64,000 bases of DNA from Taenia hydatigena (taxonomy: Eukaryota > Platyhelminthes > Cestoda > Cyclophyllidea > Taeniidae). Within the stretch, counting starts at the first letter, position 1; the number at the start of each line of letters is the position of its first letter. Below are positions 1-64,000 of the stretch, one piece after another. Both the position numbers and the translations under genes were made by a program. Below the pieces are notes generated by a model, which was not told the origin of the DNA, made no database searches, and was given only the letters and a program-made list of their open reading frames with translations. Location: positions 3,661,543 to 3,725,542 of the forward strand of contig JADWOT020000006.1 of NCBI GenBank assembly GCA_036345935.2, written 5' to 3'.

Positions 1-1726
1 GCGCCTTGAAAATATGCACTTGCATGGGATTGGAGGTGTGTTGGGTTTATTAATGACGTGGTAGTTCACTCAGTGGAAATAGAGCGTCCGCTTGAAGGTT
101 GAGCATCCATATTTGCGTCATGATTCATCGTAACAGTATATTTACGACTTCAAATCCCACATAACAAATCTAAGTAGAACTTCCACCCCTGCTTTGGCTT
201 TGAGGGAACAAAAACTTGGGAAACAAAATGGCTTTGCGCAGAAAATTCGCCTTAGGATATACATAAAAGCCCTCTTAAGGGGTTCCGTTTATCGTAAATT
301 ACTTAATCCCAGGCAAATGATTACCGCACATTTTTTTTGTTTTCAGTCCCAACAACTGTTTAGACACCCTAAACTCATAAAATGCACTTGGGCGGAAGCA
401 TCTGGCGCTCACTAGAGAGTTGGTATTTGAAGTAGTTTAACATTAGTTGACAAAAAATAAGGACCGAATGGTTTGTTTTTTGAGCAATGTGGGTAGACTA
501 AATGAGATGCGATTGAGACACATAACGGTAGTCAAGAGCCTCCAAGGTAAGCCAACTAGTAGGATTCACATGCTTGCTTAAGGGCTTGCCTTGAAGTCAG
601 TTAATAACTTAGAGTTTTTCGTTAACTTAACAGCAAAAATAGCCGCCTAACATAAAAATCATTGCTTCATGGAAAATTCTGATTAACTGACCGCTTCCCA
701 TCTTCTCATCCCTATCATGCACTGGCCGGCTAGTTTTCGCCTAGCCAGAGATATGCCGATATCTCGTAGATTTATAAAACTTGAGGCGTACAGGTAAGAC
801 CAGGTTGGATGGTCTCACTCTGTATGCGATTCTATCCAGTATACTGCGGACGAATGGCTATACCTTATAAACTATTCATATCTTTTAGTATTACAATTGA
901 CTTAAATGAAGTAGTAAAGACATCACATTTTTGCCGCACGCTAGACCCATCCATGGAAGGCGATTTCACCACATCAGTATCCTTCCGGCTTTGTATATTG
1001 CTCTGCATTAGCGCTTTAGACTGAAAGCCACTCAAAGGAATTAGTACCGCGAGGATCGACACTTAGATTGTTCATCAATCAGGTAAGTTTGACTAGAAAT
1101 AAACAAGACCCAGGTTATGCTCCCCATAATAAGCTAAATTTGACAGGATGGTGTACTTGGCGGTCATGAAGCGGCCATGTGTCACACCTTCGTCTCCACT
1201 GTTCAGACATCAAATTATCCCACTTTACAAGGTAAGTAGTTATGTATCCTACAACCATTTTCCGCAAATCTCAAAGAAAAATTTAAATAGATTTGGTTGA
1301 CTAGACTTGCTTTAGAAAGCATGAAGGCAATTTTTTACCTATTAATCGTAAAGACTTAATGCTTGGTTCCGTTAAGGACCACAAATTATGCAATCTCCCG
1401 ATAAGCTTGTAGTCACCGAGCTTACTTTTATGCTTGCAACAACAAAAACATTATTTTAACTAATGCCTAAGCCAAAGAGATGCAAAACGAACCAAACAGG
1501 GATCACACTTAACTACATTAGGGCGTGAAACAACGAGTCGGTTTAATCGTTTTTCGCGTGATTGTCCCTATGATCTTAAAATACTAGCGAATCAGCTGCA
1601 CTGAATAGGGTGGGGATTTTCGAGAAACCACTTTAAAGGTTGAACCAATTTAGGAGATGGTATTTACTCCTCGTGTCCATCACACATCTCCCTTCTGCCA
1701 CACAATCACACATCAGTTGGTCTCAG
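1..1726. other. Upstream of the Ras-like exon; no exon recognised
   Basis: No exon with a P-loop, switch or NKxD motif was found here, so the earlier exons of the GTPase gene must lie left of the window or are too short to see. A strong-looking donor (AAG|GTAAGT type) sits at about 1232, but the sequence before it reads as nothing known. Two tandem-array anchors fall here: 657-700 (matching 29,041 and 50,338) and 1,147-1,175 (matching 29,485 and 50,812). If the gene has an intron here, most of this stretch is that intron (inference). Confidence 0.4.
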
Positions 1727-1943
1727 CCACAAGATGGCATTTCGTCGCGACGTGGCACTGTTGGTGAAGAAGCACTGGAAGGGGTGTGTGCTGGTGGAGT
1801 GCTCGGCCCTCTACAACTTCAACACGCTGGCCATTCTCAGGGAGGTGCTACGATTTGTACAGTATCGACAGTGTAGCCAAAAGCTCTCTACAGCTCAGAC
1901 TGCACAGGCGGTGTGGCAGAGGAATCAGTGTCGCATCCTTTGA
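1727..1943 (+). CDS. Last exon of a Ras-superfamily small GTPase, RASL10/RRP22-like
   Basis: The exon encodes about 71 residues from the acceptor to the TGA at 1941-1943. The acceptor is a C/T-rich run ending TTGGTCTCAG at 1726. The start of the exon reads HKMAFRRDVALLVKKHW, like the helix before G5 in Ras proteins. Then come a strand with VLVECSALYNFN, containing the G5 box (ECSA), and a helix with LAILREVLRF. The tail ends NQCRIL, a CaaX box whose final Leu predicts geranylgeranylation and membrane anchoring. The ECSA-x-YN context is closest, from memory, to the RASL10 (RRP22) subgroup; Rho/Rac proteins also have ECSAL but continue differently. G1-G4 would be in earlier exons outside the window. 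Family membership is well supported; the subgroup is inference. A broken copy lies at 51,693-51,850. Confidence 0.72.
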
Positions 1944-2010
1944 GTCAAATTCCTACTCGCGTCATCTTTCTTGTCATCGAACATCACAAAACTTTAAGTG
2001 AATGTATGGC

Positions 2011-2056
2011 AATAAAAAAGCATGCTCCTTACAAGATCTTCCGCTGGATAAATAAA
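2011..2056 (+). promoter_or_regulatory. Candidate poly(A) signals of the Ras-like gene
   Basis: Canonical AATAAA hexamers occur at 2011-2016 and 2051-2056, about 70 and 110 bases after the TGA. This is the expected distance for a short 3' UTR and supports 1727-1943 as a true terminal exon. The hexamer is common in AT-rich DNA, so alone it proves little. Confidence 0.45.
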
Positions 2057-4846
2057 TTGACTTCAACAAAGTTTGTACGGTGTAGTGAAGTAGGCAGTCA
2101 AAAACCATGAATCGGGTGGTTTATTTGCTTTAGCTATGGGTGTCCATGGTGATATTTCCAGTTAATCATCTCCCCAATGCGCACACGCCCTGTTTTAGTT
2201 TATCTGGACTGTTCATTAGGGAGACAAAAACGTCGCACTGCGCATCACAGCAAACTGCGTGTTGGACGCGAAATCAATCTTCTTCTTCTTTTTCTCTTTC
2301 TAATCGTCATTGTCCTTTAAGACTTTTCCTTCACCTTACCAAATTCGTGGGAATCACACACTACAACTGTTATATCGTGAAAATGTAAGAATAATGGGGG
2401 AAGAATGAGAAAGCTTTCATAGCGTGCTTGTCTCGTATTTCAATTCAAGTGAGAGTACAAAGCGGACGTGATTCGTATTGTCCAGCAAAGTTACAATTCT
2501 TAAATTGAGTCAGCATTAATGCAGACAAAACAATGAAAACACAAAAACCAAACGGATTTCGCTGCAACTCTAACAACACAATAAAATGATGTGTTTTGCT
2601 TGTCTGCGCATGAATATTCACGGTTACATGCAAAGAAGTTGAGAGCCTTACAATATGCTTCATCCTTGTGTTGACTGATGGAACTGCCATCTTCGTCTAC
2701 ACCTGGTAGAACAGTTGGGGATAAATGCTTCAATCCTCCAAGTTATGCATTATCGAAAGTCAGCCGAAGCTCCGAGGGGATGAGTCGTCAGAGGCTTCGC
2801 AGGAAAATTCGAACATGGGTTTCAGTCAAAGTAGGAGGATGAAGAATGTCCTGTATTAAAGACAAAAAATGAGAGAATTATTATTCTTTATGAATTTTTT
2901 AGTAATAATGTTGTTATTGGCACCCAGGCGCTTTTATGTAGGGTGCAAAATCTTATCCAAGGGTATCTTTTATCGAGGTATCAAATTCAGCCACTGAGAT
3001 TGCCAAAAGAAGGCACAATTTGATTTCTTACTGAGCATTCCAAATAAAAATTGCAAGGTGGTTATCCGTGCAGCACTGAGTTCTCAAATTATTTGATGAA
3101 TTTGAATTCGTTATACAATTGACGATAAAGAGTAGTTGAGCACGATCTGACCTTTTTGGAGGCAATCCTAATTGTGACATTTATGTCTCTTTTTGGGAGT
3201 GTTTTTAAATTTCATCCTAATTGCTTACAAATTACAGATTAGGTCGCAAGTCTTTATGAAATATTGACTCTTCTACTTACAAACTGGATGGCTGATGCGT
3301 GGCTATTTGAGGGAAGGTCTGCGGTTTTCTCAAGCCGGAAAGACGAAGATTCTTAAGTAGTAATTAATTTAGGCGACATTTGCTGATGCCTCCTCACAGT
3401 CTGCTCATGGATTAGTAGGTTTAGGCGCATTAAAACAGTATTTAATTCAAATTTATTCAATACCCTTCCTCGATTTTCCCATTCTACTCAGAACCTAAAA
3501 TGTGGTTGAGTGAGCACTTGAGTAGGACAAAACAAACTCCTCCCTTAATTGTTTTACTTTATTTAGCCATTCACGAAGCGCCAGTACAAGAGCCCATGAA
3601 TTAAATGCAACATTTTAAGAGTCCTACACATTTCTCATGAATTTCGACGAAGTTTATGATATAGGTCAGTTTTGTCTAATGCTACCCTTTCCGCTGAAGG
3701 CAGCTCAGTTGGCATAACCTGCAGCATCGAACCTTCATTTGGCAACTTTGTCAAAATCCAGCACCAATTACTTATTGTTAATGCCTTGAAGTATATTTAG
3801 TAAGGAAAATAACAAGCTCAGGACGGTAAAAGTTTTACTGCAAAGTAACTGGGACTTGTTTGAATCCACAAGCCTCATTAAGGGCTTAACGAGCATTTGA
3901 TTGGCAAACTTTACGACCTCTGCGTGGAATGCATTAGCCGTTATGGTTGTAAAACTTCGTTATGAAGTGAAGAGCAAAGAGCTGTTTTAACTGTCCTTTG
4001 TTTACCAAATCTTAGCAGTCCGCCTGTACTTAATATTGCCGTTGTTCACAGTGGTTTGTGGCAAGTTCTACCACAATCGTGCTAGCCTGGAGAACATGAA
4101 AGTGTAAAGTGAAGGCAGATCATGATGGGAGGTGAATTCAACCAAAAAAATCTAGCTGCATGCTCAAGCACAGTTGTAGTGTAGAAAGAAAGTAGCAACG
4201 ATTGGGGAGAAGAAGGGGAGAAAGACCCGATGCTTCCCTCAACCCCATTAATGCTGGCCCTTATTTGAGTGGTAGACATTCAACTTTCTTTTATGCACAT
4301 TAGTTGCAATGTTTTGACAAAACATCTTTATGGACTTAATAACTTTCTCCGCTTTCAAAACCCTCAAGGTAATGGGCAATTCCCTATCCAAATGCCGCAT
4401 CACAGCCTCCTTTCTAACTAACAAGTATGTTCTTTATCCTGACCAAAGACAGCGCATCGAGTTTATTGCGGATTAACGTTGAATTTTACATTTTTTCGGA
4501 CTAATAAATCATCCGAATTGCTTTTCTCTATGAGTGCTCCGCGTAAAGTCTATCACTTACTATCAGAACCTAGCCTCATAATTGATATCCAACGAAATTG
4601 ACGGGTGTCCGAGGTGACAGGGTGGGTGTTAAACCTTGCCTTGAATTTGTTGCTGAATTTATCCAAGAAGCAGAAAATATTCTACAATCAGCGAGACTTT
4701 TTAGCTCTCAGCATATTCCTAATTAGTTCACTGATAGAAGGCCCCCTAGCAGTGCACTTCTTCCATCCGGCTAATGATTAATGAAAGGAGGGAGAAGTGC
4801 CGCTGCTTTGTGTACTTCGCCCTCTTAACCTGCATCACAGCATTAA
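2057..4846. other. Non-coding stretch after the Ras-like gene
   Basis: I see no exon-like frame with good splice sites, no RNA gene and no mobile element. Only short chance frames occur. I found no convincing anchor to unit 2 or 3 here, and this part of the unit is deleted in unit 3. Confidence 0.4.
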
Positions 4847-5068
4847 AAAGAACGATTAAGCATTCTTCGTTTACGTCACTCAAGTAATGTAAGCAATAAT
4901 GCTTGTGTGTCCGCTTGGAGGCTAATCTCCACAACGAAGGAGACAGGATTCTTCTCCACAAAAGTCTATCTACATTTAATAGGCGGTTATTCTGGTAGTC
5001 CGAACCCTGTACATTTGTGCAATGAATGGCATCTCGAAGAGGAATTCGTGTCACCATTGCCTCCTTAA
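4847..5068 (+). other. Conserved segment with a 73-codon plus frame (unit 1 copy)
   Basis: Matches 32,232-32,399 in unit 2 (best between 4,930 and 5,030). The open frame runs from after a TAA at 4844 to a TAA at 5066-5068. Its core reads FFSTKVYLHLIGGYSGSPNP; the unit 2 frame has YFSPEAYLLCAGGLSASPKP at the matching place. The two share the S-x-x-x-Y-L, GG-x-S-x-SP-x-P and a following C. The frames fall out of register to the left of this core. I do not recognise a family. It could be a decayed exon, or non-coding similarity kept in frame by lack of gaps. The minus strand is also open over 103 codons at 4,746-5,057. Confidence 0.25.
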
Positions 5069-6339
5069 TGGACTAAGGATTCATTTTTGGTAGCGAGTAG
5101 AAAATTTCTTGATAATAAACTGGCTCGAGTAGGGTGTAACAGCTAGGAATAATAGTATATCTCTAAAAAGGGTTTCCGTATATATGAGGCCTAACTCCCA
5201 CTTATTTTCTTGATACTTAAAAAGGCCCTACAAATTTCAGTTAAGATTTTCTTCATTAACACTAATGAAGTTCGAGGAAATTCACTACACGGAAAACCTC
5301 TTAAAGAGCCCATCTTTCGCAGCTTCACGCAAATGTCTTCCATTCAACTCACATTTAACCACTAACTTAAGCGCAGAAAGAACAGTTTAATTTAAAGCTA
5401 CACCCTCAGCCGTTTCGGAGAAGTCAGCCAAATTCTGTCCTTCACAGACATAAATAGGAATCATCGCATCTCTTGATCCATGTCAAAATATTTCAGCCGT
5501 TTACATTGATTAAAATAAATCTCAGGAGAGTTTAAGTATGTTTACAGATGACAGGAAATTTCCATATTCCGCAGCCATTTGGCAGAAGTCGATGCTCACA
5601 GTTGGCACCTGTGTGGAAATCAATCTAATGGTGACGGGGCCGTAAATCTGTTATTATTCATTGGCATCTAAAATAGCGTCTACATTGCAATTGGGACTAC
5701 ATGCCCGCCATATACTGCGTCCTCTTTGTGCTAAATTTGTCATTTAAAATCATCCAATGTTGCCTATAAACCTCAAAACATGTATCTTCTCTGTTGAAAC
5801 AGACTTTTAATTCCTACATTCTGCGTTGGCTACAACGTAGTTGGGCTGTAAGAAATATACCTGCAAATAATACCACGCAAGTCATCGAATTTGTGTTCAA
5901 CCTAGCAGGTATTTGACCACAAAGTTACTGGTCCCTCTTGGCGGTTCCAACGAATCTGGGGTTGTGTCCTGTTTCACTAATCAAAGAGTGGATATGCTTA
6001 CTACCTTGCATGCCTATTGCTGGCCTAAAAGTAGAGTCATCTAATAATAAAGGATGGAGTTAAAAATAGTTTTTGAGGAAATGAGTTTAGCTCTATATCC
6101 TCATTGCCACATTGTTGTCATTTTAGTGCTGTCTAGCCATTTCTATCTGTTTTTTATTCAGATAGCAAAGGCGTGGATAAATGATTACATCTTTATAAGG
6201 TACCAGTGACAGCTCCTTACTAGCTTTGTTAAAGATGGTTTGCAGGAGTAGCTAGTTTAGCTTCATTTGTTAACACCATTCCCACAAAACATGGAGCTGC
6301 AACAGTTGCCAAAGGTAGACGTTATTGTTATCCCCTTTT
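5069..6339. other. Non-coding stretch with tandem-array anchors
   Basis: Around 5,575-5,640 it matches unit 2 at 33,075-33,150. At 5,908-5,950 it resembles 16,873-16,910 in the same unit (both have a CAGGTA followed by TCCCTCTTGG). No exon, RNA gene or mobile element recognised. Confidence 0.35.
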
Positions 6340-6500
6340 TTAATGGATCTTTGCCAATTCTCCAGTCCGCAGTCCATACCCCTCTTCCGCCATGTTGAGA
6401 TTTGGCGATGGGCAGTAAAAATCATGGTAGCAGTCTCTCAGGACCTGGTTTGCTTTCCGCTGCCATCAATTTAGCATCCCGAGTCCATTCCTGAATTAAA
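6340..6500 (-). pseudogene. Broken minus-strand frame, copy of 17,101-17,270
   Basis: About 190 bases (6,309-6,500) align well with 17,072-17,270. Read on the minus strand, the two copies share W-[RQ]-[RQ]-KAN near the start, a Y-x-D-[LF]-YC core, then AEE and GE, and both end at a stop near the left edge. In this copy an in-frame TGA (plus-strand TCA at 6,466-6,468) interrupts the frame just before WQRKAN, so it looks like the broken member of the pair. Several changes are at third codon positions, which favours former coding, but the sample is small. The product is not recognised. Confidence 0.3.
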
Positions 6501-9500
6501 AAAGAAGTAATGCTACTGGATTGGAAGAGCATAAGCTACGTGGAGGGGCAATTGGCATGATCTGGTAGCCATGCCACGCAGCGAATTTACGAATGCGGTA
6601 CCCTTAGCTCCCCGCAAAATGATGGTAAGGCGTTAACTGAGGAATCTAAGCATCCCATAATCGACCAATTGAAGTGATAAGGCAGTGTAGTAAATACCGA
6701 CTGATACCCAATGTTTCTTTAAGCCTCCTCTTACAACTGACATGCAATGATTGCTGTTTTGGCATCTGCTTAAGCATTTCTGATGTTGGGCGTTTTATGC
6801 CTAATGAAATTCAAACAACCACTAAAATTAAAACGACCACATAGTTCGTGTGATGAACTGCTCTTTAAAATACTCTGACTTGAACAGTATTAACGAAGGA
6901 CACGTATACAGTTTCGCCAGTTGTCCACATCTGCGACCTTGACAATCCAATGTCGTCACACCGCCCGATAAATACTTTTTGCCTTACAAAGTACATAGAT
7001 TCCAATCAATGCAAAGCTGCGTTTTTAAGCGAGCATTGAGTGGAAAAAAGTGATGCCTTAAGCATAACAGTTTTTCATATACATATAAACTGGCAATTAA
7101 GGTAATCAATTGGCCTTTGAATCTGAGAGAAATTAGCTTTTGCCATTAAAATCGGGAAAGATTTCTTGGGAGCTTTACGGGTACTTAAAATCTTAACTGT
7201 GTAATTTTGCTTAGCCCTTCTGTACGTCGAAAGCACACATTCTGCCCTTGCACTGTGTCTTCCTCTTCGATAGAAGCCTCAGTACATTACATATTTTATG
7301 CAAGGCTCCATAGTGTCGAGGTCGCGACGAATGAAGTGGGACGTTTTACAGCCTGGTTACTCAACATGGTGGAATTTCTTTTGTTTAAAAAGGGCATATT
7401 TTATTATTTCATGACCTATTAATTTGTTAAAAACACCTGGAAATACGGGTTGCATCAAAATGCACTTAAAATTAAGTAATTTTGTAAGGTATTAACCTGC
7501 ATTGCTCTGAAGACTTAGACGGCAAACATGGTGGATGCTCACCAACGAATTCGACTCTCAAGCCTGCGTTAGAGCAGCCGTTTACATATGGAAAATTCAC
7601 AAGATTCAAGGGACCGTGCCTGATTGCTTCCAATCAACACAGCGAAAGGCAAATGACTAGAGCTCCAAAGGCGCCCGCTTTATGGCAAATTATCAACACA
7701 TTTTTGTGTATTTATTGCGAAGAAGTTGAAGGCAAAGAGTAGGGCAAAAATTTACCGTGGTGACATTTTTTGCCAGGATAAATTAAGACGGAGATGCGTT
7801 GAGCACTTAGTTCCAATTCTACTTTTTCTTATTAATTGCAGTCATTGGGCACACAAGGACGCTTGCAACATTCATTTTATCGTTTTTACCTTGACCAAAA
7901 TTATCAGACTGCGTTTGGTCTATGTTGCTGCCTGCTACTCTGCTACCAAATGCCTTTCTTTTGCCATTTACACCAGTTTATATAGATAGAAATGAAGAAT
8001 GGAAATGAACGGTCACTCACCAATGCCACTCTGTCTAAGTTCGAAGCATGTTAGGGTCACTACAGCCAGGAATCGGCCAAAAATACTTGTCTATGCACAC
8101 GGAGGTAGGAACATCCAACTTTAAAGCCCGCTGCCTTCTGCCGAATGAATACGCCTATGTAATTTGGGGCGAAGCAGTAGTGAGTGGAAATTTTATTTTA
8201 AAATTAATAAAATGCAACTCTTATTTGTGACAAAGCAGATGCCGTCCGCCCCTCGAAGAGGAGAAAACGTGTTCTGATCAGGGTTAACCTTACTACCTTT
8301 ATCCTCCAGTTGTTGCTACATTGTCAAAGCATTTCCTCTTCCATTTTTTGGAAAGGTATGGCGAGTGTAAAGACTGAGCTTATCAAACAAAAGTCGCTTC
8401 TTTCTTCCACTGAATTGATCCAAATATGAGCATCTTTTGACCAATTGGTAGGTACTGGTCATAACCAACTCCACAGTGCTATTTTACAGCCTCCATATGG
8501 ATAATCGAGATTTTTCACTCATTTAAGATGTTTATTTGTCTGTCTACGCAAATTCCTTTGGATGACTCGAATCAAATCCAAAGAATAATTCTCTTTACCC
8601 ATCCCATGCTATCAAAAGCAAACGACTGTCAACAATATCAGTTTGAAAGAAAAGTTAGCTTTATTTAAAGAAGATTAATTTGGTGTATCGTTTTTTAATA
8701 CCGGCAATCGTCTTGAAGCGAGTATCATTAAAATGCTTATTGGTGGAGCATCCAGATGATTCATTGTATAAATTACCTACAATTTTTCCTATCTTTAGCA
8801 GCTTATCAAAGTAGGTGGAGTCGCAAGGTGAATTGAGAATGAATGGATGCGTTTCGTAAGCAAAGAAATTTATTGGGCTTGTAATGTGTGATGACCATAT
8901 TTACCTTCTCCACTTCCACTTAGCGCCGAGGTTTACCGATCGGGTATCCAAACTGAGTAGGGCAGATGAAGACCCACGATTTGAGTTATGCATAAACCAG
9001 GAGTTGCGTAGAAATTGGCAGATACTTTAGGTTCAATGATTTTAGGCTGAATGAAAGAAGTGGCTATGGATTGATGAGAAATATCTTCATAAGCATTATG
9101 ATTAACGGATTGTTCCAAACTGATGAATATACTGCACAATTCGTTTGTTTACTTAAGCCTCGATTCGGGTTGTGCGGCAATTTGTTTGCTGTCACTCTAT
9201 TGTGTTTTCTTTTGTCTTCAGGCAAGATTCGGGCTCTACTTGGTGACGACTGGACCTAAACGCGACAGTACAAGGATATACGCTGCGAACAAGAACATCT
9301 GTAACAACTTTTAACAGAAGGATCGGAAATGAATAAAGACAGGTATCCATTGCTCTGTTCTTTAAGCATATTAGTAATAATCGAGGCAACATTAGCAGTG
9401 AGCAGCGAAGACGTCGGCTAGGTGAACACGCGATGCCTCCTCCACCTCACTTCTAGCCTAAGAGATATGGCTGGGCAGCACCAAAGTAAGAACCAAGGAG

Positions 9501-10250
9501 CAATGGTAAACTAGTTTACATCCCATTTTAGATCAGTGTTCTTACGAGTGGTGATGGTAATGCCTAGTGATCAGCTCATTTTCCTTCCATGATGAGGTTT
9601 CTAAAATGATTTAAACTCAAAATCCAGTAGAATCACTAAGAGGAGTCAGTGATGCATTCGTAAAATGGCTTCTCATTTGCATGTAAATTTTTTGGCTGGT
9701 GCAGCTGATTTCTTGTTCTTTTTGCCTGAAAGGCATCAACTTCGTTGTGCTGACCGACATGAGGGGTTAAACGAGAGGAGGCCTGGTTGTAATACTCAAA
9801 AGGAGAGAGCTATGGAGTACTGTGATCGTCTATTTTATGCCTGGGTTTCGGTAAGCGGGCACTGAGGCCTCTGATGGCCGGAATGAATTTTGGAATATGT
9901 CACTATTCACCCGTCTCTTTCACCCCTAGGGAGTACATATTCTGTTCAAATGAATAACAACTTAAAATATCGACTTGGTTTCAAGTGTTTATCACTTTTC
10001 TGTGGAAGCCTTGAACTGTCTTATGTGTAAATGAACCCGCTGATTGTTCTCTCCTTTGATAACATCAGAAGTGGGAAAAGCTTTTTGTCGAACAAGGGTA
10101 AATTGCTTCTGCTTGGCGTTTTACCCGCGAGTCTAATGCACCAGTCCTTTGAAATGCAGTTTCGATAAAACGTGTCGGTGTGGTTAATTAGGTAAGTGTG
10201 CAGTGCGTGCAAATGAACGCTTTAAGAATTCCCATCCTCCAACAACCAAT
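6501..10250. other. Non-coding stretch with one clear unit 2 anchor
   Basis: At 7,205-7,310 it matches 34,798-34,900 in unit 2; both carry GCTTAGCCCTTCTG. A plus frame there reads LSPSVRRKHTFCP against LSPSAGQRHITCP in unit 2; the minus frame also stays partly similar (RRAK), so the coding strand is undecided. The remainder holds only chance-length frames and no recognised RNA gene or mobile element. Most of this stretch is missing from unit 3. Confidence 0.35.
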
Positions 10251-10255
10251 GCGTG

Positions 10256-10273
10256 CACACACGCACACACACA
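10256..10273. repeat. CA microsatellite, unit 1
   Basis: Short imperfect (CA)n tract. Unit 2 has a tract in the matching place (37,491-37,506). The matching place in unit 3 (about 53,501-53,512) has lost the repeat but keeps the flank ACAGAAATGCATTTAAGC seen in unit 2. Confidence 0.6.
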
Positions 10274-10722
10274 GGAAGCAAAAACTTGGTGGTGTGTGTG
10301 CCTGTCAAGATGTCAAACCATAATTCGTCTAAAAGAGCAGGAGAAAGGGAAGGCACTTTAAATGCTCAGCATAGTGATTTCAAGTCGCTTAGGTAACGAA
10401 GGAGGAAAAGGTCACAGCTGTTTCGTGCCCTATTTACCTTCATTACAGTATCTGCAGCCAATCCAGTAGGCTGCGTATTTAATCACCCTTCCACTTGTAT
10501 TTCCCTGCCTACAATGTATGCCGACCTCTTTGAACTGTCTAGCAAGGAACTTCCAATCGGATTGTTAACACACTTAAAGCGGTACCGACTTGCTGATGCA
10601 TGTAATCGCAATTATTTTGACGTAATTTGGTAAGCACTTTGGCATTGCCTGTTTGAACACTTTAGCAGAAAATTTTCAATTACACTCAGTAATGGAATTT
10701 CAAGGAATCAAAACTGCCTCTG

Positions 10723-10893
10723 ATGTACACACAGACACACCCCCATAGAGAAGCAGGGATATTACCCACGTTAAGGCTTATCTTCATTACGCCAGTAATC
10801 CAGATGTGTCACTGGTTGGAGTTCAACTACCCATCAAAAACGCCCAATTACCCACCACCCAATTCCACTTATGGACACACACCCACACACATA
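10723..10893. repeat. Paired CA-tract block, unit 1
   Basis: Two short CA-rich tracts (10,726-10,741 and 10,875-10,892) flank about 130 bases that hold a TTCATTACGCCAGTAATC-like core. The same arrangement is at 37,892-38,036 and 53,840-53,991, one of the clearest three-way anchors. Further match continues to about 11,000, where all three copies have a CATTATAAT or CATTACAAT motif. Confidence 0.6.
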
Positions 10894-13422
10894 AATTTTT
10901 TACAGAGTTGATCAGTACTACTTTTTAGTTCTGCTTTTGTAATTTTCCTCAAAGATTTGCATTTCTTTTCGAGTTGCGACCTCATTATAATGGGAACCGA
11001 AAGACACTTCTCATTCTTATTCTACAACCAGAGAAACAATTGTTTCATGCCTTTAGACATTGAACAAAGGAAACAATACAACTAAAGCTATTCGAGGATT
11101 TCGTGTACGGAAACAATTTTACTGTAGTGTTTGTTACTTTGAGAGGCCATTTGCTTTTGGCAAATCTGACCATCCAAACATGTAGGTACCACTTTATTGC
11201 ACGGGTTGATACGACTCCCGGTTGTGTTTTAGAAAGACCTCTTGCTGCTTCCGCCATCTACTACTTTATTTAGTGATATCAATGGATAGTCTTTTGCTCT
11301 CTTTGCTGCAATCATAGCGATCAGCCTACGCGAGTGGTTAAATCGCGAACGTAAAGCTACTTTACGGTGTAATGGAATGTAAATGAATTTGTATTTACTC
11401 AGTTTATAGATGAAGTACCTCCTTCTAAGGTCGTTGGCCAGTTTATTTGTAGACACTGTTGCTCCAGATGTTGGAACATGAAATTAAATTAACCTGAAGA
11501 GGATTTGCTTCAGAAATCTTATTTGAATTACAAATGGAAATGATTAGCATCTTGAACGGCGAGACGAGTGAACACACAAGCTGTCCCGATGCCCTTCTAA
11601 AGCACCCTGTAAAATGCATCTCTGCATTATTTGCATTACAACGCGTAGTTACACCTTATATCAACTTGATCACTTCCACGCCGTTTATTTTACCACTACG
11701 AATAAGTGTCGTTGTCGAAACGTTTGCTGGCTGGTTGACTAGCGGCTTTGTGAAGGGAACAAGCATTTTGCAGTTCGAAACTAAGTGAAGTAGTATACCA
11801 TTGGTCATCCCCATGCAACTCACTCCCTCTCACAAAATTCCACACTTCTGAGGGACAAATCGCTTCCACCTTCTAGAGTACGCATGCTTCGTGTGTGGTT
11901 CTCTGTAGACGCAGCTATCCACTTTTCAATACTTACAGCTGACGTGCTGAATCCCGAACAGCAATTAATTTTGAGATCCAAACGCCAACAGATACCAGCC
12001 GGTGGAACTCATAAACAAAGATCCAGCAACACAGCACATGATTCCTTACTCAAAGGCTGAAAATTCTTCTCGTGAAAGCTGCACTTAAGGAAGGGAGGAA
12101 GAGCATCTTTTCCAATCCTCCATTTTCCTTAACTTCATGTCCCCAAAAGCAACAGCTACCGCTTCTTCTTGAATTACCATAGTAGATGAAGTAGAGGAGA
12201 CGAATGAGGATCGAAATTACGAAGTATAAGGAGGTGACCAGACTGCATGGAATCGGAATGGACACTACATTGCAATGATGTCAGTCTCATTACTATACAT
12301 CTCGACAGTTGTGATTACTTTGGGGCCTTCCCTCGAAACTTTTGCACTTTCCTTGGTATGAGCATTTGAAGAGTACAACGAAGTTAATTTAATTTATATT
12401 TCTTGCCGTCTCTTCGGTTGCCATCACCGCGATGCACTTCACCCTGGTCAGTTAGTCCGCTAAGGAGCTCTGAACCTTCCTCACTTGACTAGCACAGATA
12501 AATAGGTCGGCAGAGGAGCCTCCTTTACAGCGCTTTCTAAGTTCGCAGAAGGACCTGTCCTTCAGATGCAAATCAGTCTCTGCTGGGATCTTCCAGTCTA
12601 AACAGCGAAGGGTCAAGGAATCACTACCACAAAATTTTAGCCATATTTTTACAAATTCCAAGGTGTAATGACACCAACCACTGCTAACACTTGACAATTG
12701 GTAGGGTAAATTAACCCAAATTGTCATAAAGCAAAGGTCGGTTGCTGGAAGCGGCTCAACAAATGCTGACCGCTTATAGACACAAAACATTGATCGTGAG
12801 TCGGACAGCGCACTTCAGGTAGGTTTGTTTCCTGCCGCTCTGAACTTCCGAGGGGAAAACAGATGTCTTAATGAAATACATGTGGAGAGGTGATTAATTT
12901 CACCGTTCAAATGTGTTAACAATCTAATTCCAGTGGCTAAAATTAGGTGTGCAATGAAGTCGTACAAGCCGACTTTCGACGGATAAAATAAGTCAACTCC
13001 GCATTCGCCAACTTGAGAGGAAATTTCTCTTTTAGCGCTGTCGCTACATGAGTTGCTAATTAAGAGCCTTGAGCGTTGATTTTGTTCGAGCTTGATGCGT
13101 TGATGTGGTGGTGGCATAAACTGAGGTGAATGGTTGAATGATCGCTTGAAACGTGAATTACATGTAGATGACTGTGTAGAACTCGAAAGAGGCGCTCTTT
13201 CCCACATCATGTATTTGCATGTTTTGAGCAGTCCCTTTTCCTAGCCCAGGGCGCATTAAGTCCTGAGGCTGCGCTAGTGAAAGAGCAGCAGTCCTGTTTG
13301 ACTATGTAAGAGCACTTGACGTTCAAAATTAAAAGATGTTAAACCATTAGCTTTTGTTTGCATGGTTTAAACAGTCGTTTAGACATGCGACAAAGGGTGG
13401 ATGGCTGACCATTCTCACAGGA
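10894..13422. other. Non-coding stretch with anchors at 10,975, 11,534 and 12,265
   Basis: 11,534-11,640 is the unit 1 position of the plus-strand frame seen at 38,508 and 54,422. About 12,265-12,350 is the position of the unit 2 donor-ended frame at 39,459-39,606. Two fairly long minus frames, 12,452-12,790 (112 codons) and 12,815-13,210 (131 codons), have no recognisable motif, no matching frame in units 2 or 3, and lengths within chance. I do not call them genes. Confidence 0.35.
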
Positions 13423-13545
13423 GGAATTGAGCTAACTATTTTGCATAATGTTTTCCTCGACTAGTCACCATCTTCGTCATCTTCTTTGCAACTAGCAATT
13501 GCCAAATTTTACTCGGATGGATCATTGCAGGTAAATAAGTGATCA
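13423..13545. repeat. Three-way anchor block ending CAG|GT, unit 1
   Basis: Matches 40,575-40,695 and 56,390-56,482. Each copy begins with a version of AGCAATTGAGTGAACTA and ends with a [TG]GCAG followed by GT (TTGCAGGTAAAT here). The shared CAG|GT could be an old donor. The intervening frames differ, so I do not call an exon. Confidence 0.4.
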
Positions 13546-13904
13546 GGAAGAATCTGTCTCGTCGAACTTGCAATGTTTCATCGACTCATGCACATTAATG
13601 AGGATTGAACCGATTGTCCAAGCTGCCGAATCATGTCAAGAGTTATAAGCAGTTCGTTAAAGTTAAATAACCTTCATGAAGAGGCTAAACCATTCACTCA
13701 CTTTTTTCATTAATCCGTGTGAGCCTGGACACTATTGAGGTCCTAACTCTAACCTCACCGTTTTTTGCGCGGAGGGATTAGGTTTCTCCAGAGTAATTAG
13801 GCAGACACCGAATTCGGAAAAACCAACGCTAATGTCTCAATGGAATTCTGGTTGGGACTTCCAGCTTGCTACTCTGTATATAAGGAAGTCAGCTTATAAA
13901 CGAC

Positions 13905-14808
13905 TGGATGTGTGAGTTAAATTATGGGGCGTCCCAGTTTAAATTTAGATTCTACTTCTGAGAATTCGTGACAGACGGGGTTGCTTCCGCCTATTGACCT
14001 TAAATGCTCTGTTGACTAAACCAGGTTAACACGAGAGGTCATCTCACCTACTCCAAAAATAAGGACTTCGGGACGTTTCTGAACAGTTTCTATGCCAATC
14101 TCTCCCCCTTTCTGACGTTTTGCACGTGATTTTTTAGACAGCATTCTAGTAGTCTCAAAAAATGGATGCCACAGGTCACTACTTTTTAACTGTAAACTTA
14201 GGAGTTCTACCAATTTTCTGGAGTTCAACGCATTCTGCGATGTGAAAACGCTGTCATTTAAACCGAAGTAGAACATTTCTACTTAATGCCTATGTGACAT
14301 GAAACTAATAGTGACTTCAGGCAGAACTTGCGCTCCTCTTCAAAGCATTGACGCCTTTATAATTAGCTCTCCAGAGTACAACATGATGACCTGGTCATGG
14401 CAAAGATCAGATGGGAGCAATGCATTCAACAACGAAGTGATAATGGTAGGATTTAGGAATAAATTTGCTACTGAGTGAGTAAGGATGAATGTTTACCACA
14501 CTGTAGTGACATTTGAAGAAGTGTGTCTTTGCAAAGAGGAGGCGTTTTGCAGCCATACTCAAACCCATTTTGGCACTGTTGTCAATGGAGCTTTGTCACT
14601 AACAGCGGATCAACAAATCGTTGGAAGGACAGCGCATTTTGGACCAACATGGCTGCTTTCAAGTGGATGAATCCAAACTGCTTACACTTTAAGACTCGAC
14701 AAAGTAAGGCTTTGAGGATTCAACATCAAGCCGACCTCGAAGCAGAACAACTTTCTTGACAAAATTTTGCAGCGCTAAAATACAATAGGCAAAGCCTCAT
14801 ACACGCAT
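13905..14808. repeat. Run of strong anchors to units 2 and 3
   Basis: 13,930-13,990 matches 40,845-40,885 (GAATTCGTG then GGTTGCTTCC against GATTGCTTCC) and 56,850-56,900 (CCCAGTT[TC]AAATTTA). 14,246-14,275 matches 57,105-57,130 through CGCTGTCATTTAAACC. 14,338-14,410 matches 57,178-57,250 (TTCAAAG, TGCCTTTAT, TCATGGCAAAGA-CAGAT). 14,495 matches 57,310. No coding call. A minus frame at 14,016-14,276 is of chance length. Confidence 0.5.
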
Positions 14809-15048
14809 CTATTGTCTTCCTCTAAGGCCTCTCTCAAATTGACGACAATAGCTTTTTTCTTTTGGACTTAGGCAGACAATTGCATGTGGAGGAGAAAAGA
14901 AAGGGGAGTTAATGGAGGCGGGACGTAAAAGAAGGTAGCTAGGGCGGAGTTTTGTTTTGCTTCTGGAGAGGCGGAATTGGCTAGTTGATGTCTCGTTGAG
15001 AGCGAGACAGAAGGCTGTAGCGATAATTGCTTTTTTAAAGTGATACAT
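14809..15048 (-). other. Conserved minus-strand frame, 79 codons, unit 1
   Basis: The frame starts with ATG at 15,048 and ends at a TAG at 14,809. It matches 41,683-41,868 and 57,758-57,990. The C-terminal part reads LSPKEKSYCRQFERGLRG. Unit 2 has ESNGKSYCRHLEECLKG and unit 3, in one frame, LSPKEKERYCRSLEECPKK. Further upstream it shares SKTKLRP and SIN with unit 3 (RKTKL, stop, PT... SIN). The Y-C-R-x-[FL]-E core and several synonymous differences suggest former coding, but gaps shift the frame between copies. It could be the last exon of a minus-strand gene. The family is unknown to me. Confidence 0.3.
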
Positions 15049-15309
15049 AGTTGTATGCTGTATGATACAAAACTACTTAATTACTTTTCATTAGGGGAGA
15101 CATTCCTATCGACTCGCAGCTCACGCAACTATAAAGTCTTGCTGCCCTCTACTTACGACTCACTTCAAACTACAGTGGCCCACTCACGACCAGATGGCGT
15201 GATAGTCACTCCACAGGAAGCTGAATTTAATAGCCTAATTATATATTTAAAAACAAGATTATAGAGATAAAAGTTCTTTGTCTCCCGTCGTCTAAGGGTG
15301 TTTATAGTC

Positions 15310-15860
15310 ACAACTTAAATGGGAACACCAACCGAATGTCCTATTAAAAGTGGGCGGTGGTGTCCTTTGGGATATAACACTCAGTGCCATGGTCACCCTC
15401 TAACTCAGACCCAATCTTAAAGAGGGCAAGTAAATTTGGTGCTTAGACTTTCCGTTACTGTGTGATCGATGTACTGTTGCAAAATGGCAGCCTTTCCGCC
15501 CAACTTTACTCATTGAGATCAGGCTTCTAAGTTAGTAACGTCGTGCTAATAAGCCGTAAGATTCTAAGCGTCAGAGTCTGATTTCCACAAAAAGGATCTG
15601 CCAGATGAGAACAAAAATACTGCTGTGGTACGGAACGAGTGCATTTGAAATCAAATACTGAGTCCCAGTCAAACGCATATCCGTCAACTGAAGTATAACA
15701 CGAACTTGCTTTGTACGTCATTTTGGGACATTTAGAAGTGAATTCTCACCTGAAGTTTAAACGCATTTTGACGTCCGGCTGATTATTTCTACTTGCCAAG
15801 AAGAAGTTACATGAGCACAAATGCTTTTCTACAAACCGTCCATGACTGAGGCATCCCATC
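15310..15860. repeat. Strong anchor block to unit 2, partly also unit 3 and 21.5-21.8 kb
   Basis: 15,385 matches 42,315 (GCCATGGTCACCCTC against CCCATGGTCGCCCTC). 15,476 matches 42,463 (CAAAATGGCAGCC then TGTGCTAAT-AGCC). 15,808 matches 42,825 and about 58,700 (CACATGAGCACA in units 1 and 2). The minus strand at 15,527-15,721 has DGYAFD, also seen as NGYAFD at 21,581-21,838, about 6.1 kb further right in unit 1. I see no complete gene. Confidence 0.5.
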
Positions 15861-17071
15861 TCCGGATCCAAACGCAAAACGATTGTTCAGCTGGCAGCTC
15901 AGCGCCTTAAATGGCTTAACATCTTAGTCGTAAAGAGCACTCTTAGCCTCGAGGGGCAGCCTTAGTTTTAGAAACAAGCCGTAGTAGCACAAGTTTCTCT
16001 AAGCGTTGATGTTAAAGGAACTTTTGCCATGTTCTCCCTCTTATTAAAATTGCTTCTCCCTCCAACCTAAAATAACTAAGCCAGAAATATGACTTTTCAA
16101 AACTGTTTGCTTTCTACCATGTGGTTAAGCTAAAATGTTTATGGCTGAATAGAGGGAGGTAGCAAGAAAGCCGCTTTGTGTGAGCTCTTGTTCATTCATT
16201 TTGTCTTCATTCCCTTAGGAGATGATGCAGTCAATGCAATCTGAGTGAATGACATTTTTCCGCATATTTTTATTACTGTTGGCCGCATTGAGTGTCAAAT
16301 CATTGTATTTGCTAGCAGCTATCAACATTTTCGATCTTTCATTTTTCAACTCTTTTGAGTGCGCGTTTTTATAACAGCATCACAAAATTAGCTAAAACTT
16401 AGAATGCGCTACTACTACACCGATCGAGAAAAGCTTTGAAACCTAATGCAGAGCCTCAAGTCTTTCCGGAAGTGAATCAGGTCAGAAGATAGGTTTGTCG
16501 ACTTGAAATATGACTGAGTGGCTACTGGTATGGTCCGTATGTCATTTTGTTTAGCAAATGAGAATGGCAGAGAGCTAAACAAGCCAAGTAGTTCTTGGCG
16601 ATTCCCTCCTTCTGAGTGTTGTCCTCTTCGCGCTCTTAATTAGCCTCCTGTGTTAATCATCACAAAGCATTTGGTGCTCCAGTTACAGATTTTGAGTAAG
16701 ACTGAGAGGATTTAAACTATAACATCGCTGATCTCCCGACAATTCCACCAGATCTGAGTTTTAATCTGTCTGAGAACTGCAATGAGGGAGGGGGATCGGT
16801 TGGCTATTGCTAGTCTCAAAACACTGGCCCAAAAACGTGAGCACTTAATGAAGCTCAAAGCCTAACACAACCTCCTGGCAGGTAAGGTTTATTTTATTCC
16901 CTCTTGGTTATTTAATCTCACTCAATTGTCACACAACCATGGCTATCTGAGTTTTGTGCGACTGGTGGATGGGTATAGAGAGTATTGCATGTCCGTCTAC
17001 TTAGAGTCATCATGACCACGGCTTCTCTTGCCACAATTGCTGATAGCAGTCATGGGACCAAAGTGTCTGCC
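15861..17071. other. Non-coding stretch
   Basis: No exon, RNA gene or mobile element recognised. Only the 16,873-16,910 part resembles 5,908-5,950. Confidence 0.35.
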
Positions 17072-17100
17072 CAAGGTAGACGTCATTTGTAACTCTTTTG

Positions 17101-17355
17101 TTAGGGGGTCGTCACAGATTCTCCCATTCTCAGCAAATGTTCTTCCGCCCCACTAATTTTTAAAATACAATAGAGATCAGGGTAATTTTCCTTTGGGCTA
17201 GGGTTCGCTTTCTGCCGCCACCGATATAGGGACTCAAGTTTCTCCTGAAGCCGCATAATTTCGTGGTAATAGCTAAAAAATAGTTTGCTGAGATAAGGAG
17301 ATCCTAAGAGGCTAAAAGCAAGGCCCGGAGGATATGCTACTGTAAGGAATTTCAA
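17101..17355 (-). CDS. Uncertain minus-strand ORF, 84 codons, intact relative of 6,340-6,500
   Basis: The frame runs from an ATG at 17,355 to a stop at 17,101. From about residue 35 it is charged and helix-like (MRLQEKLESLYRWRQKANPS). It then has YPDLYC, GAEEH and a GES-VTTP tail. The second half matches the broken frame at 6,340-6,500 over ~45 residues, without the in-frame stop seen there. The first ~30 residues are more hydrophobic and I see no counterpart, so the true exon may begin near the MRLQ. No splice acceptor was verified. The family is not recognised. It may be an exon of a duplicated gene, a fragment of a degraded mobile element, or chance. Confidence 0.3.
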   Translation of the reverse strand: MKFLTVAYPPGLAFSLLGSPYLSKLFFSYYHEIMRLQEKLESLYRWRQKANPSPKENYPDLYCILKISGAEEHLLRMGESVTTP

Positions 17356-18092
17356 TAGGTGGAGCCCTGAGTGGTTACGTCGCTTAAGTGAGGAGTTAAA
17401 TAAACACCCTGTGGAGATTGTTCCTAAGGTTGCAAATCGTCTTCTAAGAGTATGCGCGTTTTAAATATTTTAGTACCCTTAAAATGATGCATTTTTTCAT
17501 TTTTAAAGTGAATTCGAAGGTCCTAGAGTTGTTATTCAGGTTCAAATAAAGAAGTTACCGTTAATGACTTCACAAAGAACAAAATACAACGTTTTAATAT
17601 TCCTTTTTCAGCTGTAATTCATAATAAAGGTAGATGGTAGCATGCAGTTATTTCTTTTGGCTGTGACATAAGTAAAGCTGTTTTGCTTAGCGAATTCCGA
17701 TCCCTGGTGGTACAAACAGCTGTGGACGTTTAAAATGCTTAAGTGGTCTAGAGGAAAGCGAACAGGTGGGAGCCCGTCAATCTCCCTATCATACCAGTTA
17801 CGGAGGTCCACGTGGGCCTGATTATGCATTTATCGTAACAAACGGTTTTATTTTTCATCGAATAACACTGAAGTGGAGTAATTAAGATTGCGTCTTTAAA
17901 GGTTTGAATGTGAGGGTTTAAAAATTACACACATGGTGAGATAAAGGCCTCACTTTCTCCTCTGACTTGCATCATAAAAAGTTGTGTACGCCTTATCCTT
18001 CTTTCAGCCACAAATTTATCAACCGTTTATATTGTTTCCTCCCCCATTTTAGTTCATTGGAGTTGACTTTGTCTGGTTAAACGTTAGAATAA
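17356..18092. other. Non-coding stretch
   Basis: No supported exon. A minus frame at 17,608-17,829 has no motif or matching copy. A long pyrimidine run with TTTTAG near 18,045-18,052 would serve as a splice acceptor for the frame at 18,093, but this is speculative. Confidence 0.3.
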
Positions 18093-18278
18093 AGGAATTG
18101 CGGTTCTGATGCTTCGCTTTGGCTGTTCGTTTACGCAGGCAAAAGAGGCTTCGTCTTTGTATTTTCCTTCAGCAGCATGGCATCCGGTCATATCTCTTGT
18201 CCGCTAGCCCTCATGCGCGTCAACAATAAATATGCTGCTGTAGTCAAAAATGCTCCTCCGTTATCGGAGAAATCTTAG
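18093..18278 (+). other. Conserved plus frame (61 codons), left copy in unit 1
   Basis: The best match is unit 2 44,927-45,058; a weaker second match in unit 1 is 22,960-23,080. The plus frame reads LFVYAGKRGFVF here against PFDYTGKRDSAF in unit 2, followed by SMASG against GMTSG. The frame is open from a TAA at 18,090 to a TAG at 18,276. The unit 2 copy can end at a GT donor. Not recognised as a known domain; possibly a former exon. Confidence 0.25.
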
Positions 18279-19014
18279 GACCCTACAGATTAATAGGCGC
18301 GATCTCACCTAAGCAGTCGTAACTCCCTCCTAGACTTATCTTTCCTTATTCTTTTTTTCATAATTCCTTTTGATAAGGGATTGCATTAATGGGAACCTAC
18401 CACGATAATGTTTAATTAATTTCTGACGAGGTTTTCGCAGCTCTTTTTTATTCATCTTCCATTATGCATCGCAGTAAGTTGCTGAACACTGTATTATTTG
18501 TGAACGAAGAATGGTGAAAGGAGTCTTGACTCTAAATGGCAAGGTAAACTGCAGAGGACTAGCTGTGGGCTTAGTTTATGATAGTTTGGTTGGTGGCCTA
18601 GCAGAGTTTACTGTCGCAGGGCGACCAACTACTACTGCACAGTGTCTATCTAAATGCAAGCTACTAAATTGTTCCCTTCTTTCGTGTTACAACCACCCTC
18701 TGTAATTGTCACAATCGCAATAAAGGCGTCCTTTGTAATCATTTTGGGGATTTTTAAAGAGAACTATAATAGTTGCATTCGCCTCTACGTACTTTTAGCA
18801 GGCACAGGCAGTATTTGAGGTTGTTGTTCATAAAGTGGCGACACCGACGTTCCATCGTACTAATTTAACTTTTTAAACGGAACTCAACAAGCAATCAAAT
18901 CAAACTAACCCGTGGCGAGAAAGGCTGCAAAGCATATCCGCAAAGGGTCGCAAACTCCGCTAAAGCCAGTTGAACCTACTGAGAGTAATTGGAACTGAAG
19001 CGAGCTTGCAGCTG
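18279..19014. other. Unit 1-specific stretch
   Basis: Start of the ~4.8 kb that unit 2 lacks between its anchors at 44,955 and 45,270. I see a plus frame of 64 codons at 18,511-18,705 with no motif. No mobile-element termini or target-site duplication were recognised. Confidence 0.3.
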
Positions 19015-19311
19015 TCAGTAGGAGGTAGAATCCTTGCATGTGACATGACTTTGCAGTGGGATTAAGTTGACCCGTCCTGCAATCTGCATGCGGGATATGA
19101 TGTTCATCGCTGGGGTCACAGGTTCACGAATATGCGAGCTCACCGCAGGGCCAGTGACAGGCCAACATGCATGTTCGGTTGTGGTGGCTCTTAAATAACC
19201 AGCAAGAATTTTTAAGGCATCACGAATTCTGGCCATGTTTGCGCGTTGGAAAATGCGTGCCTGACGCGATTTCCGCCATAACGCTTCGGAGAATGGCAAT
19301 TTGCATGACAC
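19015..19311 (-). CDS. 98-codon minus ORF of bacterial character
   Basis: ATG at 19,311, TGA at 19,015-19,017. The stretch is richer in GC and CpG than its surroundings (short runs such as GCGCGTTGG and GACGCGATTTCCGCC). The protein is basic and Arg-rich, with QARIFQRANMARIRDALK, then a Cys-Trp-Pro (ACWPVTGPAV), SHIREP and NIISRM. This reminds me of short predicted proteins in enterobacterial prophage regions (from memory; I cannot name the family safely). It has no counterpart in units 2 or 3 and lies in the unit 1-specific stretch. Alternatives: contamination or a chimeric assembly, an old transfer, or a chance frame. Confidence 0.35.
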   Translation of the reverse strand: MSCKLPFSEALWRKSRQARIFQRANMARIRDALKILAGYLRATTTEHACWPVTGPAVSSHIREPVTPAMNIISRMQIAGRVNLIPLQSHVTCKDSTSY

Positions 19312-21499
19312 CGTTTAACAAACAGAAATTTCCTATGGGAAGCGATCATGTGCCTTTATGAAGTCTTAAGCATATCTGAAGCTGTAACTTCAGGCCGCGA
19401 GTAAGATACGATGGTGGTCAGCTAAACATTGCTTTGAGATCTGCGGAGTAAAACAAATTAAGAGTGCAATACCTTCGACGAAGATACTTCGGTCGTTTCA
19501 GGTTGTGGAAGTTATTTTTTAACCTAAATTTTTCCAGTTTCCCCTACAATTGGGTCCTCAAGGGGGTAAAAGCCTAACCATGCTAAAGAAATTAAAGGCA
19601 GAGGTAAAGCTTTTAATCACCTCTCCATCTATTTCCCACTAATCAAGCTGCCCATCTGTGAAAGAATGCATCGTGTTTGAGTAAGGAGAATTGCGGTACT
19701 TTGTTGCTGTAATTTTTAACATATAAAAAAAGGAAAAATATGCTGCTGTCAAGTGATAAATTAAACAAACTAGCGCACTTAATGCAAGGGACACTGCTTT
19801 TTTGTGCCATTGGTGACCATTTCGCCCGTAAAAGCACAAGATTTGTGACTACCTGTGTATGTCTTTACGCAGTAATTTGCCCTCAGCGAAGGATTGTCGG
19901 CTTTGTCTGCCCTGCGAGACGCCAAATACTTAACCGGCCGCTGGATGAAAAAATTCTGGAGAAAGAGACTTCAAGTATTTATTGACTCTGCAGACTTTAG
20001 AAGCCTGACAACGTGAATATAATTGCTAAAAGTTAGTGTAGACTGCAAGTGCCTAGAGCTTCTCACACCTCTGTGTTGCCGTGGTGTTTATTCCCTCCAT
20101 AAACACGCTAATATAATTTATTAACGATGCGTGGGTCATTTTTACCCCCTTTATGAGTCACAAGGAATGAAAGCGTTTCGATCTAAGACCTCCCGCGAAG
20201 CGCACTAGTCCAATATTTCAGCTTTCGGACCTAGACTGACCTGATTGACCAAAGCGAAATTCCTACAACTGAAAAGGCCACAGTTTCTTCTAGGCAAAGA
20301 ACTCAGCGCTGTCAAGTGACCAAGGAACTGCATATTTGGGTGAGAGAAGAGGGTAGAGAATGTCACGCAGAGGTAGTGGCCGATGCAAGATCCCTTTTAA
20401 TTGACAAATTCAACATGGCTAACCATATTATCGAAATGTGCGTGTTGTCAATCTTTGACATAGACATCTCGAAGTAGTGAACCTGCTCATACCAGTACTT
20501 TACAATCGCCAATTACAGTGCCACTATGAATACTGGGGAGGGTCCCCTGATGTGTTCTGCTACATTCGAAATGTTGGAACACTTAATCTTGTGCCACAGA
20601 TAAAGGATCTCATCCAAATATCAAGCAAGAAAATTTGCATCACTAGCTTTATGATAGACAACCAAAAAATTTTTACCTGCAAGCATTCCCTACGCTATGC
20701 TTAATACACAAGAACACTGCCGTGTAGGGCAGGTTAGAACAACAATGGATTAAGTATTAGGTAATATTTGCCTAGATGCAGTCATTTTAAGCAGTAATCG
20801 TTGCCCGCGGAGCACAAGATAACAGTCTATTGCGTCCTGAATGCCGAATTGCCTCCTTTTCTTTAAGTGAATTGGTGAGAAATTTAATCGAGCATCACCC
20901 ATTACAGGTCGATTTAGACATGAGCAAAAGAAAAATCCGAAACACAACCAAGTTTTCGGAAACTAAGTTGTAACCTATTTAAATATTTTAGCTGTTTTGA
21001 TTAACCATCTTTGCCATAAACCTACGCGTCAGCCTGTCGGAGTAGTCCGGTGGGATGGAAAAACCGAACTCTTTACATTTCCTCTCTGCTCATCACCAGC
21101 AGCTAGACCGGTGTGGGAGCGACAATCTGGAGAGGTAATACGTAGCGCCAGACGCAACATTTCAACTTGCGTAGTCAGCCAGCCACATAAACAGATTTGA
21201 GTTGACAGAGGGTGAGGCAATTACTAAACCACTAAATCCGTTTGTAATTACTTTACGGTATGGAGTAATGTACACTCCGTTTTTAAACATACTATGTGGT
21301 TAGCTATCGGCTGTTCTGATTTAACTGATCTAGTGGACCTATTCAAACCAAAACTCGGGGTTTTTTATGAAAGCTACAATCCATGCTCCCATTGTATTTG
21401 CTGTGCTTTGCTTCCGAGGCACCTATGTCGTGATCATTTTAAGTTGTTTTGAAGGTAAACTCAGCTTTCCCTCGAAAGCCAACTGTTTGTGATTAAATT
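19312..21499. other. Unit 1-specific stretch, no gene recognised
   Basis: Only chance-length frames are present (for example 20,477-20,704 + and 20,997-21,200 +). The 21,000-21,220 part is somewhat richer in CpG than its flanks and is open on both strands, but shows no motif I know. Confidence 0.3.
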
Positions 21500-21840
21500 T
21501 AGGCTAGTTTTAACTCATCTACTCATTCGTTCCGGAATAAACTTTACGATGCACAATCCATTTCTCCTTCATCCCACCGATCACACGTTTGAAAGCCATT
21601 CTATCCTCTCAACTATCCAAGTGGGATTGCAGTCATGAAAAGTGAATAAAATGTATTGCGCTGGAGGTAAATGTATTACCGATCCCGGTAAGGTAACGGG
21701 GAAGACTAAACAAGCGGGCATGCTAACTTCTTCCAAACGAAAGGACACTACGCCATAGCATGTGGATACAGAGAAGTCGAAGGCATATCCGTTCACGGCG
21801 GAGATGATTTGGAAAAAGTGTGGACTTGTTGGTCTCACAT
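21500..21840 (-). other. Diverged second copy of 15.48-15.72 kb
   Basis: The plus strand has CGAAGGCATATCCGTTCACG against CAAACGCATATCCGTCAACT at 15,674-15,695. On the minus strand both read [DN]GYAFD-[WF] inside frames 15,527-15,721 and 21,581-21,838. The left flank keeps an ACTCATT-CG element. The offset is ~6.1 kb. This suggests that part of unit 1 was duplicated again inside the unit. No known domain. Confidence 0.3.
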
Positions 21841-22959
21841 CCTTGGAAATGGAAGTAAAAGAAGTAATTCGTTTAATACGTTTTGTTTTTTTTAGGAGGA
21901 CTGCTCGAGTTTCGCCTTTTCATATTAGGTTGTTCGTTAATGAGGGCACACGTTTCGCAAAGTTTGGATTTGCAGACTTGTATGTCGTTGGAAGAGGTCT
22001 ACATCTCTCTGTGGGGCTTATTTAAATTAGCAAGCTTTGTAAAGGCACTTTCCTCTGTGTTAACTTTCTGCTATAGAACCTATCCTTACTCCAGCTGTCG
22101 CTTAATGGCGGAAATTTTTAACATTTCGTCCTACTTTTCATCCCAATTAAATGTCAATCACCAATGCTTTTTGTTCATTGCTGTTACACCAGTAAAGGAG
22201 CTTAATGCTTCACGATAAATAATTTTTCCGTACTTTCCACCTACTTTTTAGAACTTCTTGCTGATCTGAAATCAATCTTTAAGTCCCCAAATTAGACTGT
22301 GTGAGTGTATCGCATATCTGACGTGTTGTAGAACTAAAAATTAAACCCAGGATCCGTGATCACTCACACAATTGTCTTCATTAAGAGGAATTAGTTGTTT
22401 TTTCGTGTTTCAATTAGCCTGAGAGCAGGAATTAAAAAGTCTTTTTGTGTAGATGCTTATGCAGGACAGATTACGCCTTTCCTGTCAGAGGCAATAATTC
22501 GACCGCCACATGCGTTTTTAATTCTGTTAAGCATACAAGATTGAAAGCGACTCACAGATACCTACGCCGTTAATCACCAATGCCAAAGTATTATTAAATT
22601 GAACGTGTTGAGACGGGTCGCATTGCGTGGGCTGGAGAATTCGCCGAAGGTCAAGCACGTTGTCTAACCTGTCTTTGGCATATTCGAGCAGGACAGGTAG
22701 TACTTTAACACCATCTCTACTTCTGTCTACCTTGTCATTTAAGGCGTGGATAGATAGTATCCTTGTCAGTGGAATGACTGAAGGAGTTTTGAAGTCAAAA
22801 CTCGATAGCATCCCGTCCAAATTCCGCCAACCTCATGTGAACACACAAAAATTCAGTAGCTGTAGTGTGATGTGGGCGAACCCTCTCAGTATAAGTAATC
22901 ACCACAAAAGTGAGGGAAATTAATGATTTTATTCAATTATCAATTAGATTTGTAAATCT
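21841..22959. other. No supported feature
   Basis: Several plus and minus frames of 87-111 codons overlap here (21,762-22,025 +, 21,883-22,218 +, 22,527-22,820 -, 22,627-22,923 +). None has a motif, a matching frame in another unit or convincing splice sites, so I treat them as chance. Confidence 0.3.
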
Positions 22960-23440
22960 CCTAAGCTGGACCAGCAGATGCTTTTCAGGCATTAAGTAGT
23001 GTGTGAAGGACAGTTGCACCATTGGTTGGAGCGTAACTCTCTTCTTCGGCAACACATATTTGGCTTTAGTCCTATTCCTTTCTTCGTCTTGAGAAAAACC
23101 TTTGAAGATACTACCCTTATCCAGGTGCATTCCCATCTAAGTGCTTGTAAGCCCTTCTATGGCTCCATTAAGATGGGAGTATATTTTTCTGCGAACCTAC
23201 TTCATTGATACTTGACTAACATTAGACAGGGCTTTTGCGACTACTTCTGGTTTATTCTCTGTTGTCCACATGCAGTCGCAGGTCGGATCGTTGCCTTGTG
23301 CCTAATGGAGCATAATTGGCATCCATCCAGTCAGGAAGCAAGTTAGCCATTCCTCTTATTCTCTGTAAGCAAATATGTGCTAAAATACGGACTAGGCTAT
23401 AAGACAACCGAATGCAATAAATAGAAACAAGACACCAAGA
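22960..23440. repeat. Anchor block shared by all three units
   Basis: 23,236-23,410 matches 45,270-45,440 and 62,120-62,240 (CTTTTGC, TGGTTTAT, CTCTGTT, then a GTGCCT-ATG-AGC element and TCC-TCAG). The left part (22,960-23,140) matches 44,955-45,110. On the minus strand there FSQDEERNRTKAKYVLP resembles FSEARNKTRVEYALP in unit 2, but with a frame change. The coding strand cannot be decided. Confidence 0.5.
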
Positions 23441-24067
23441 CATAAATTGTAAGTAATTAACTGATTGGTGAGTGTTTGATTTCAGGCATCCATGTTTACC
23501 CTGCTCTGAATACTGCCCTTCCTTAGCCTACTCCAATTCATCCTCCGCCGAATAGTTCAAATGTAGAGAATTTTAGGATTACTTTGCGTGTTGCCAGTTC
23601 ATTGTCAGACAATTCGTTGGTAATCTTTTGTAGCTGAGAGAGATCGCTAATTGCAGAGGTGTACAAATGCTAAATTACATGCGCACTTTTAGATATCACG
23701 AGTCTAATTCTCCTTTTGACTAAGAGGTGCTATGGCGACTTGTGCACGTTAGATTGGCACCCGTTGCAAATTGACTGATAGTATGATAGAGACATTCCGG
23801 CTTACTAACTGCTGTTATTATCCCTATTCACTGGTGCATTGAACACAAGCATGTCGCCAGGCCAACTTAAATCGGACCTCTCTATTTAAGTAGTGTCCTC
23901 ATTGTGCGTATGTAGACGTGTGTGTGACGCAAATTTCAGTGCTCTTAAATGCACCCATAAAAGTGTGCTCAAATTACCGCAGCAGACCTGCAACGTTTAA
24001 TCTCTGATGTTATATAGGTTGATTTATCGGGTCTATCTTTTCTTGCAGGTTTGGCTGCTGGTCAGAA

Positions 24068-24290
24068 AACCTACTTACTTGCTTACCTACATGAAGGAAG
24101 GCTATTTCAATTAGCAAAGAAGCAGATGCACTCTGTGGCTAAAATGCTAGTTAATTTACTGCATTATGAGCTGACAAATAAGTTATTTGACTGGCTTTAT
24201 AATTGTCATTTCTAAATTGGGAGGAAGTGGCTTTTTTGTGACCCTAACTCAATTAGGATAAACTTGACTTTTATTATGACTCTGAGGTAG
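24068..24290. repeat. Anchor block shared by units 1, 2 and 3
   Basis: 24,068-24,150 matches 46,519-46,600 and 63,050-63,130 (CTACTTACTTGCTTACC against CACTTACTTACC and CACTTACTTATTTACC, then GAAG-AGATGCACTC-type sequence in units 1 and 3). 24,220-24,290 matches 63,235-63,305 (GTGACCCTA against TTGACCCTA, then CAATTA-G, TTGACTT). Non-coding in appearance. Confidence 0.5.
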
Positions 24291-26811
24291 CTGAGAAAAA
24301 GAAGGAGAAAGTTGTTAATTACATTAAAAATAAAGTTACTATGAGCCTCAGTTTTTACAATCTCACCGACACCCCTAAGGTAATGAAAATGAAAAGTGTG
24401 CCAACTATGCCAGCCATATGCCGGAAAGTTATTGTTTTGAGCGGATTGGCTTACATTCGAAAGGAATACGTCCTCAACAAGTAGTTTTGTAGTAAAGACC
24501 GCTTGTATCGCGGAAGGTAAATTGACATTGTTAGACGTAAATGATGAACGGTAAATAACTTAATGATAGGAGGACGTGTTCATTGGACTGATCTGTTCGG
24601 TTCTGAATGCTAATACACATTTGAACGCTAAACAGATATATTTTATTCGCACCTCAACTGCCATCTGCGCAAGATGGGCATTCTCTCGTCACCGTAAAAT
24701 TAATTTTGGCAGAACTTTGCAGCGAATAATTTACACCACGATTAGTCTATTTTGCGTGAGTCGTATATTGCCGGTTGGAATATGTAGTTGTAGCTCACAA
24801 ACAAGGTAGATTTATGTAGTGTAACTGTGTGGAATATACGGATTATGAAGTTCATTGTTTTAAGTCCTGAGCCTCGAGTCAAGGGTCGTGATTTACTAGT
24901 CCCTAAGCATTGAACAGCAGTTGTCGACTTCGTGTAACGATAAGTGGTCTCCTGATTGTTTGTACACCTTCAGTACAAATTTATCCCTTATTGAAACAAG
25001 TTCCACTTTCCCTGATGTTAAAGTGAAACACGTCTGACTCACCGGCTCGTACCGCCTCCGAATGCTCAGAAGTTCCACTACTGGTGTTTTAGAGTGTCAT
25101 ATTGCATTGTGGAGCAATCATTAATTGGATGCAACCAAACCGCTGAGTTGTTCATGTGTGCGGGTTAAGTGAACATTAGGACGCATGACTGTCAGTCAAT
25201 GCGAAGAGAAGTGATGCTGACTTTAATTATGCCTTCCGACGAAGCAAATATAGCGTCATTTGCTTTCCCTTACATGTGTTCGTATGCAGTGTAAATTGCC
25301 TCTAAACACGGCAATTTAATTACCATTTTATCTTAGCCAGTACGATTAAAGTAGGCGCACAGCCTAGCAAATTGTGTGTTGACGAAAGTGATCAAGGGCG
25401 AATTAATTCACTAAGAGATGCAGCAATATCTACATGACAAAAAAGTGTTATGGTGGCACAGTTGTAGGTTATCTGTGATGGTAGGTGCGAACCAATATCT
25501 CTGTAAAACCCTTTTCACAAATAAACCTTGAGTGTGTCTGTTACAGGCAAATTTGAGAGGTAGCAACTTTTCTAATCCAATTTAGTTTGTACTCTCATTC
25601 GGCTTCTTTTTTATGACTAACTGAGCAGCTAGATAAACAACTATCTAACTTCTGGAATGAGGCTTGTTACGCAGAATACCTTAAGGCAGTCCTGCTATTC
25701 TCTCGGATTTGTTCCTCCACGCCAAACACTGGGTGCCACTTTTTCGTAGCGCCTACACCTTTGATATATTTGGCTCACTTTAAAACACCAGGCATGCATA
25801 CAGTCAGTTAGGCAGATATGAATGCACGGTTTGCGTAGCAAACAAACCCTGACATTCAAATCTACCGCAAAGACTTACCTTCACATAATGCGAGGGTGGA
25901 ACAGTATAAACTGACTTCCACCTAAGTGATTATTTGGCTGACCCTACATTATCAATTGCTACTTCACTTCACTGACTTCCCAATTGTATCAACACTTCCA
26001 CAACGTCTAGTCGATGTTCACTTGCGAAAGCACAATGCCTTGTACCAGTAAGCAGTAGTTCAGGCGGTTAAGCCAATGTTAGTGCAGGCAGTAATTTCTT
26101 CATGTAGCTGTTTCCTTCTTTAAATGGGTCATAGCAACAGACAAAGTGCGTAAAAGCAGACATAGAACACCCAGATGAATACGATTGTAATCAGCAATTT
26201 ATGACCAACATGATTCCTACTGTAAATAGTTTTCATCGGAGGCAAATAATCTAATCTAGTCTCCTAAGTTTCCCATTTACTTAACTCCAGCTATTTTCTC
26301 TGTTCTTTTCCATTGAACCCTATTCTATTTTGGTTTGAGCTTGATTAGGCAATTGTTGAACTCAAAGAAGGGGAGTAAGAACGAGAACGAGGACAATCCG
26401 GCATCTTTTACTACCTTCCCTCACCACCATTCTATCTTCCCATCTTCCTGCTATTCTTTTCACATAAAATTTGAAAGTGACTGGTAGCTGATGCTAAATT
26501 CAAGATTTCGTATAGGTGAATCCTCATAAGCGCATTTCGATTGCGATTTTCGACACATCGAATGCGTAATTCAGGTATCCACCGAAGTCAAGACTGACCG
26601 GTTTGAAAAGACGATGAGGAACATGTGCTCTCTCTTAATCACAGTAAAAATCAACAAGTTGCAGTTGAGGCTTGCACAAAGTGATTTAGTATCTCCTAGT
26701 GTGATCGGTAGTGCGGCTACGTTGTAAGGTGAGACGATAAAAAAGAATGAGTGATAAGCGAAAATGAAGTGATTAAACTCTTTTCACTCCATGGCTTAAG
26801 TCTGTCTATTT
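24291..26811. other. Non-coding stretch
   Basis: No supported exon, RNA gene or mobile element. The 26,400-26,460 part is pyrimidine-rich and may correspond to the similar run at 47,810-47,860, but the match is weak. Confidence 0.3.
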
Positions 26812-27087
26812 TCAGGGAGTGAGATAAGGTGGAGAGTGGGAAATTACGAGGATAGGATGGCTTTGAAAAGCATCCTTTCCCATTTCTCTTGCATCTCTTT
26901 GCAAAAAGAAGTTGATGGAAGTGAATAAAGGAAGTAGAATCCATAAGTGGTGGCTAGTAATATTCTTATATAGAAGCAGTAGTTGATCAAAGTAGAGCAG
27001 ATGGTTGCACTTCTGACCGAGTGGCGAGGCAAGTAACTCCTTGATCGTCAAACACCCTAGTAATAGTTGTTCTGCCAACTCTGGCAC
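26812..27087 (-). other. Conserved segment with a 91-codon minus frame, unit 1
   Basis: Matches 48,140-48,340 and 63,425-63,640. All three copies have a minus frame of 75-91 codons here. Near the end this one reads SHSPPYLTP against ANSPFLMTP in unit 3 and, in another frame, ANSFPFLMLP in unit 2. The first part has LLYFDQLLLLY against IAFDFDPPVYSLF in unit 3. No family recognised. It may be a decayed minus-strand exon. Confidence 0.25.
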
Positions 27088-28350
27088 TGCGAGTGACTAA
27101 ATCATCCGCTTGCTTAATGGGAGCAGGGTCGTGTTACCAGTCATTACGAACCTTGCAACAACCACTTTAAATGACTTTAAAAGGTAACGACTCTTCCTCC
27201 CACTGTACATCATGGTTTCTTCACATGCATCCACTCGATATCTTTCTCGTGGGTAGATAGAGTAGTAGACTTGAGATGGAGGTCATTTCTACTGAGTTCC
27301 CTTGCAGCAGACAATTTTTGTTGAGTTTATATTCATGCCCAACCTTACACAGATCGAAAGACATGTATTGCATTCTAATTTAAAGGTCAGATTCCCCTTC
27401 GACACCGTGGCGCAGATGCTTATTGGTTTCGGGTATCAAGCACCACGCAGGCACTAACAGTCACGGACCTTCAAAGCCGTTTTGTGCCTCAAAGGTCACC
27501 GATCGAGGGACCGGTGGAGACAAGCTCGGAAAGTAGTGTACGAAATGGCACGTTTTAAACAGTATAAGTTGATGAAATTTTGTTTCCACCACCTCCATTG
27601 TTTCCGCTTGACCGTCATTCGAAAGGAAAATTTTATGAGAAAACTTTGAGTGCACTGAGTTATTTATAGCAATTTAATACAGATTTGTGACAGAGGAACG
27701 CGAAGACATGGTTTAGGCAAACAAATGCACACGAACAAGAAAATTTAAACGACCAAGACAAGAGATAGTAGCTTTTTGTGGAGAGCGACCTTGGAAGATC
27801 ACATAAAATTTGCACGTGTACGTGGGATGGATTGGATTTGAGAGTTTTGCTGCTCTATTGTAAATGCGATGAAGGTATGAAGGATCTCACCAATCCTTTC
27901 CAAGCAAGGAACGCTTAAATGTGCAGTTCAAGGCTATTTTTTCGAATTTCACATGTGTTTTGAAGTCTTGCGCTATCTTGTAAGGGTAAAAGCAACGTTT
28001 ACCACTCGTTGACCGATTTTCCACACCTGACTACCCCAGAGGAGGAAACAGAAGCAATGTGCCTTTTGCATCTACATTATTCATTGGATAGTACTGAGTG
28101 GTGGATAGATTTCAGACCGAGTTATTACTTAAACTTCAGCCAGTCAGCAATTACTAGTGAAAAGTGGAGGCAACCACTGATACAGTATTACATCTAGCCA
28201 GCCTGCCAATCATGAGAGTTACTGTGGGACTTAGGACTAAGCTTTCGTATCCCCTCTACCTGCACTCCCATGATTAAAAACCTTGGGAAGTAGGGAATCC
28301 TTTAAATTTTGCACGCACTTTTGAGCAGTAAATCAGCAATACATTAGCTC
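27088..28350. other. End of unit 1, no gene recognised
   Basis: About 27,470-27,660 may match 48,600-48,750 (CACCGATCG shared; minus frames KTCHFV against KVRHFV), but the alignment is weak. The plus frame at 28,009-28,197 has no motif. Confidence 0.25.
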
Positions 28351-28485
28351 TACTTAGCTTAATGGCCTAAAACAAACCTGACTAGAGCTTTCACTCCTTT
28401 CCTTGGCTTGTCAAGTTATTTGAATCTTATTCGCAAAGCGGAAAAAGCCAGCTGAAATTCATTGCATTCTAGCAATATTTCATTA

Positions 28486-29090
28486 TGGAATGCTTAAAAT
28501 AAGGGGCAGGTGGTCCAGAAGGTCACTAAGGGTCATTGTGCCGAGAGACTATTTGATGAGTGTATATTAGGAAATGGAGTGCATTCTTCAAGTCAGCGTC
28601 TTTCCATTATAGGATAGGGCACTACCGCCTTTAAAAAATCCACACAAGATGCAATGTTTTGTAAATCAAAATGACTATTCTAAGATACACAGAAAATTCT
28701 TGGTAGGAAAATTCGGCTCATCGGAAATAAGTTGACTTCACTGCACCTTTTGCTTTCACAGCCTAGTCAGTCGTTCGGCCACCGCAACTCATAAAAAATT
28801 TAATGATAGCATCCTTCGCTTGCCCAAGAGTTGACATTTCAGGTGGAATAACACACGTGCTAGGGGAGAAAAAACCCAATCGTCTATTTTTTTCTGCCGT
28901 GTGATGTGACTGAGCCATACATCGGTTAAATGAGCCAACCCATGCAATCGATATCCATAACTGCGTAAACGCCGATCTTCATACCTATAAGGGGCTACCT
29001 TTTTATGATTTCAATGGATAAAATGCCCGTCCGACAGAACAATCACTGCTTCATGATGGGCTTTAAACTTGCTGACCTATTCACACATGC
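28486..29090. repeat. Left-end anchors of unit 2
   Basis: 28,486-28,575 matches 49,752-49,850. 28,940-29,020 matches 50,240-50,315 (ATCCATA-CTGCGTAA shared). 29,041-29,090 matches unit 1 657-700 and unit 3 50,338-50,385 (AATCACTGCTTCATG here against AATCATTGCTTCATG in unit 1; CTGACC shared by all). Together these place the unit 1/unit 2 junction near 28.35 kb. Confidence 0.5.
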
Positions 29091-29484
29091 CATCGAAAAA
29101 TCCTCTTTTTAACATTGGAGTGGGACCAATAGGAAGGGGTGAGCTGGATGACTGCCCTTTGTAAATAATTCTTAATAGTGGACTATAGATGGGTAATTAT
29201 ACTAAACACCAGTGTCAAAGTTGGCGCTTATACTGTGATGCGAAAATCGAAATTGCCTCATCCACGAGATGTGCTATCTTCACCCTAGTATTTTTTTAGC
29301 TTCATCAATCGCCCTGTTATTATGGGTGAGGGTGAAAGCCACTTAAAAGAATTTGGATTCTCAAAGAGATTCGTAATTGACAAAGAACACTACTGAACTA
29401 CAGTAATATAAAAATCTGGAAATTTTTAGCCCGGAAACACTCAAAACTCAGATTCTATTTTGATTAGTAGGGTGAATTAGGGGA

Positions 29485-30205
29485 GATGGTGTACTTGTAA
29501 TCCAAGAAGCAGATTGTTTATTAGGTCATCCTCCAAAATTTTGCCTTTGATTTTCTTGAAATTTAATCACATTTCTTCAAACGAGTAGTAATTGTGTCCT
29601 TTGCAGTCATTTACCCGCTTGTTCGAGAAGGCATAAAAGTAGGTACTGTTGACCATATCTGTCTCTAAAAATGCAAAACTGCAATTTGTACTCATTGGCC
29701 AAAGGGCTCTTGTAATGGGCCTCGTACAAAACCACTCTTCAAGCTGTTGCTCGACGTTTCTGAAGTCATCAAAGTTCTCTTAATGCTTGCGTCAGCTAAT
29801 AAGGTCTAAAAAATCTCCATCTGATTGCTTCGGTGATCTCAAAGGGAAAAGGACTGTCAGAGAAGTCGACAATGCTATCGGGATTGTGTTCGAGGCTCAT
29901 GCAGATTTTAAAGTCGTTTGGAGGGTGTGTTACATTGTATGCACTTTGATTCAACACCTTAACTGCTTACTCTTTACATAGAAATTCAAGAGAATTTGTT
30001 ACTAAACACGGGGAGTAAACGAACCAAATAACTAAGCTTCATTAATCTTCTCGGTCGTTAGAGTAAGGAGCAAACGCCACGTAAGACGTTATAGGATCGC
30101 TGTTGATCACAGATGCGTTTGAAGACGGATTGTTCAGTTGGACGTTTTTGCACGTGAAGCAACCACTAAAACCTCATGCTCCGCTATTATGCCTACAAAA
30201 AAGCT
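29485..30205. repeat. Unit 2 counterpart of the Ras-exon upstream region
   Basis: 29,485 starts GATGGTGTACTTG, as in 1,147, and matches 50,812 (GGTGTACTTG, then TTGTTTATTA and TCACC or TCATCC). 30,126-30,205 matches 51,413-51,490 (GTGAAGCAACCA against ATGAAGTAACCA, later AAAAGCTGT). The Ras-like exon should lie just right of this by comparison with unit 3, yet I see no convincing remnant at 30,300-30,500. It seems lost or beyond recognition. Confidence 0.45.
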
Positions 30206-32231
30206 GTCTTGGCCAAAATTCTCACCCGTAACATCTACTATGATTGTAATACTGTCTTGTGGAGAAGACCCTCCCAAAGAGATATGTAAAATAAACCGCA
30301 ATTTTGCTCCTTGTCAAAAAGGCAAGATTAATCCTTTTGGTGTTTCCGTCTGCAACCCATGCGGCCGGAATGCGTTGATTGTCTTCACTTCGTTGTACGA
30401 TTGACAATAGAGACTACTTAAGTGCTACTCCGCAGTTCTTGAGACGCTCTTTAAGCGCTCAATTTTATGCTCATCCTAATGTGAATAAACAGAGATCCGT
30501 GCTTATTCTCTCTTAACCATTTCAGTACTATGCGCCTACTCATTTTTCACAAAATACTGGCTTCTTTACCTGAAGGCAGGACTGTTAATGTAAGGCGAGT
30601 CGTCCACCAGATCCGTAGATTTTCCAGGCTGAAAAAAAGAATGTCTTTAGGCAGGAATTAGCGGGGACGACATTTGTGGATGCCTGTCCACTATTCGCCC
30701 ACGCATTAATGAGAAAGAATGAGTTCTCCATGCGTAGGTAGGTTTAAGTCTGTCCTCTCAATCGGCCTTCTCATTTTTTTTCATCGACGTAAGCATCAAG
30801 CATTAAAGTGAATGCACTGTACTACTTTGCTTGTCTAACTGTTTCTCGATGCTTACAAAATTGCTGCTTACTTGCCCATTGGCATTATAAGAGCTTGACA
30901 ATAAAGCAAGACACTCCATGAGTCTGAGTTATCCCTACCTAACCCAATAGCTGCAATGCAAGTAACAATAAAGACAAGATTCATCAAAGATTACCTCACA
31001 CAACCGACATAAACTTTGACTACTTTGTTGGATATCAACGGCAGCTTTTTCCCGGTGTAGTTATTTCATAAAAGTGTTCAAGTTTGGAAACTTTAATGGC
31101 AGGTGAAGTGTAAAAGCCCTGGACAGATGATAAAATTCTGCAGTAACATAGCAAACCTACATTTGCTTGAGTGTTTTTACCACTTCCTCCCAAAGAGCTT
31201 CAGCCGTCATCGCTGCAAAGCTTCTGTTATTTGGAGGGAGCTGAATGGATGCTGATACTACCTTTTAGCAGACAGAGTCTGTCGGTCCACCCGCAGTTGA
31301 TACTGCCGTTATCAATAATGCTGGTCTGTAGTTCATGGAAGGAAGAAGTGAGTGTGCAACGCAAAGGGAGATGGATTTAAGTGGAGGAATTCATTTGAAT
31401 GTTTAAGCCATATTTTGGTTGAATGCTTCAAAGAACATTTTCAGCAAGCTGAGTGTGTGGAAAATAGTAGCCAGAGGAGAGGAGGAAAGAAGAAAGCTGC
31501 AATGCAATGAAATCATGTGTCCCTCAACCGCATCAAGACTAGAGCTTGTTTGTGAGGTATGCGCCCCACTTTCTTCTGCACACATGGGAATTATTGTTTT
31601 GATGCTTTTTCCTTCCGTGATAGGACAAAGCGTCCTTGTCGACTTAATTGCTTCCGTCACGTGCAAAACGGTGGATAGTATGACGAAGGCAGCTCCTATT
31701 TCCCTCCACCTAAATGCCCCAGCACAGATCCCTTCCTCTCTAAAGAGTATGTTTTATTTGTATGGATGAAAATCAGTTTGTCAACCCAAGAGGACACATC
31801 GAACGTGTTGTGGCCTTCCGGAAAATATAGCGCCACGTCTCAACATCCTCTTTGAATCCGAAATTAACTAGAATAATGTGATTTCTTGAGTAGTTGACTA
31901 AAAAACACACTAAGCATCAAGTTTGGATTACTTTTTGACAGAAATCCACCTTACGACTAGTAGTTGACAGCAAATCAGACGAAGCCATTGCTGAAGTAGC
32001 AATGCAAGGATACGGTCTTACTTGAATGCCTCTGTTGACTCCACCTAAGAAAACATAAAGTAAGGCAAAGTCAACAGATCTACCTGACTTTCAGTTTAAT
32101 CTTCGATTTGTTCACAAATAAAAGCTCCTGTCGGATGCGCACACCTTCCATCTAGGCAGCTATTACAGACAGGAGGAAGGCGTACTTTGACTACCTTACT
32201 GGCCCTGAGCGTTTAGACAAGCGATTAATAG
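30206..32231. other. No supported feature
   Basis: Frames at 30,138-30,404 (+), 31,403-31,666 (-) and 31,419-31,769 (+, 116 codons) have no motif and no matching copy. The last two lie over the same bases on opposite strands, as expected of a chance stop-poor stretch. Confidence 0.3.
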
Positions 32232-32399
32232 GATCTTGTTTGCACAGATCACTGCTGTGTAGGCGTTATCACAAGAGCGAATCCTTGGGACAATTGTCAC
32301 TTCGGTGAAGGAGATGTGTACTTTTCCCCAGAAGCCTATCTACTTTGCGCAGGCGGTTTGTCCGCTAGTCCGAAACCTGCATATGTGTGCACTGCGTAA
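32232..32399 (+). other. Conserved segment with a 55-codon plus frame (unit 2 copy)
   Basis: Counterpart of 4,847-5,068. The frame runs from after a TAG at 32,229 to a TAA at 32,397, with YFSPEAYLLCAGGLSASPKP at its centre. A second frame is open over the same bases and continues past an ATG at 32,411 with coding-like codon use (MTKIEVLSVDVYHLG, GSEVDRYLQKYKYGEG) to a TGA near 32,567. The two frames cannot both be real. Absent from unit 3, where this part of the unit is deleted. Confidence 0.25.
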
Positions 32400-32569
32400 C
32401 ATGCCGTGTAATGACCAAGATTGAGGTGCTGTCGGTGGATGTATACCACCTGGGTAGTGAAGTGGACCGCTACTTACAAAAGTACAAGTACGGAGAGGGA
32501 GCTGAGAACACCAGCTTTTGTATTACACATCACGTCAATTTGGAAGGACTGTTGTGTTCACCCTGAGTC

Positions 32570-35500
32570 CCTAAAATTACATTTTATTATAGAGGATTCC
32601 CTTATGGATGGGACCCAGCTCCTGCTTATGAGAACGTTGCCATTTTTAAGCGTTTATGGATAAAGGCACAATCTCCCTCCATGTCCGCTGGTGAAGGTCG
32701 TGAAAATTCGTTGCAAGGAAATTTCTTTATTATGTGAGTTTGCATATGGGTGCGCTGAATAGTTACGCGGCCAGTGTAGATGACTGTCATCCTGCTCGTA
32801 AAGGCATTGTCGACTAATTATTGTCGCTTTCAACAACTCACCGATATCTTCATCAGTAACTCCGCCCTTCTTAAAGGCGCTTTGTTTAAAAGTATTTTTT
32901 TCGCTGACTTAGACTCCCTCCATTTGCTGCATTGAATTAAGGGCGATTAAGTTCATTGGCTGCATCCACATGCGTTATGGGAGACAGATCTTTGTCGCTA
33001 CCATTCCCCGCTTTATGTAAGTTCTAATGATCCTTGGAAATGTTATAGCAGGAGGTTTCCGTGTTCTCCATTTGTTCGCCAGAAAAACCTGGTGCTCGTT
33101 GTATACACCTGTATGGGAATCAGACGAGAGTAATGAGGCTGCAGATCAGTTGTACTTAATTCTATGGCTTCTTTGGTATCCAATGTGGGGGATATATGAG
33201 CCTTTTTTAATTAAAGGCGCTCTTGAATCACCTTTAGCGTCAGCGGATACGCTGATTCCTACCGTTTGCAAATCGTGTGATTTCTCATTGAATACGGTGA
33301 CAATGCTAGAGTTTTGGCTGCGATTTATAAGTTAACAGGGGAATTGAGCCAAGCATCACTTTGTAAATAAATGCGGAATTATTGGATTGTGGGACTACCA
33401 TGGGGATCAACTTTGCAGGTGTTTGTGTTTAATCAGCCTATTTTATTCTTTCGTTTTCTTATAAGATAGATTATTTGTTTAAATAGATAAGGGATACAAA
33501 CCTGTTGACAAGCTTATTAAAAAAGGGTGTCTTTTGTGGTAAATTGTACTGACAGATGGATTTTTTATTGTCAGCTCCTCCGTGGATGACTCAGGCCTGA
33601 GAACTTCTTTCGGTTTTTTATTAAATGATGTCTTTTTTATTCTCCATTGACAATCGATCCATGGTATGCTATCTCGGGCGCTTACTTGGCTACTTAGGAC
33701 GGCATCGTAGATTGACAATCATGTGGAAGACGGAGCGAAAAATCGCGAAAATAAATAGACAGCAGTAGATGATGTGTAGCCTACATTGCCCTTTCAAGAA
33801 GATCATCAAAAACATCCCATTTATTCCTAAACTTTTAAATTGCTGCTACTTTGCTGCCACATGTCTTGCTTTCGTTATCACAACACGTTATTAAGCGAAT
33901 GAAGCAAAACTTATAGCATTCAAGCAGAAATGTAAGGCTCTTCGTAAAAAGGTCTCGAACAAAACAGTGGTCTCCAAGCTTTTGAGCTCGACTTGTGCGA
34001 CCTGGATTTCAAGAGTGTGTTGAAAGTGTAGGATAATGGAATAGTGATGCATTGGGGACTTAATTTGAAGCGCTGTGATTTCATTTTAAGGAATTTTCAG
34101 CTAATCCTACTTCGCTGTTTTATCTGACTGAAATCTACTAGTAACTTATAAATGTGATAATGCCTTTTCGCCGGTGTGACAAACGGTTGCATTTACTGTT
34201 TATTGGACTGACTGTGACTGTGGACGAGGCCATAGAATATTCCTAAAATTTATGATGGTTTGGATAAAGATCTTTAGACACCTACAATCACTGGGTACTT
34301 TCGTCACGTTTTGTGGCCAATACCTTGATTGTGTTCAGATCTGGGTTTTGATTTAGCAGGTACTTAAGACTCGGTTATTGAACTTTACACATCAGCAAAA
34401 TGGCTTCCTTAATGCACCCATGACTTTTTATGATTAGAAGAAAGACCTGAGGCGCTACATTATTGGCACAAAAAAGGTACGGGAAGGGCATCTGCTACTG
34501 ATGGCAGACTCTGCTTTTTCGACAATCCACTTTCGCCTCATTTTTGTCCAAAATGTTCTTCTTGCCTTGCAATGTGCAAAACTGGACTTCTGAGCAAGCC
34601 TTATGTTGAATAGAGTTATAACCAAGCCTTGTGAGATTTTGCGCGTAAATGAACTATTATTTAGACTTTGTGATGAATTTTAAAGTTTTGTATTGTCAGC
34701 TTTCGAGCATTAAAAGATTAATAATGCCTTGCTTTATTCTTTAGCTCTTTTTTGTACTTCTTACAGGTGGCATGGCTTTCAGGATATGCCGGTAGCGCTT
34801 AGCCCTTCTGCAGGTCAAAGACATATTACCTGCCCTAGTAATTTCTTATTTTGTCTTCAGAGAAGTCCAGCGACGATACGGATTTTGATATTCGATTTTA
34901 TAACTGCCAGATCTAAACAAATAAAGCAAAATTTTGCAGTCTGTGTGCTTTATTCGCTATGCCTCCGTTTCGGTTGAGAAACGCATGCGCTGTAGCATAA
35001 ATCACCGACAAGTTTGTAAAGAGCATATAGAAGTAAAAATTTTACTTCATTACGCCTCAAATATGGGACGATATTTTATAGGAGAGATAATAATTTGTAT
35101 TACTCTGGCAGGATGTAATGCCTTCTTGTTCCCCACCGGCGCTGTTAGTGGCCTGGTAACGTATCCTGTAAAAGGAAAACGATGAGGACTTCTGAGATAT
35201 TCAGTGCATTTTCTGCGGGAAAGTAAAAGACCGAGTTGTGAACGAAAACAGGGTTCGCGATGAAGAAATGTGATCTAAAAATTTAAGTTGCTGAAGCATT
35301 AGGCATTTAGTTTTAATTTTATTCCTCATTCATTGCATCAGTTGTCACGGTAGTCATTGAGCACTTAAGGGCGCAAAAAACCTTCACTTTTGCGTTTTGG
35401 TTTGTGTCACCGACTGCTATTACGCCATCAAAGTAATTTCTCCTTCCTTTGCCAAATCACGCAGGTTCTTTTCAAGTAGAGAAAAATGGAAGAGAAGGAA

Positions 35501-37490
35501 CACTAAAGAGTGTCACTTGTTTAAAGCTAATGTTCGTTAAATTTAATACATCCAGGCTGAAGAAAAAAGGATTCGGCATTGCGCACAAAGGTTGGGATAC
35601 AAATTTTTTAATTATTCTGCTGTGCAGCCGAACTTCGTAATGGATTGGAGGCTCTCAGCTTTTGAGGAGGAAGGAAAACGTAGCTGAACACACCAACACA
35701 GAGGTAGCTGTGCCTTTTTGTTTAGCCCTATACCATAAAGCATGTTTTTGTCCAACTCGTCCGCCTGTTCCGAGCGAATTAATGATGAGATGGAAGGTGT
35801 ATTTTCTTCTTATGTGTTTTATCCAATTATCGGTACCCCTTCACACGCTTGCTGTGTCACTACGCAGAAAAAAAATGAATATTCAAAGCGTTCCTAATGC
35901 ATTTGTAATACGTTTTTGGCTTTTGTCTTAAACCCATTAAATATGCTCATTTAAAATGACTCGTGTTGGCCTCAAAGCTTAATCAATCACACCCTTAATG
36001 TGTATGCACATGTCAACGATTTTGCACAACTTGGGTTTAGGCAAAAAATTTGTCTGCCTTTAAAAAGGGTTAGTCAAGTATTTGTTTCTCTTCTCTGATA
36101 TTCGTCTTGAACCACCACAGAATACTTGATGATTCTTGTTTTCTTTGCTCAACTCTCGGTTTCGGTCATGCAGACACTGAGCGTTGCTTGGCGTCATGAC
36201 TTCCCAGCCATACTATTAGACTCTCAGTTCGCCTGCACGTCGACAGTACATTTCCTGTACCATTATTACAGTCTTTTACACATGAAAAATGCAGAGAAGA
36301 TACAATGGTGGTAGTGGAAAGACAACCCTGATCTCTAATGCAGAATAGCAAACCTCAACGTGGCGAAGGCAAGCATGTGCTGAGGGTGAGGGAATCTGTG
36401 ACGAGGCCTAACGAAATGATTGAAAGTTGCGTCCACCCTCAGCAACCATCTCAGGCTTACGTTCTGCGGCTGTGTCGTTAATAGCTAAAGCGACACTAGT
36501 AACGGCCGTGATTTGTCCGGAATGGTTCGTGGTGGATTTGTCTGCGGTGCCTGCATAGAGATTTCCGTGAAGTGAATGCACAATACCCCCTCCACCACTC
36601 TACTAGCTGGAGAAAACTCAACTAGATAGATTTGCCTGGATAGCGCTGAGGTAATAACGAAGTAGTGAGAGGAAAGTAAGCAAAGTCTCTTATTATCTCA
36701 CTTTCCTATTGAATGACTTTGCTTCAAGCTGATGGCCTTTCAACTACCAATCGACACACGGGATGGTCAGCACATTTTTCCACTGCCTAATACCGTCCTA
36801 AAACAGGACGGAACTCCTGGTCTAGTAGGACTGCCAAAAAGAATAAGCAGCATTGCGTTTTAAAAAATTGGTGGCTGACTTGGTTAGTTCGTGGATGTTT
36901 TTATTTGTGAAGCACCGACTACGATGGGAGTGCGATGTGGGAGTTTAACCAAGGGAAGCGCTAGGAATACCGGTCAAAAGAGGGGAGAGGCTCTGTAAAA
37001 ATTTGATTGTTGTTCAACTCTTTATTTCGGTAATGAAAGCATCATATTCTTGGCCTTTGTACTTGCGCTAGGCGGATGTCCCTTGAGCCATGTCGAATGC
37101 CTCTTTTAAGCCCTTTTTTACGTTGGCAACTCATTTTCTGCCCCGCTGCTGATGGCATTTCTTATTCTTAAGAAAGTGCTCTGCACGCCAAAGTTATTAC
37201 AAATCTTAAGTGGTCTTCTAGACCTCACTGCTTTTTGCGAAAACTTCAAGCTATTTTATGGGTGAATGAACGTACATTTTTCCTTTTTTGATAAAATCGG
37301 AAATTTATAGAATTTCATGCCATAAAATTTCTAGGGCAGACGTCGCCAAATTGCCTCTGTTCAGCTCCATTTCCTGCAGTCTTTTGCGGCATAATTTCTT
37401 CGGTGTCTAGTGTCGGATCGGTTGATTGGGTGTGGAATGCGTAGACAACTAAGGGTTTCAAGAATTTCTCTTTCCTGACAATCAGTATGT
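32570..37490. other. Non-coding stretch with anchors to unit 1
   Basis: 33,075-33,150 matches 5,575-5,640 and lies in a 102-codon plus frame (33,027-33,335) with a hydrophobic run (LYLILWLLWYPMW) but no known motif. 34,798-34,900 matches 7,205-7,310. About 33,858 may match 6,457, the region of the duplicated minus frame. 34,934-35,185 is an 83-codon plus frame without a recognised motif. Nothing here is secure enough to call a gene. Confidence 0.35.
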
Positions 37491-37506
37491 GCACACACGC
37501 AAGCAC
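37491..37506. repeat. CA microsatellite, unit 2
   Basis: Imperfect CA tract in the position equivalent to 10,256-10,273. The next ~100 bases share CCTGTCAA-ATGTCA with units 1 and 3. Confidence 0.55.
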
Positions 37507-37891
37507 AGAAATGCATTTAAGCAGAAGCAAGTTCTTGGTAGTGTAAGCACCTGTCAAAATGTCATTGCTGAGAGTAGAATGTGGAGAGACATTTGAAGCG
37601 CTTTCCTTAATAAATTAGAACGGACAGGGTTGTATGCCTTCTGATCACCCAGGTGATGCTAAGGAGGAAAGAAGCAGTTGTTTCTACCTTAATTAGAATT
37701 GATAGCATTTCTTTTAGCATCTATGGCCATTTTGGTGGTTTAATGATTCAAAAACGTTTGATTAGGCACTGATTTGCATTAAAATAAAGTGCTAATTATT
37801 TTAACAACATTGACGACACCTTTGAACTCTTTGGTAAGTTTACTTCACTAATAATTGGTCAATCAAATTTTGGGGATCAAATCTACCTCGA

Positions 37892-38036
37892 ATGTACGCA
37901 CACCCACGCATGCCCCAATGGGTAGAAATAGCATCCACACATGAGCTTGCCTTTATTACGTCAATCATGCTGGTGTTTGATTAGTGAGTGTTTAGCTTCC
38001 AGACATGGATACTTACCCGCCCACACACACACATAA
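37892..38036. repeat. Paired CA-tract block, unit 2
   Basis: Two CA-rich tracts (37,896-37,909 and 38,022-38,034) about 110 bases apart. They match 10,723-10,893 and 53,840-53,991. Between the tracts units 2 and 3 share CTTTATT, TCAATCAT or CAGTCATC, TGATTAG-GAGTG or TGACTAACGAGTG, and GACATGG. This is the best single anchor for the triplication. Confidence 0.65.
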
Positions 38037-38507
38037 ACTGCAACAGACGTGCTTGATCCTTATGCCCATCTTTATTCCCTCAGTTTTATTTCTTTTTCTA
38101 AGCGACAGTCCCATTACAATAAATGCTAAAAGTTACGTTCGCCTAATTATCCTTAACTAAATAGGTTAAAAAAGAAGTTGACAATAGATTTTCCCCTCTC
38201 TTGGATGGATTTTGTTTCTTCTGCAAAATAAGCAAATGAATGGACTTACAATACGGCTGTTCAGTACTTTTCTTTTACGGGAATTCGAAGGTAAAGTTTT
38301 TATGTTCGACCTGAAATTGTTGTTTGGACTTCTGCGACACTCGTCTTCTGCTGATTAGTAGGGCAGTATTAACACAAGTTACTGCATATCACCTGTTAAA
38401 ATCATGCTGGTCAACTTAAGGAAACGGTTAGGAGGCAAATTTATGCTTAATTTACAATGTCTATAACTAACGTGCAAATAAATATGGTTGAGCATATTGA
38501 TAAATAG

Positions 38508-38633
38508 ATGGAAGACATCGTCCCAGAGCTCGTTGCCAGCACGTCTGTGGATGGTCTCATTCCCGAGGTCCCAGGAGAAAGTGAAATCAATCTGACGAGC
38601 GTTTCTCAGGCTTACGTGCTACATAATAAATGA
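38508..38633 (+). other. Small plus ORF of 41 codons, conserved start and stop context
   Basis: ATG at 38,508, TGA at 38,631-38,633. It reads MEDIVPELVASTSVDGL, and unit 3 at 54,422 reads MGHIVSKLVVNISVGAV. The ATG, the IV-x-x-LV pattern and the distance to a TGAAAA at the end are shared. In unit 3 the frame slips before that stop. Unit 1 (11,534) keeps the ATGGAA start but diverges quickly. A TAG just before the ATG could be an acceptor. It might be a terminal exon, a small protein or a non-coding relic; no family recognised. Confidence 0.25.
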
Positions 38634-39458
38634 AAACGACCAACAGTTTACACAACTGCACATTCCATTCTATTCTATCACCGAGTAAATCAAATCAACG
38701 CCAATCGTGAAGGCCAAGAATGTAGAAGGGTGGAACAGTTGGCTTCAAGGACTTTCATTTTGACCATTCCCACACCTCTTCACTTTGTCGATGTAAGTAC
38801 ACGCAGTTGTTAAAATGTTCGCCAAGTATATAACTTAGTGAATTACTTGGGATTCGACATGACTTTTGTATTGTTCAGCTATATGAGCCACCATACCACT
38901 CACTCATTCCCACAATCCTACGCCCCTTAGGACCAAATGGCTATCACCTCAGAGGAGTATGGAAGCTTCAACATAAATTCTTGACTAGCTAAAGGTCAAA
39001 CAACACGTAGAACTGAGATTTTACTATTACTCGATGACATTTGGTAGAACTTGGAGGTATGGAAGAGAAACTTTTTTACTCTTACTCAAAGACTTATTTG
39101 GGGGTAAGGAATTAGTTTAAGGGAGGAAAGGGCTAAGTATACCCTCAAAGCACAATGCTTTTTTGAATGTAGAAAAGGTCCGAATACACCATTTTATCCC
39201 CATTCCCATCCTACATGCTTCTTAAACTGATACAACCAGAGATAACAGATGCATAGATAATAGTGTAGGCAGTCAGGGAGGTAAAGTGCGTCATATTTGA
39301 AGGTATCCAGAACACTTGATTTCAGGAGCATAATATTCCACGTAAATGGAATCAGATAGGTCGATGCATCAAAAGGATAGTAGTCTCAATGATTAACACC
39401 ACGAAAGTCGCATTCAATTTTTTTTGGTGGAACCAGAACCATCTTGACCTCTCCTGAG

Positions 39459-39606
39459 AGCTTCTATCACAGCACTGGCCACTCAACTGGAGTCTATTAC
39501 CGCCTCTTCAGTTGTCATCGGCTCGATGCGCTACGCCATAGCCAGTAGACTATGCAGTAAACTTTTTCTGCCCCATCTCGCCATCCTCATCTTCATCGAT
39601 GAGCAG
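39459..39606 (+). other. Candidate exon ending in a donor shared with unit 3
   Basis: Open from a TGA at 39,445 to a GTAAGA donor at 39,607. The translation includes ESITASSVVIGSMRYAIA and a hydrophobic end, LPHLAILIFIDEQ. Unit 3 has the equivalent GTAAGA donor at 55,546, and SYIGFSV at the place of VVIGSMR, but is frame-broken between. In unit 1 (about 12,300) TVVITLG is at the matching place. A strong donor conserved in two copies is the best evidence; the acceptor (AG at 39,457-39,458 or 39,459-39,460) is weak. Function unknown. Confidence 0.28.
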
Positions 39607-40574
39607 GTAAGATAGAAAAAACTTCATGAATTAGCTTGTTCATTATTGCTAAAAATAAGCCCATCTTAGAGGCGCTAGTTAATTTCTAGTTCGAGTTGTT
39701 ATTCAAAATAAAGGGGCTTGAATAATTACCACCACCTGTTTGTGGCATATTTATTAAAAAATCTAAGTTGGCGTGACTTTCAATTCTACCTCCTTCACAT
39801 ATTTTTTAAGGTATGGGACACATAATAGTGTTAGCACTTGGTATTTGCTTAACAGTTGGCATTTTAAATTAATCCAAAAGATTGGGATTACTTAGATTGT
39901 TGGCCACATAAAACTTGGCAAACACTGTGTACACATAGACTCTTAGAGAACTGATTGTTGAATAGGTAGCAAACTTCTGACCGTATTGTTTTCCACTAAT
40001 AAGAACTACTGTTCACTACCAAGAAAGGAAGTGTTTCCTAGATTGCGTATTTTTATCCATCTTATGTTATCACCACTTTTAATCCATAAACAACATCATT
40101 TGAATGCTAAAAATCAAATGTAAAATGAAGCCGTAAAATTCCTCCTTCGGATATGGCAATAGACCAACGTTGCTTTCTTCACCTTTAAAGGGCGCTCACT
40201 TCCAGCAACGGGAGTATGCAGACTGCTGGTTTGGTTTATTCCATCTTGATTTGTTTACATGAAGTCCAAATAAAAGTCTCCCAAATCACGGGGCACACTG
40301 AGGTAGAAGGTGCAGAGTGCTGCAGGCTACCATACATAACCAAGTCATTTGATTGCTTCATTGCTTGTTAACTAATAAAGAGTGCTGCATTCCGTACAGA
40401 GTGAGCAATCTATTCATTTAGTGCAGTTCTGAGACATTGCATACGACAACTACGGTTGTGAAAATACAGCTGATCTCGTTGGCTATCTTTTTTCAGCCTG
40501 ATTTCTGATGGCTGCCTACTCTCAGATGCAAAGAATGAATGATTGAGGCCCATCGGCCTCGTTAATTTAATGCG

Positions 40575-40885
40575 CTAGCAATTGAGTGAACTACTTACTC
40601 CGTATTATGCCTTCCTCAAATGCGTACTATTCGCCTCATTTTCTGCCCTACCTTTGGGTATCGAAATGCATTGGAACGGTTCGATGCAGGTCATGGTAAT
40701 GCAGGCAATGCTGACATCATTTCTAAGTTCTGAATTTTTAAGGATTAACTTCGTGACCATTTAGTGAGGAGAAAGCAATGTCACTTAGTCCAAGAAATTC
40801 GGACCAGAGTCTAAGGATTGCCTTCCAAAAATAGAAAAGTAAGCTTAAGAATTCGTGGCGGACGAGATTGCTTCCACGTAAGTCA
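40575..40885. repeat. Anchor blocks, unit 2
   Basis: 40,575-40,695 matches 13,423-13,545 and 56,390-56,482 and ends GATGCAG|GTCATG. 40,845-40,885 matches 13,961-14,000 (AGAATTCGTG-C-GACG-G-TTGCTTCC). No coding call. Confidence 0.5.
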
Positions 40886-41682
40886 CCCCAAGTCTTCTTT
40901 TTGCTGCTTCTTTTCAAAATGAGACGCCACTGTATCAACATAGATAACGGCGAATTCAAAAGCCTTCCCTTTCTTCAGCTTATGCTGCATGAGGTGGGTC
41001 TTCTTTTGTACTTATTGCTTAAAGTTCATTCTAAACGTTTTATACAGGATGCCTCCGATGCCTCTCAATAACACTTCATGTCTTACAAATTTTCTGCTGC
41101 TCAATTAAACATCGTCTTCACACTTTCTAACATCATCCTTCTTGGGATAAAATGGCTACCGATATGAATGACGCAAATTCAGCTGACGCTTGCGCTCCCC
41201 TGTAATGCACCTTAGAGGAATGAGTGGGCCAAAGACGGAACTGGAAAACGCAAACAAAACTGTGGTGATGAGAGTGAACAACAATATGGGCTTTACCATT
41301 CGATTATTGGGGATTGATAATGGTCATATTTAAGTGTTTTTAATGAATGGTGTGTCTCGTAGAAGGCCGCATTCGCAAAAATTCAAAGACTTATTTACAC
41401 AATTTATGGAGGGGTGGGTGCCGATGGCGATGATACGAATTGGACCGGTGAACCATAACATTCACCGTTGCGGAGTTGCTTAAAATTCTAAATGAGATTA
41501 ATGTTGCTTAATTATTGAAAAGATACCGCACTTCGGACCCATATCGCTAGCTTTAGGAGGGTAAGTCCTAAACAGCTGTTTTAAAGGCCTCATAAGATGT
41601 GATTCTACTCCTTTCTTCGTGATGAATGGATTTTAACCCGGTCTCAAAGAAGCTCAGGTCTCTGAGGATTGTTATGCAATCC

Positions 41683-41868
41683 TTAGAAAAAATAACGAAT
41701 GGGTTCGAAGTACGGACACAGTCCAGAAGCAAAAGGAAATGCCTCACAAACACTCGCTATTCGTGTTCCCTTGAGACATTCCTCCAAGTGACGACAATAA
41801 CTTTTGCCATTGGACTCGGGTAGACAATCACGTACGGAGGCGAATAGGCAATACACCGACGGAGGTAG
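41683..41868 (-). other. Conserved minus-strand frame, 61 codons, unit 2
   Basis: Counterpart of 14,809-15,048. It contains DCLPESNGKSYCRHLEECLK and continues past the unit 1 stop position to a TAA at 41,683. Unit 3 shares YCRSLEEC. The left flank, on the plus strand, shares ACATTCCTCCAAG and ACGACAATA with unit 3. Possible former exon. Confidence 0.28.
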
Positions 41869-42234
41869 CTAGAGCATTTTAATAGGTAAGTTTGCATTTC
41901 ATTAAGAAAGAGCTAGCATATTGCAGTGGCATTTTTTTCACTTTTCTTTTAAAATGCCAAACAAGCCTTATTTGCGATCTTATAGCATAAACCTAACTAC
42001 TTAATTAGCATTAAAAGTAGCCTTCTTATCAACTCGCCGCTCACGAAACTATAGGAGGTCATTGCCTCAAGTCTCGATTTATTCTTAATTACATCGACCT
42101 TCTCAGGACTAGAGGGTGCGGTATTTAAGACATAATAGAGGCTATTAAGCACACCAAGCCCGTTAATTAAAGAAACTGAATCATTATTACAAAATATATT
42201 TCTCACCCTATGCATAAGAGCATTTTTTGAAACT

Positions 42235-42860
42235 ACTTAAATGGGAGCCTTTCGCCTCAACCGGTAACATTGGAAATGCCCTACAAGTGGTTGGCTGTGA
42301 TAGCCTCAGGTAAGTGACATTCAGCCCATGGTCGCCCTCAAAATCAAACAAATTTAGCAGATGGTTTTAAGCTTCGCCTTACGTATTATGTAAATTCATT
42401 AATGAGAGTGATTAAAGTCTGGTTGATATTTGGACAATCTATTGCCATAAGTTTAATTTGCGACAAAATGGCAGCCGTTCTGCCAGTAATGTTGTGCTAA
42501 TTAGCCATGCTTTAATAGGAGTTAGGACATCCTGCCCACGGAGAACACAAGGACCTGATAAACGCTGCTTGGCAGACAGCACTGACCTTATGACCTGTCA
42601 GACGAATACAAAAGTACAGTCAAGGTTCAAAGTAATTGCGTTAGAGAACAAATAATCAATCCCTGTTAAGCATGCTTCCATTAAAACACTTCCACCAGAA
42701 GGTTACTTTCAAATAATACGAATTTGTAGAGTGTACCATTTTGAGGTGTTGGAAGTGAGTTTCCTTCCAACGAATAGATTTGTTTCGGTCGTCAACGAAT
42801 TATCGATGCAGCCAAAAGGCTTCACATGAGCACAGTTGCCAATTACAAACCATCTATATG
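42235..42860. repeat. Anchor block, unit 2
   Basis: Matches 15,310-15,860: ACTTAAATGGGA at 42,234, CCCATGGTCGCCCTC at 42,326, ACAAAATGGCAGCC at 42,464, TGTGCTAATTAGCC at 42,493 and CACATGAGCACA at 42,825. It is shorter than unit 1 by a small deletion after 42,560, where unit 1 carries the DGYAFD segment. Confidence 0.5.
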
Positions 42861-44926
42861 ACTATGGTCTCCACGGGGGAAGACCTCATATCATTGGTCA
42901 AGTGATCTCAAGCCTTAAGCAAAGCACAAAATAGGTGCTAGGCTGACAGCTCGGAGGTTATTTTAGCGTTTTGTATGTCTTTTCATAGTAATTCAAGGAA
43001 TGATTTCGGTCTCCAAGGGAAGTATTAGTGCAGGAATAGACTGCAGTAGCAAAAGTTTATTGTGGTACTTTTCTAATCTAGACGATTATCTTTTTCTGCC
43101 AAAGTAAGGCAACTAACCTGAGAACTTAGGCGCTTGATGGCCCATATAGCAAACCGAAGTGGTTGTAGCAAGACAGAGAGCAGGGAAGCCTGTTCAGATA
43201 TGGATCTTGTGCTTGCATTTTATTCTTAATCAGTAATAAAGGGAGAGATTTGAGGTAAACTGGGTGAACGTAACCTTCGCAGCTATCTCTGCCTTAGTAA
43301 GTCATGGTAAGAAATAAACTCGGAGCATTAGCAAACAGCCGTCAAAATTGATGACCTTCCTTTCATTTACCTCGGACTAATGGAGGTTTCAATTTTTATA
43401 AAGGCATTGCAGGACTTACTTATCCTTAAAATATATCATTAAGTGCCCATTTTGCAAAACTCTTGAGTTTTAAAGTGGTGCTCAAAATCTTTTCTGATCA
43501 ACGAAAGAATTCGTAGTACTGTGCTCGAAAATATGTTGCATGCGTACAAAGTACTAAAAGGCTGCTGATATACCTTGACTGTCACCGCACTGAGTGGAAG
43601 TACAAAGGCTTTCGTCCAGTGCAAGCGTAACGAAACGTGAGTGTTGAGCAGGCAACCAAAGTGCTACATACAGCCTTTCAAAAATCGTCTCTAGCACTCC
43701 CTTCGCTCGGCCACGAACTGACCGTGCTAGATAGCAAGTTCGCTTGTACGTGAGGAGATATTGGGCCTCCACTTCATTGGCACCTCTTGGCAATCCTAAA
43801 GGATCTGGAACCAACCCGTGATTAAAGACTGCATTGAAGGAAAGAGGATGTGTTGACCCTCTAGTATGTTCATTGCTAAACGTAGGGACACTTGCCCGAA
43901 ATAAGAATAAGTCAATGATAAAGATCGGTGATTAAAATAGTTCCGAATGAATAGACTTTAGCGCTTCTTCCACATTGTCACGTTGCTTTTACTTAAGTTC
44001 TGCCCAGCCTTATCCACTTGGAATCGACCCTGGGAGTAGAGAGGTAGAAGCAACATCGTGAGTTAACCAGATCGCCACCTTTAAATAGGTAAAGAAGAAA
44101 TCTTCTTAATGACTTATTCCAGATTATGTACGACTACACCTAGTGTGACGACCACTTGAGTTGTTAATAACACTTTTGCAGAACACAGAATTGGGGTAAT
44201 TGCACAAAAGTTAGTATCATTTGCAACCCTTTTTTTAGAAATCCCTAAAGATTTGCCCATCCTTAACCCAAGACAGTCACCCGCCACCTTGAAGTTTAAC
44301 ATTCAGCATGCCCGAAGGCTATTTTACCCTCATGATGTACGCTAGCAGTTATGCTAATGCCCAAAGGCGACCATTCTTAAAACGGGAAAAAATCCTTTGA
44401 GTTACATTTGCTTTATGATGCTTGTCTGGTTATTTGGAATGTAAAATTGAATTTCCTAGAGCTATTGCTTGAGCTAGTGCGGAGAAATCTGCAAGTACAT
44501 TTTGGAAAACCTTTCTGATCAGCAAAGTGAAACCGTTCCACTCTGCAAATTTCCACCTTAGAGAGTGCAAACGCATAAGTGGGGATAACTTTAGTAAGGC
44601 TATTTAAAATATTAGTATATTGATGCTACAACCACACCCGTTTGCCCAAATGATCGAGAGAATAGCAAACACATAGACACCTTAAGCTCCTTAAGCTTGC
44701 CATTTATAGAGGCATGGGTAGACCCAATCATGCAGCTGAAATAACAAGCAATTTGATTGTCATGAATAGACATTGTGGAAGAGGAATGAAGATGGAGATA
44801 AGGATTTCATTTTTCCATCGGCCATATATCACAGAAAGTTGCGCGTGTCCAGCTCTTTCTCCTATCACAAAGTGAGCAACTGTTCTATGTAATCACCTCC
44901 TCAAGGTAGGTTAACTGCCAGAATAG
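42861..44926. other. Non-coding stretch
   Basis: Frames at 43,554-43,814 (-, 86 codons) and 44,114-44,302 (-) have no motif and no matching copy. I could not align this part with unit 1 or 3. Confidence 0.3.
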
Positions 44927-45054
44927 AGCCGCGATACTCATACAATGATCTGTCCTTTCGATTACACAGGCAAGCGAGACTCCGCCTTTGCACTTCCATT
45001 GGATGGCATGACCTCCGGGATATTCCATCAGCTCCTCGTTTCGTACCTGCATCG
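44927..45054 (+). other. Candidate exon ending at a GT donor, unit 2
   Basis: The plus frame opens after a TAG at 44,924 and reads ICPFDYTGKRDSAFALPLDG, then MTSGIFHQLL, to CATCG|GTAATG at 45,055. Units 1 (18,093) and 2 share F-x-Y-x-GKR and M-x-SG. The minus strand is also open here for 74 codons (44,885-45,109) and also partly similar to unit 1 (22,933-23,136). Which strand, if either, was coding is undecided. Confidence 0.25.
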
Positions 45055-45269
45055 GTAATGCATATTCTACCCTAGTCTTATTTCTTGCTTCAGAGAAATC
45101 TCTAAACACTGCACTTATGCAGGTGCGCTCCCACCCAAGTATTTGTGACCCCTTCTAAGGCAGCATTTTCTCTATCATTTTCCATAAACAGTTTAGATTA
45201 TAGTGTATTTTTCTGGGAACCCACCCGAATGGTGTGAGATTAATTTCAGACTAAGCTTTTGCAATTTAT

Positions 45270-45440
45270 TTTTGGTTTATCCTCTGTTCTCCATATATGG
45301 ATGTCGGTTCTCACCTTTCTTCGTGCCTCATGAAGCGTAACTCACATCTATCCAATCAGTCGGTCATTCGCTAAGCGCCCCTCTATTCCTCTGAGAGCAA
45401 AAATGAGCTGAAATATTTACGAGGCTGGTAAGACACCAAG
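45270..45440. repeat. Anchor block, unit 2
   Basis: Matches 23,236-23,410 and 62,120-62,240. Units 2 and 3 share GTGCCTC-TGAAGCGTAA, AGTC-GTCATTC and CTCTGAG-GCAAAAA, then AAATATTTAC. Very clear. Confidence 0.6.
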
Positions 45441-46518
45441 CGCAAATAGTGAAAGTAAAAAGAAACTTAAATTAAGGCGGCGCAAACTAACCTGAGAGCG
45501 CCTGCTTTCAAATCAGTCTCGGAATTATCAATACCCATTTCCAAATTACCGTTAAATGCTGCCCTGTCATTACTATGGAGGGGTCTACCCATCTTAATTA
45601 GTGGATCATCCTTATTTGTTGTTATTTCAGCTTCTGTCAGTACATTTTACAAGAAGATCTGATTTGGCTATGGTTTTACCCTTACTGGCTAAAGCAAAGA
45701 CAGACTTTAGCCTTAGCAATGTAGACAATAAAGTTTTGTGCGCAAGAAGTTGTGAGACAAGTGTGGAGAAGGTGTTCGACGCTATGTGCTGACTTTGTCA
45801 TGCTAAGCAGATTGCATATGTGGCAACCAAATGGTCGACAATTTGTAAAGCAACCACCTTCACAGCATCTAGCATCACGGTTTTAAAGTTTCTATCATGA
45901 GGAGATCAGGCATTTGTTTTAATTAACTTTAGGGAGACAGAGTCTCATAGTCCATGCTCTAATCTGGGTGTTATTGTCTGCAGTGTTCTCTGATGAGTTA
46001 TCTTGGTCGCAGTTCTGCGCTACAATAAGTGCAAGGAAAGGAATTGCTATCCTTTCGTAACGCAGAACCTAATGTACCTAGGCAATATTGCATCAAAAAA
46101 TAGACTAATCAGAAAGGCACACAAATCTCTATATTATTTGCACAGTTTTGAATTTTGCGAGCCAAACCACCCGGTTGTCTAAAAGATGCATGGATGTGTG
46201 CGTGTTCCAGAATTGCATCGGATGCGAAGAACAGGTAGTATGCTGGAGGTAATCCTGCCGATGCCCGCAAACATACTGCGTATTTAAACCATATGTCTCC
46301 AATTAAGTAGGATCTCCGTGACATCATTCATTCTTGGCATTGACTACATGTGCATGTGTGTGTTTGTTTGTCGGATATTCCAATGTGCCTTAATGAAAAG
46401 ACAGGAGTGAGTATCCATTTCACTGCTGCAGTTCTTGTAATAGCCTCTGATGCGCAATTTTGACCTTTTAATGGATTTGCCTCGCTTGTTTACGCTTTCC
46501 TCGCGGGTTTTAATGCTT
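45441..46518. other. Non-coding stretch
   Basis: No supported exon or RNA gene. A short CA/TG-rich run is at about 46,345-46,372. Confidence 0.3.
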
Positions 46519-46600
46519 GCCCGGCGGTCCACTTACTTACCAACTTCCTTATCTAATTAAAGGAAAAAGCTGCTTTAATTAGTGAAGATGCATATTAACT
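46519..46600. repeat. Anchor block, unit 2
   Basis: Matches 24,068-24,150 and 63,050-63,130 through CACTTACTTACC, AGGAAA or AGGAAG, and AATTAGTGAAGATGCA against AATTAGCAAAGAAGCAGATGCA-type sequence. Confidence 0.45.
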
Positions 46601-48139
46601 CCGCGACTCCCATTGCTAGGTTGGGGGATGCGAGCTTCTCCCCTGGTGCTACTTAATTCACTGCTTCATTAGCAGATTAATGACTTAATGGACTAATGTT
46701 TGACAAAAATTTCTCATCTAATGTCGAAATAGCTAGGTGTGCGACCCTTCGCTGACGGAGGTAACCTTGGCTTTATAAATGATGCGGTGAGTAAAAATAT
46801 CTGTTTTGAAATAAATGTGGAAGAATTAGGCGAAATGGTAAGTCTCACTACACATGTGATTTGTGCAGGTTTCAAGTCTGCAGTGTCTTTAACTACTCTG
46901 CAGTGGTGTAAAAGATGTGGATTCATGGGAAAAGGAAATGTGCTACATGTGCCACCTAGTAGTTGATATATTACGCGAAGAGTTGAACGTGAACAGCATG
47001 TGCTTGCATAGTATAAGTCGCCTGAATTAGGAAGAGCAAAATTGAAGAGTTAATGACCAACAAACCTGGTCCGATCTTAGCGCTAATAGGCATTTAGATA
47101 CAAAACTTGTGGCTCTGTGGAGACAACGCTCCGTGTTAACAGTGTTGCAGCTTCTCACCTCCGTTCTCGCATTAGACCCGATGTCCGCAAAATAAAAACA
47201 AATCAGTGGGAACTGAGGCATTCCTCTTCATTGGGAGGACGCTGATTTTGTGTGGATTGTATAGACGTGGAGCCAAATTTGAAATATTTTAACGATGGAT
47301 CATTTACACTGATTTCAGGCAATTTTAGTGAGCTGTAAGCTGAGATGAATATACACGGTATGAGAAAAAATAGGGCTTATGCGAAATATGTCTGAGCACT
47401 GCATTTGTCGATAGGTAATCAGGTCCTGAATTTTGAATTTCAAAACTCCACCGTCAGACGATAAAAATGTGGCTTCTTTAGGTGGCAAATAGCAAAACAT
47501 CCAAAATACAGGATTGCGTGATGGTAGTGAACTTCGGTACGTGTAGCCGTTGGTTCACACGGGGGAGAGAGGTGCTGCACTGTTCACTTTACGAAACGTT
47601 TGCCACATTGCACAAAAGCCTTATGCTTGAATAAAAAATGCAATCCTACAATGATGAAAAAATTTACGCCTTTATAAATTGCGTTTACAAATGCTACTAG
47701 AAGGTGTAGACTGCAGGTGGGTTCAGGGAATTGGCTATCCTGCTAATTTAGTCAGCAATGCAATCAGCAATCGACAAAAGTTCTGCCGCTTAAAGTAAAT
47801 TCCATGTTCCCATCCTGCTTTTTTACCAACTATCTATTCTCTTCTAGTCCTATTCGAAGGTGATGATGAGATTGTTGTCATTGTCGAAGGCAAGATCTGC
47901 TACCATTCATTAATCGAATATCAGCCTATGAAAATAAAAGCTGGGAACTGCATTTCAGCAGTCCAGTAGTAACTGGGTCGGTAGATAATATGAACCTTTT
48001 GCAAGAGGAATAACGAAAAGGAATGTGCAGGTGACGATGCTAAATTCGTCAAGCTGCATTAACACCATGTTTCGAGAGGAGATGAGGAATTGCGGACTGA
48101 GAGCACTTTATTCCACCCCACTGCTTTTGTTTAAAAATG
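46601..48139. other. Non-coding stretch
   Basis: Frames at 46,714-46,926 (-) and 46,739-46,966 (+) overlap on opposite strands and show no motif. Nothing else supported. Confidence 0.3.
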
Positions 48140-48340
48140 GTTGGAAGCATGAGAAACGGGAACGAATTGGCGGAAATCGAAGTAGGTAGAAGTAATTAAG
48201 TAAAGAATCTGCCTGATTATTTCGTATCCAGGTATTTCCTGGGTACTCCCCGGCCTGGAAGGAAAGTGACTTCTCGAAGTGACAAACAGTGAGGCTATCA
48301 GTTGTGTTTTTGATCCGTAAAAGGCCGGGCAACAATCAGT
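48140..48340 (-). other. Conserved segment with minus frames, unit 2
   Basis: Matches 26,815-27,080 and 63,425-63,640. The unit 3 motif SLPSSHLSRMANSPFLM corresponds to LLPTSISANSFPFLML here, in a frame that is interrupted upstream by a TAA. Two other minus frames stay open (48,108-48,335 and 48,131-48,346). This copy therefore looks frame-broken if the segment was ever coding. Confidence 0.25.
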
Positions 48341-48591
48341 TAGCATGACTTAAAAAACCAAAGATCCTTCTGTTTGCTATAATTCTCGACTTCTCCACAT
48401 GCGCCTATTGAATGTCTTCTGTGCAAGTGGAAACAGAAGTAGACCTAAAGTGTGAGTCATTTCGACCAGACTTTTCATTGGGGATGATGTGGTCCGAGTT
48501 CGCATTTGTGCCTTACTTTATACAAAGCGAAATATATGTGCTGCATTCCATTTTAGCGATCACTTTCCTCTGTCACCTAAGCTATTAGGAA

Positions 48592-49071
48592 TCAAGCAGG
48601 TATACAATCGCAAGGAACTGCTATCAAAGAGGTAGAAGATGGGATTGGAAAGCAGTGTGCACCGATCGCATGCTTCGCCGGGACAAAGTGGCGAACTTTC
48701 CCATTAACCAGCTTCATTGTATACTCTTGATGATCACAAGTAGAGGGTATTTCATGAGGGCTTACGATTGCACTAAACAATTTTCTTTGAGGCGATGCAG
48801 TTCGATTGCAGGGAAACCATAAAAGCAAATACTGCATTTTAACGTCAACAGGAAGGTATAGATAGATACTTCGGATCAGCGTTTTAGCTATAGGAAAAAG
48901 GAGGTTGTAAGCATAAAAATAAAAGGGAAGAATATGACAAATGACCACTGAAAAGAATAAGGCGTTGAAATAGTCATTTAATATACGTGAAAGTACGCGT
49001 AGTAAGGTGGGTTCGTAAAGTTTTGTTGTTATATTGCAAAATAAATGAGTAGAAGCTAGAAGTTTCAACAA
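48592..49071 (-). other. Longest open frame in the window (159 codons), status unclear
   Basis: The first half is hydrophobic (for example NALFFSVVICHILPFYFYAY) and the second half mixed, with KLVNGKVRHFVPAKHAIGAH. It could suggest a membrane protein, but AT-rich DNA often translates this way, and the length is about what chance gives. A weak match to 27,461-27,655 covers the KVRHFV part only. No family recognised. Confidence 0.18.
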
Positions 49072-49751
49072 ATACTTTGTTTGTTGAAGCCATAATCACT
49101 AAAATTTTTAATTCGTTCCGGATAAAACACGCTTATATTGAAACCTTGCCACCAATCTTTTCGGCTCTAGGATGGAACATTGGGCATATTCCTAAGCAAC
49201 TACTTCTCTATTTCCGATTATCCCTGCAGAGACAATATATGCAGTTTCTCTTCCTCACCTTCAAGTTGCACCGGATGGTGTCGAGTGGTAAAGAGACCTT
49301 AGTTATGACTTTATTTGGTAAGGAGTAAACAAATGCATCTGCAGAGTACCACACCCAAAGCACGTATTTTCCTCTGGAGTTGAAGTGGTTCGTCTCTAAA
49401 GAGTGTGTGGTTGCGTGGGTTTGAGTAAACCGCATGGATTGACAAACAAAATAATAGGTCGTAAAACTTAGGAATACCACAGTCGATCTCACTCACAAGC
49501 CTATTGTTCATGACGTAGGGTGCGAAAAATTTGGGACTAGGAGTACTCGACCTCTTTGCCACCGACCCTTTTTGATCGAGAAGAATTTACAATCTGTCAG
49601 CATTATCGTGATTAGAGTATCCTCCTTAAAGTGACTCACTTGTCTTTGAGTAGTAAATCATCGCTACAATGTCTATACTTTCGCTCTGGCCTTGCAGGAG
49701 TCTGGAGTACTACCTGCAAATACAGATAACATCAGATGACATTCATCAACT

Positions 49752-50385
49752 TCAAATATTATTTTATGGAGGAAGGTTCAAAACAGGAGGAAAGTGGCAA
49801 GAGACACAATAAATACAGTGCACTAAGAGACGTTTTTGAGCATTCATGTAAGCAATCACTTTCATTTATCAGGTTCACGTCACATCATGCATCGCACCCA
49901 CTTTTAGTCGTCTGGTGAGGCTTTATCGTCTTTGATCAAAGCGGTCTTTTATTAATAGAAATAGCTTTGACCGTAAGACCTACTTTGTAGGATTCTGCTT
50001 GTCATAAATAAATTACTATTACAGCATGTTTTACTAATTCGGTCCCGCCAAACAAAAAATGTTTGAATGAAACCACCTAGCGTTTCCCTAAGGGTTAGTA
50101 TTTCAAGTAAATCAACATACATGTTGTGAAAGAAGGAGATCAAATCGTCCATTTCTTCTGCAGTTTAGATCACCCAATCGGGATGCGAGTGAGCCACACT
50201 CTTTTATTCCAGATCCTCCAAGATATGCCGATTGGAAGAATTTGTATCCATACCTGCGTAAGCACCAAGCTTTACGCCTATGAAGAACAACTAGTCATTA
50301 TTCATTTTGACGGTGGATATAACCGTCTAGCAAATAAGCATTGTTTTACTGTATACTCTTAATTAACTGACCGCTTCACAACATT
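49752..50385. repeat. Left-end anchors of unit 3
   Basis: 49,752-49,850 matches 28,486-28,575. 50,240-50,315 matches 28,940-29,020. 50,338-50,385 matches 29,041-29,090 and 657-700 (ATTAACTGACCGCTTC is shared exactly with unit 1). The plus frame 50,126-50,362 crosses these blocks but has no equivalent in units 1 or 2. Confidence 0.5.
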
Positions 50386-50811
50386 CTACGCTTGCAGAGT
50401 AATTTCCGTTTCTAAGCTTTGATACAGGAGGAGGATGGTCTTTTCTCTCAACTTTAGGTGAGTAGGCTTCTTCTAGATTCATTTTATCAGGTCCATAGGT
50501 AGGTAGGTATAAAATAGACAAGTAACCATGCTAAACACCAGATTAAAACTAGCAAATTTCAAAATTGACGCCAGCAAAGCAATGAGTAAATCAAATTTAG
50601 TCGCACTCAAGACCTATCTATGTTTTTTGCTCTACCAACTGCCCTACCATTAAGCTTCCAGCTGAAGGCTGTATAGAAAAGAATGAGATTTTCAAAGCAA
50701 TCTATCATAGGCAGAGAATATTACTATAAGCAGATATAAAACTAGGAAATTGCACTGGAAATAATTGAGGTTTATATTGTGTTACCAGTAGCAAATTAAA
50801 TTAGAGGTTAC

Positions 50812-51490
50812 GGTGTACTTGTCAGCCGTAAGGCCAGGTTGTTTATTAAATCACCCTCATAATCTCACCTTCAATTTTTCTGACCTCTAATTACCCTTCC
50901 GCGTGGCGGTTGTAGCCATAACCTCTGCTGGCAACATCACCGCTATTCTTAGAAAGTCCTTAATTAATCTCTGCTGACTTCGCTTTTACTTGTTTGGTCG
51001 TAGAGATGTTACTCTGGACCCTGTTCCGAGCTACACTGCAGCAATTGCTTGACGCCTCTGTAGTCAACAAAATCTTTTTAATGCTTACAACATCAGAAAA
51101 CATATAGTAATTAGGAGTAACATCGAATTTACAAAGGACATAAAACGAAGTTAAAGTTCGAGCTGCTCTTCCCTCGGTCGCCTGTGTGAACACGAAACAA
51201 AATCTGGCTGTCAGTGCTTTCTAAGAACGGATTCAGAAGTGTGTGAGCGTGGTCACGGTAAAAGTAGGCTCACACAGCAATTGTTCCCAGAGGGGTGTAA
51301 TTTTCTGCAGCTAAATTTTTACTGATGTTGGACAATTAAGTGCTCATTCTTTATGGGAATTTTTCGCCCAATCATAGCTTCAGCAATCAATGCTTCCTTC
51401 GACAATTGGTCTGGCAGTCACATTATTCTGTGCATGAAGTAACCATCAAAAAATTGTTCCTTGTTTTTATGGCTTCTAAAAGCTGTTTCA
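50812..51490. repeat. Unit 3 counterpart of the Ras-exon upstream region
   Basis: 50,812-50,880 matches 29,488-29,560 and 1,150. 51,413-51,490 matches 30,126-30,205. No exon recognised between them. Confidence 0.45.
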
Positions 51491-51692
51491 GCGTCTATCC
51501 TTACCTGAACACTTTATTGTAAACATGGCAACCTAAAGCATGATGAGCACCTGCCAAAGGGCTGATAAGTCAGCTGCAAGGTTGAAAGGTTGTGTATTCT
51601 TCAGAAATCACTTAGACGATTTGATGAATCTGAACGAGGCTACTTGTGCCTATCATGCCCCACATAATCACAAGCCAATGGGTCAATTCGAC

Positions 51693-51850
51693 AAGCCAGC
51701 CCCTCCACGGGACATTGCATTGCTGGTCACTTTAAATGGGTGCTTTGGTTTTTACAGAATCGGCAGTTTAGCCAGAAACCCTCCATGGCTGCGACTATGC
51801 AAACGATGTGGTAGAGGAGTCCGTGTCATATCCATCGAGCAGCAACTACT
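51693..51850 (+). pseudogene. Decayed copy of the Ras-like terminal exon
   Basis: 51,693-51,735 keeps the exon start: in frame PPRDIALLV against FRRDVALLV at 1,743-1,769. About 67 bases are then missing, including the ECSA box. Similarity resumes with TTTACAGAATCGGCAG (51,751) against TTGTACAGTATCGACAG (1,855) and continues through GTGGTAGAGGAGT (51,809) against GTGGCAGAGGAAT (1,911). The loss is not a multiple of three and no CaaX ending remains. The gene was thus part of the duplicated unit and this copy is dead. The surrounding 142-codon plus frame (51,540-51,968) is a by-product. Confidence 0.55.
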
Positions 51851-51969
51851 CTGTCCATTCCTCATATCAAATAATATGGTGCTACTACACCACCATGCAA
51901 TGAATTTGCTAGGCGGACTGGAAAGAGATTCCACCAAGCATAACAAAAGGATGTGTTTAGTTGATTAAT

Positions 51970-53500
51970 TTTCAAGTCTTCTTAATGATATCGTCAGTTA
52001 ATTATTTTATCAATGCATTCACACCTTATTATAGCTCGCCAGGACTGCCTACTGGGAAGGCAAAAATGTTGTAACACATCGCAGAGTACTACGTGCTTGA
52101 CTGCATCATTTTTTCGTCTTCCATCTCTTCCAACTTTGTATTTAACATCATTCTCCTTGCGTGTATCATCCACCACATAATACAGTACACCTGACGCGAT
52201 GTGAATCAGTAAGCCCAAGGAGCAACTGTGGAAAATTCACCTAAATGTTTTGGTTAGGAAGGCGATAGCTGCTTTTCTCGTACCGTCTGGTGATATCGTT
52301 AAAACTTCTATGGTAAGTTGGTGTTGATACAAGCCAAAAACGAAACCATGAAATTCAAATGGAAGTCACTGCAAATACTAGATATACATCTCAAAGTTGT
52401 GTTTTGCTTGGCTACTCATGGATAATTGCGGTTGCAAATGAATGGGATGAGTTACTCTCAATTTGCTTTAAGCCCGAGTTTACCGATACAACCGTCTTTC
52501 CCTCCTCCTATATCTATGGAACAGTTGACAAGCAATGTCACAAACGCGTTGCGTCAAAAAACCGCATAAAGTCAGTTGAACTTCAAAGATATTGGGTAAA
52601 CAATGAATAACGAAGAGACACTTAACTTTGTCACTCTGTTTACAACCGATGTATTATAACTACTAAAACTTTGACGGTGCAAGGAGAGGTTGCAACATCA
52701 CACTCTAAAGCCTCCCATCATTCATTGAATGCGTACGCCTACATGATTTTGAGTAGTTAAACGTCGAGACGATGGTGTGCAAATGTGAACCTCATGATGG
52801 ATAGGACACCATCAGCCTTGGAGGAGGGAAAAATATAACCTGAACGCGTCAACCCGCGGTACTCGTTTACCCTTCATTTATCGTTTCTGAGTTAATCATA
52901 TCTTTGCTCAATTTGTGTCTACATTCCAAGATTTAAAGACTGAGGTGGAAGGGAGGAAGTCCGGGCCCATTGCACGAGCGCTGTTTCCATTCACTTCTGA
53001 TACTTATTCTGATGGCCATCACAAATCCAATGTGCCATTTTAGGCTCCATTTAAGAGACCGGAATGCAATGCATCTTAAAAGCATTCTACGTGTAAACAA
53101 CGCTAGTTCGAAGAAGGTGCTCAACTTTATATGCAGGAGGTTAACTAAATGTTTTGCTTTCCTTCACTGGCAGTAACCTTAAACCACCTGGAACGAGAAC
53201 CTTTTGAAAGTACTTAATGATGGAGTGCTCGTAAAATAATTGCATGGTTCACCTACTTTCGTTTTTGCCTCCAAGCACCCATTTGAATAGCTGAGGCTTG
53301 TTAAGTGGTATGAGAATTAATGGATGCCCTTAGGAAACAGCAAAATCTGTTGCGGATATAATGTTTAATCATCATGCCATACCTTCTCCAGTTCCCACCT
53401 AAAGCTGTGAAATAAATCATGATGCATCAGAAATGAGTCTATTTAAACACAACTTACGTACGGAAACACTTTTTGAATTCATCTTAACTCACCACTATTG
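51970..53500. other. Deletion zone of unit 3
   Basis: Between the Ras-like remnant and the paired CA block unit 3 has ~2.1 kb, against ~9.0 kb in unit 1. From 51,413 to the CA block it is ~2.4 kb, against ~7.8 kb in unit 2. What remains shows no supported exon (52,359-52,610 + is of chance length). Confidence 0.4.
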
Positions 53501-53839
53501 TATGCACTTACAGAAATGCATTTAAGCAAAGTGGGCATTTTAAGATACCATGTCCCTTGTCAAGATGTCATAGCAAAAATCATTTGAGAAAGTAAGAGAA
53601 AAGAAACATTTTAAATGCGTAGCTCGATTAATACAGATGGCCAGAGTTGTACACATTGTAATTGCCCAGGTGGCAGTGATCGCAGCTTTTTCCACATCAT
53701 TTTAAGTTCTCTGCATTTCTTTTAGCATCTACAGCTATTCCAGGAGACTAACAATACTTATCGACTTGAACTACTAAGTGATTGAGTATCTTCCAATCTC
53801 TTATACTGACCAAACTTTAAAGGGTTCTGTTAGCCTCTC

Positions 53840-53991
53840 ATTCACGCACCTCCGCATACCCACACGAGTACGGATGTCAAGCACTTTAAAACGTACCTTT
53901 ATTGTGCCAGTCATCCCCATGTCTGACTAACGAGTGATTAACTTCTCGACATGGTTTCCTGCTCACTCATCCACACACACACACATTTATA
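53840..53991. repeat. Paired CA-tract block, unit 3
   Basis: Matches 37,892-38,036 and 10,723-10,893. The left tract is nearly lost (ACGCACCTCCGCATACCCAC), the right tract is (CA)6-7 at 53,972-53,985. The following ~100 bases share CAGCCTCATTATAAT with GCGACCTCATTATAAT in unit 1. Confidence 0.6.
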
Positions 53992-54421
53992 CAAATCAGT
54001 ACTGCGTTTTTAGTTTTAAGAATCACCCATTTCTCCTCAGTGCAGTTAGACTTTCAAAGCGGCAGCCTCATTATAATAAGTAATAAACGATGCGTCTTTT
54101 CACTCTCCCATAACCTGATGGCTTGATGGAGCAGTTGATCACAAGATTTTTCCATCTTAGGATCAAAATTTTTTTATGCAGTAAGTACTCTGACAGTCTA
54201 AACAATCAATCATATCATTGTTGCACCGTCTGTTGCGGTGGCCACTTATGGATTAAGAAAGCGTCTTACTGCCAGCGCAGCATTTTGCTATCAAATTTAG
54301 CAGTATTAGTGCGTATTCTTTCGTACCTTTTGCTGTAATCGCACCAGCCGGCTTGTGTGAAAGGTTAGAAGGTGAGTATGGCTTTCTTATTTTTTTGTGC
54401 TTGATGGTACTTGCTTAAGAG

Positions 54422-54613
54422 ATGGGACACATCGTCTCAAAGTTGGTGGTCAACATATCTGTAGGCGCAGTACCAATTAAGATGCTTAAAATGGGAATGC
54501 AGTCTAATGAAGTACCCTCAGTCACGCGTTTCGAGTTACGAATGAAAATTACTGGCAGTTTCCACAGTGAAGACAGTGGACGCTCATTTCACTCGGAGGC
54601 TTTCTACCACTAA
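54422..54613 (+). other. Unit 3 copy of the 38,508 frame
   Basis: It starts at the same ATG (MGHIVSKLVVNISVG) and stays open for 63 codons because a frame slip relative to unit 2 carries it past the shared TGAAAA site at about 54,540. If the 38,508 frame is real, this copy is altered at its C-terminus. Confidence 0.22.
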
Positions 54614-55419
54614 GCAAAATAAAGCTTTCTATTAAATGGATTGTAAGTTACATAAAGGTCAATTGAGGTGGAGGTTGTAGTAGGTGGGTTCACTGGTTGA
54701 GCTCGAGAACCATTAAGTTGATCAAACTTACGCGTCTTCACTTTACCGTTGAAATGTTTGTCGACTGAATGTCTGATTTGTGAAGGAGAATAACTTGCGA
54801 ATCACGAATCTAAGCGAAATTATGTGTGTAGCATTGGTTATCTCATTACGATTCTCCCACTTCTGCACAACGACACACTCTTCGGGAAACCATCACTTCA
54901 GCCTCAGAAAAAAAGCTTTCGGCGCGTTCCTATGAAGATGCGGTTTCGCACTCCTCAGCATAAATCGTTGACCTCTAGAAGCCCTACTAAAAAAGGATAT
55001 GAAATTTAAATTCTATTTGATATGATTCAGACCAAACTTAAGGCATAGAAAAAACTGCTTCTTTTAGCTCTAAAGAGACATTTTAGAACCAGGAAACCAG
55101 AATAGAGAAAGAATGTATAGTTTTACCCCCGCAACACAGTGCAAGATCTCATATCTTGAACAAACGAGAGGCGGAAGAGCAGAATGTACTTCTGAATTAA
55201 TACTCCTAGAAATGGTAATCACCACTCTTCTCGACAGGCAACCGTATATACCATAGAGAAGTTAAGTAGATGAACAAAGTACGAGAAGAGGGAAGGTAGT
55301 CAGTTGCCTAGCTTGGTTCTAGGAAGAAAAAACGTACCACAAGAGCAAAATCATTGGTATTTACTGCAACGTTTACGTTCTCTTATCGTTGGCGAAACCA
55401 TCGTCTCCTGAACCTCTCT

Positions 55420-55545
55420 TAAGGGCTCCTACATTGGTTTTAGTGTCACCTTTTTGAAAACACAATGATGCCTACGCGAATGAAAACCATTATCGTCCCC
55501 TCCATGATATCCGCCGCGGTGCTCTCCTCCTTGTTCAATTGGCAA
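55420..55545 (+). pseudogene. Frame-broken copy of the 39,459-39,606 candidate exon
   Basis: Shares the GTAAGA donor (55,546) and the following CTTCAT-AATTA element (55,621) with unit 2. SYIGFSV stands where unit 2 has VVIGSMR, but a TGA follows within the frame. The last part in another frame reads IVPSMISAAVLSSLFNWQ. Confidence 0.25.
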
Positions 55546-56389
55546 GTAAGAATTTTTTACCGCTCTGGTTGTACCAAATCCTCTGCTTTTACTCATATTA
55601 GCATCAGGTTAACAGATTAACCTTCATTAATTATAATTTTCGATTTTGCAAATGATCCGCCTGTCTTAGAGATAAAACCACTTTTGCTGTATAAAAAATT
55701 AATGCCTTATTTTCATGTCAAGTCTATGAAGAGCTCTGAGTGTTCTTGACTCCTACTTCTACCTGCTTTACTTATTGCTTGAGTCATGAAAAACCGATTA
55801 CTGGAAGCACCTGGCGTTTGCTTGGTAGGTTGCTCTTTAAGCTGTCTTAAAGTATCAACCATCAAAGACGTGAATCGCAGTTGGATCCGCCGCTAAAAGC
55901 AAATTAACTGACAGAATTGCATTTTTTGTCTCCCAAATCTAAAAATTACTTAAATTTGCTGATTGAATTTGGGTATGAAGAAAAGTTGGTCAAGCCTACT
56001 TTTGGTCGAAAAAAACATTCAACGTCTCATTGTCCACCTGTGCAGGCCGCCAGTTCAAAGATTGACGCAACAGAGGGGGATGATTGAAGGGTCTCCCAAG
56101 GTATAAAGTACTTATAGTTAGGTCTGCGCGTTCACTTATTCTACTGTAACTTTGAGTGACTGCATTTAAATCTGAAGGAGGGCTCTTTAAAGCATTTATA
56201 TTTTTCTATTAGACAATTGCGCCTATTTTCAAACTCATTTGCCTCATTGCATCTAGAGACTGCGCCGGTGAAAGTGCAGCAGTTCCATTCGACTTTGCCG
56301 AAGCCAGCGGCACCCGTAGTTATAAACTTGCCAGCAAGTAGGTCCTTGTGTAAAGGATTTGATCGAGTGCTGAGGGAGGCGGTACTGCT

Positions 56390-57260
56390 CTAGCAACTGA
56401 GTGAACTACTTACCATGCAAAGTGCTTCACTGCCAAACACAATTTTCCTCATTCTCTCGGAAAATATGATGCAGGTACATAAATTAGCTCTTTTTTTCTC
56501 TCAATTTGTGCATTTCGGTGCGCATCATTTGGATTAAGTAGGCCGCCAGATTGGTGTCAAGAGTCGTGCGTGGTTCGCAGTAGTTAAAATTATTATTTTT
56601 TATTAAATAACGTGCTTGCGCTGGCTCGTATCTGTGTGAGTAGAGTCGCTATCAAATTTAACATAAAATTCTGTTCAGTGGCATTTCAGAGAGAAGGAGA
56701 TGTCAAATTCGTAAGCGAGTATTGAACCGTCGCAAGGGCTTGAGCTAAAACTGGCTTCCAGTCACTCAATGAAATTTAGGCCAGCAGTTTGCTATTAAAT
56801 GTCAATGAAAAGCAAGCATATAATGGGGTGATTGTTGGATTGCGTTATGAGATATCCCAGTTCAAATTTACAATTTACCAATGGAATCACGTCCACATTT
56901 TTTACTCTGAAGCTTCGACTAACAAGTTGAGGTTAAATTGGGATGCCTTAAAGTCTTCTTTTTATTCAATTTACACTTTGTAATGTGTGATTCACGCCTG
57001 AAATCTCTAGTGGTCTTTCAATAATATATTATAGTCCACAAATTTTCGACTGTGTAATTCAGCATCCTTCCCCTTTCCTCGAAGTTGATTCGTTACGAAG
57101 TAAAAGATCGCTGTCATTTAAACCAGGACACAAAAGCTCTAACCATTAGTTTTGTGACGATTGAACGCTTTGGCCTGTTTCAAAGATTTGATGCCTTTAT
57201 GCGCAGCATTCTGGCCCCCACCTTAAAAGACTGATCATGGCAAAGACCAGATCTAAATTG
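56390..57260. repeat. Run of anchors, unit 3
   Basis: 56,390-56,482 (AGCAACTGAGTGAACTACTT, ending GATGCAG|GTACAT), 56,850-56,900, 57,105-57,130 (CGCTGTCATTTAAACC) and 57,178-57,250 (TTCAAAG, TGCCTTTAT, TCATGGCAAAGACCAGAT) match 13,423-14,410 in the same order and similar spacing. A 107-codon minus frame at 57,294-57,617 has no motif or counterpart. Confidence 0.55.
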
Positions 57261-57757
57261 GCGTAGTTTAAGAAAAAATTCACTATCAAATGATCAGATT
57301 TGATTTGTGGTCACATTGTAGTGCCATTTTGTGTTTAGCAAATCTTGTAGAAGAGTGCATTCATTAGGAAGAAGTGGCCGCATTAAAGCATACGTTGACA
57401 AATTTCGGGAGCACTTGAATATCTTTAAAAATAGCGTTTTATCAGACTGTAGAGCACAGCACTGATCTCGCCTTAGCCGCCTAAAAGTGCAGGGGCGATT
57501 GGAATCTCCAAACTGATGGAAAGGCATTACGTTTTTGGTCCGAATCGCAAATTTCCAGAAAGTGTATCCAAATTCCTGTTTTTCAGGTCTTTCAAAGTGA
57601 TCATATCTACTTGTCAAGTCGGCTTCACCTGATTCTCAAAGCGGCACGAGTTTCTCGTTAAAGCTATGCAAGGCCTATAGGGGACACGAGCTGTGTTAGA
57701 AGATCGTACGCCATCGAGAGCTATTAGACAATGGCTCACACCCACTCACCTTTTGTG

Positions 57758-57990
57758 TTTTCTTGGGACATTCCTCCAAGGAACGACAATACCTTTCCTT
57801 TTCCTTTGGACTTAAGTAAGTAATCAGGCAATGGGTTGATTGAGGTGGAGAGAAAACAACGACAGGTGGGTCAGAGCTTCGTTTTCCTTCCAGAGAGGCT
57901 AACCATTTGATAAAGGCGGATGCAGCATGCTGATAATAAGGTGGGAAAGGAACTATAGATTGCAGTGGTTATTGCTTTGGTGAGTAAAAT
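57758..57990 (-). other. Conserved minus-strand segment, unit 3, frame-broken
   Basis: Counterpart of 14,809-15,048 and 41,683-41,868. One frame has LTKAITTAI and SLSGRKTKL followed by a stop and later TSIN; another has LSPKEKERYCRSLEECPKK. No single frame spans the segment, so this copy is broken if coding. Confidence 0.28.
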
Positions 57991-58689
57991 ATCACAGGAA
58001 GCTTTATGCAAAGTCAATTATTTTTTTTCTGCTGAAAGGTCATACAAAGTCGGTTGGCTATATTATATCATAAAACAGCTTAATTGATTGTCACCAAGTG
58101 ACATCTTCTTTTCAACTTGAAGTTGACAGAGTTGGTAGAGCTTATTGTGCTACACTTACAATTCATTCCTGGTTTTTGGTGACCCTAAGACTGGACAGTG
58201 AGGTATCTACTTACTCACTTATTTTAAGAAACTCATTTGTGGAAGCGAAAAGTCTTTTTCTACACTTACATGGGTGTTTAACCGTTATTTGAATAAGGGT
58301 ACTTTTCCTCTGTAGTAACAACTGAAAATCCTCTCTTAACGTTAGACAGTCATGGCTTAAGTGGTGTGGCACTCAAAAGCGGACTCACAGATCCTTAACA
58401 ATAATCCGTACTTCTACAGAAGCAGGTTTTGGTGTCCAGTGGGAGGAAGGGAACACTGTAGACGTTACCTAGGGCTCACCTTTGGCCTTATGGTCTGGCA
58501 CATCAATGTAGCAATACTGTTGAGGTGCATACAACTGCGCTGTAGAAAAATTAATCTCTCGCAAATGTGTTTTCATAGCATTACAAATGCGGATAGTGGG
58601 CCATATTGAAACACTGGAATGAGATTTTCGCCTAAAATGTAATTTTTTTAATGTTTGGTATGCCACCCTTACAGCCGGAAGATGTCATC

Positions 58690-58740
58690 TGTGTGAAGTC
58701 GCATTTTGCATACCATCCATGGGGATGAAGGTGTTCAAGC
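58690..58740. repeat. Short anchor, unit 3
   Basis: GCATTTTGCATACCATCCATG corresponds in part to GCTTTTCTACAAACCGTCCATG at 15,824 and to ACAAACCATCTATATG at 42,847. Short, but in the expected place. Confidence 0.35.
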
Positions 58741-61700
58741 GCCCTGTAGAGTAACCGCTTATCTCTTACATGGAGATCTCGAATTCAGACCTAAAGCATT
58801 ACCTTATCGTCTTGCATGTCTCACCACTGCATTTTAAAAATAAAACTTTTCGACTCAAGAGGCAGCATTGAAGAAGTCTCTGGTGCAGTGCTTACCTCCT
58901 TAGGAAGCGCTTGTTTCCTCTTCTACCGTGATACAGCCAACCTGTAGTCATGCTGAAATAGATGAGGCTTGAGAGAGGGGTACAGCAAAAGCGCCATTTC
59001 GAGTAGTCTCTTACGTAGATAATGCGTTGACTGGTCTTTGTCAGACCTTTCATAGTCGTTCTTAGCTGTGCTAGGCATTAGAACCATATTATGAACCACC
59101 AGCTACCAATGTTTGCGATCACGCTTTCTTTTGGCTCTGCCAGGTCCCGCTTTTTTTGTAAGCATCGTAAAATTTGGCATTAACTTGTGGAGCACCGTAA
59201 AAGTAGTCCAAAAATGTAATCTTAACGTACAAAAAGGCTAATATGGATACCTCTGAGATGGTCTAGATGTCATACTGCTCCGGGAAGGCACAATGTTTGG
59301 GCCATTAGTGCCTGATAAACGCAATTTTTAAAGTAGCAAGCATTCCTGAAAAGTTTTGCGCATATATTTCCATCTTTCTCTAATAATATACCAAGTTGTG
59401 ATAAAATTCTCTTTGGTTTGAAAGTTCAATTAAATGGCTAAGATTTGTTATTTAGGTTAAAATATAGAAATTAAAGGTGGCGGCTTTGTAAAGAGCAGTT
59501 TGCCTACCTTTTCTAAAAAACGTTTTGTCAAGAGAAGTTTAATGAAAGAAAGTGGAAAGCGGCAGGCAACTATTTTTACGTAGCGGTGTGGTAAAAACTG
59601 TCCTTCTCTGAAATTATAGGCTTTAAGTGGTGCAACCCTCTACTTGTGAGCGCTTTGAATAATGCTGTTTAAACAGGATTATATGCTCTCCCAACCACAC
59701 TCGCTTGTGTCTAAGCAATCAAGAGAGAGGTGAGTACACGAATATCCCGTCAACTTTCCCTCCTCCCCGCAACGTATTATTTAGGGAGGAATATGTGGTT
59801 TCACTTACGCAGTTATTTCAATGAACAGTTTTGTTTGTCATGGAGTGACTTCAGGGAAGGTGAATGGTGATACGAACTATAATGGTATGAATGGTGCGAC
59901 GAAGATATCACTTTTTCCTGGCTTTTGTTGCTAAAAGTAACGCGCATCTCATTCTTCCCCCTCCCAATCACAAGTAGATTAATCGCTCAAAACATCTCCA
60001 CTCTCATACTAGCATTTTGAAGAAGGCTTTTTAAAGATGGAATGTTAGAATGGAGGAACTGTGATGCCTAGGTACTACTTCAGTTGTTTGCTTGACTCAA
60101 TTATACTCCTACTGGACGATCTGGCCTCCGGGCCAATTGCATTAGCTCATTCGTACTGTACCTTGGCGACACCCATTCAAGGGCGGTCTCACTCTCATTT
60201 TCTGTTTTCCACCGCAGCGCTCCACTGAGAACCGCATTAATTATGGTTAATGTCCCTCCGAAGAGCATGGAACGAGTTGTGATTACCTTGCGTCACTTTA
60301 GTGCTTACGATTGCTGCATGCTTCCACATTCTTCTTTTCTTTTTTTTTTATCCATCTTCCGCTGATTTGTCTCCAACTCGCAGTAGGAATAGCATTGAGC
60401 TTCTATCGTTTGCTAACTGGTATTCAGCAGAACAAACCTATTGGTCTCATGCAACTCCAAAGGCCAAATTAGGAAGTAGACAAGTAAATTAGATTCATTT
60501 GCACACCAAAGCTAAATTCATTTCCGGCTCAAGAACTAAAATTCACAGACTCATTTTAATGTCTCATATAATTGTTTGCCGAAAGAAGAGACAGCCTTTG
60601 TAGCAGCGACCTTCAACAAACCGTTTCTGTGAGCTAATGTAAACGCTAATATCCTCATTCAGAATTTGCCTCCAAAAGCAACTTCTACCGCAATATAATG
60701 ACTGTGAAGGCCCTGACTCAGCAAGCTAGTGTACGCTTCGATGAAACGAGGGTGTGAGAAGGAAAAACTTCATGCAATAGGTGGACTAAATTTAGAATCA
60801 TTGATTAAAATTTCATTTTACTCTGCTAATAAGTTTAGCAAAGTAATAAAAGGGAAACAATGGGGATTTGCTTAAACCTGCCATACTAAATGAGTGAATT
60901 TTATTATTTCGTACCCCATATGACTAGCTAAAAATCCATCTATGCATGTAAGAGATGCGTTGGATTATTTTTCTTGGCAATCAGTTGATCAAATCCAACT
61001 CTTTGACTGCTTGACTAACCGAACATTCTTTGACCTTTGTACGTGGCAGATCAAAGAAAAATAGTTGATGGCTAATCGCATCGTCAATCGAGACCCTAAA
61101 AGAATATTTATCAATAACATAGATTGAAAGTAATGAGAATGTAATATAAAAGTGAGCGGCAGAGTTTTGTTACTTGCATTTTCTTCAAGTGCACAGTCTT
61201 CGTGTAAAGCACCATCAAATCAGCACACTCAAAGTATCGTCTGCTTTCAGCAATGTGGTACGCTGATTTGTAAAGCTATGGAGATGGCATTTTGATTAGC
61301 GTTTTTGGTTCACAGTCAAAATATTACTAAAATAGGCCCATTCAACTCTCGACGACTAGTAGCTCAGTCAATGTTACACCCACGGAGTGACCAAATGCCT
61401 ACTCAACACCCACACAGACAGGGTAGCTTACTATCCAGAACTGTAGCCCTTTCTTTAGATACGTGTAGAAGTCCCATAGAACTCTGCTATGCTGCGTTAA
61501 ATGTAGAGGATGAAGTGTACACGCAATTGTAATGGAAGCGCTTTGATTTGAGGAAATGGGACCGAGAATCACTAGTTGGAGCTTAGATCATTTAACCGCG
61601 GTATCAAACCATAACGTCTTGCAATATGCTTTAATCATAATGTTTAGTTCATTCCTAAAATCCACCAAGAACCATCGAGTTCATGTCGGCATTTCTTTAT

Positions 61701-62110
61701 TCCTTGTGATTCTTAAATAAGGTATCATGTCGCATCACTTATTAGCTGGATTTACATCTTAAGTAGACAAAATAATCCATAGTTAATGTTCTAAGTTAGT
61801 GTAATACTTAAACCTGGCTCAGTAGCGCAGACGAGTACGGCGAGGTAATTTGCTATTTTACATTGTCAGGCGACTCAAGGCTTTATAGTCACCTAGTTTC
61901 TAAAGTTGCCTCCCTAAGACTTCTTCCAGTAAATGGTCAGTTTAGCAGTTATCGTCTAAAAGAGAAGCCAAACATGACAGCCTTTCTTTTGAGGTCCATT
62001 ACCGGGCGAAAAGAGCACAAGCTGGTCCTGTTTGAGTAGTGAGATCATTAATTTTTCTGAGCTAGAAAAGTAAGTATATCGTCTTACGACAACTATCAAT
62101 TCACTTACAC
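58741..62110. other. Non-coding stretch, not aligned
   Basis: No supported exon, RNA gene or mobile element. I could not align it with 42.9-44.9 kb or 15.9-18.1 kb by eye. A T-rich run is at about 60,331-60,350. Plus frames 60,301-60,492 and 61,305-61,532 are of chance length. Confidence 0.3.
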
Positions 62111-62119
62111 ATGACTCTG

Positions 62120-62240
62120 AGGTCTGACGTTATTTTGTGCCTCGTGAAGCGTAAATCCTCTCTATGCAGTCAGTCATTCACCAATTGCCTCCTCATGATT
62201 TCTCTGAGGGCAAAAAATGCGTTTAAATATTTACAGGGCT
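62120..62240. repeat. Anchor block, unit 3
   Basis: Very clear match to 45,300-45,430 and, more weakly, 23,281-23,400: GTGCCTCGTGAAGCGTAAAT against GTGCCTCATGAAGCGTAACT in unit 2. Confidence 0.6.
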
Positions 62241-63049
62241 AAATAACAATCAAGCAAAAAGAGTGTAGGAAAAACAAACCGGACTGTAATGAAGTTAACT
62301 AATTTGTGAGCATTTGCTTTGAAGCAAATTTCGAAATTATCGGCAACCATGTTTGCCCCACTAGGACTACGAATTCGGGTTGCGGCGTGTAGTGAAGCAG
62401 GTTAGCGGTGGAATACTGTCGACCTTTTTATTTCTAAGAACCACACTACTGATGTAGCACACAATTAATTGGTAATTTTTGATGCATCTCCTATAACGAG
62501 GATATCACACCGTTGTTTTAACTACTTTTTTGAAGAAAAAGGTTAACAGCTCATACATAGCCCTCAGTGCCGCTGTTCGCAGTGCTACCTGTTAAGTTCC
62601 TTCAAGAAAATTGTCACACACTTGTGCCTTTCTGCTTGGATTGGTTCATAAGAAGGGAATGCAGGCAAAAAAGAGGTGAAACGAGCAAAGAGAACGTCTC
62701 TTCATCACCCAAAGCCCAATATACTTAAATGTGTCGAGGACAAATAACGGGATCGAGAACGTGCGTTTTTTAGAAAGGTATCAGTTAAAAGGGACAAGCA
62801 GTATGTCGGAGACATCCAAGATTATTGACGGTCAATCTTACTGATGCACATTGCGCAATCCTCCCTTCCCGTCAACTTCAGCACTCGTATGCCATTATTC
62901 ACTGGTGCGTGCCAAACATTCCAATGCACCCAAATACAACTATGCAACGCTCATCCTTTTAGTGTGGACTTGCAATGCATAATTTCTAGCGTCTGATGGA
63001 CCCGTCTCCATAACTTATAATTCTCCGATAGACTTTATTGCTTGCTCGA

Positions 63050-63305
63050 CAGCCCACTTACTTATTTACCATCTTAAGGAAGAAGACTGTGTCATTCAGT
63101 GAAGAAGCAAATGCACTCCGCAAGCTTTGTAGGTAATCAAAAGGGTAAATGCGTCCCTCCCAACGGTAAAAAATTTGTTGCTTCTTTAGTTGGTTGCTTA
63201 ATTAATAGAGAAGTATTTAACTAGAATGTTCCCGCTGGGAGAAAAAATTGGTTTTCATTTGACCCTATGCCAATTAAGGTTAAATTGACTTCTAAAGCTG
63301 GTTTG
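63050..63305. repeat. Anchor block, unit 3
   Basis: 63,050-63,130 matches 24,068-24,150 and 46,519-46,600. 63,235-63,305 matches 24,220-24,290. Confidence 0.5.
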
Positions 63306-63391
63306 ACATGCGAGTGAGCTAGTAAAAAAGGATTATCAAAAGTAGCAAATCAAATAACGCTTTGAATTGGCGATGGCTCCGAATCAGTAGT

Positions 63392-63649
63392 CTAGTGGAC
63401 TGTCTCACAGTTGCATGGATGATGAGGAGTCATGAGAAACGGGGAATTAGCCATGCGTGACAAGTGGCTAGATGGAAGAGACTGGCTCACATGGTGATAG
63501 AGAACACGCACAATCATCGCTGTGTTAAAGGGTACCTGAATCTGGAAGACGAATTCACGAATATAGACGGAACCGGTAAATAACGAATAAACCGGTGGAT
63601 CGAAATCGAATGCGATCTGATCCATACTCAGATCTCCACTCGGATGCAA
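63392..63649 (-). other. 85-codon minus frame, best-preserved copy of a conserved segment
   Basis: ATG at 63,649, stop at 63,392. It reads DQIAFDFDPPVYSLFTGSVY, then a hydrophobic FVFQIQVPF and SHLSRMANSPFLMTP. Units 1 and 2 have relatives at 26,812-27,087 and 48,140-48,340. Codon composition is less AT-rich than most frames here (ACTCGGATGC, CGAAATCGAATGCG on the plus strand). Unknown family; possibly a real exon of a minus-strand gene. Confidence 0.28.
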
Positions 63650-64000
63650 AAATGGCGGTTCACTGGGATCAGCACTCCTTTTTGATGGTATCGCAGGTCA
63701 CCACCTCCACACATGCACTGTTATCGATGTTCGCAAGGAGACAAATCACTTCAACTCACATCACTTGGAATTAAAGTGTTTTTTTCTCACAAGGAACGAT
63801 TGTTTTTTTGTGGGCCATGCAGGCATGGAATCCATTTTGGCAGAATTTCGCAAAAATTGCTTCGAGCTAGGTTTTATTTATTTGTGAAAGTTGTGGATAA
63901 AGAATCGTAGGCTGCTGTTTGAGACGTATGGATGTGGCAAATAAACAGGATAGAATTGAACAGAAGTAACTCGAGACCCAAGTGCCTAGTCTTCTTAGTG

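What the first reader, a model, noticed from the sequence alone, without database searches (positions are those of the whole stretch)
1..64000. Ancient head-to-tail triplication of a 14-28 kb unit
About twenty short segments recur three times (some twice) in the same order and orientation, with offsets that change smoothly. The copies look only 60-70% identical at the anchors, so the array is old, yet it remained tandem and colinear over introns and intergenic sequence. Such long-lived tandem arrays without obvious intact genes are unusual.
Basis: seen in the sequence. Interest (0 to 1): 0.8.

Follow-up and report, generated by a model that had tools for sequence, protein, structure and literature searches.

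The report
Old tapeworm duplication array, patchily homogenised
The three old repeats seen here are one corner of a roughly 215,000-base pile-up of duplicated, mostly gene-free DNA around a small-GTPase gene in a tapeworm, in which same-direction copies have drifted apart while mirror-image copies are nearly identical in patches, as if they had been copying over each other.

Summary
Self-alignment gives 44 significant off-diagonal matches against 0 in each of 20 dinucleotide shuffles, mostly on three colinear diagonals. But "triplication" is a slice. The window lies in a 306-Mb genome of a taeniid tapeworm, inside a ~215-kb array between UFL1 and an EF-hand gene, with about eleven blocks in both orientations by my reading. 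The units contain the 3' end of RASL10B plus other DNA. One intact RASL10B and a near-identical mirror copy with a premature stop lie just upstream of the window.

Same-direction copies in the window are old: 53-62% identical over HSPs of 300+ columns, no 100-column window above 82%. Four inverted pairs carry 94-100% tracts; in three of them most of the surroundings are 55-80%. Old copies are not more conserved at those positions; tracts are GC-richer. Best reading: tandem and inverted segmental duplication, then ectopic gene conversion between inverted copies, direct copies surviving only once diverged. A new variant of known palindrome behaviour. Assembly artefact and generality are untested.

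The parts
1..28290 (+). Unit copy A (its left edge is near the window start): Y segment, RASL10B 3'-end fragment, D segment, X segment (segment names are mine)
   Evidence: colinear HSPs to B and C; painting of the array
28291..49575 (+). Unit copy B, about 7 kb shorter than A; around 45,046 it lacks what lies at A 18,220-23,041
   Evidence: anchors used
49576..64000 (+). Unit copy C, continuing beyond the window to between 66 and 68 kb, where the array ends
1609..1947 (+). Fragment of RASL10B coding sequence from about codon 431 of the upstream ORF to the stop; 1647-1947 is 99.3% identical to both full-length copies upstream while 30-column windows of the flanks are about 37-80%: short conversion-like patch
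51579..51832 (+). Decayed RASL10B 3'-end relic in copy C (two frames, one stop)
   Evidence: tblastn
10241..13473 (.). Conversion-like tract in copy A, about 98% identical (one 50-column gap at 80%) to the inverted copy at about -111.3 to -107.9 kb
14340..16244 (.). Conversion-like tract in copy A, 98.7% identical over 14,436-16,244 to the inverted copy at about -114.2 to -112.0 kb
18625..19485 (.). Conversion-like tract in copy A, 97.9% identical to the inverted copy at about -120.6 to -119.5 kb
30366..33319 (.). Conversion-like tract in copy B, 98.5% identical over 30,366-33,188 to the inverted copy at about -20.9 to -17.9 kb
35931..37724 (.). Conversion-like tract in copy B, 97.9% identical to the inverted copy at about -25.6 to -23.6 kb

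Best explanation
This is a long-lived segmental-duplication array in a taeniid tapeworm. Shown: the interval between UFL1 and an EF-hand gene, which are near neighbours of RASL10B in Anoplocephala by locus-tag number, is filled by about 215 kb of repeated units in both orientations. The five RASL10B remnants found outside the two full-length copies all lack what lies before about codons 426-455, so the units probably descend from one truncated 3' end plus neighbouring DNA. Same-direction copies in the window have diverged to 53-62% identity. Four inverted pairs have 94-100% tracts, and in three of them these alternate with surroundings mostly at 55-80%. Inferred: (1) an early duplication with its breakpoint inside the RASL10B coding sequence founded the array; (2) later tandem and inverted duplications, for example by replication template switching, enlarged it; (3) inverted partners were homogenised in patches by ectopic gene conversion, while stretches that fell below the similarity needed for recombination escaped and drifted; (4) same-direction copies that stayed similar were lost by deletion, so only the diverged ones remain. 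The array DNA itself is most likely non-functional apart from RASL10B.
For: Array extent and flanks. Local restriction: RASL10B protein matches 5 places, a 2,165-bp X-segment probe 7 and a 401-bp probe 2, the DNA counts including the probe itself, and every one lies in this array (counts are lower bounds by the tool's own remark). Gene identity: RASL10B 93% and UFL1 88% to Taenia asiatica, the best named hits. Neighbour order: Anoplocephala locus tags 43330 (EF-hand), 43334 (RASL10B), 43344 (UFL1). Mosaic: two-state over one-rate lnL gains of 920, 1,136 and 889 in the 3 inverted pairs tested; Kimura distance 0.013-0.028 in 8 tracts against 0.29-0.57 in 8 stretches outside. Not constraint: 570 old HSP rows are 62.4% identical at tract positions and 62.9% elsewhere. 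Direct copies in the window: maximum 82 of 100 columns over 1,989 windows. Across the array, HSPs of at least 300 columns: 80% or more, 4 inverted and 0 direct; below 60%, 121 inverted and 119 direct (its filter leaves out the central self-palindrome, also inverted). Tract GC 0.427 against 0.4055, reached in 7 of 2,000 circular shifts.
Against: Only four inverted pairs carry long tracts. If blocks were paired at random the chance of all four being inverted is 0.08, so the orientation rule is suggestive only, and the eleven blocks behind it are my own reading. No reads, second assembly or related genome was available, so collapse of young tandem copies in the assembly could mimic the absence of similar direct copies. 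Identity is not cleanly two-level everywhere: A against L2 is 83-90% over much of 19.3-21.8 kb. Tract divergences are rather uniform, which could mean one burst rather than a continuing process. Conversion across 62-75% background identity is not expected from ordinary homology requirements (recalled) and needs the assumption that tracts are leftovers of once larger similar regions; the 301-bp coding patch with its 37-80% flanks is hard for that assumption. Five residues of the patch differ from T. asiatica, but four of the five also occur in Echinococcus and may be ancestral, so the recency of the patch rests on its 2 mismatches in 301 bp. The constraint test used only pairs below 65%, chosen by identity.
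Confidence: 0.72

Rival explanations
1. The high-identity tracts are functional non-coding islands held by purifying selection while the rest of the duplicates drift.
For: Sharp alternation of high and low identity.
Against: Old copies of the same unit are 62.4% identical at tract positions and 62.9% elsewhere; in the 14 rows with both kinds the mean difference is -0.009, s.d. 0.044. The tracts sit at largely different unit positions in the three pairs. In the coding patch the one mismatch of the 295 most similar bases is a third-position change, too few for selection on the protein alone.
Confidence: 0.04
2. Assembly or polishing artefact: inverted copies were falsely duplicated or patched with each other's sequence.
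For: Near-identical inverted segments are a known weak point of assemblies (recalled); no reads could be examined.
Against: The 344 kb examined holds no N. Tract pairs still differ by 0.013-0.028 (Kimura) and most are bordered by colinear sequence at about 60-80%, which false duplication would not produce.
Confidence: 0.13
3. The mosaic comes from recent re-copying of kilobase segments into homologous places by replication template switching, in a few bursts, rather than from continuing gene conversion.
For: Tract divergence is similar in three separate pairs, 0.013-0.028, while the RASL10B pair is younger, with 6 differences in 3.9 kb. Inverted triplications by replication error are described in yeast (PMC4689423, abstract seen).
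Against: Raised GC in tracts fits repair-based conversion better. Replacement at exactly homologous positions is what conversion does.
Confidence: 0.25
4. The repeated DNA is a dispersed transposon or satellite family that happens to be dense here.
For: An interspersed element (5,832-6,600 and relatives) does occur inside and outside the array.
Against: Three genome-wide probes, RASL10B protein, 2,165 bp of X and 401 bp, match only this locus. Beyond the array the fetched flanks show only scattered matches of up to about 1 kb. The tool warns that it skips very common words, and the D, Y and element searches did not complete.
Confidence: 0.04

Closest known systems
Human Y-chromosome palindromes, e.g. 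P6 (PMC3723533; start of abstract and passages seen)
   Same: Inverted arms homogenised by gene conversion; multi-kilobase tracts (mean 2,068 bp, maximum over 9 kb there; up to about 4.3 kb here); GC bias.
   Different: There the eight palindromes exceed 99.9% arm identity and lie on a sex chromosome; here homogenisation is patchy inside arms otherwise mostly 55-80% identical, in three pairs whose matching tracts lie 30-138 kb apart, in a tapeworm (hermaphrodite, recalled).
Actively maintained inverted repeats at paralogous gene pairs in Caenorhabditis (PMC1803023; abstract and passages seen)
   Same: Worm, inverted paralogous genes, structure kept by proposed gene conversion, local 98-100% identity beside 48-64% overall identity in some examples.
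   Different: There short intergenic arms (124-160 bp in the examples seen) with gene pairs; here kilobase tracts in almost gene-free DNA, with same-direction copies for comparison.
Primate X-chromosome palindromes with GC-biased conversion (PMC8981503; listing and start of abstract seen)
   Same: Inverted arms kept similar by conversion with GC bias.
   Different: Conserved across primates and above 99% arm identity; conservation across tapeworms is untested here.
Segmental duplications reported in the Taenia hydatigena genome (PMC8384839; abstract, two results sections and passages seen)
   Same: A Taenia genome of nearly the same size (308.54 Mb); local duplications noted.
   Different: That study counted blocks of at least 5 genes (MCScanX), so a gene-poor array like this would be missed; it reports 46.68% of the genome as repeats of unknown class.

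Membership tests
Gene-converted palindromes / inverted-repeat amplicons | Inverted copies with near-identical kilobase stretches | tested here: met
   Four inverted pairs with single matches of 0.16-3.9 kb at 94.5-99.8%
Gene-converted palindromes / inverted-repeat amplicons | Arms near-identical over their whole length | tested here: not met
   Only the RASL10B palindrome (3.9-kb arms, 478-bp spacer) is near-identical throughout; three pairs are mosaics
Gene-converted palindromes / inverted-repeat amplicons | Identity due to conversion, not youth or constraint | tested here: inconclusive
   Mosaic with diverged colinear surroundings and no constraint in old copies favour conversion; template-switch re-copying gives the same pattern, and no polymorphism data exist here
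Gene-converted palindromes / inverted-repeat amplicons | GC enrichment | tested here: met
   0.427 (without CDS and central palindrome) against 0.4055, 7 of 2,000 shifts
Gene-converted palindromes / inverted-repeat amplicons | Concerted evolution across related species | not testable with these tools
   No relatives of this genome are held
Segmental duplication (at least 1 kb at 90% or more; definition recalled) | Copies at 90% or more identity over 1 kb | tested here: met
   2 inverted HSPs of 10,507 and 4,678 columns at 91% in the array
Segmental duplication (at least 1 kb at 90% or more; definition recalled) | The three direct copies in the window reach that identity | tested here: not met
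   Maximum 82 of 100 columns
Dispersed transposable element | Copies elsewhere in the genome | tested here: not met
   Three probes answered, all hits in this locus; D and Y probes unanswered
RASL10B small GTPase | Ras-family G domain and orthology to named RASL10B proteins | tested here: met
   PF00071 31.3 bits, above cut-off 21.6; 93% to the T. asiatica and 79% to the Echinococcus granulosus protein named Ras-like protein family member 10B

The most novel reading that the evidence does not exclude
The array shows a recombination sieve: same-direction duplicates persist only after drifting beyond recombination range, whereas inverted duplicates are kept and homogenised in patches for a very long time. 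If arrays like this are common, gene-free local duplication, invisible to gene-block surveys and filed as 'unknown repeats', helped make some Taenia genomes about twice the size of their relatives'.
Probability: 0.25. Interest if true: 0.65.

Novelty: new variant of a known kind. Interest (0 to 1): 0.45.

Why it matters
One locus holds old direct copies and patch-homogenised inverted copies of the same sequence side by side, so the effect of orientation on the fate of duplicates can be compared within one stretch of DNA. It also suggests a cheap genome-wide test for the unexplained repeat content of large taeniid genomes: the one such genome paper looked at (PMC8384839) leaves 46.68% of the genome as unclassified repeats and searched for duplications only as blocks of five or more genes.

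Tried and rejected
Protein-coding units: all-against-all comparison of 4,372 ORFs of at least 30 aa in the array put RASL10B pieces first in the top 40 shown; several other ORF sets there had two diverged partners, which I took for plain DNA homology without testing each. RNA genes: Rfam at gathering score on the window and on L008-L022 gave nothing (the other fetched loci were not scanned); one sub-threshold bacterial sRNA match (E 0.05) taken as chance. Array of alternative last exons: dropped, because the supposed intron is coding in other cestodes, so codon ~431 is a breakpoint inside an exon. Plasmid collection: no near match for window 27,000-35,000, uninformative for an animal genome. 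Species: genus Taenia is likely from protein identities; T. hydatigena has a similar genome size, but the species was not settled. Literature: eight searches on Taenia with segmental duplication, cestodes with palindromes or inverted repeats, RASL10B, conversion with palindromes, conversion with Platyhelminthes, Taenia chromosome-level assemblies and inverted repeats; none of the rows listed describes this locus, judged by title and start of abstract. Searches listed 10 of 27, 15 of 83 and 12 of 21 papers; only open-licence papers are held.

Full report
Check of the observation. The window has 41% GC, no ORFs beyond shuffles and no tandem repeat, tRNA or Rfam gene at the thresholds used. Self-blastn finds 44 HSPs at E<=1e-3 against none in each of 20 dinucleotide shuffles, and 56 HSPs at E<=1 against 1 in a reversed control. 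Mismatches show no period of three.

Beyond the window. The window is G000:C6:3,661,543-3,725,542 of a 306-Mb genome. With 200 kb upstream and 80 kb downstream added, repeats fill about -147 kb to between +66 and +68 kb; outside that the fetched flanks show only scattered matches of up to about 1 kb, which I read as interspersed elements. Painting everything onto copy A's coordinates gives, from left to right, two reversed units (L1, L2), two forward blocks (Q, R), reversed blocks (Q', B', P'), then forward P, A, B and C: eleven blocks by my reading, several partial. Coordinates are window coordinates, negative upstream.

What the locus is. The only intact gene I found in the array is RASL10B, a small GTPase: an ORF at -8356..-6740 (+) and a near-identical mirror ORF at -10875..-9289 (-). 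The right copy reads as 553 aa with a short first exon at -8475..-8434 and a 77-bp GT-AG intron (the splice is inferred from the T. crassiceps protein). The left copy has a premature stop early in its second exon and a 1-bp indel inside the inferred first exon. The named relatives with the best scores are T. asiatica, T. crassiceps and Echinococcus granulosus, and UFL1 at the left edge is 88% identical to T. asiatica, so the genome is a taeniid tapeworm. The right neighbour is an EF-hand gene. In Anoplocephala the three carry locus tags 43330, 43334 and 43344, so they were probably neighbours ancestrally; the array then filled the space between them. The five partial RASL10B remnants begin at codons 426-455 of the upstream ORF, which points to one founding truncation. 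Genome-wide, the protein matches only this array (5 places), as do an X-segment probe (7 matches with itself) and a 401-bp probe (2 with itself).

The unexpected part. Three inverted pairs are mosaics. A against L2: 98-99% over most of 10,241-13,473 and 14,340-16,244 and 98% over 18,625-19,485; the low stretches are 66-86%, with some short high ones between. B against B': 98.5% over 30,366-33,188 and 98% over 35,931-37,724; low stretches mostly 61-76%. Q against Q': 97-98% over most of -89.7 to -81.6 kb and 99% over -93.6 to -92.8 kb; low stretches 50-83%. P against P' is near-identical throughout, with 6 differences in 3.9 kb. A two-state model beats one rate by 889-1,136 log units in the three pairs tested. 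Kimura distances are 0.013-0.028 in 8 tracts and 0.29-0.57 in 8 stretches outside. The same positions in older copies are no better conserved than elsewhere (62.4% against 62.9%; 570 rows used, 169 dropped as 65% or more identical or under 300 columns), so selection is not the likely cause. Tracts are GC-richer by 2 points, reached by 7 of 2,000 circular shifts. In the window a 301-bp patch of RASL10B coding sequence (1647-1947) is 99.3% identical to the full-length gene upstream with flanks of about 37-80% in 30-column windows. Five of its residues differ from T. asiatica, but four of them are shared with Echinococcus, so they do not date it.

Orientation. HSPs of at least 300 columns in the array: 80% or more, 4 inverted and 0 direct; 70-80%, 3 inverted and 1 direct (the direct one, and one of the three, are the coding patch against P and P'); 65-70%, 4 and 1; 60-65%, 26 and 20; below 60%, 121 and 119. 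The central palindrome is left out by that filter and is inverted. In the list of matches of at least 93% and 60 bp (20 rows), 18 lie wholly in the array: 16 inverted and 2 direct. The direct ones are the 301-bp patch, whose partner exists in both orientations, and a 66-bp match; a further direct match of 186 bp joins the left edge of the array to the flank. As independent pairs the long-tract cases are 4 of 4 inverted, with chance 0.08 under random pairing of my eleven blocks: suggestive, not proof.

Mechanism. Founding by a duplication that broke inside RASL10B, growth by tandem and inverted duplication, ectopic conversion between inverted partners in patches, and loss of similar direct copies by deletion. 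The first is read from the shared truncation and the third from the mosaic; the second and fourth are inference. Known parallels are sex-chromosome palindromes and Caenorhabditis inverted gene pairs; a replication-error model for inverted amplification exists in yeast (abstract). What is unusual is patchwork homogenisation within arms that have otherwise drifted, with direct copies of the same unit alongside as a built-in comparison. The main open risks are assembly collapse of young tandem copies and the single-locus sample.

Noticed in passing
5832-6600, 17017-17331, 36180-37180, 43662-44324 and several places outside the array (e.g. -199 to -196 kb, 72-74 kb, 142-143 kb): An old interspersed element in both orientations, mostly 55-70% identical between copies; its genome-wide count could not be obtained.
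   Followed up: partly
11730-11980, 38886-39117, 49197-49507, 54763-55077: A second short repeat, about 58-62% identical, that matches in inverted orientation between copies and so cuts across the colinear pattern.
   Followed up: no
-183670..-182054 (L004, upstream of the window): A 539-aa ORF that reads by eye like part of an LTR-retrotransposon polyprotein; no family search was run.
   Followed up: no
110,400-136,200 (L027-L030), minus strand: Five exon-like ORFs that look by eye like parts of one large immunoglobulin-domain matrix gene (perlecan-like), to the right of the array; not searched.
   Followed up: no
-195192..-193447 (L003): A 582-aa ORF that looks by eye like a multi-pass membrane receptor; no Pfam match at E<=0.01.
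   Followed up: partly
A/L2, B/B' and Q/Q' tracts: Tract divergences are rather uniform across the three pairs (Kimura 0.013-0.028), whereas the RASL10B palindrome is younger (6 differences in 3.9 kb); one burst or an equilibrium cannot be told apart.
   Followed up: partly
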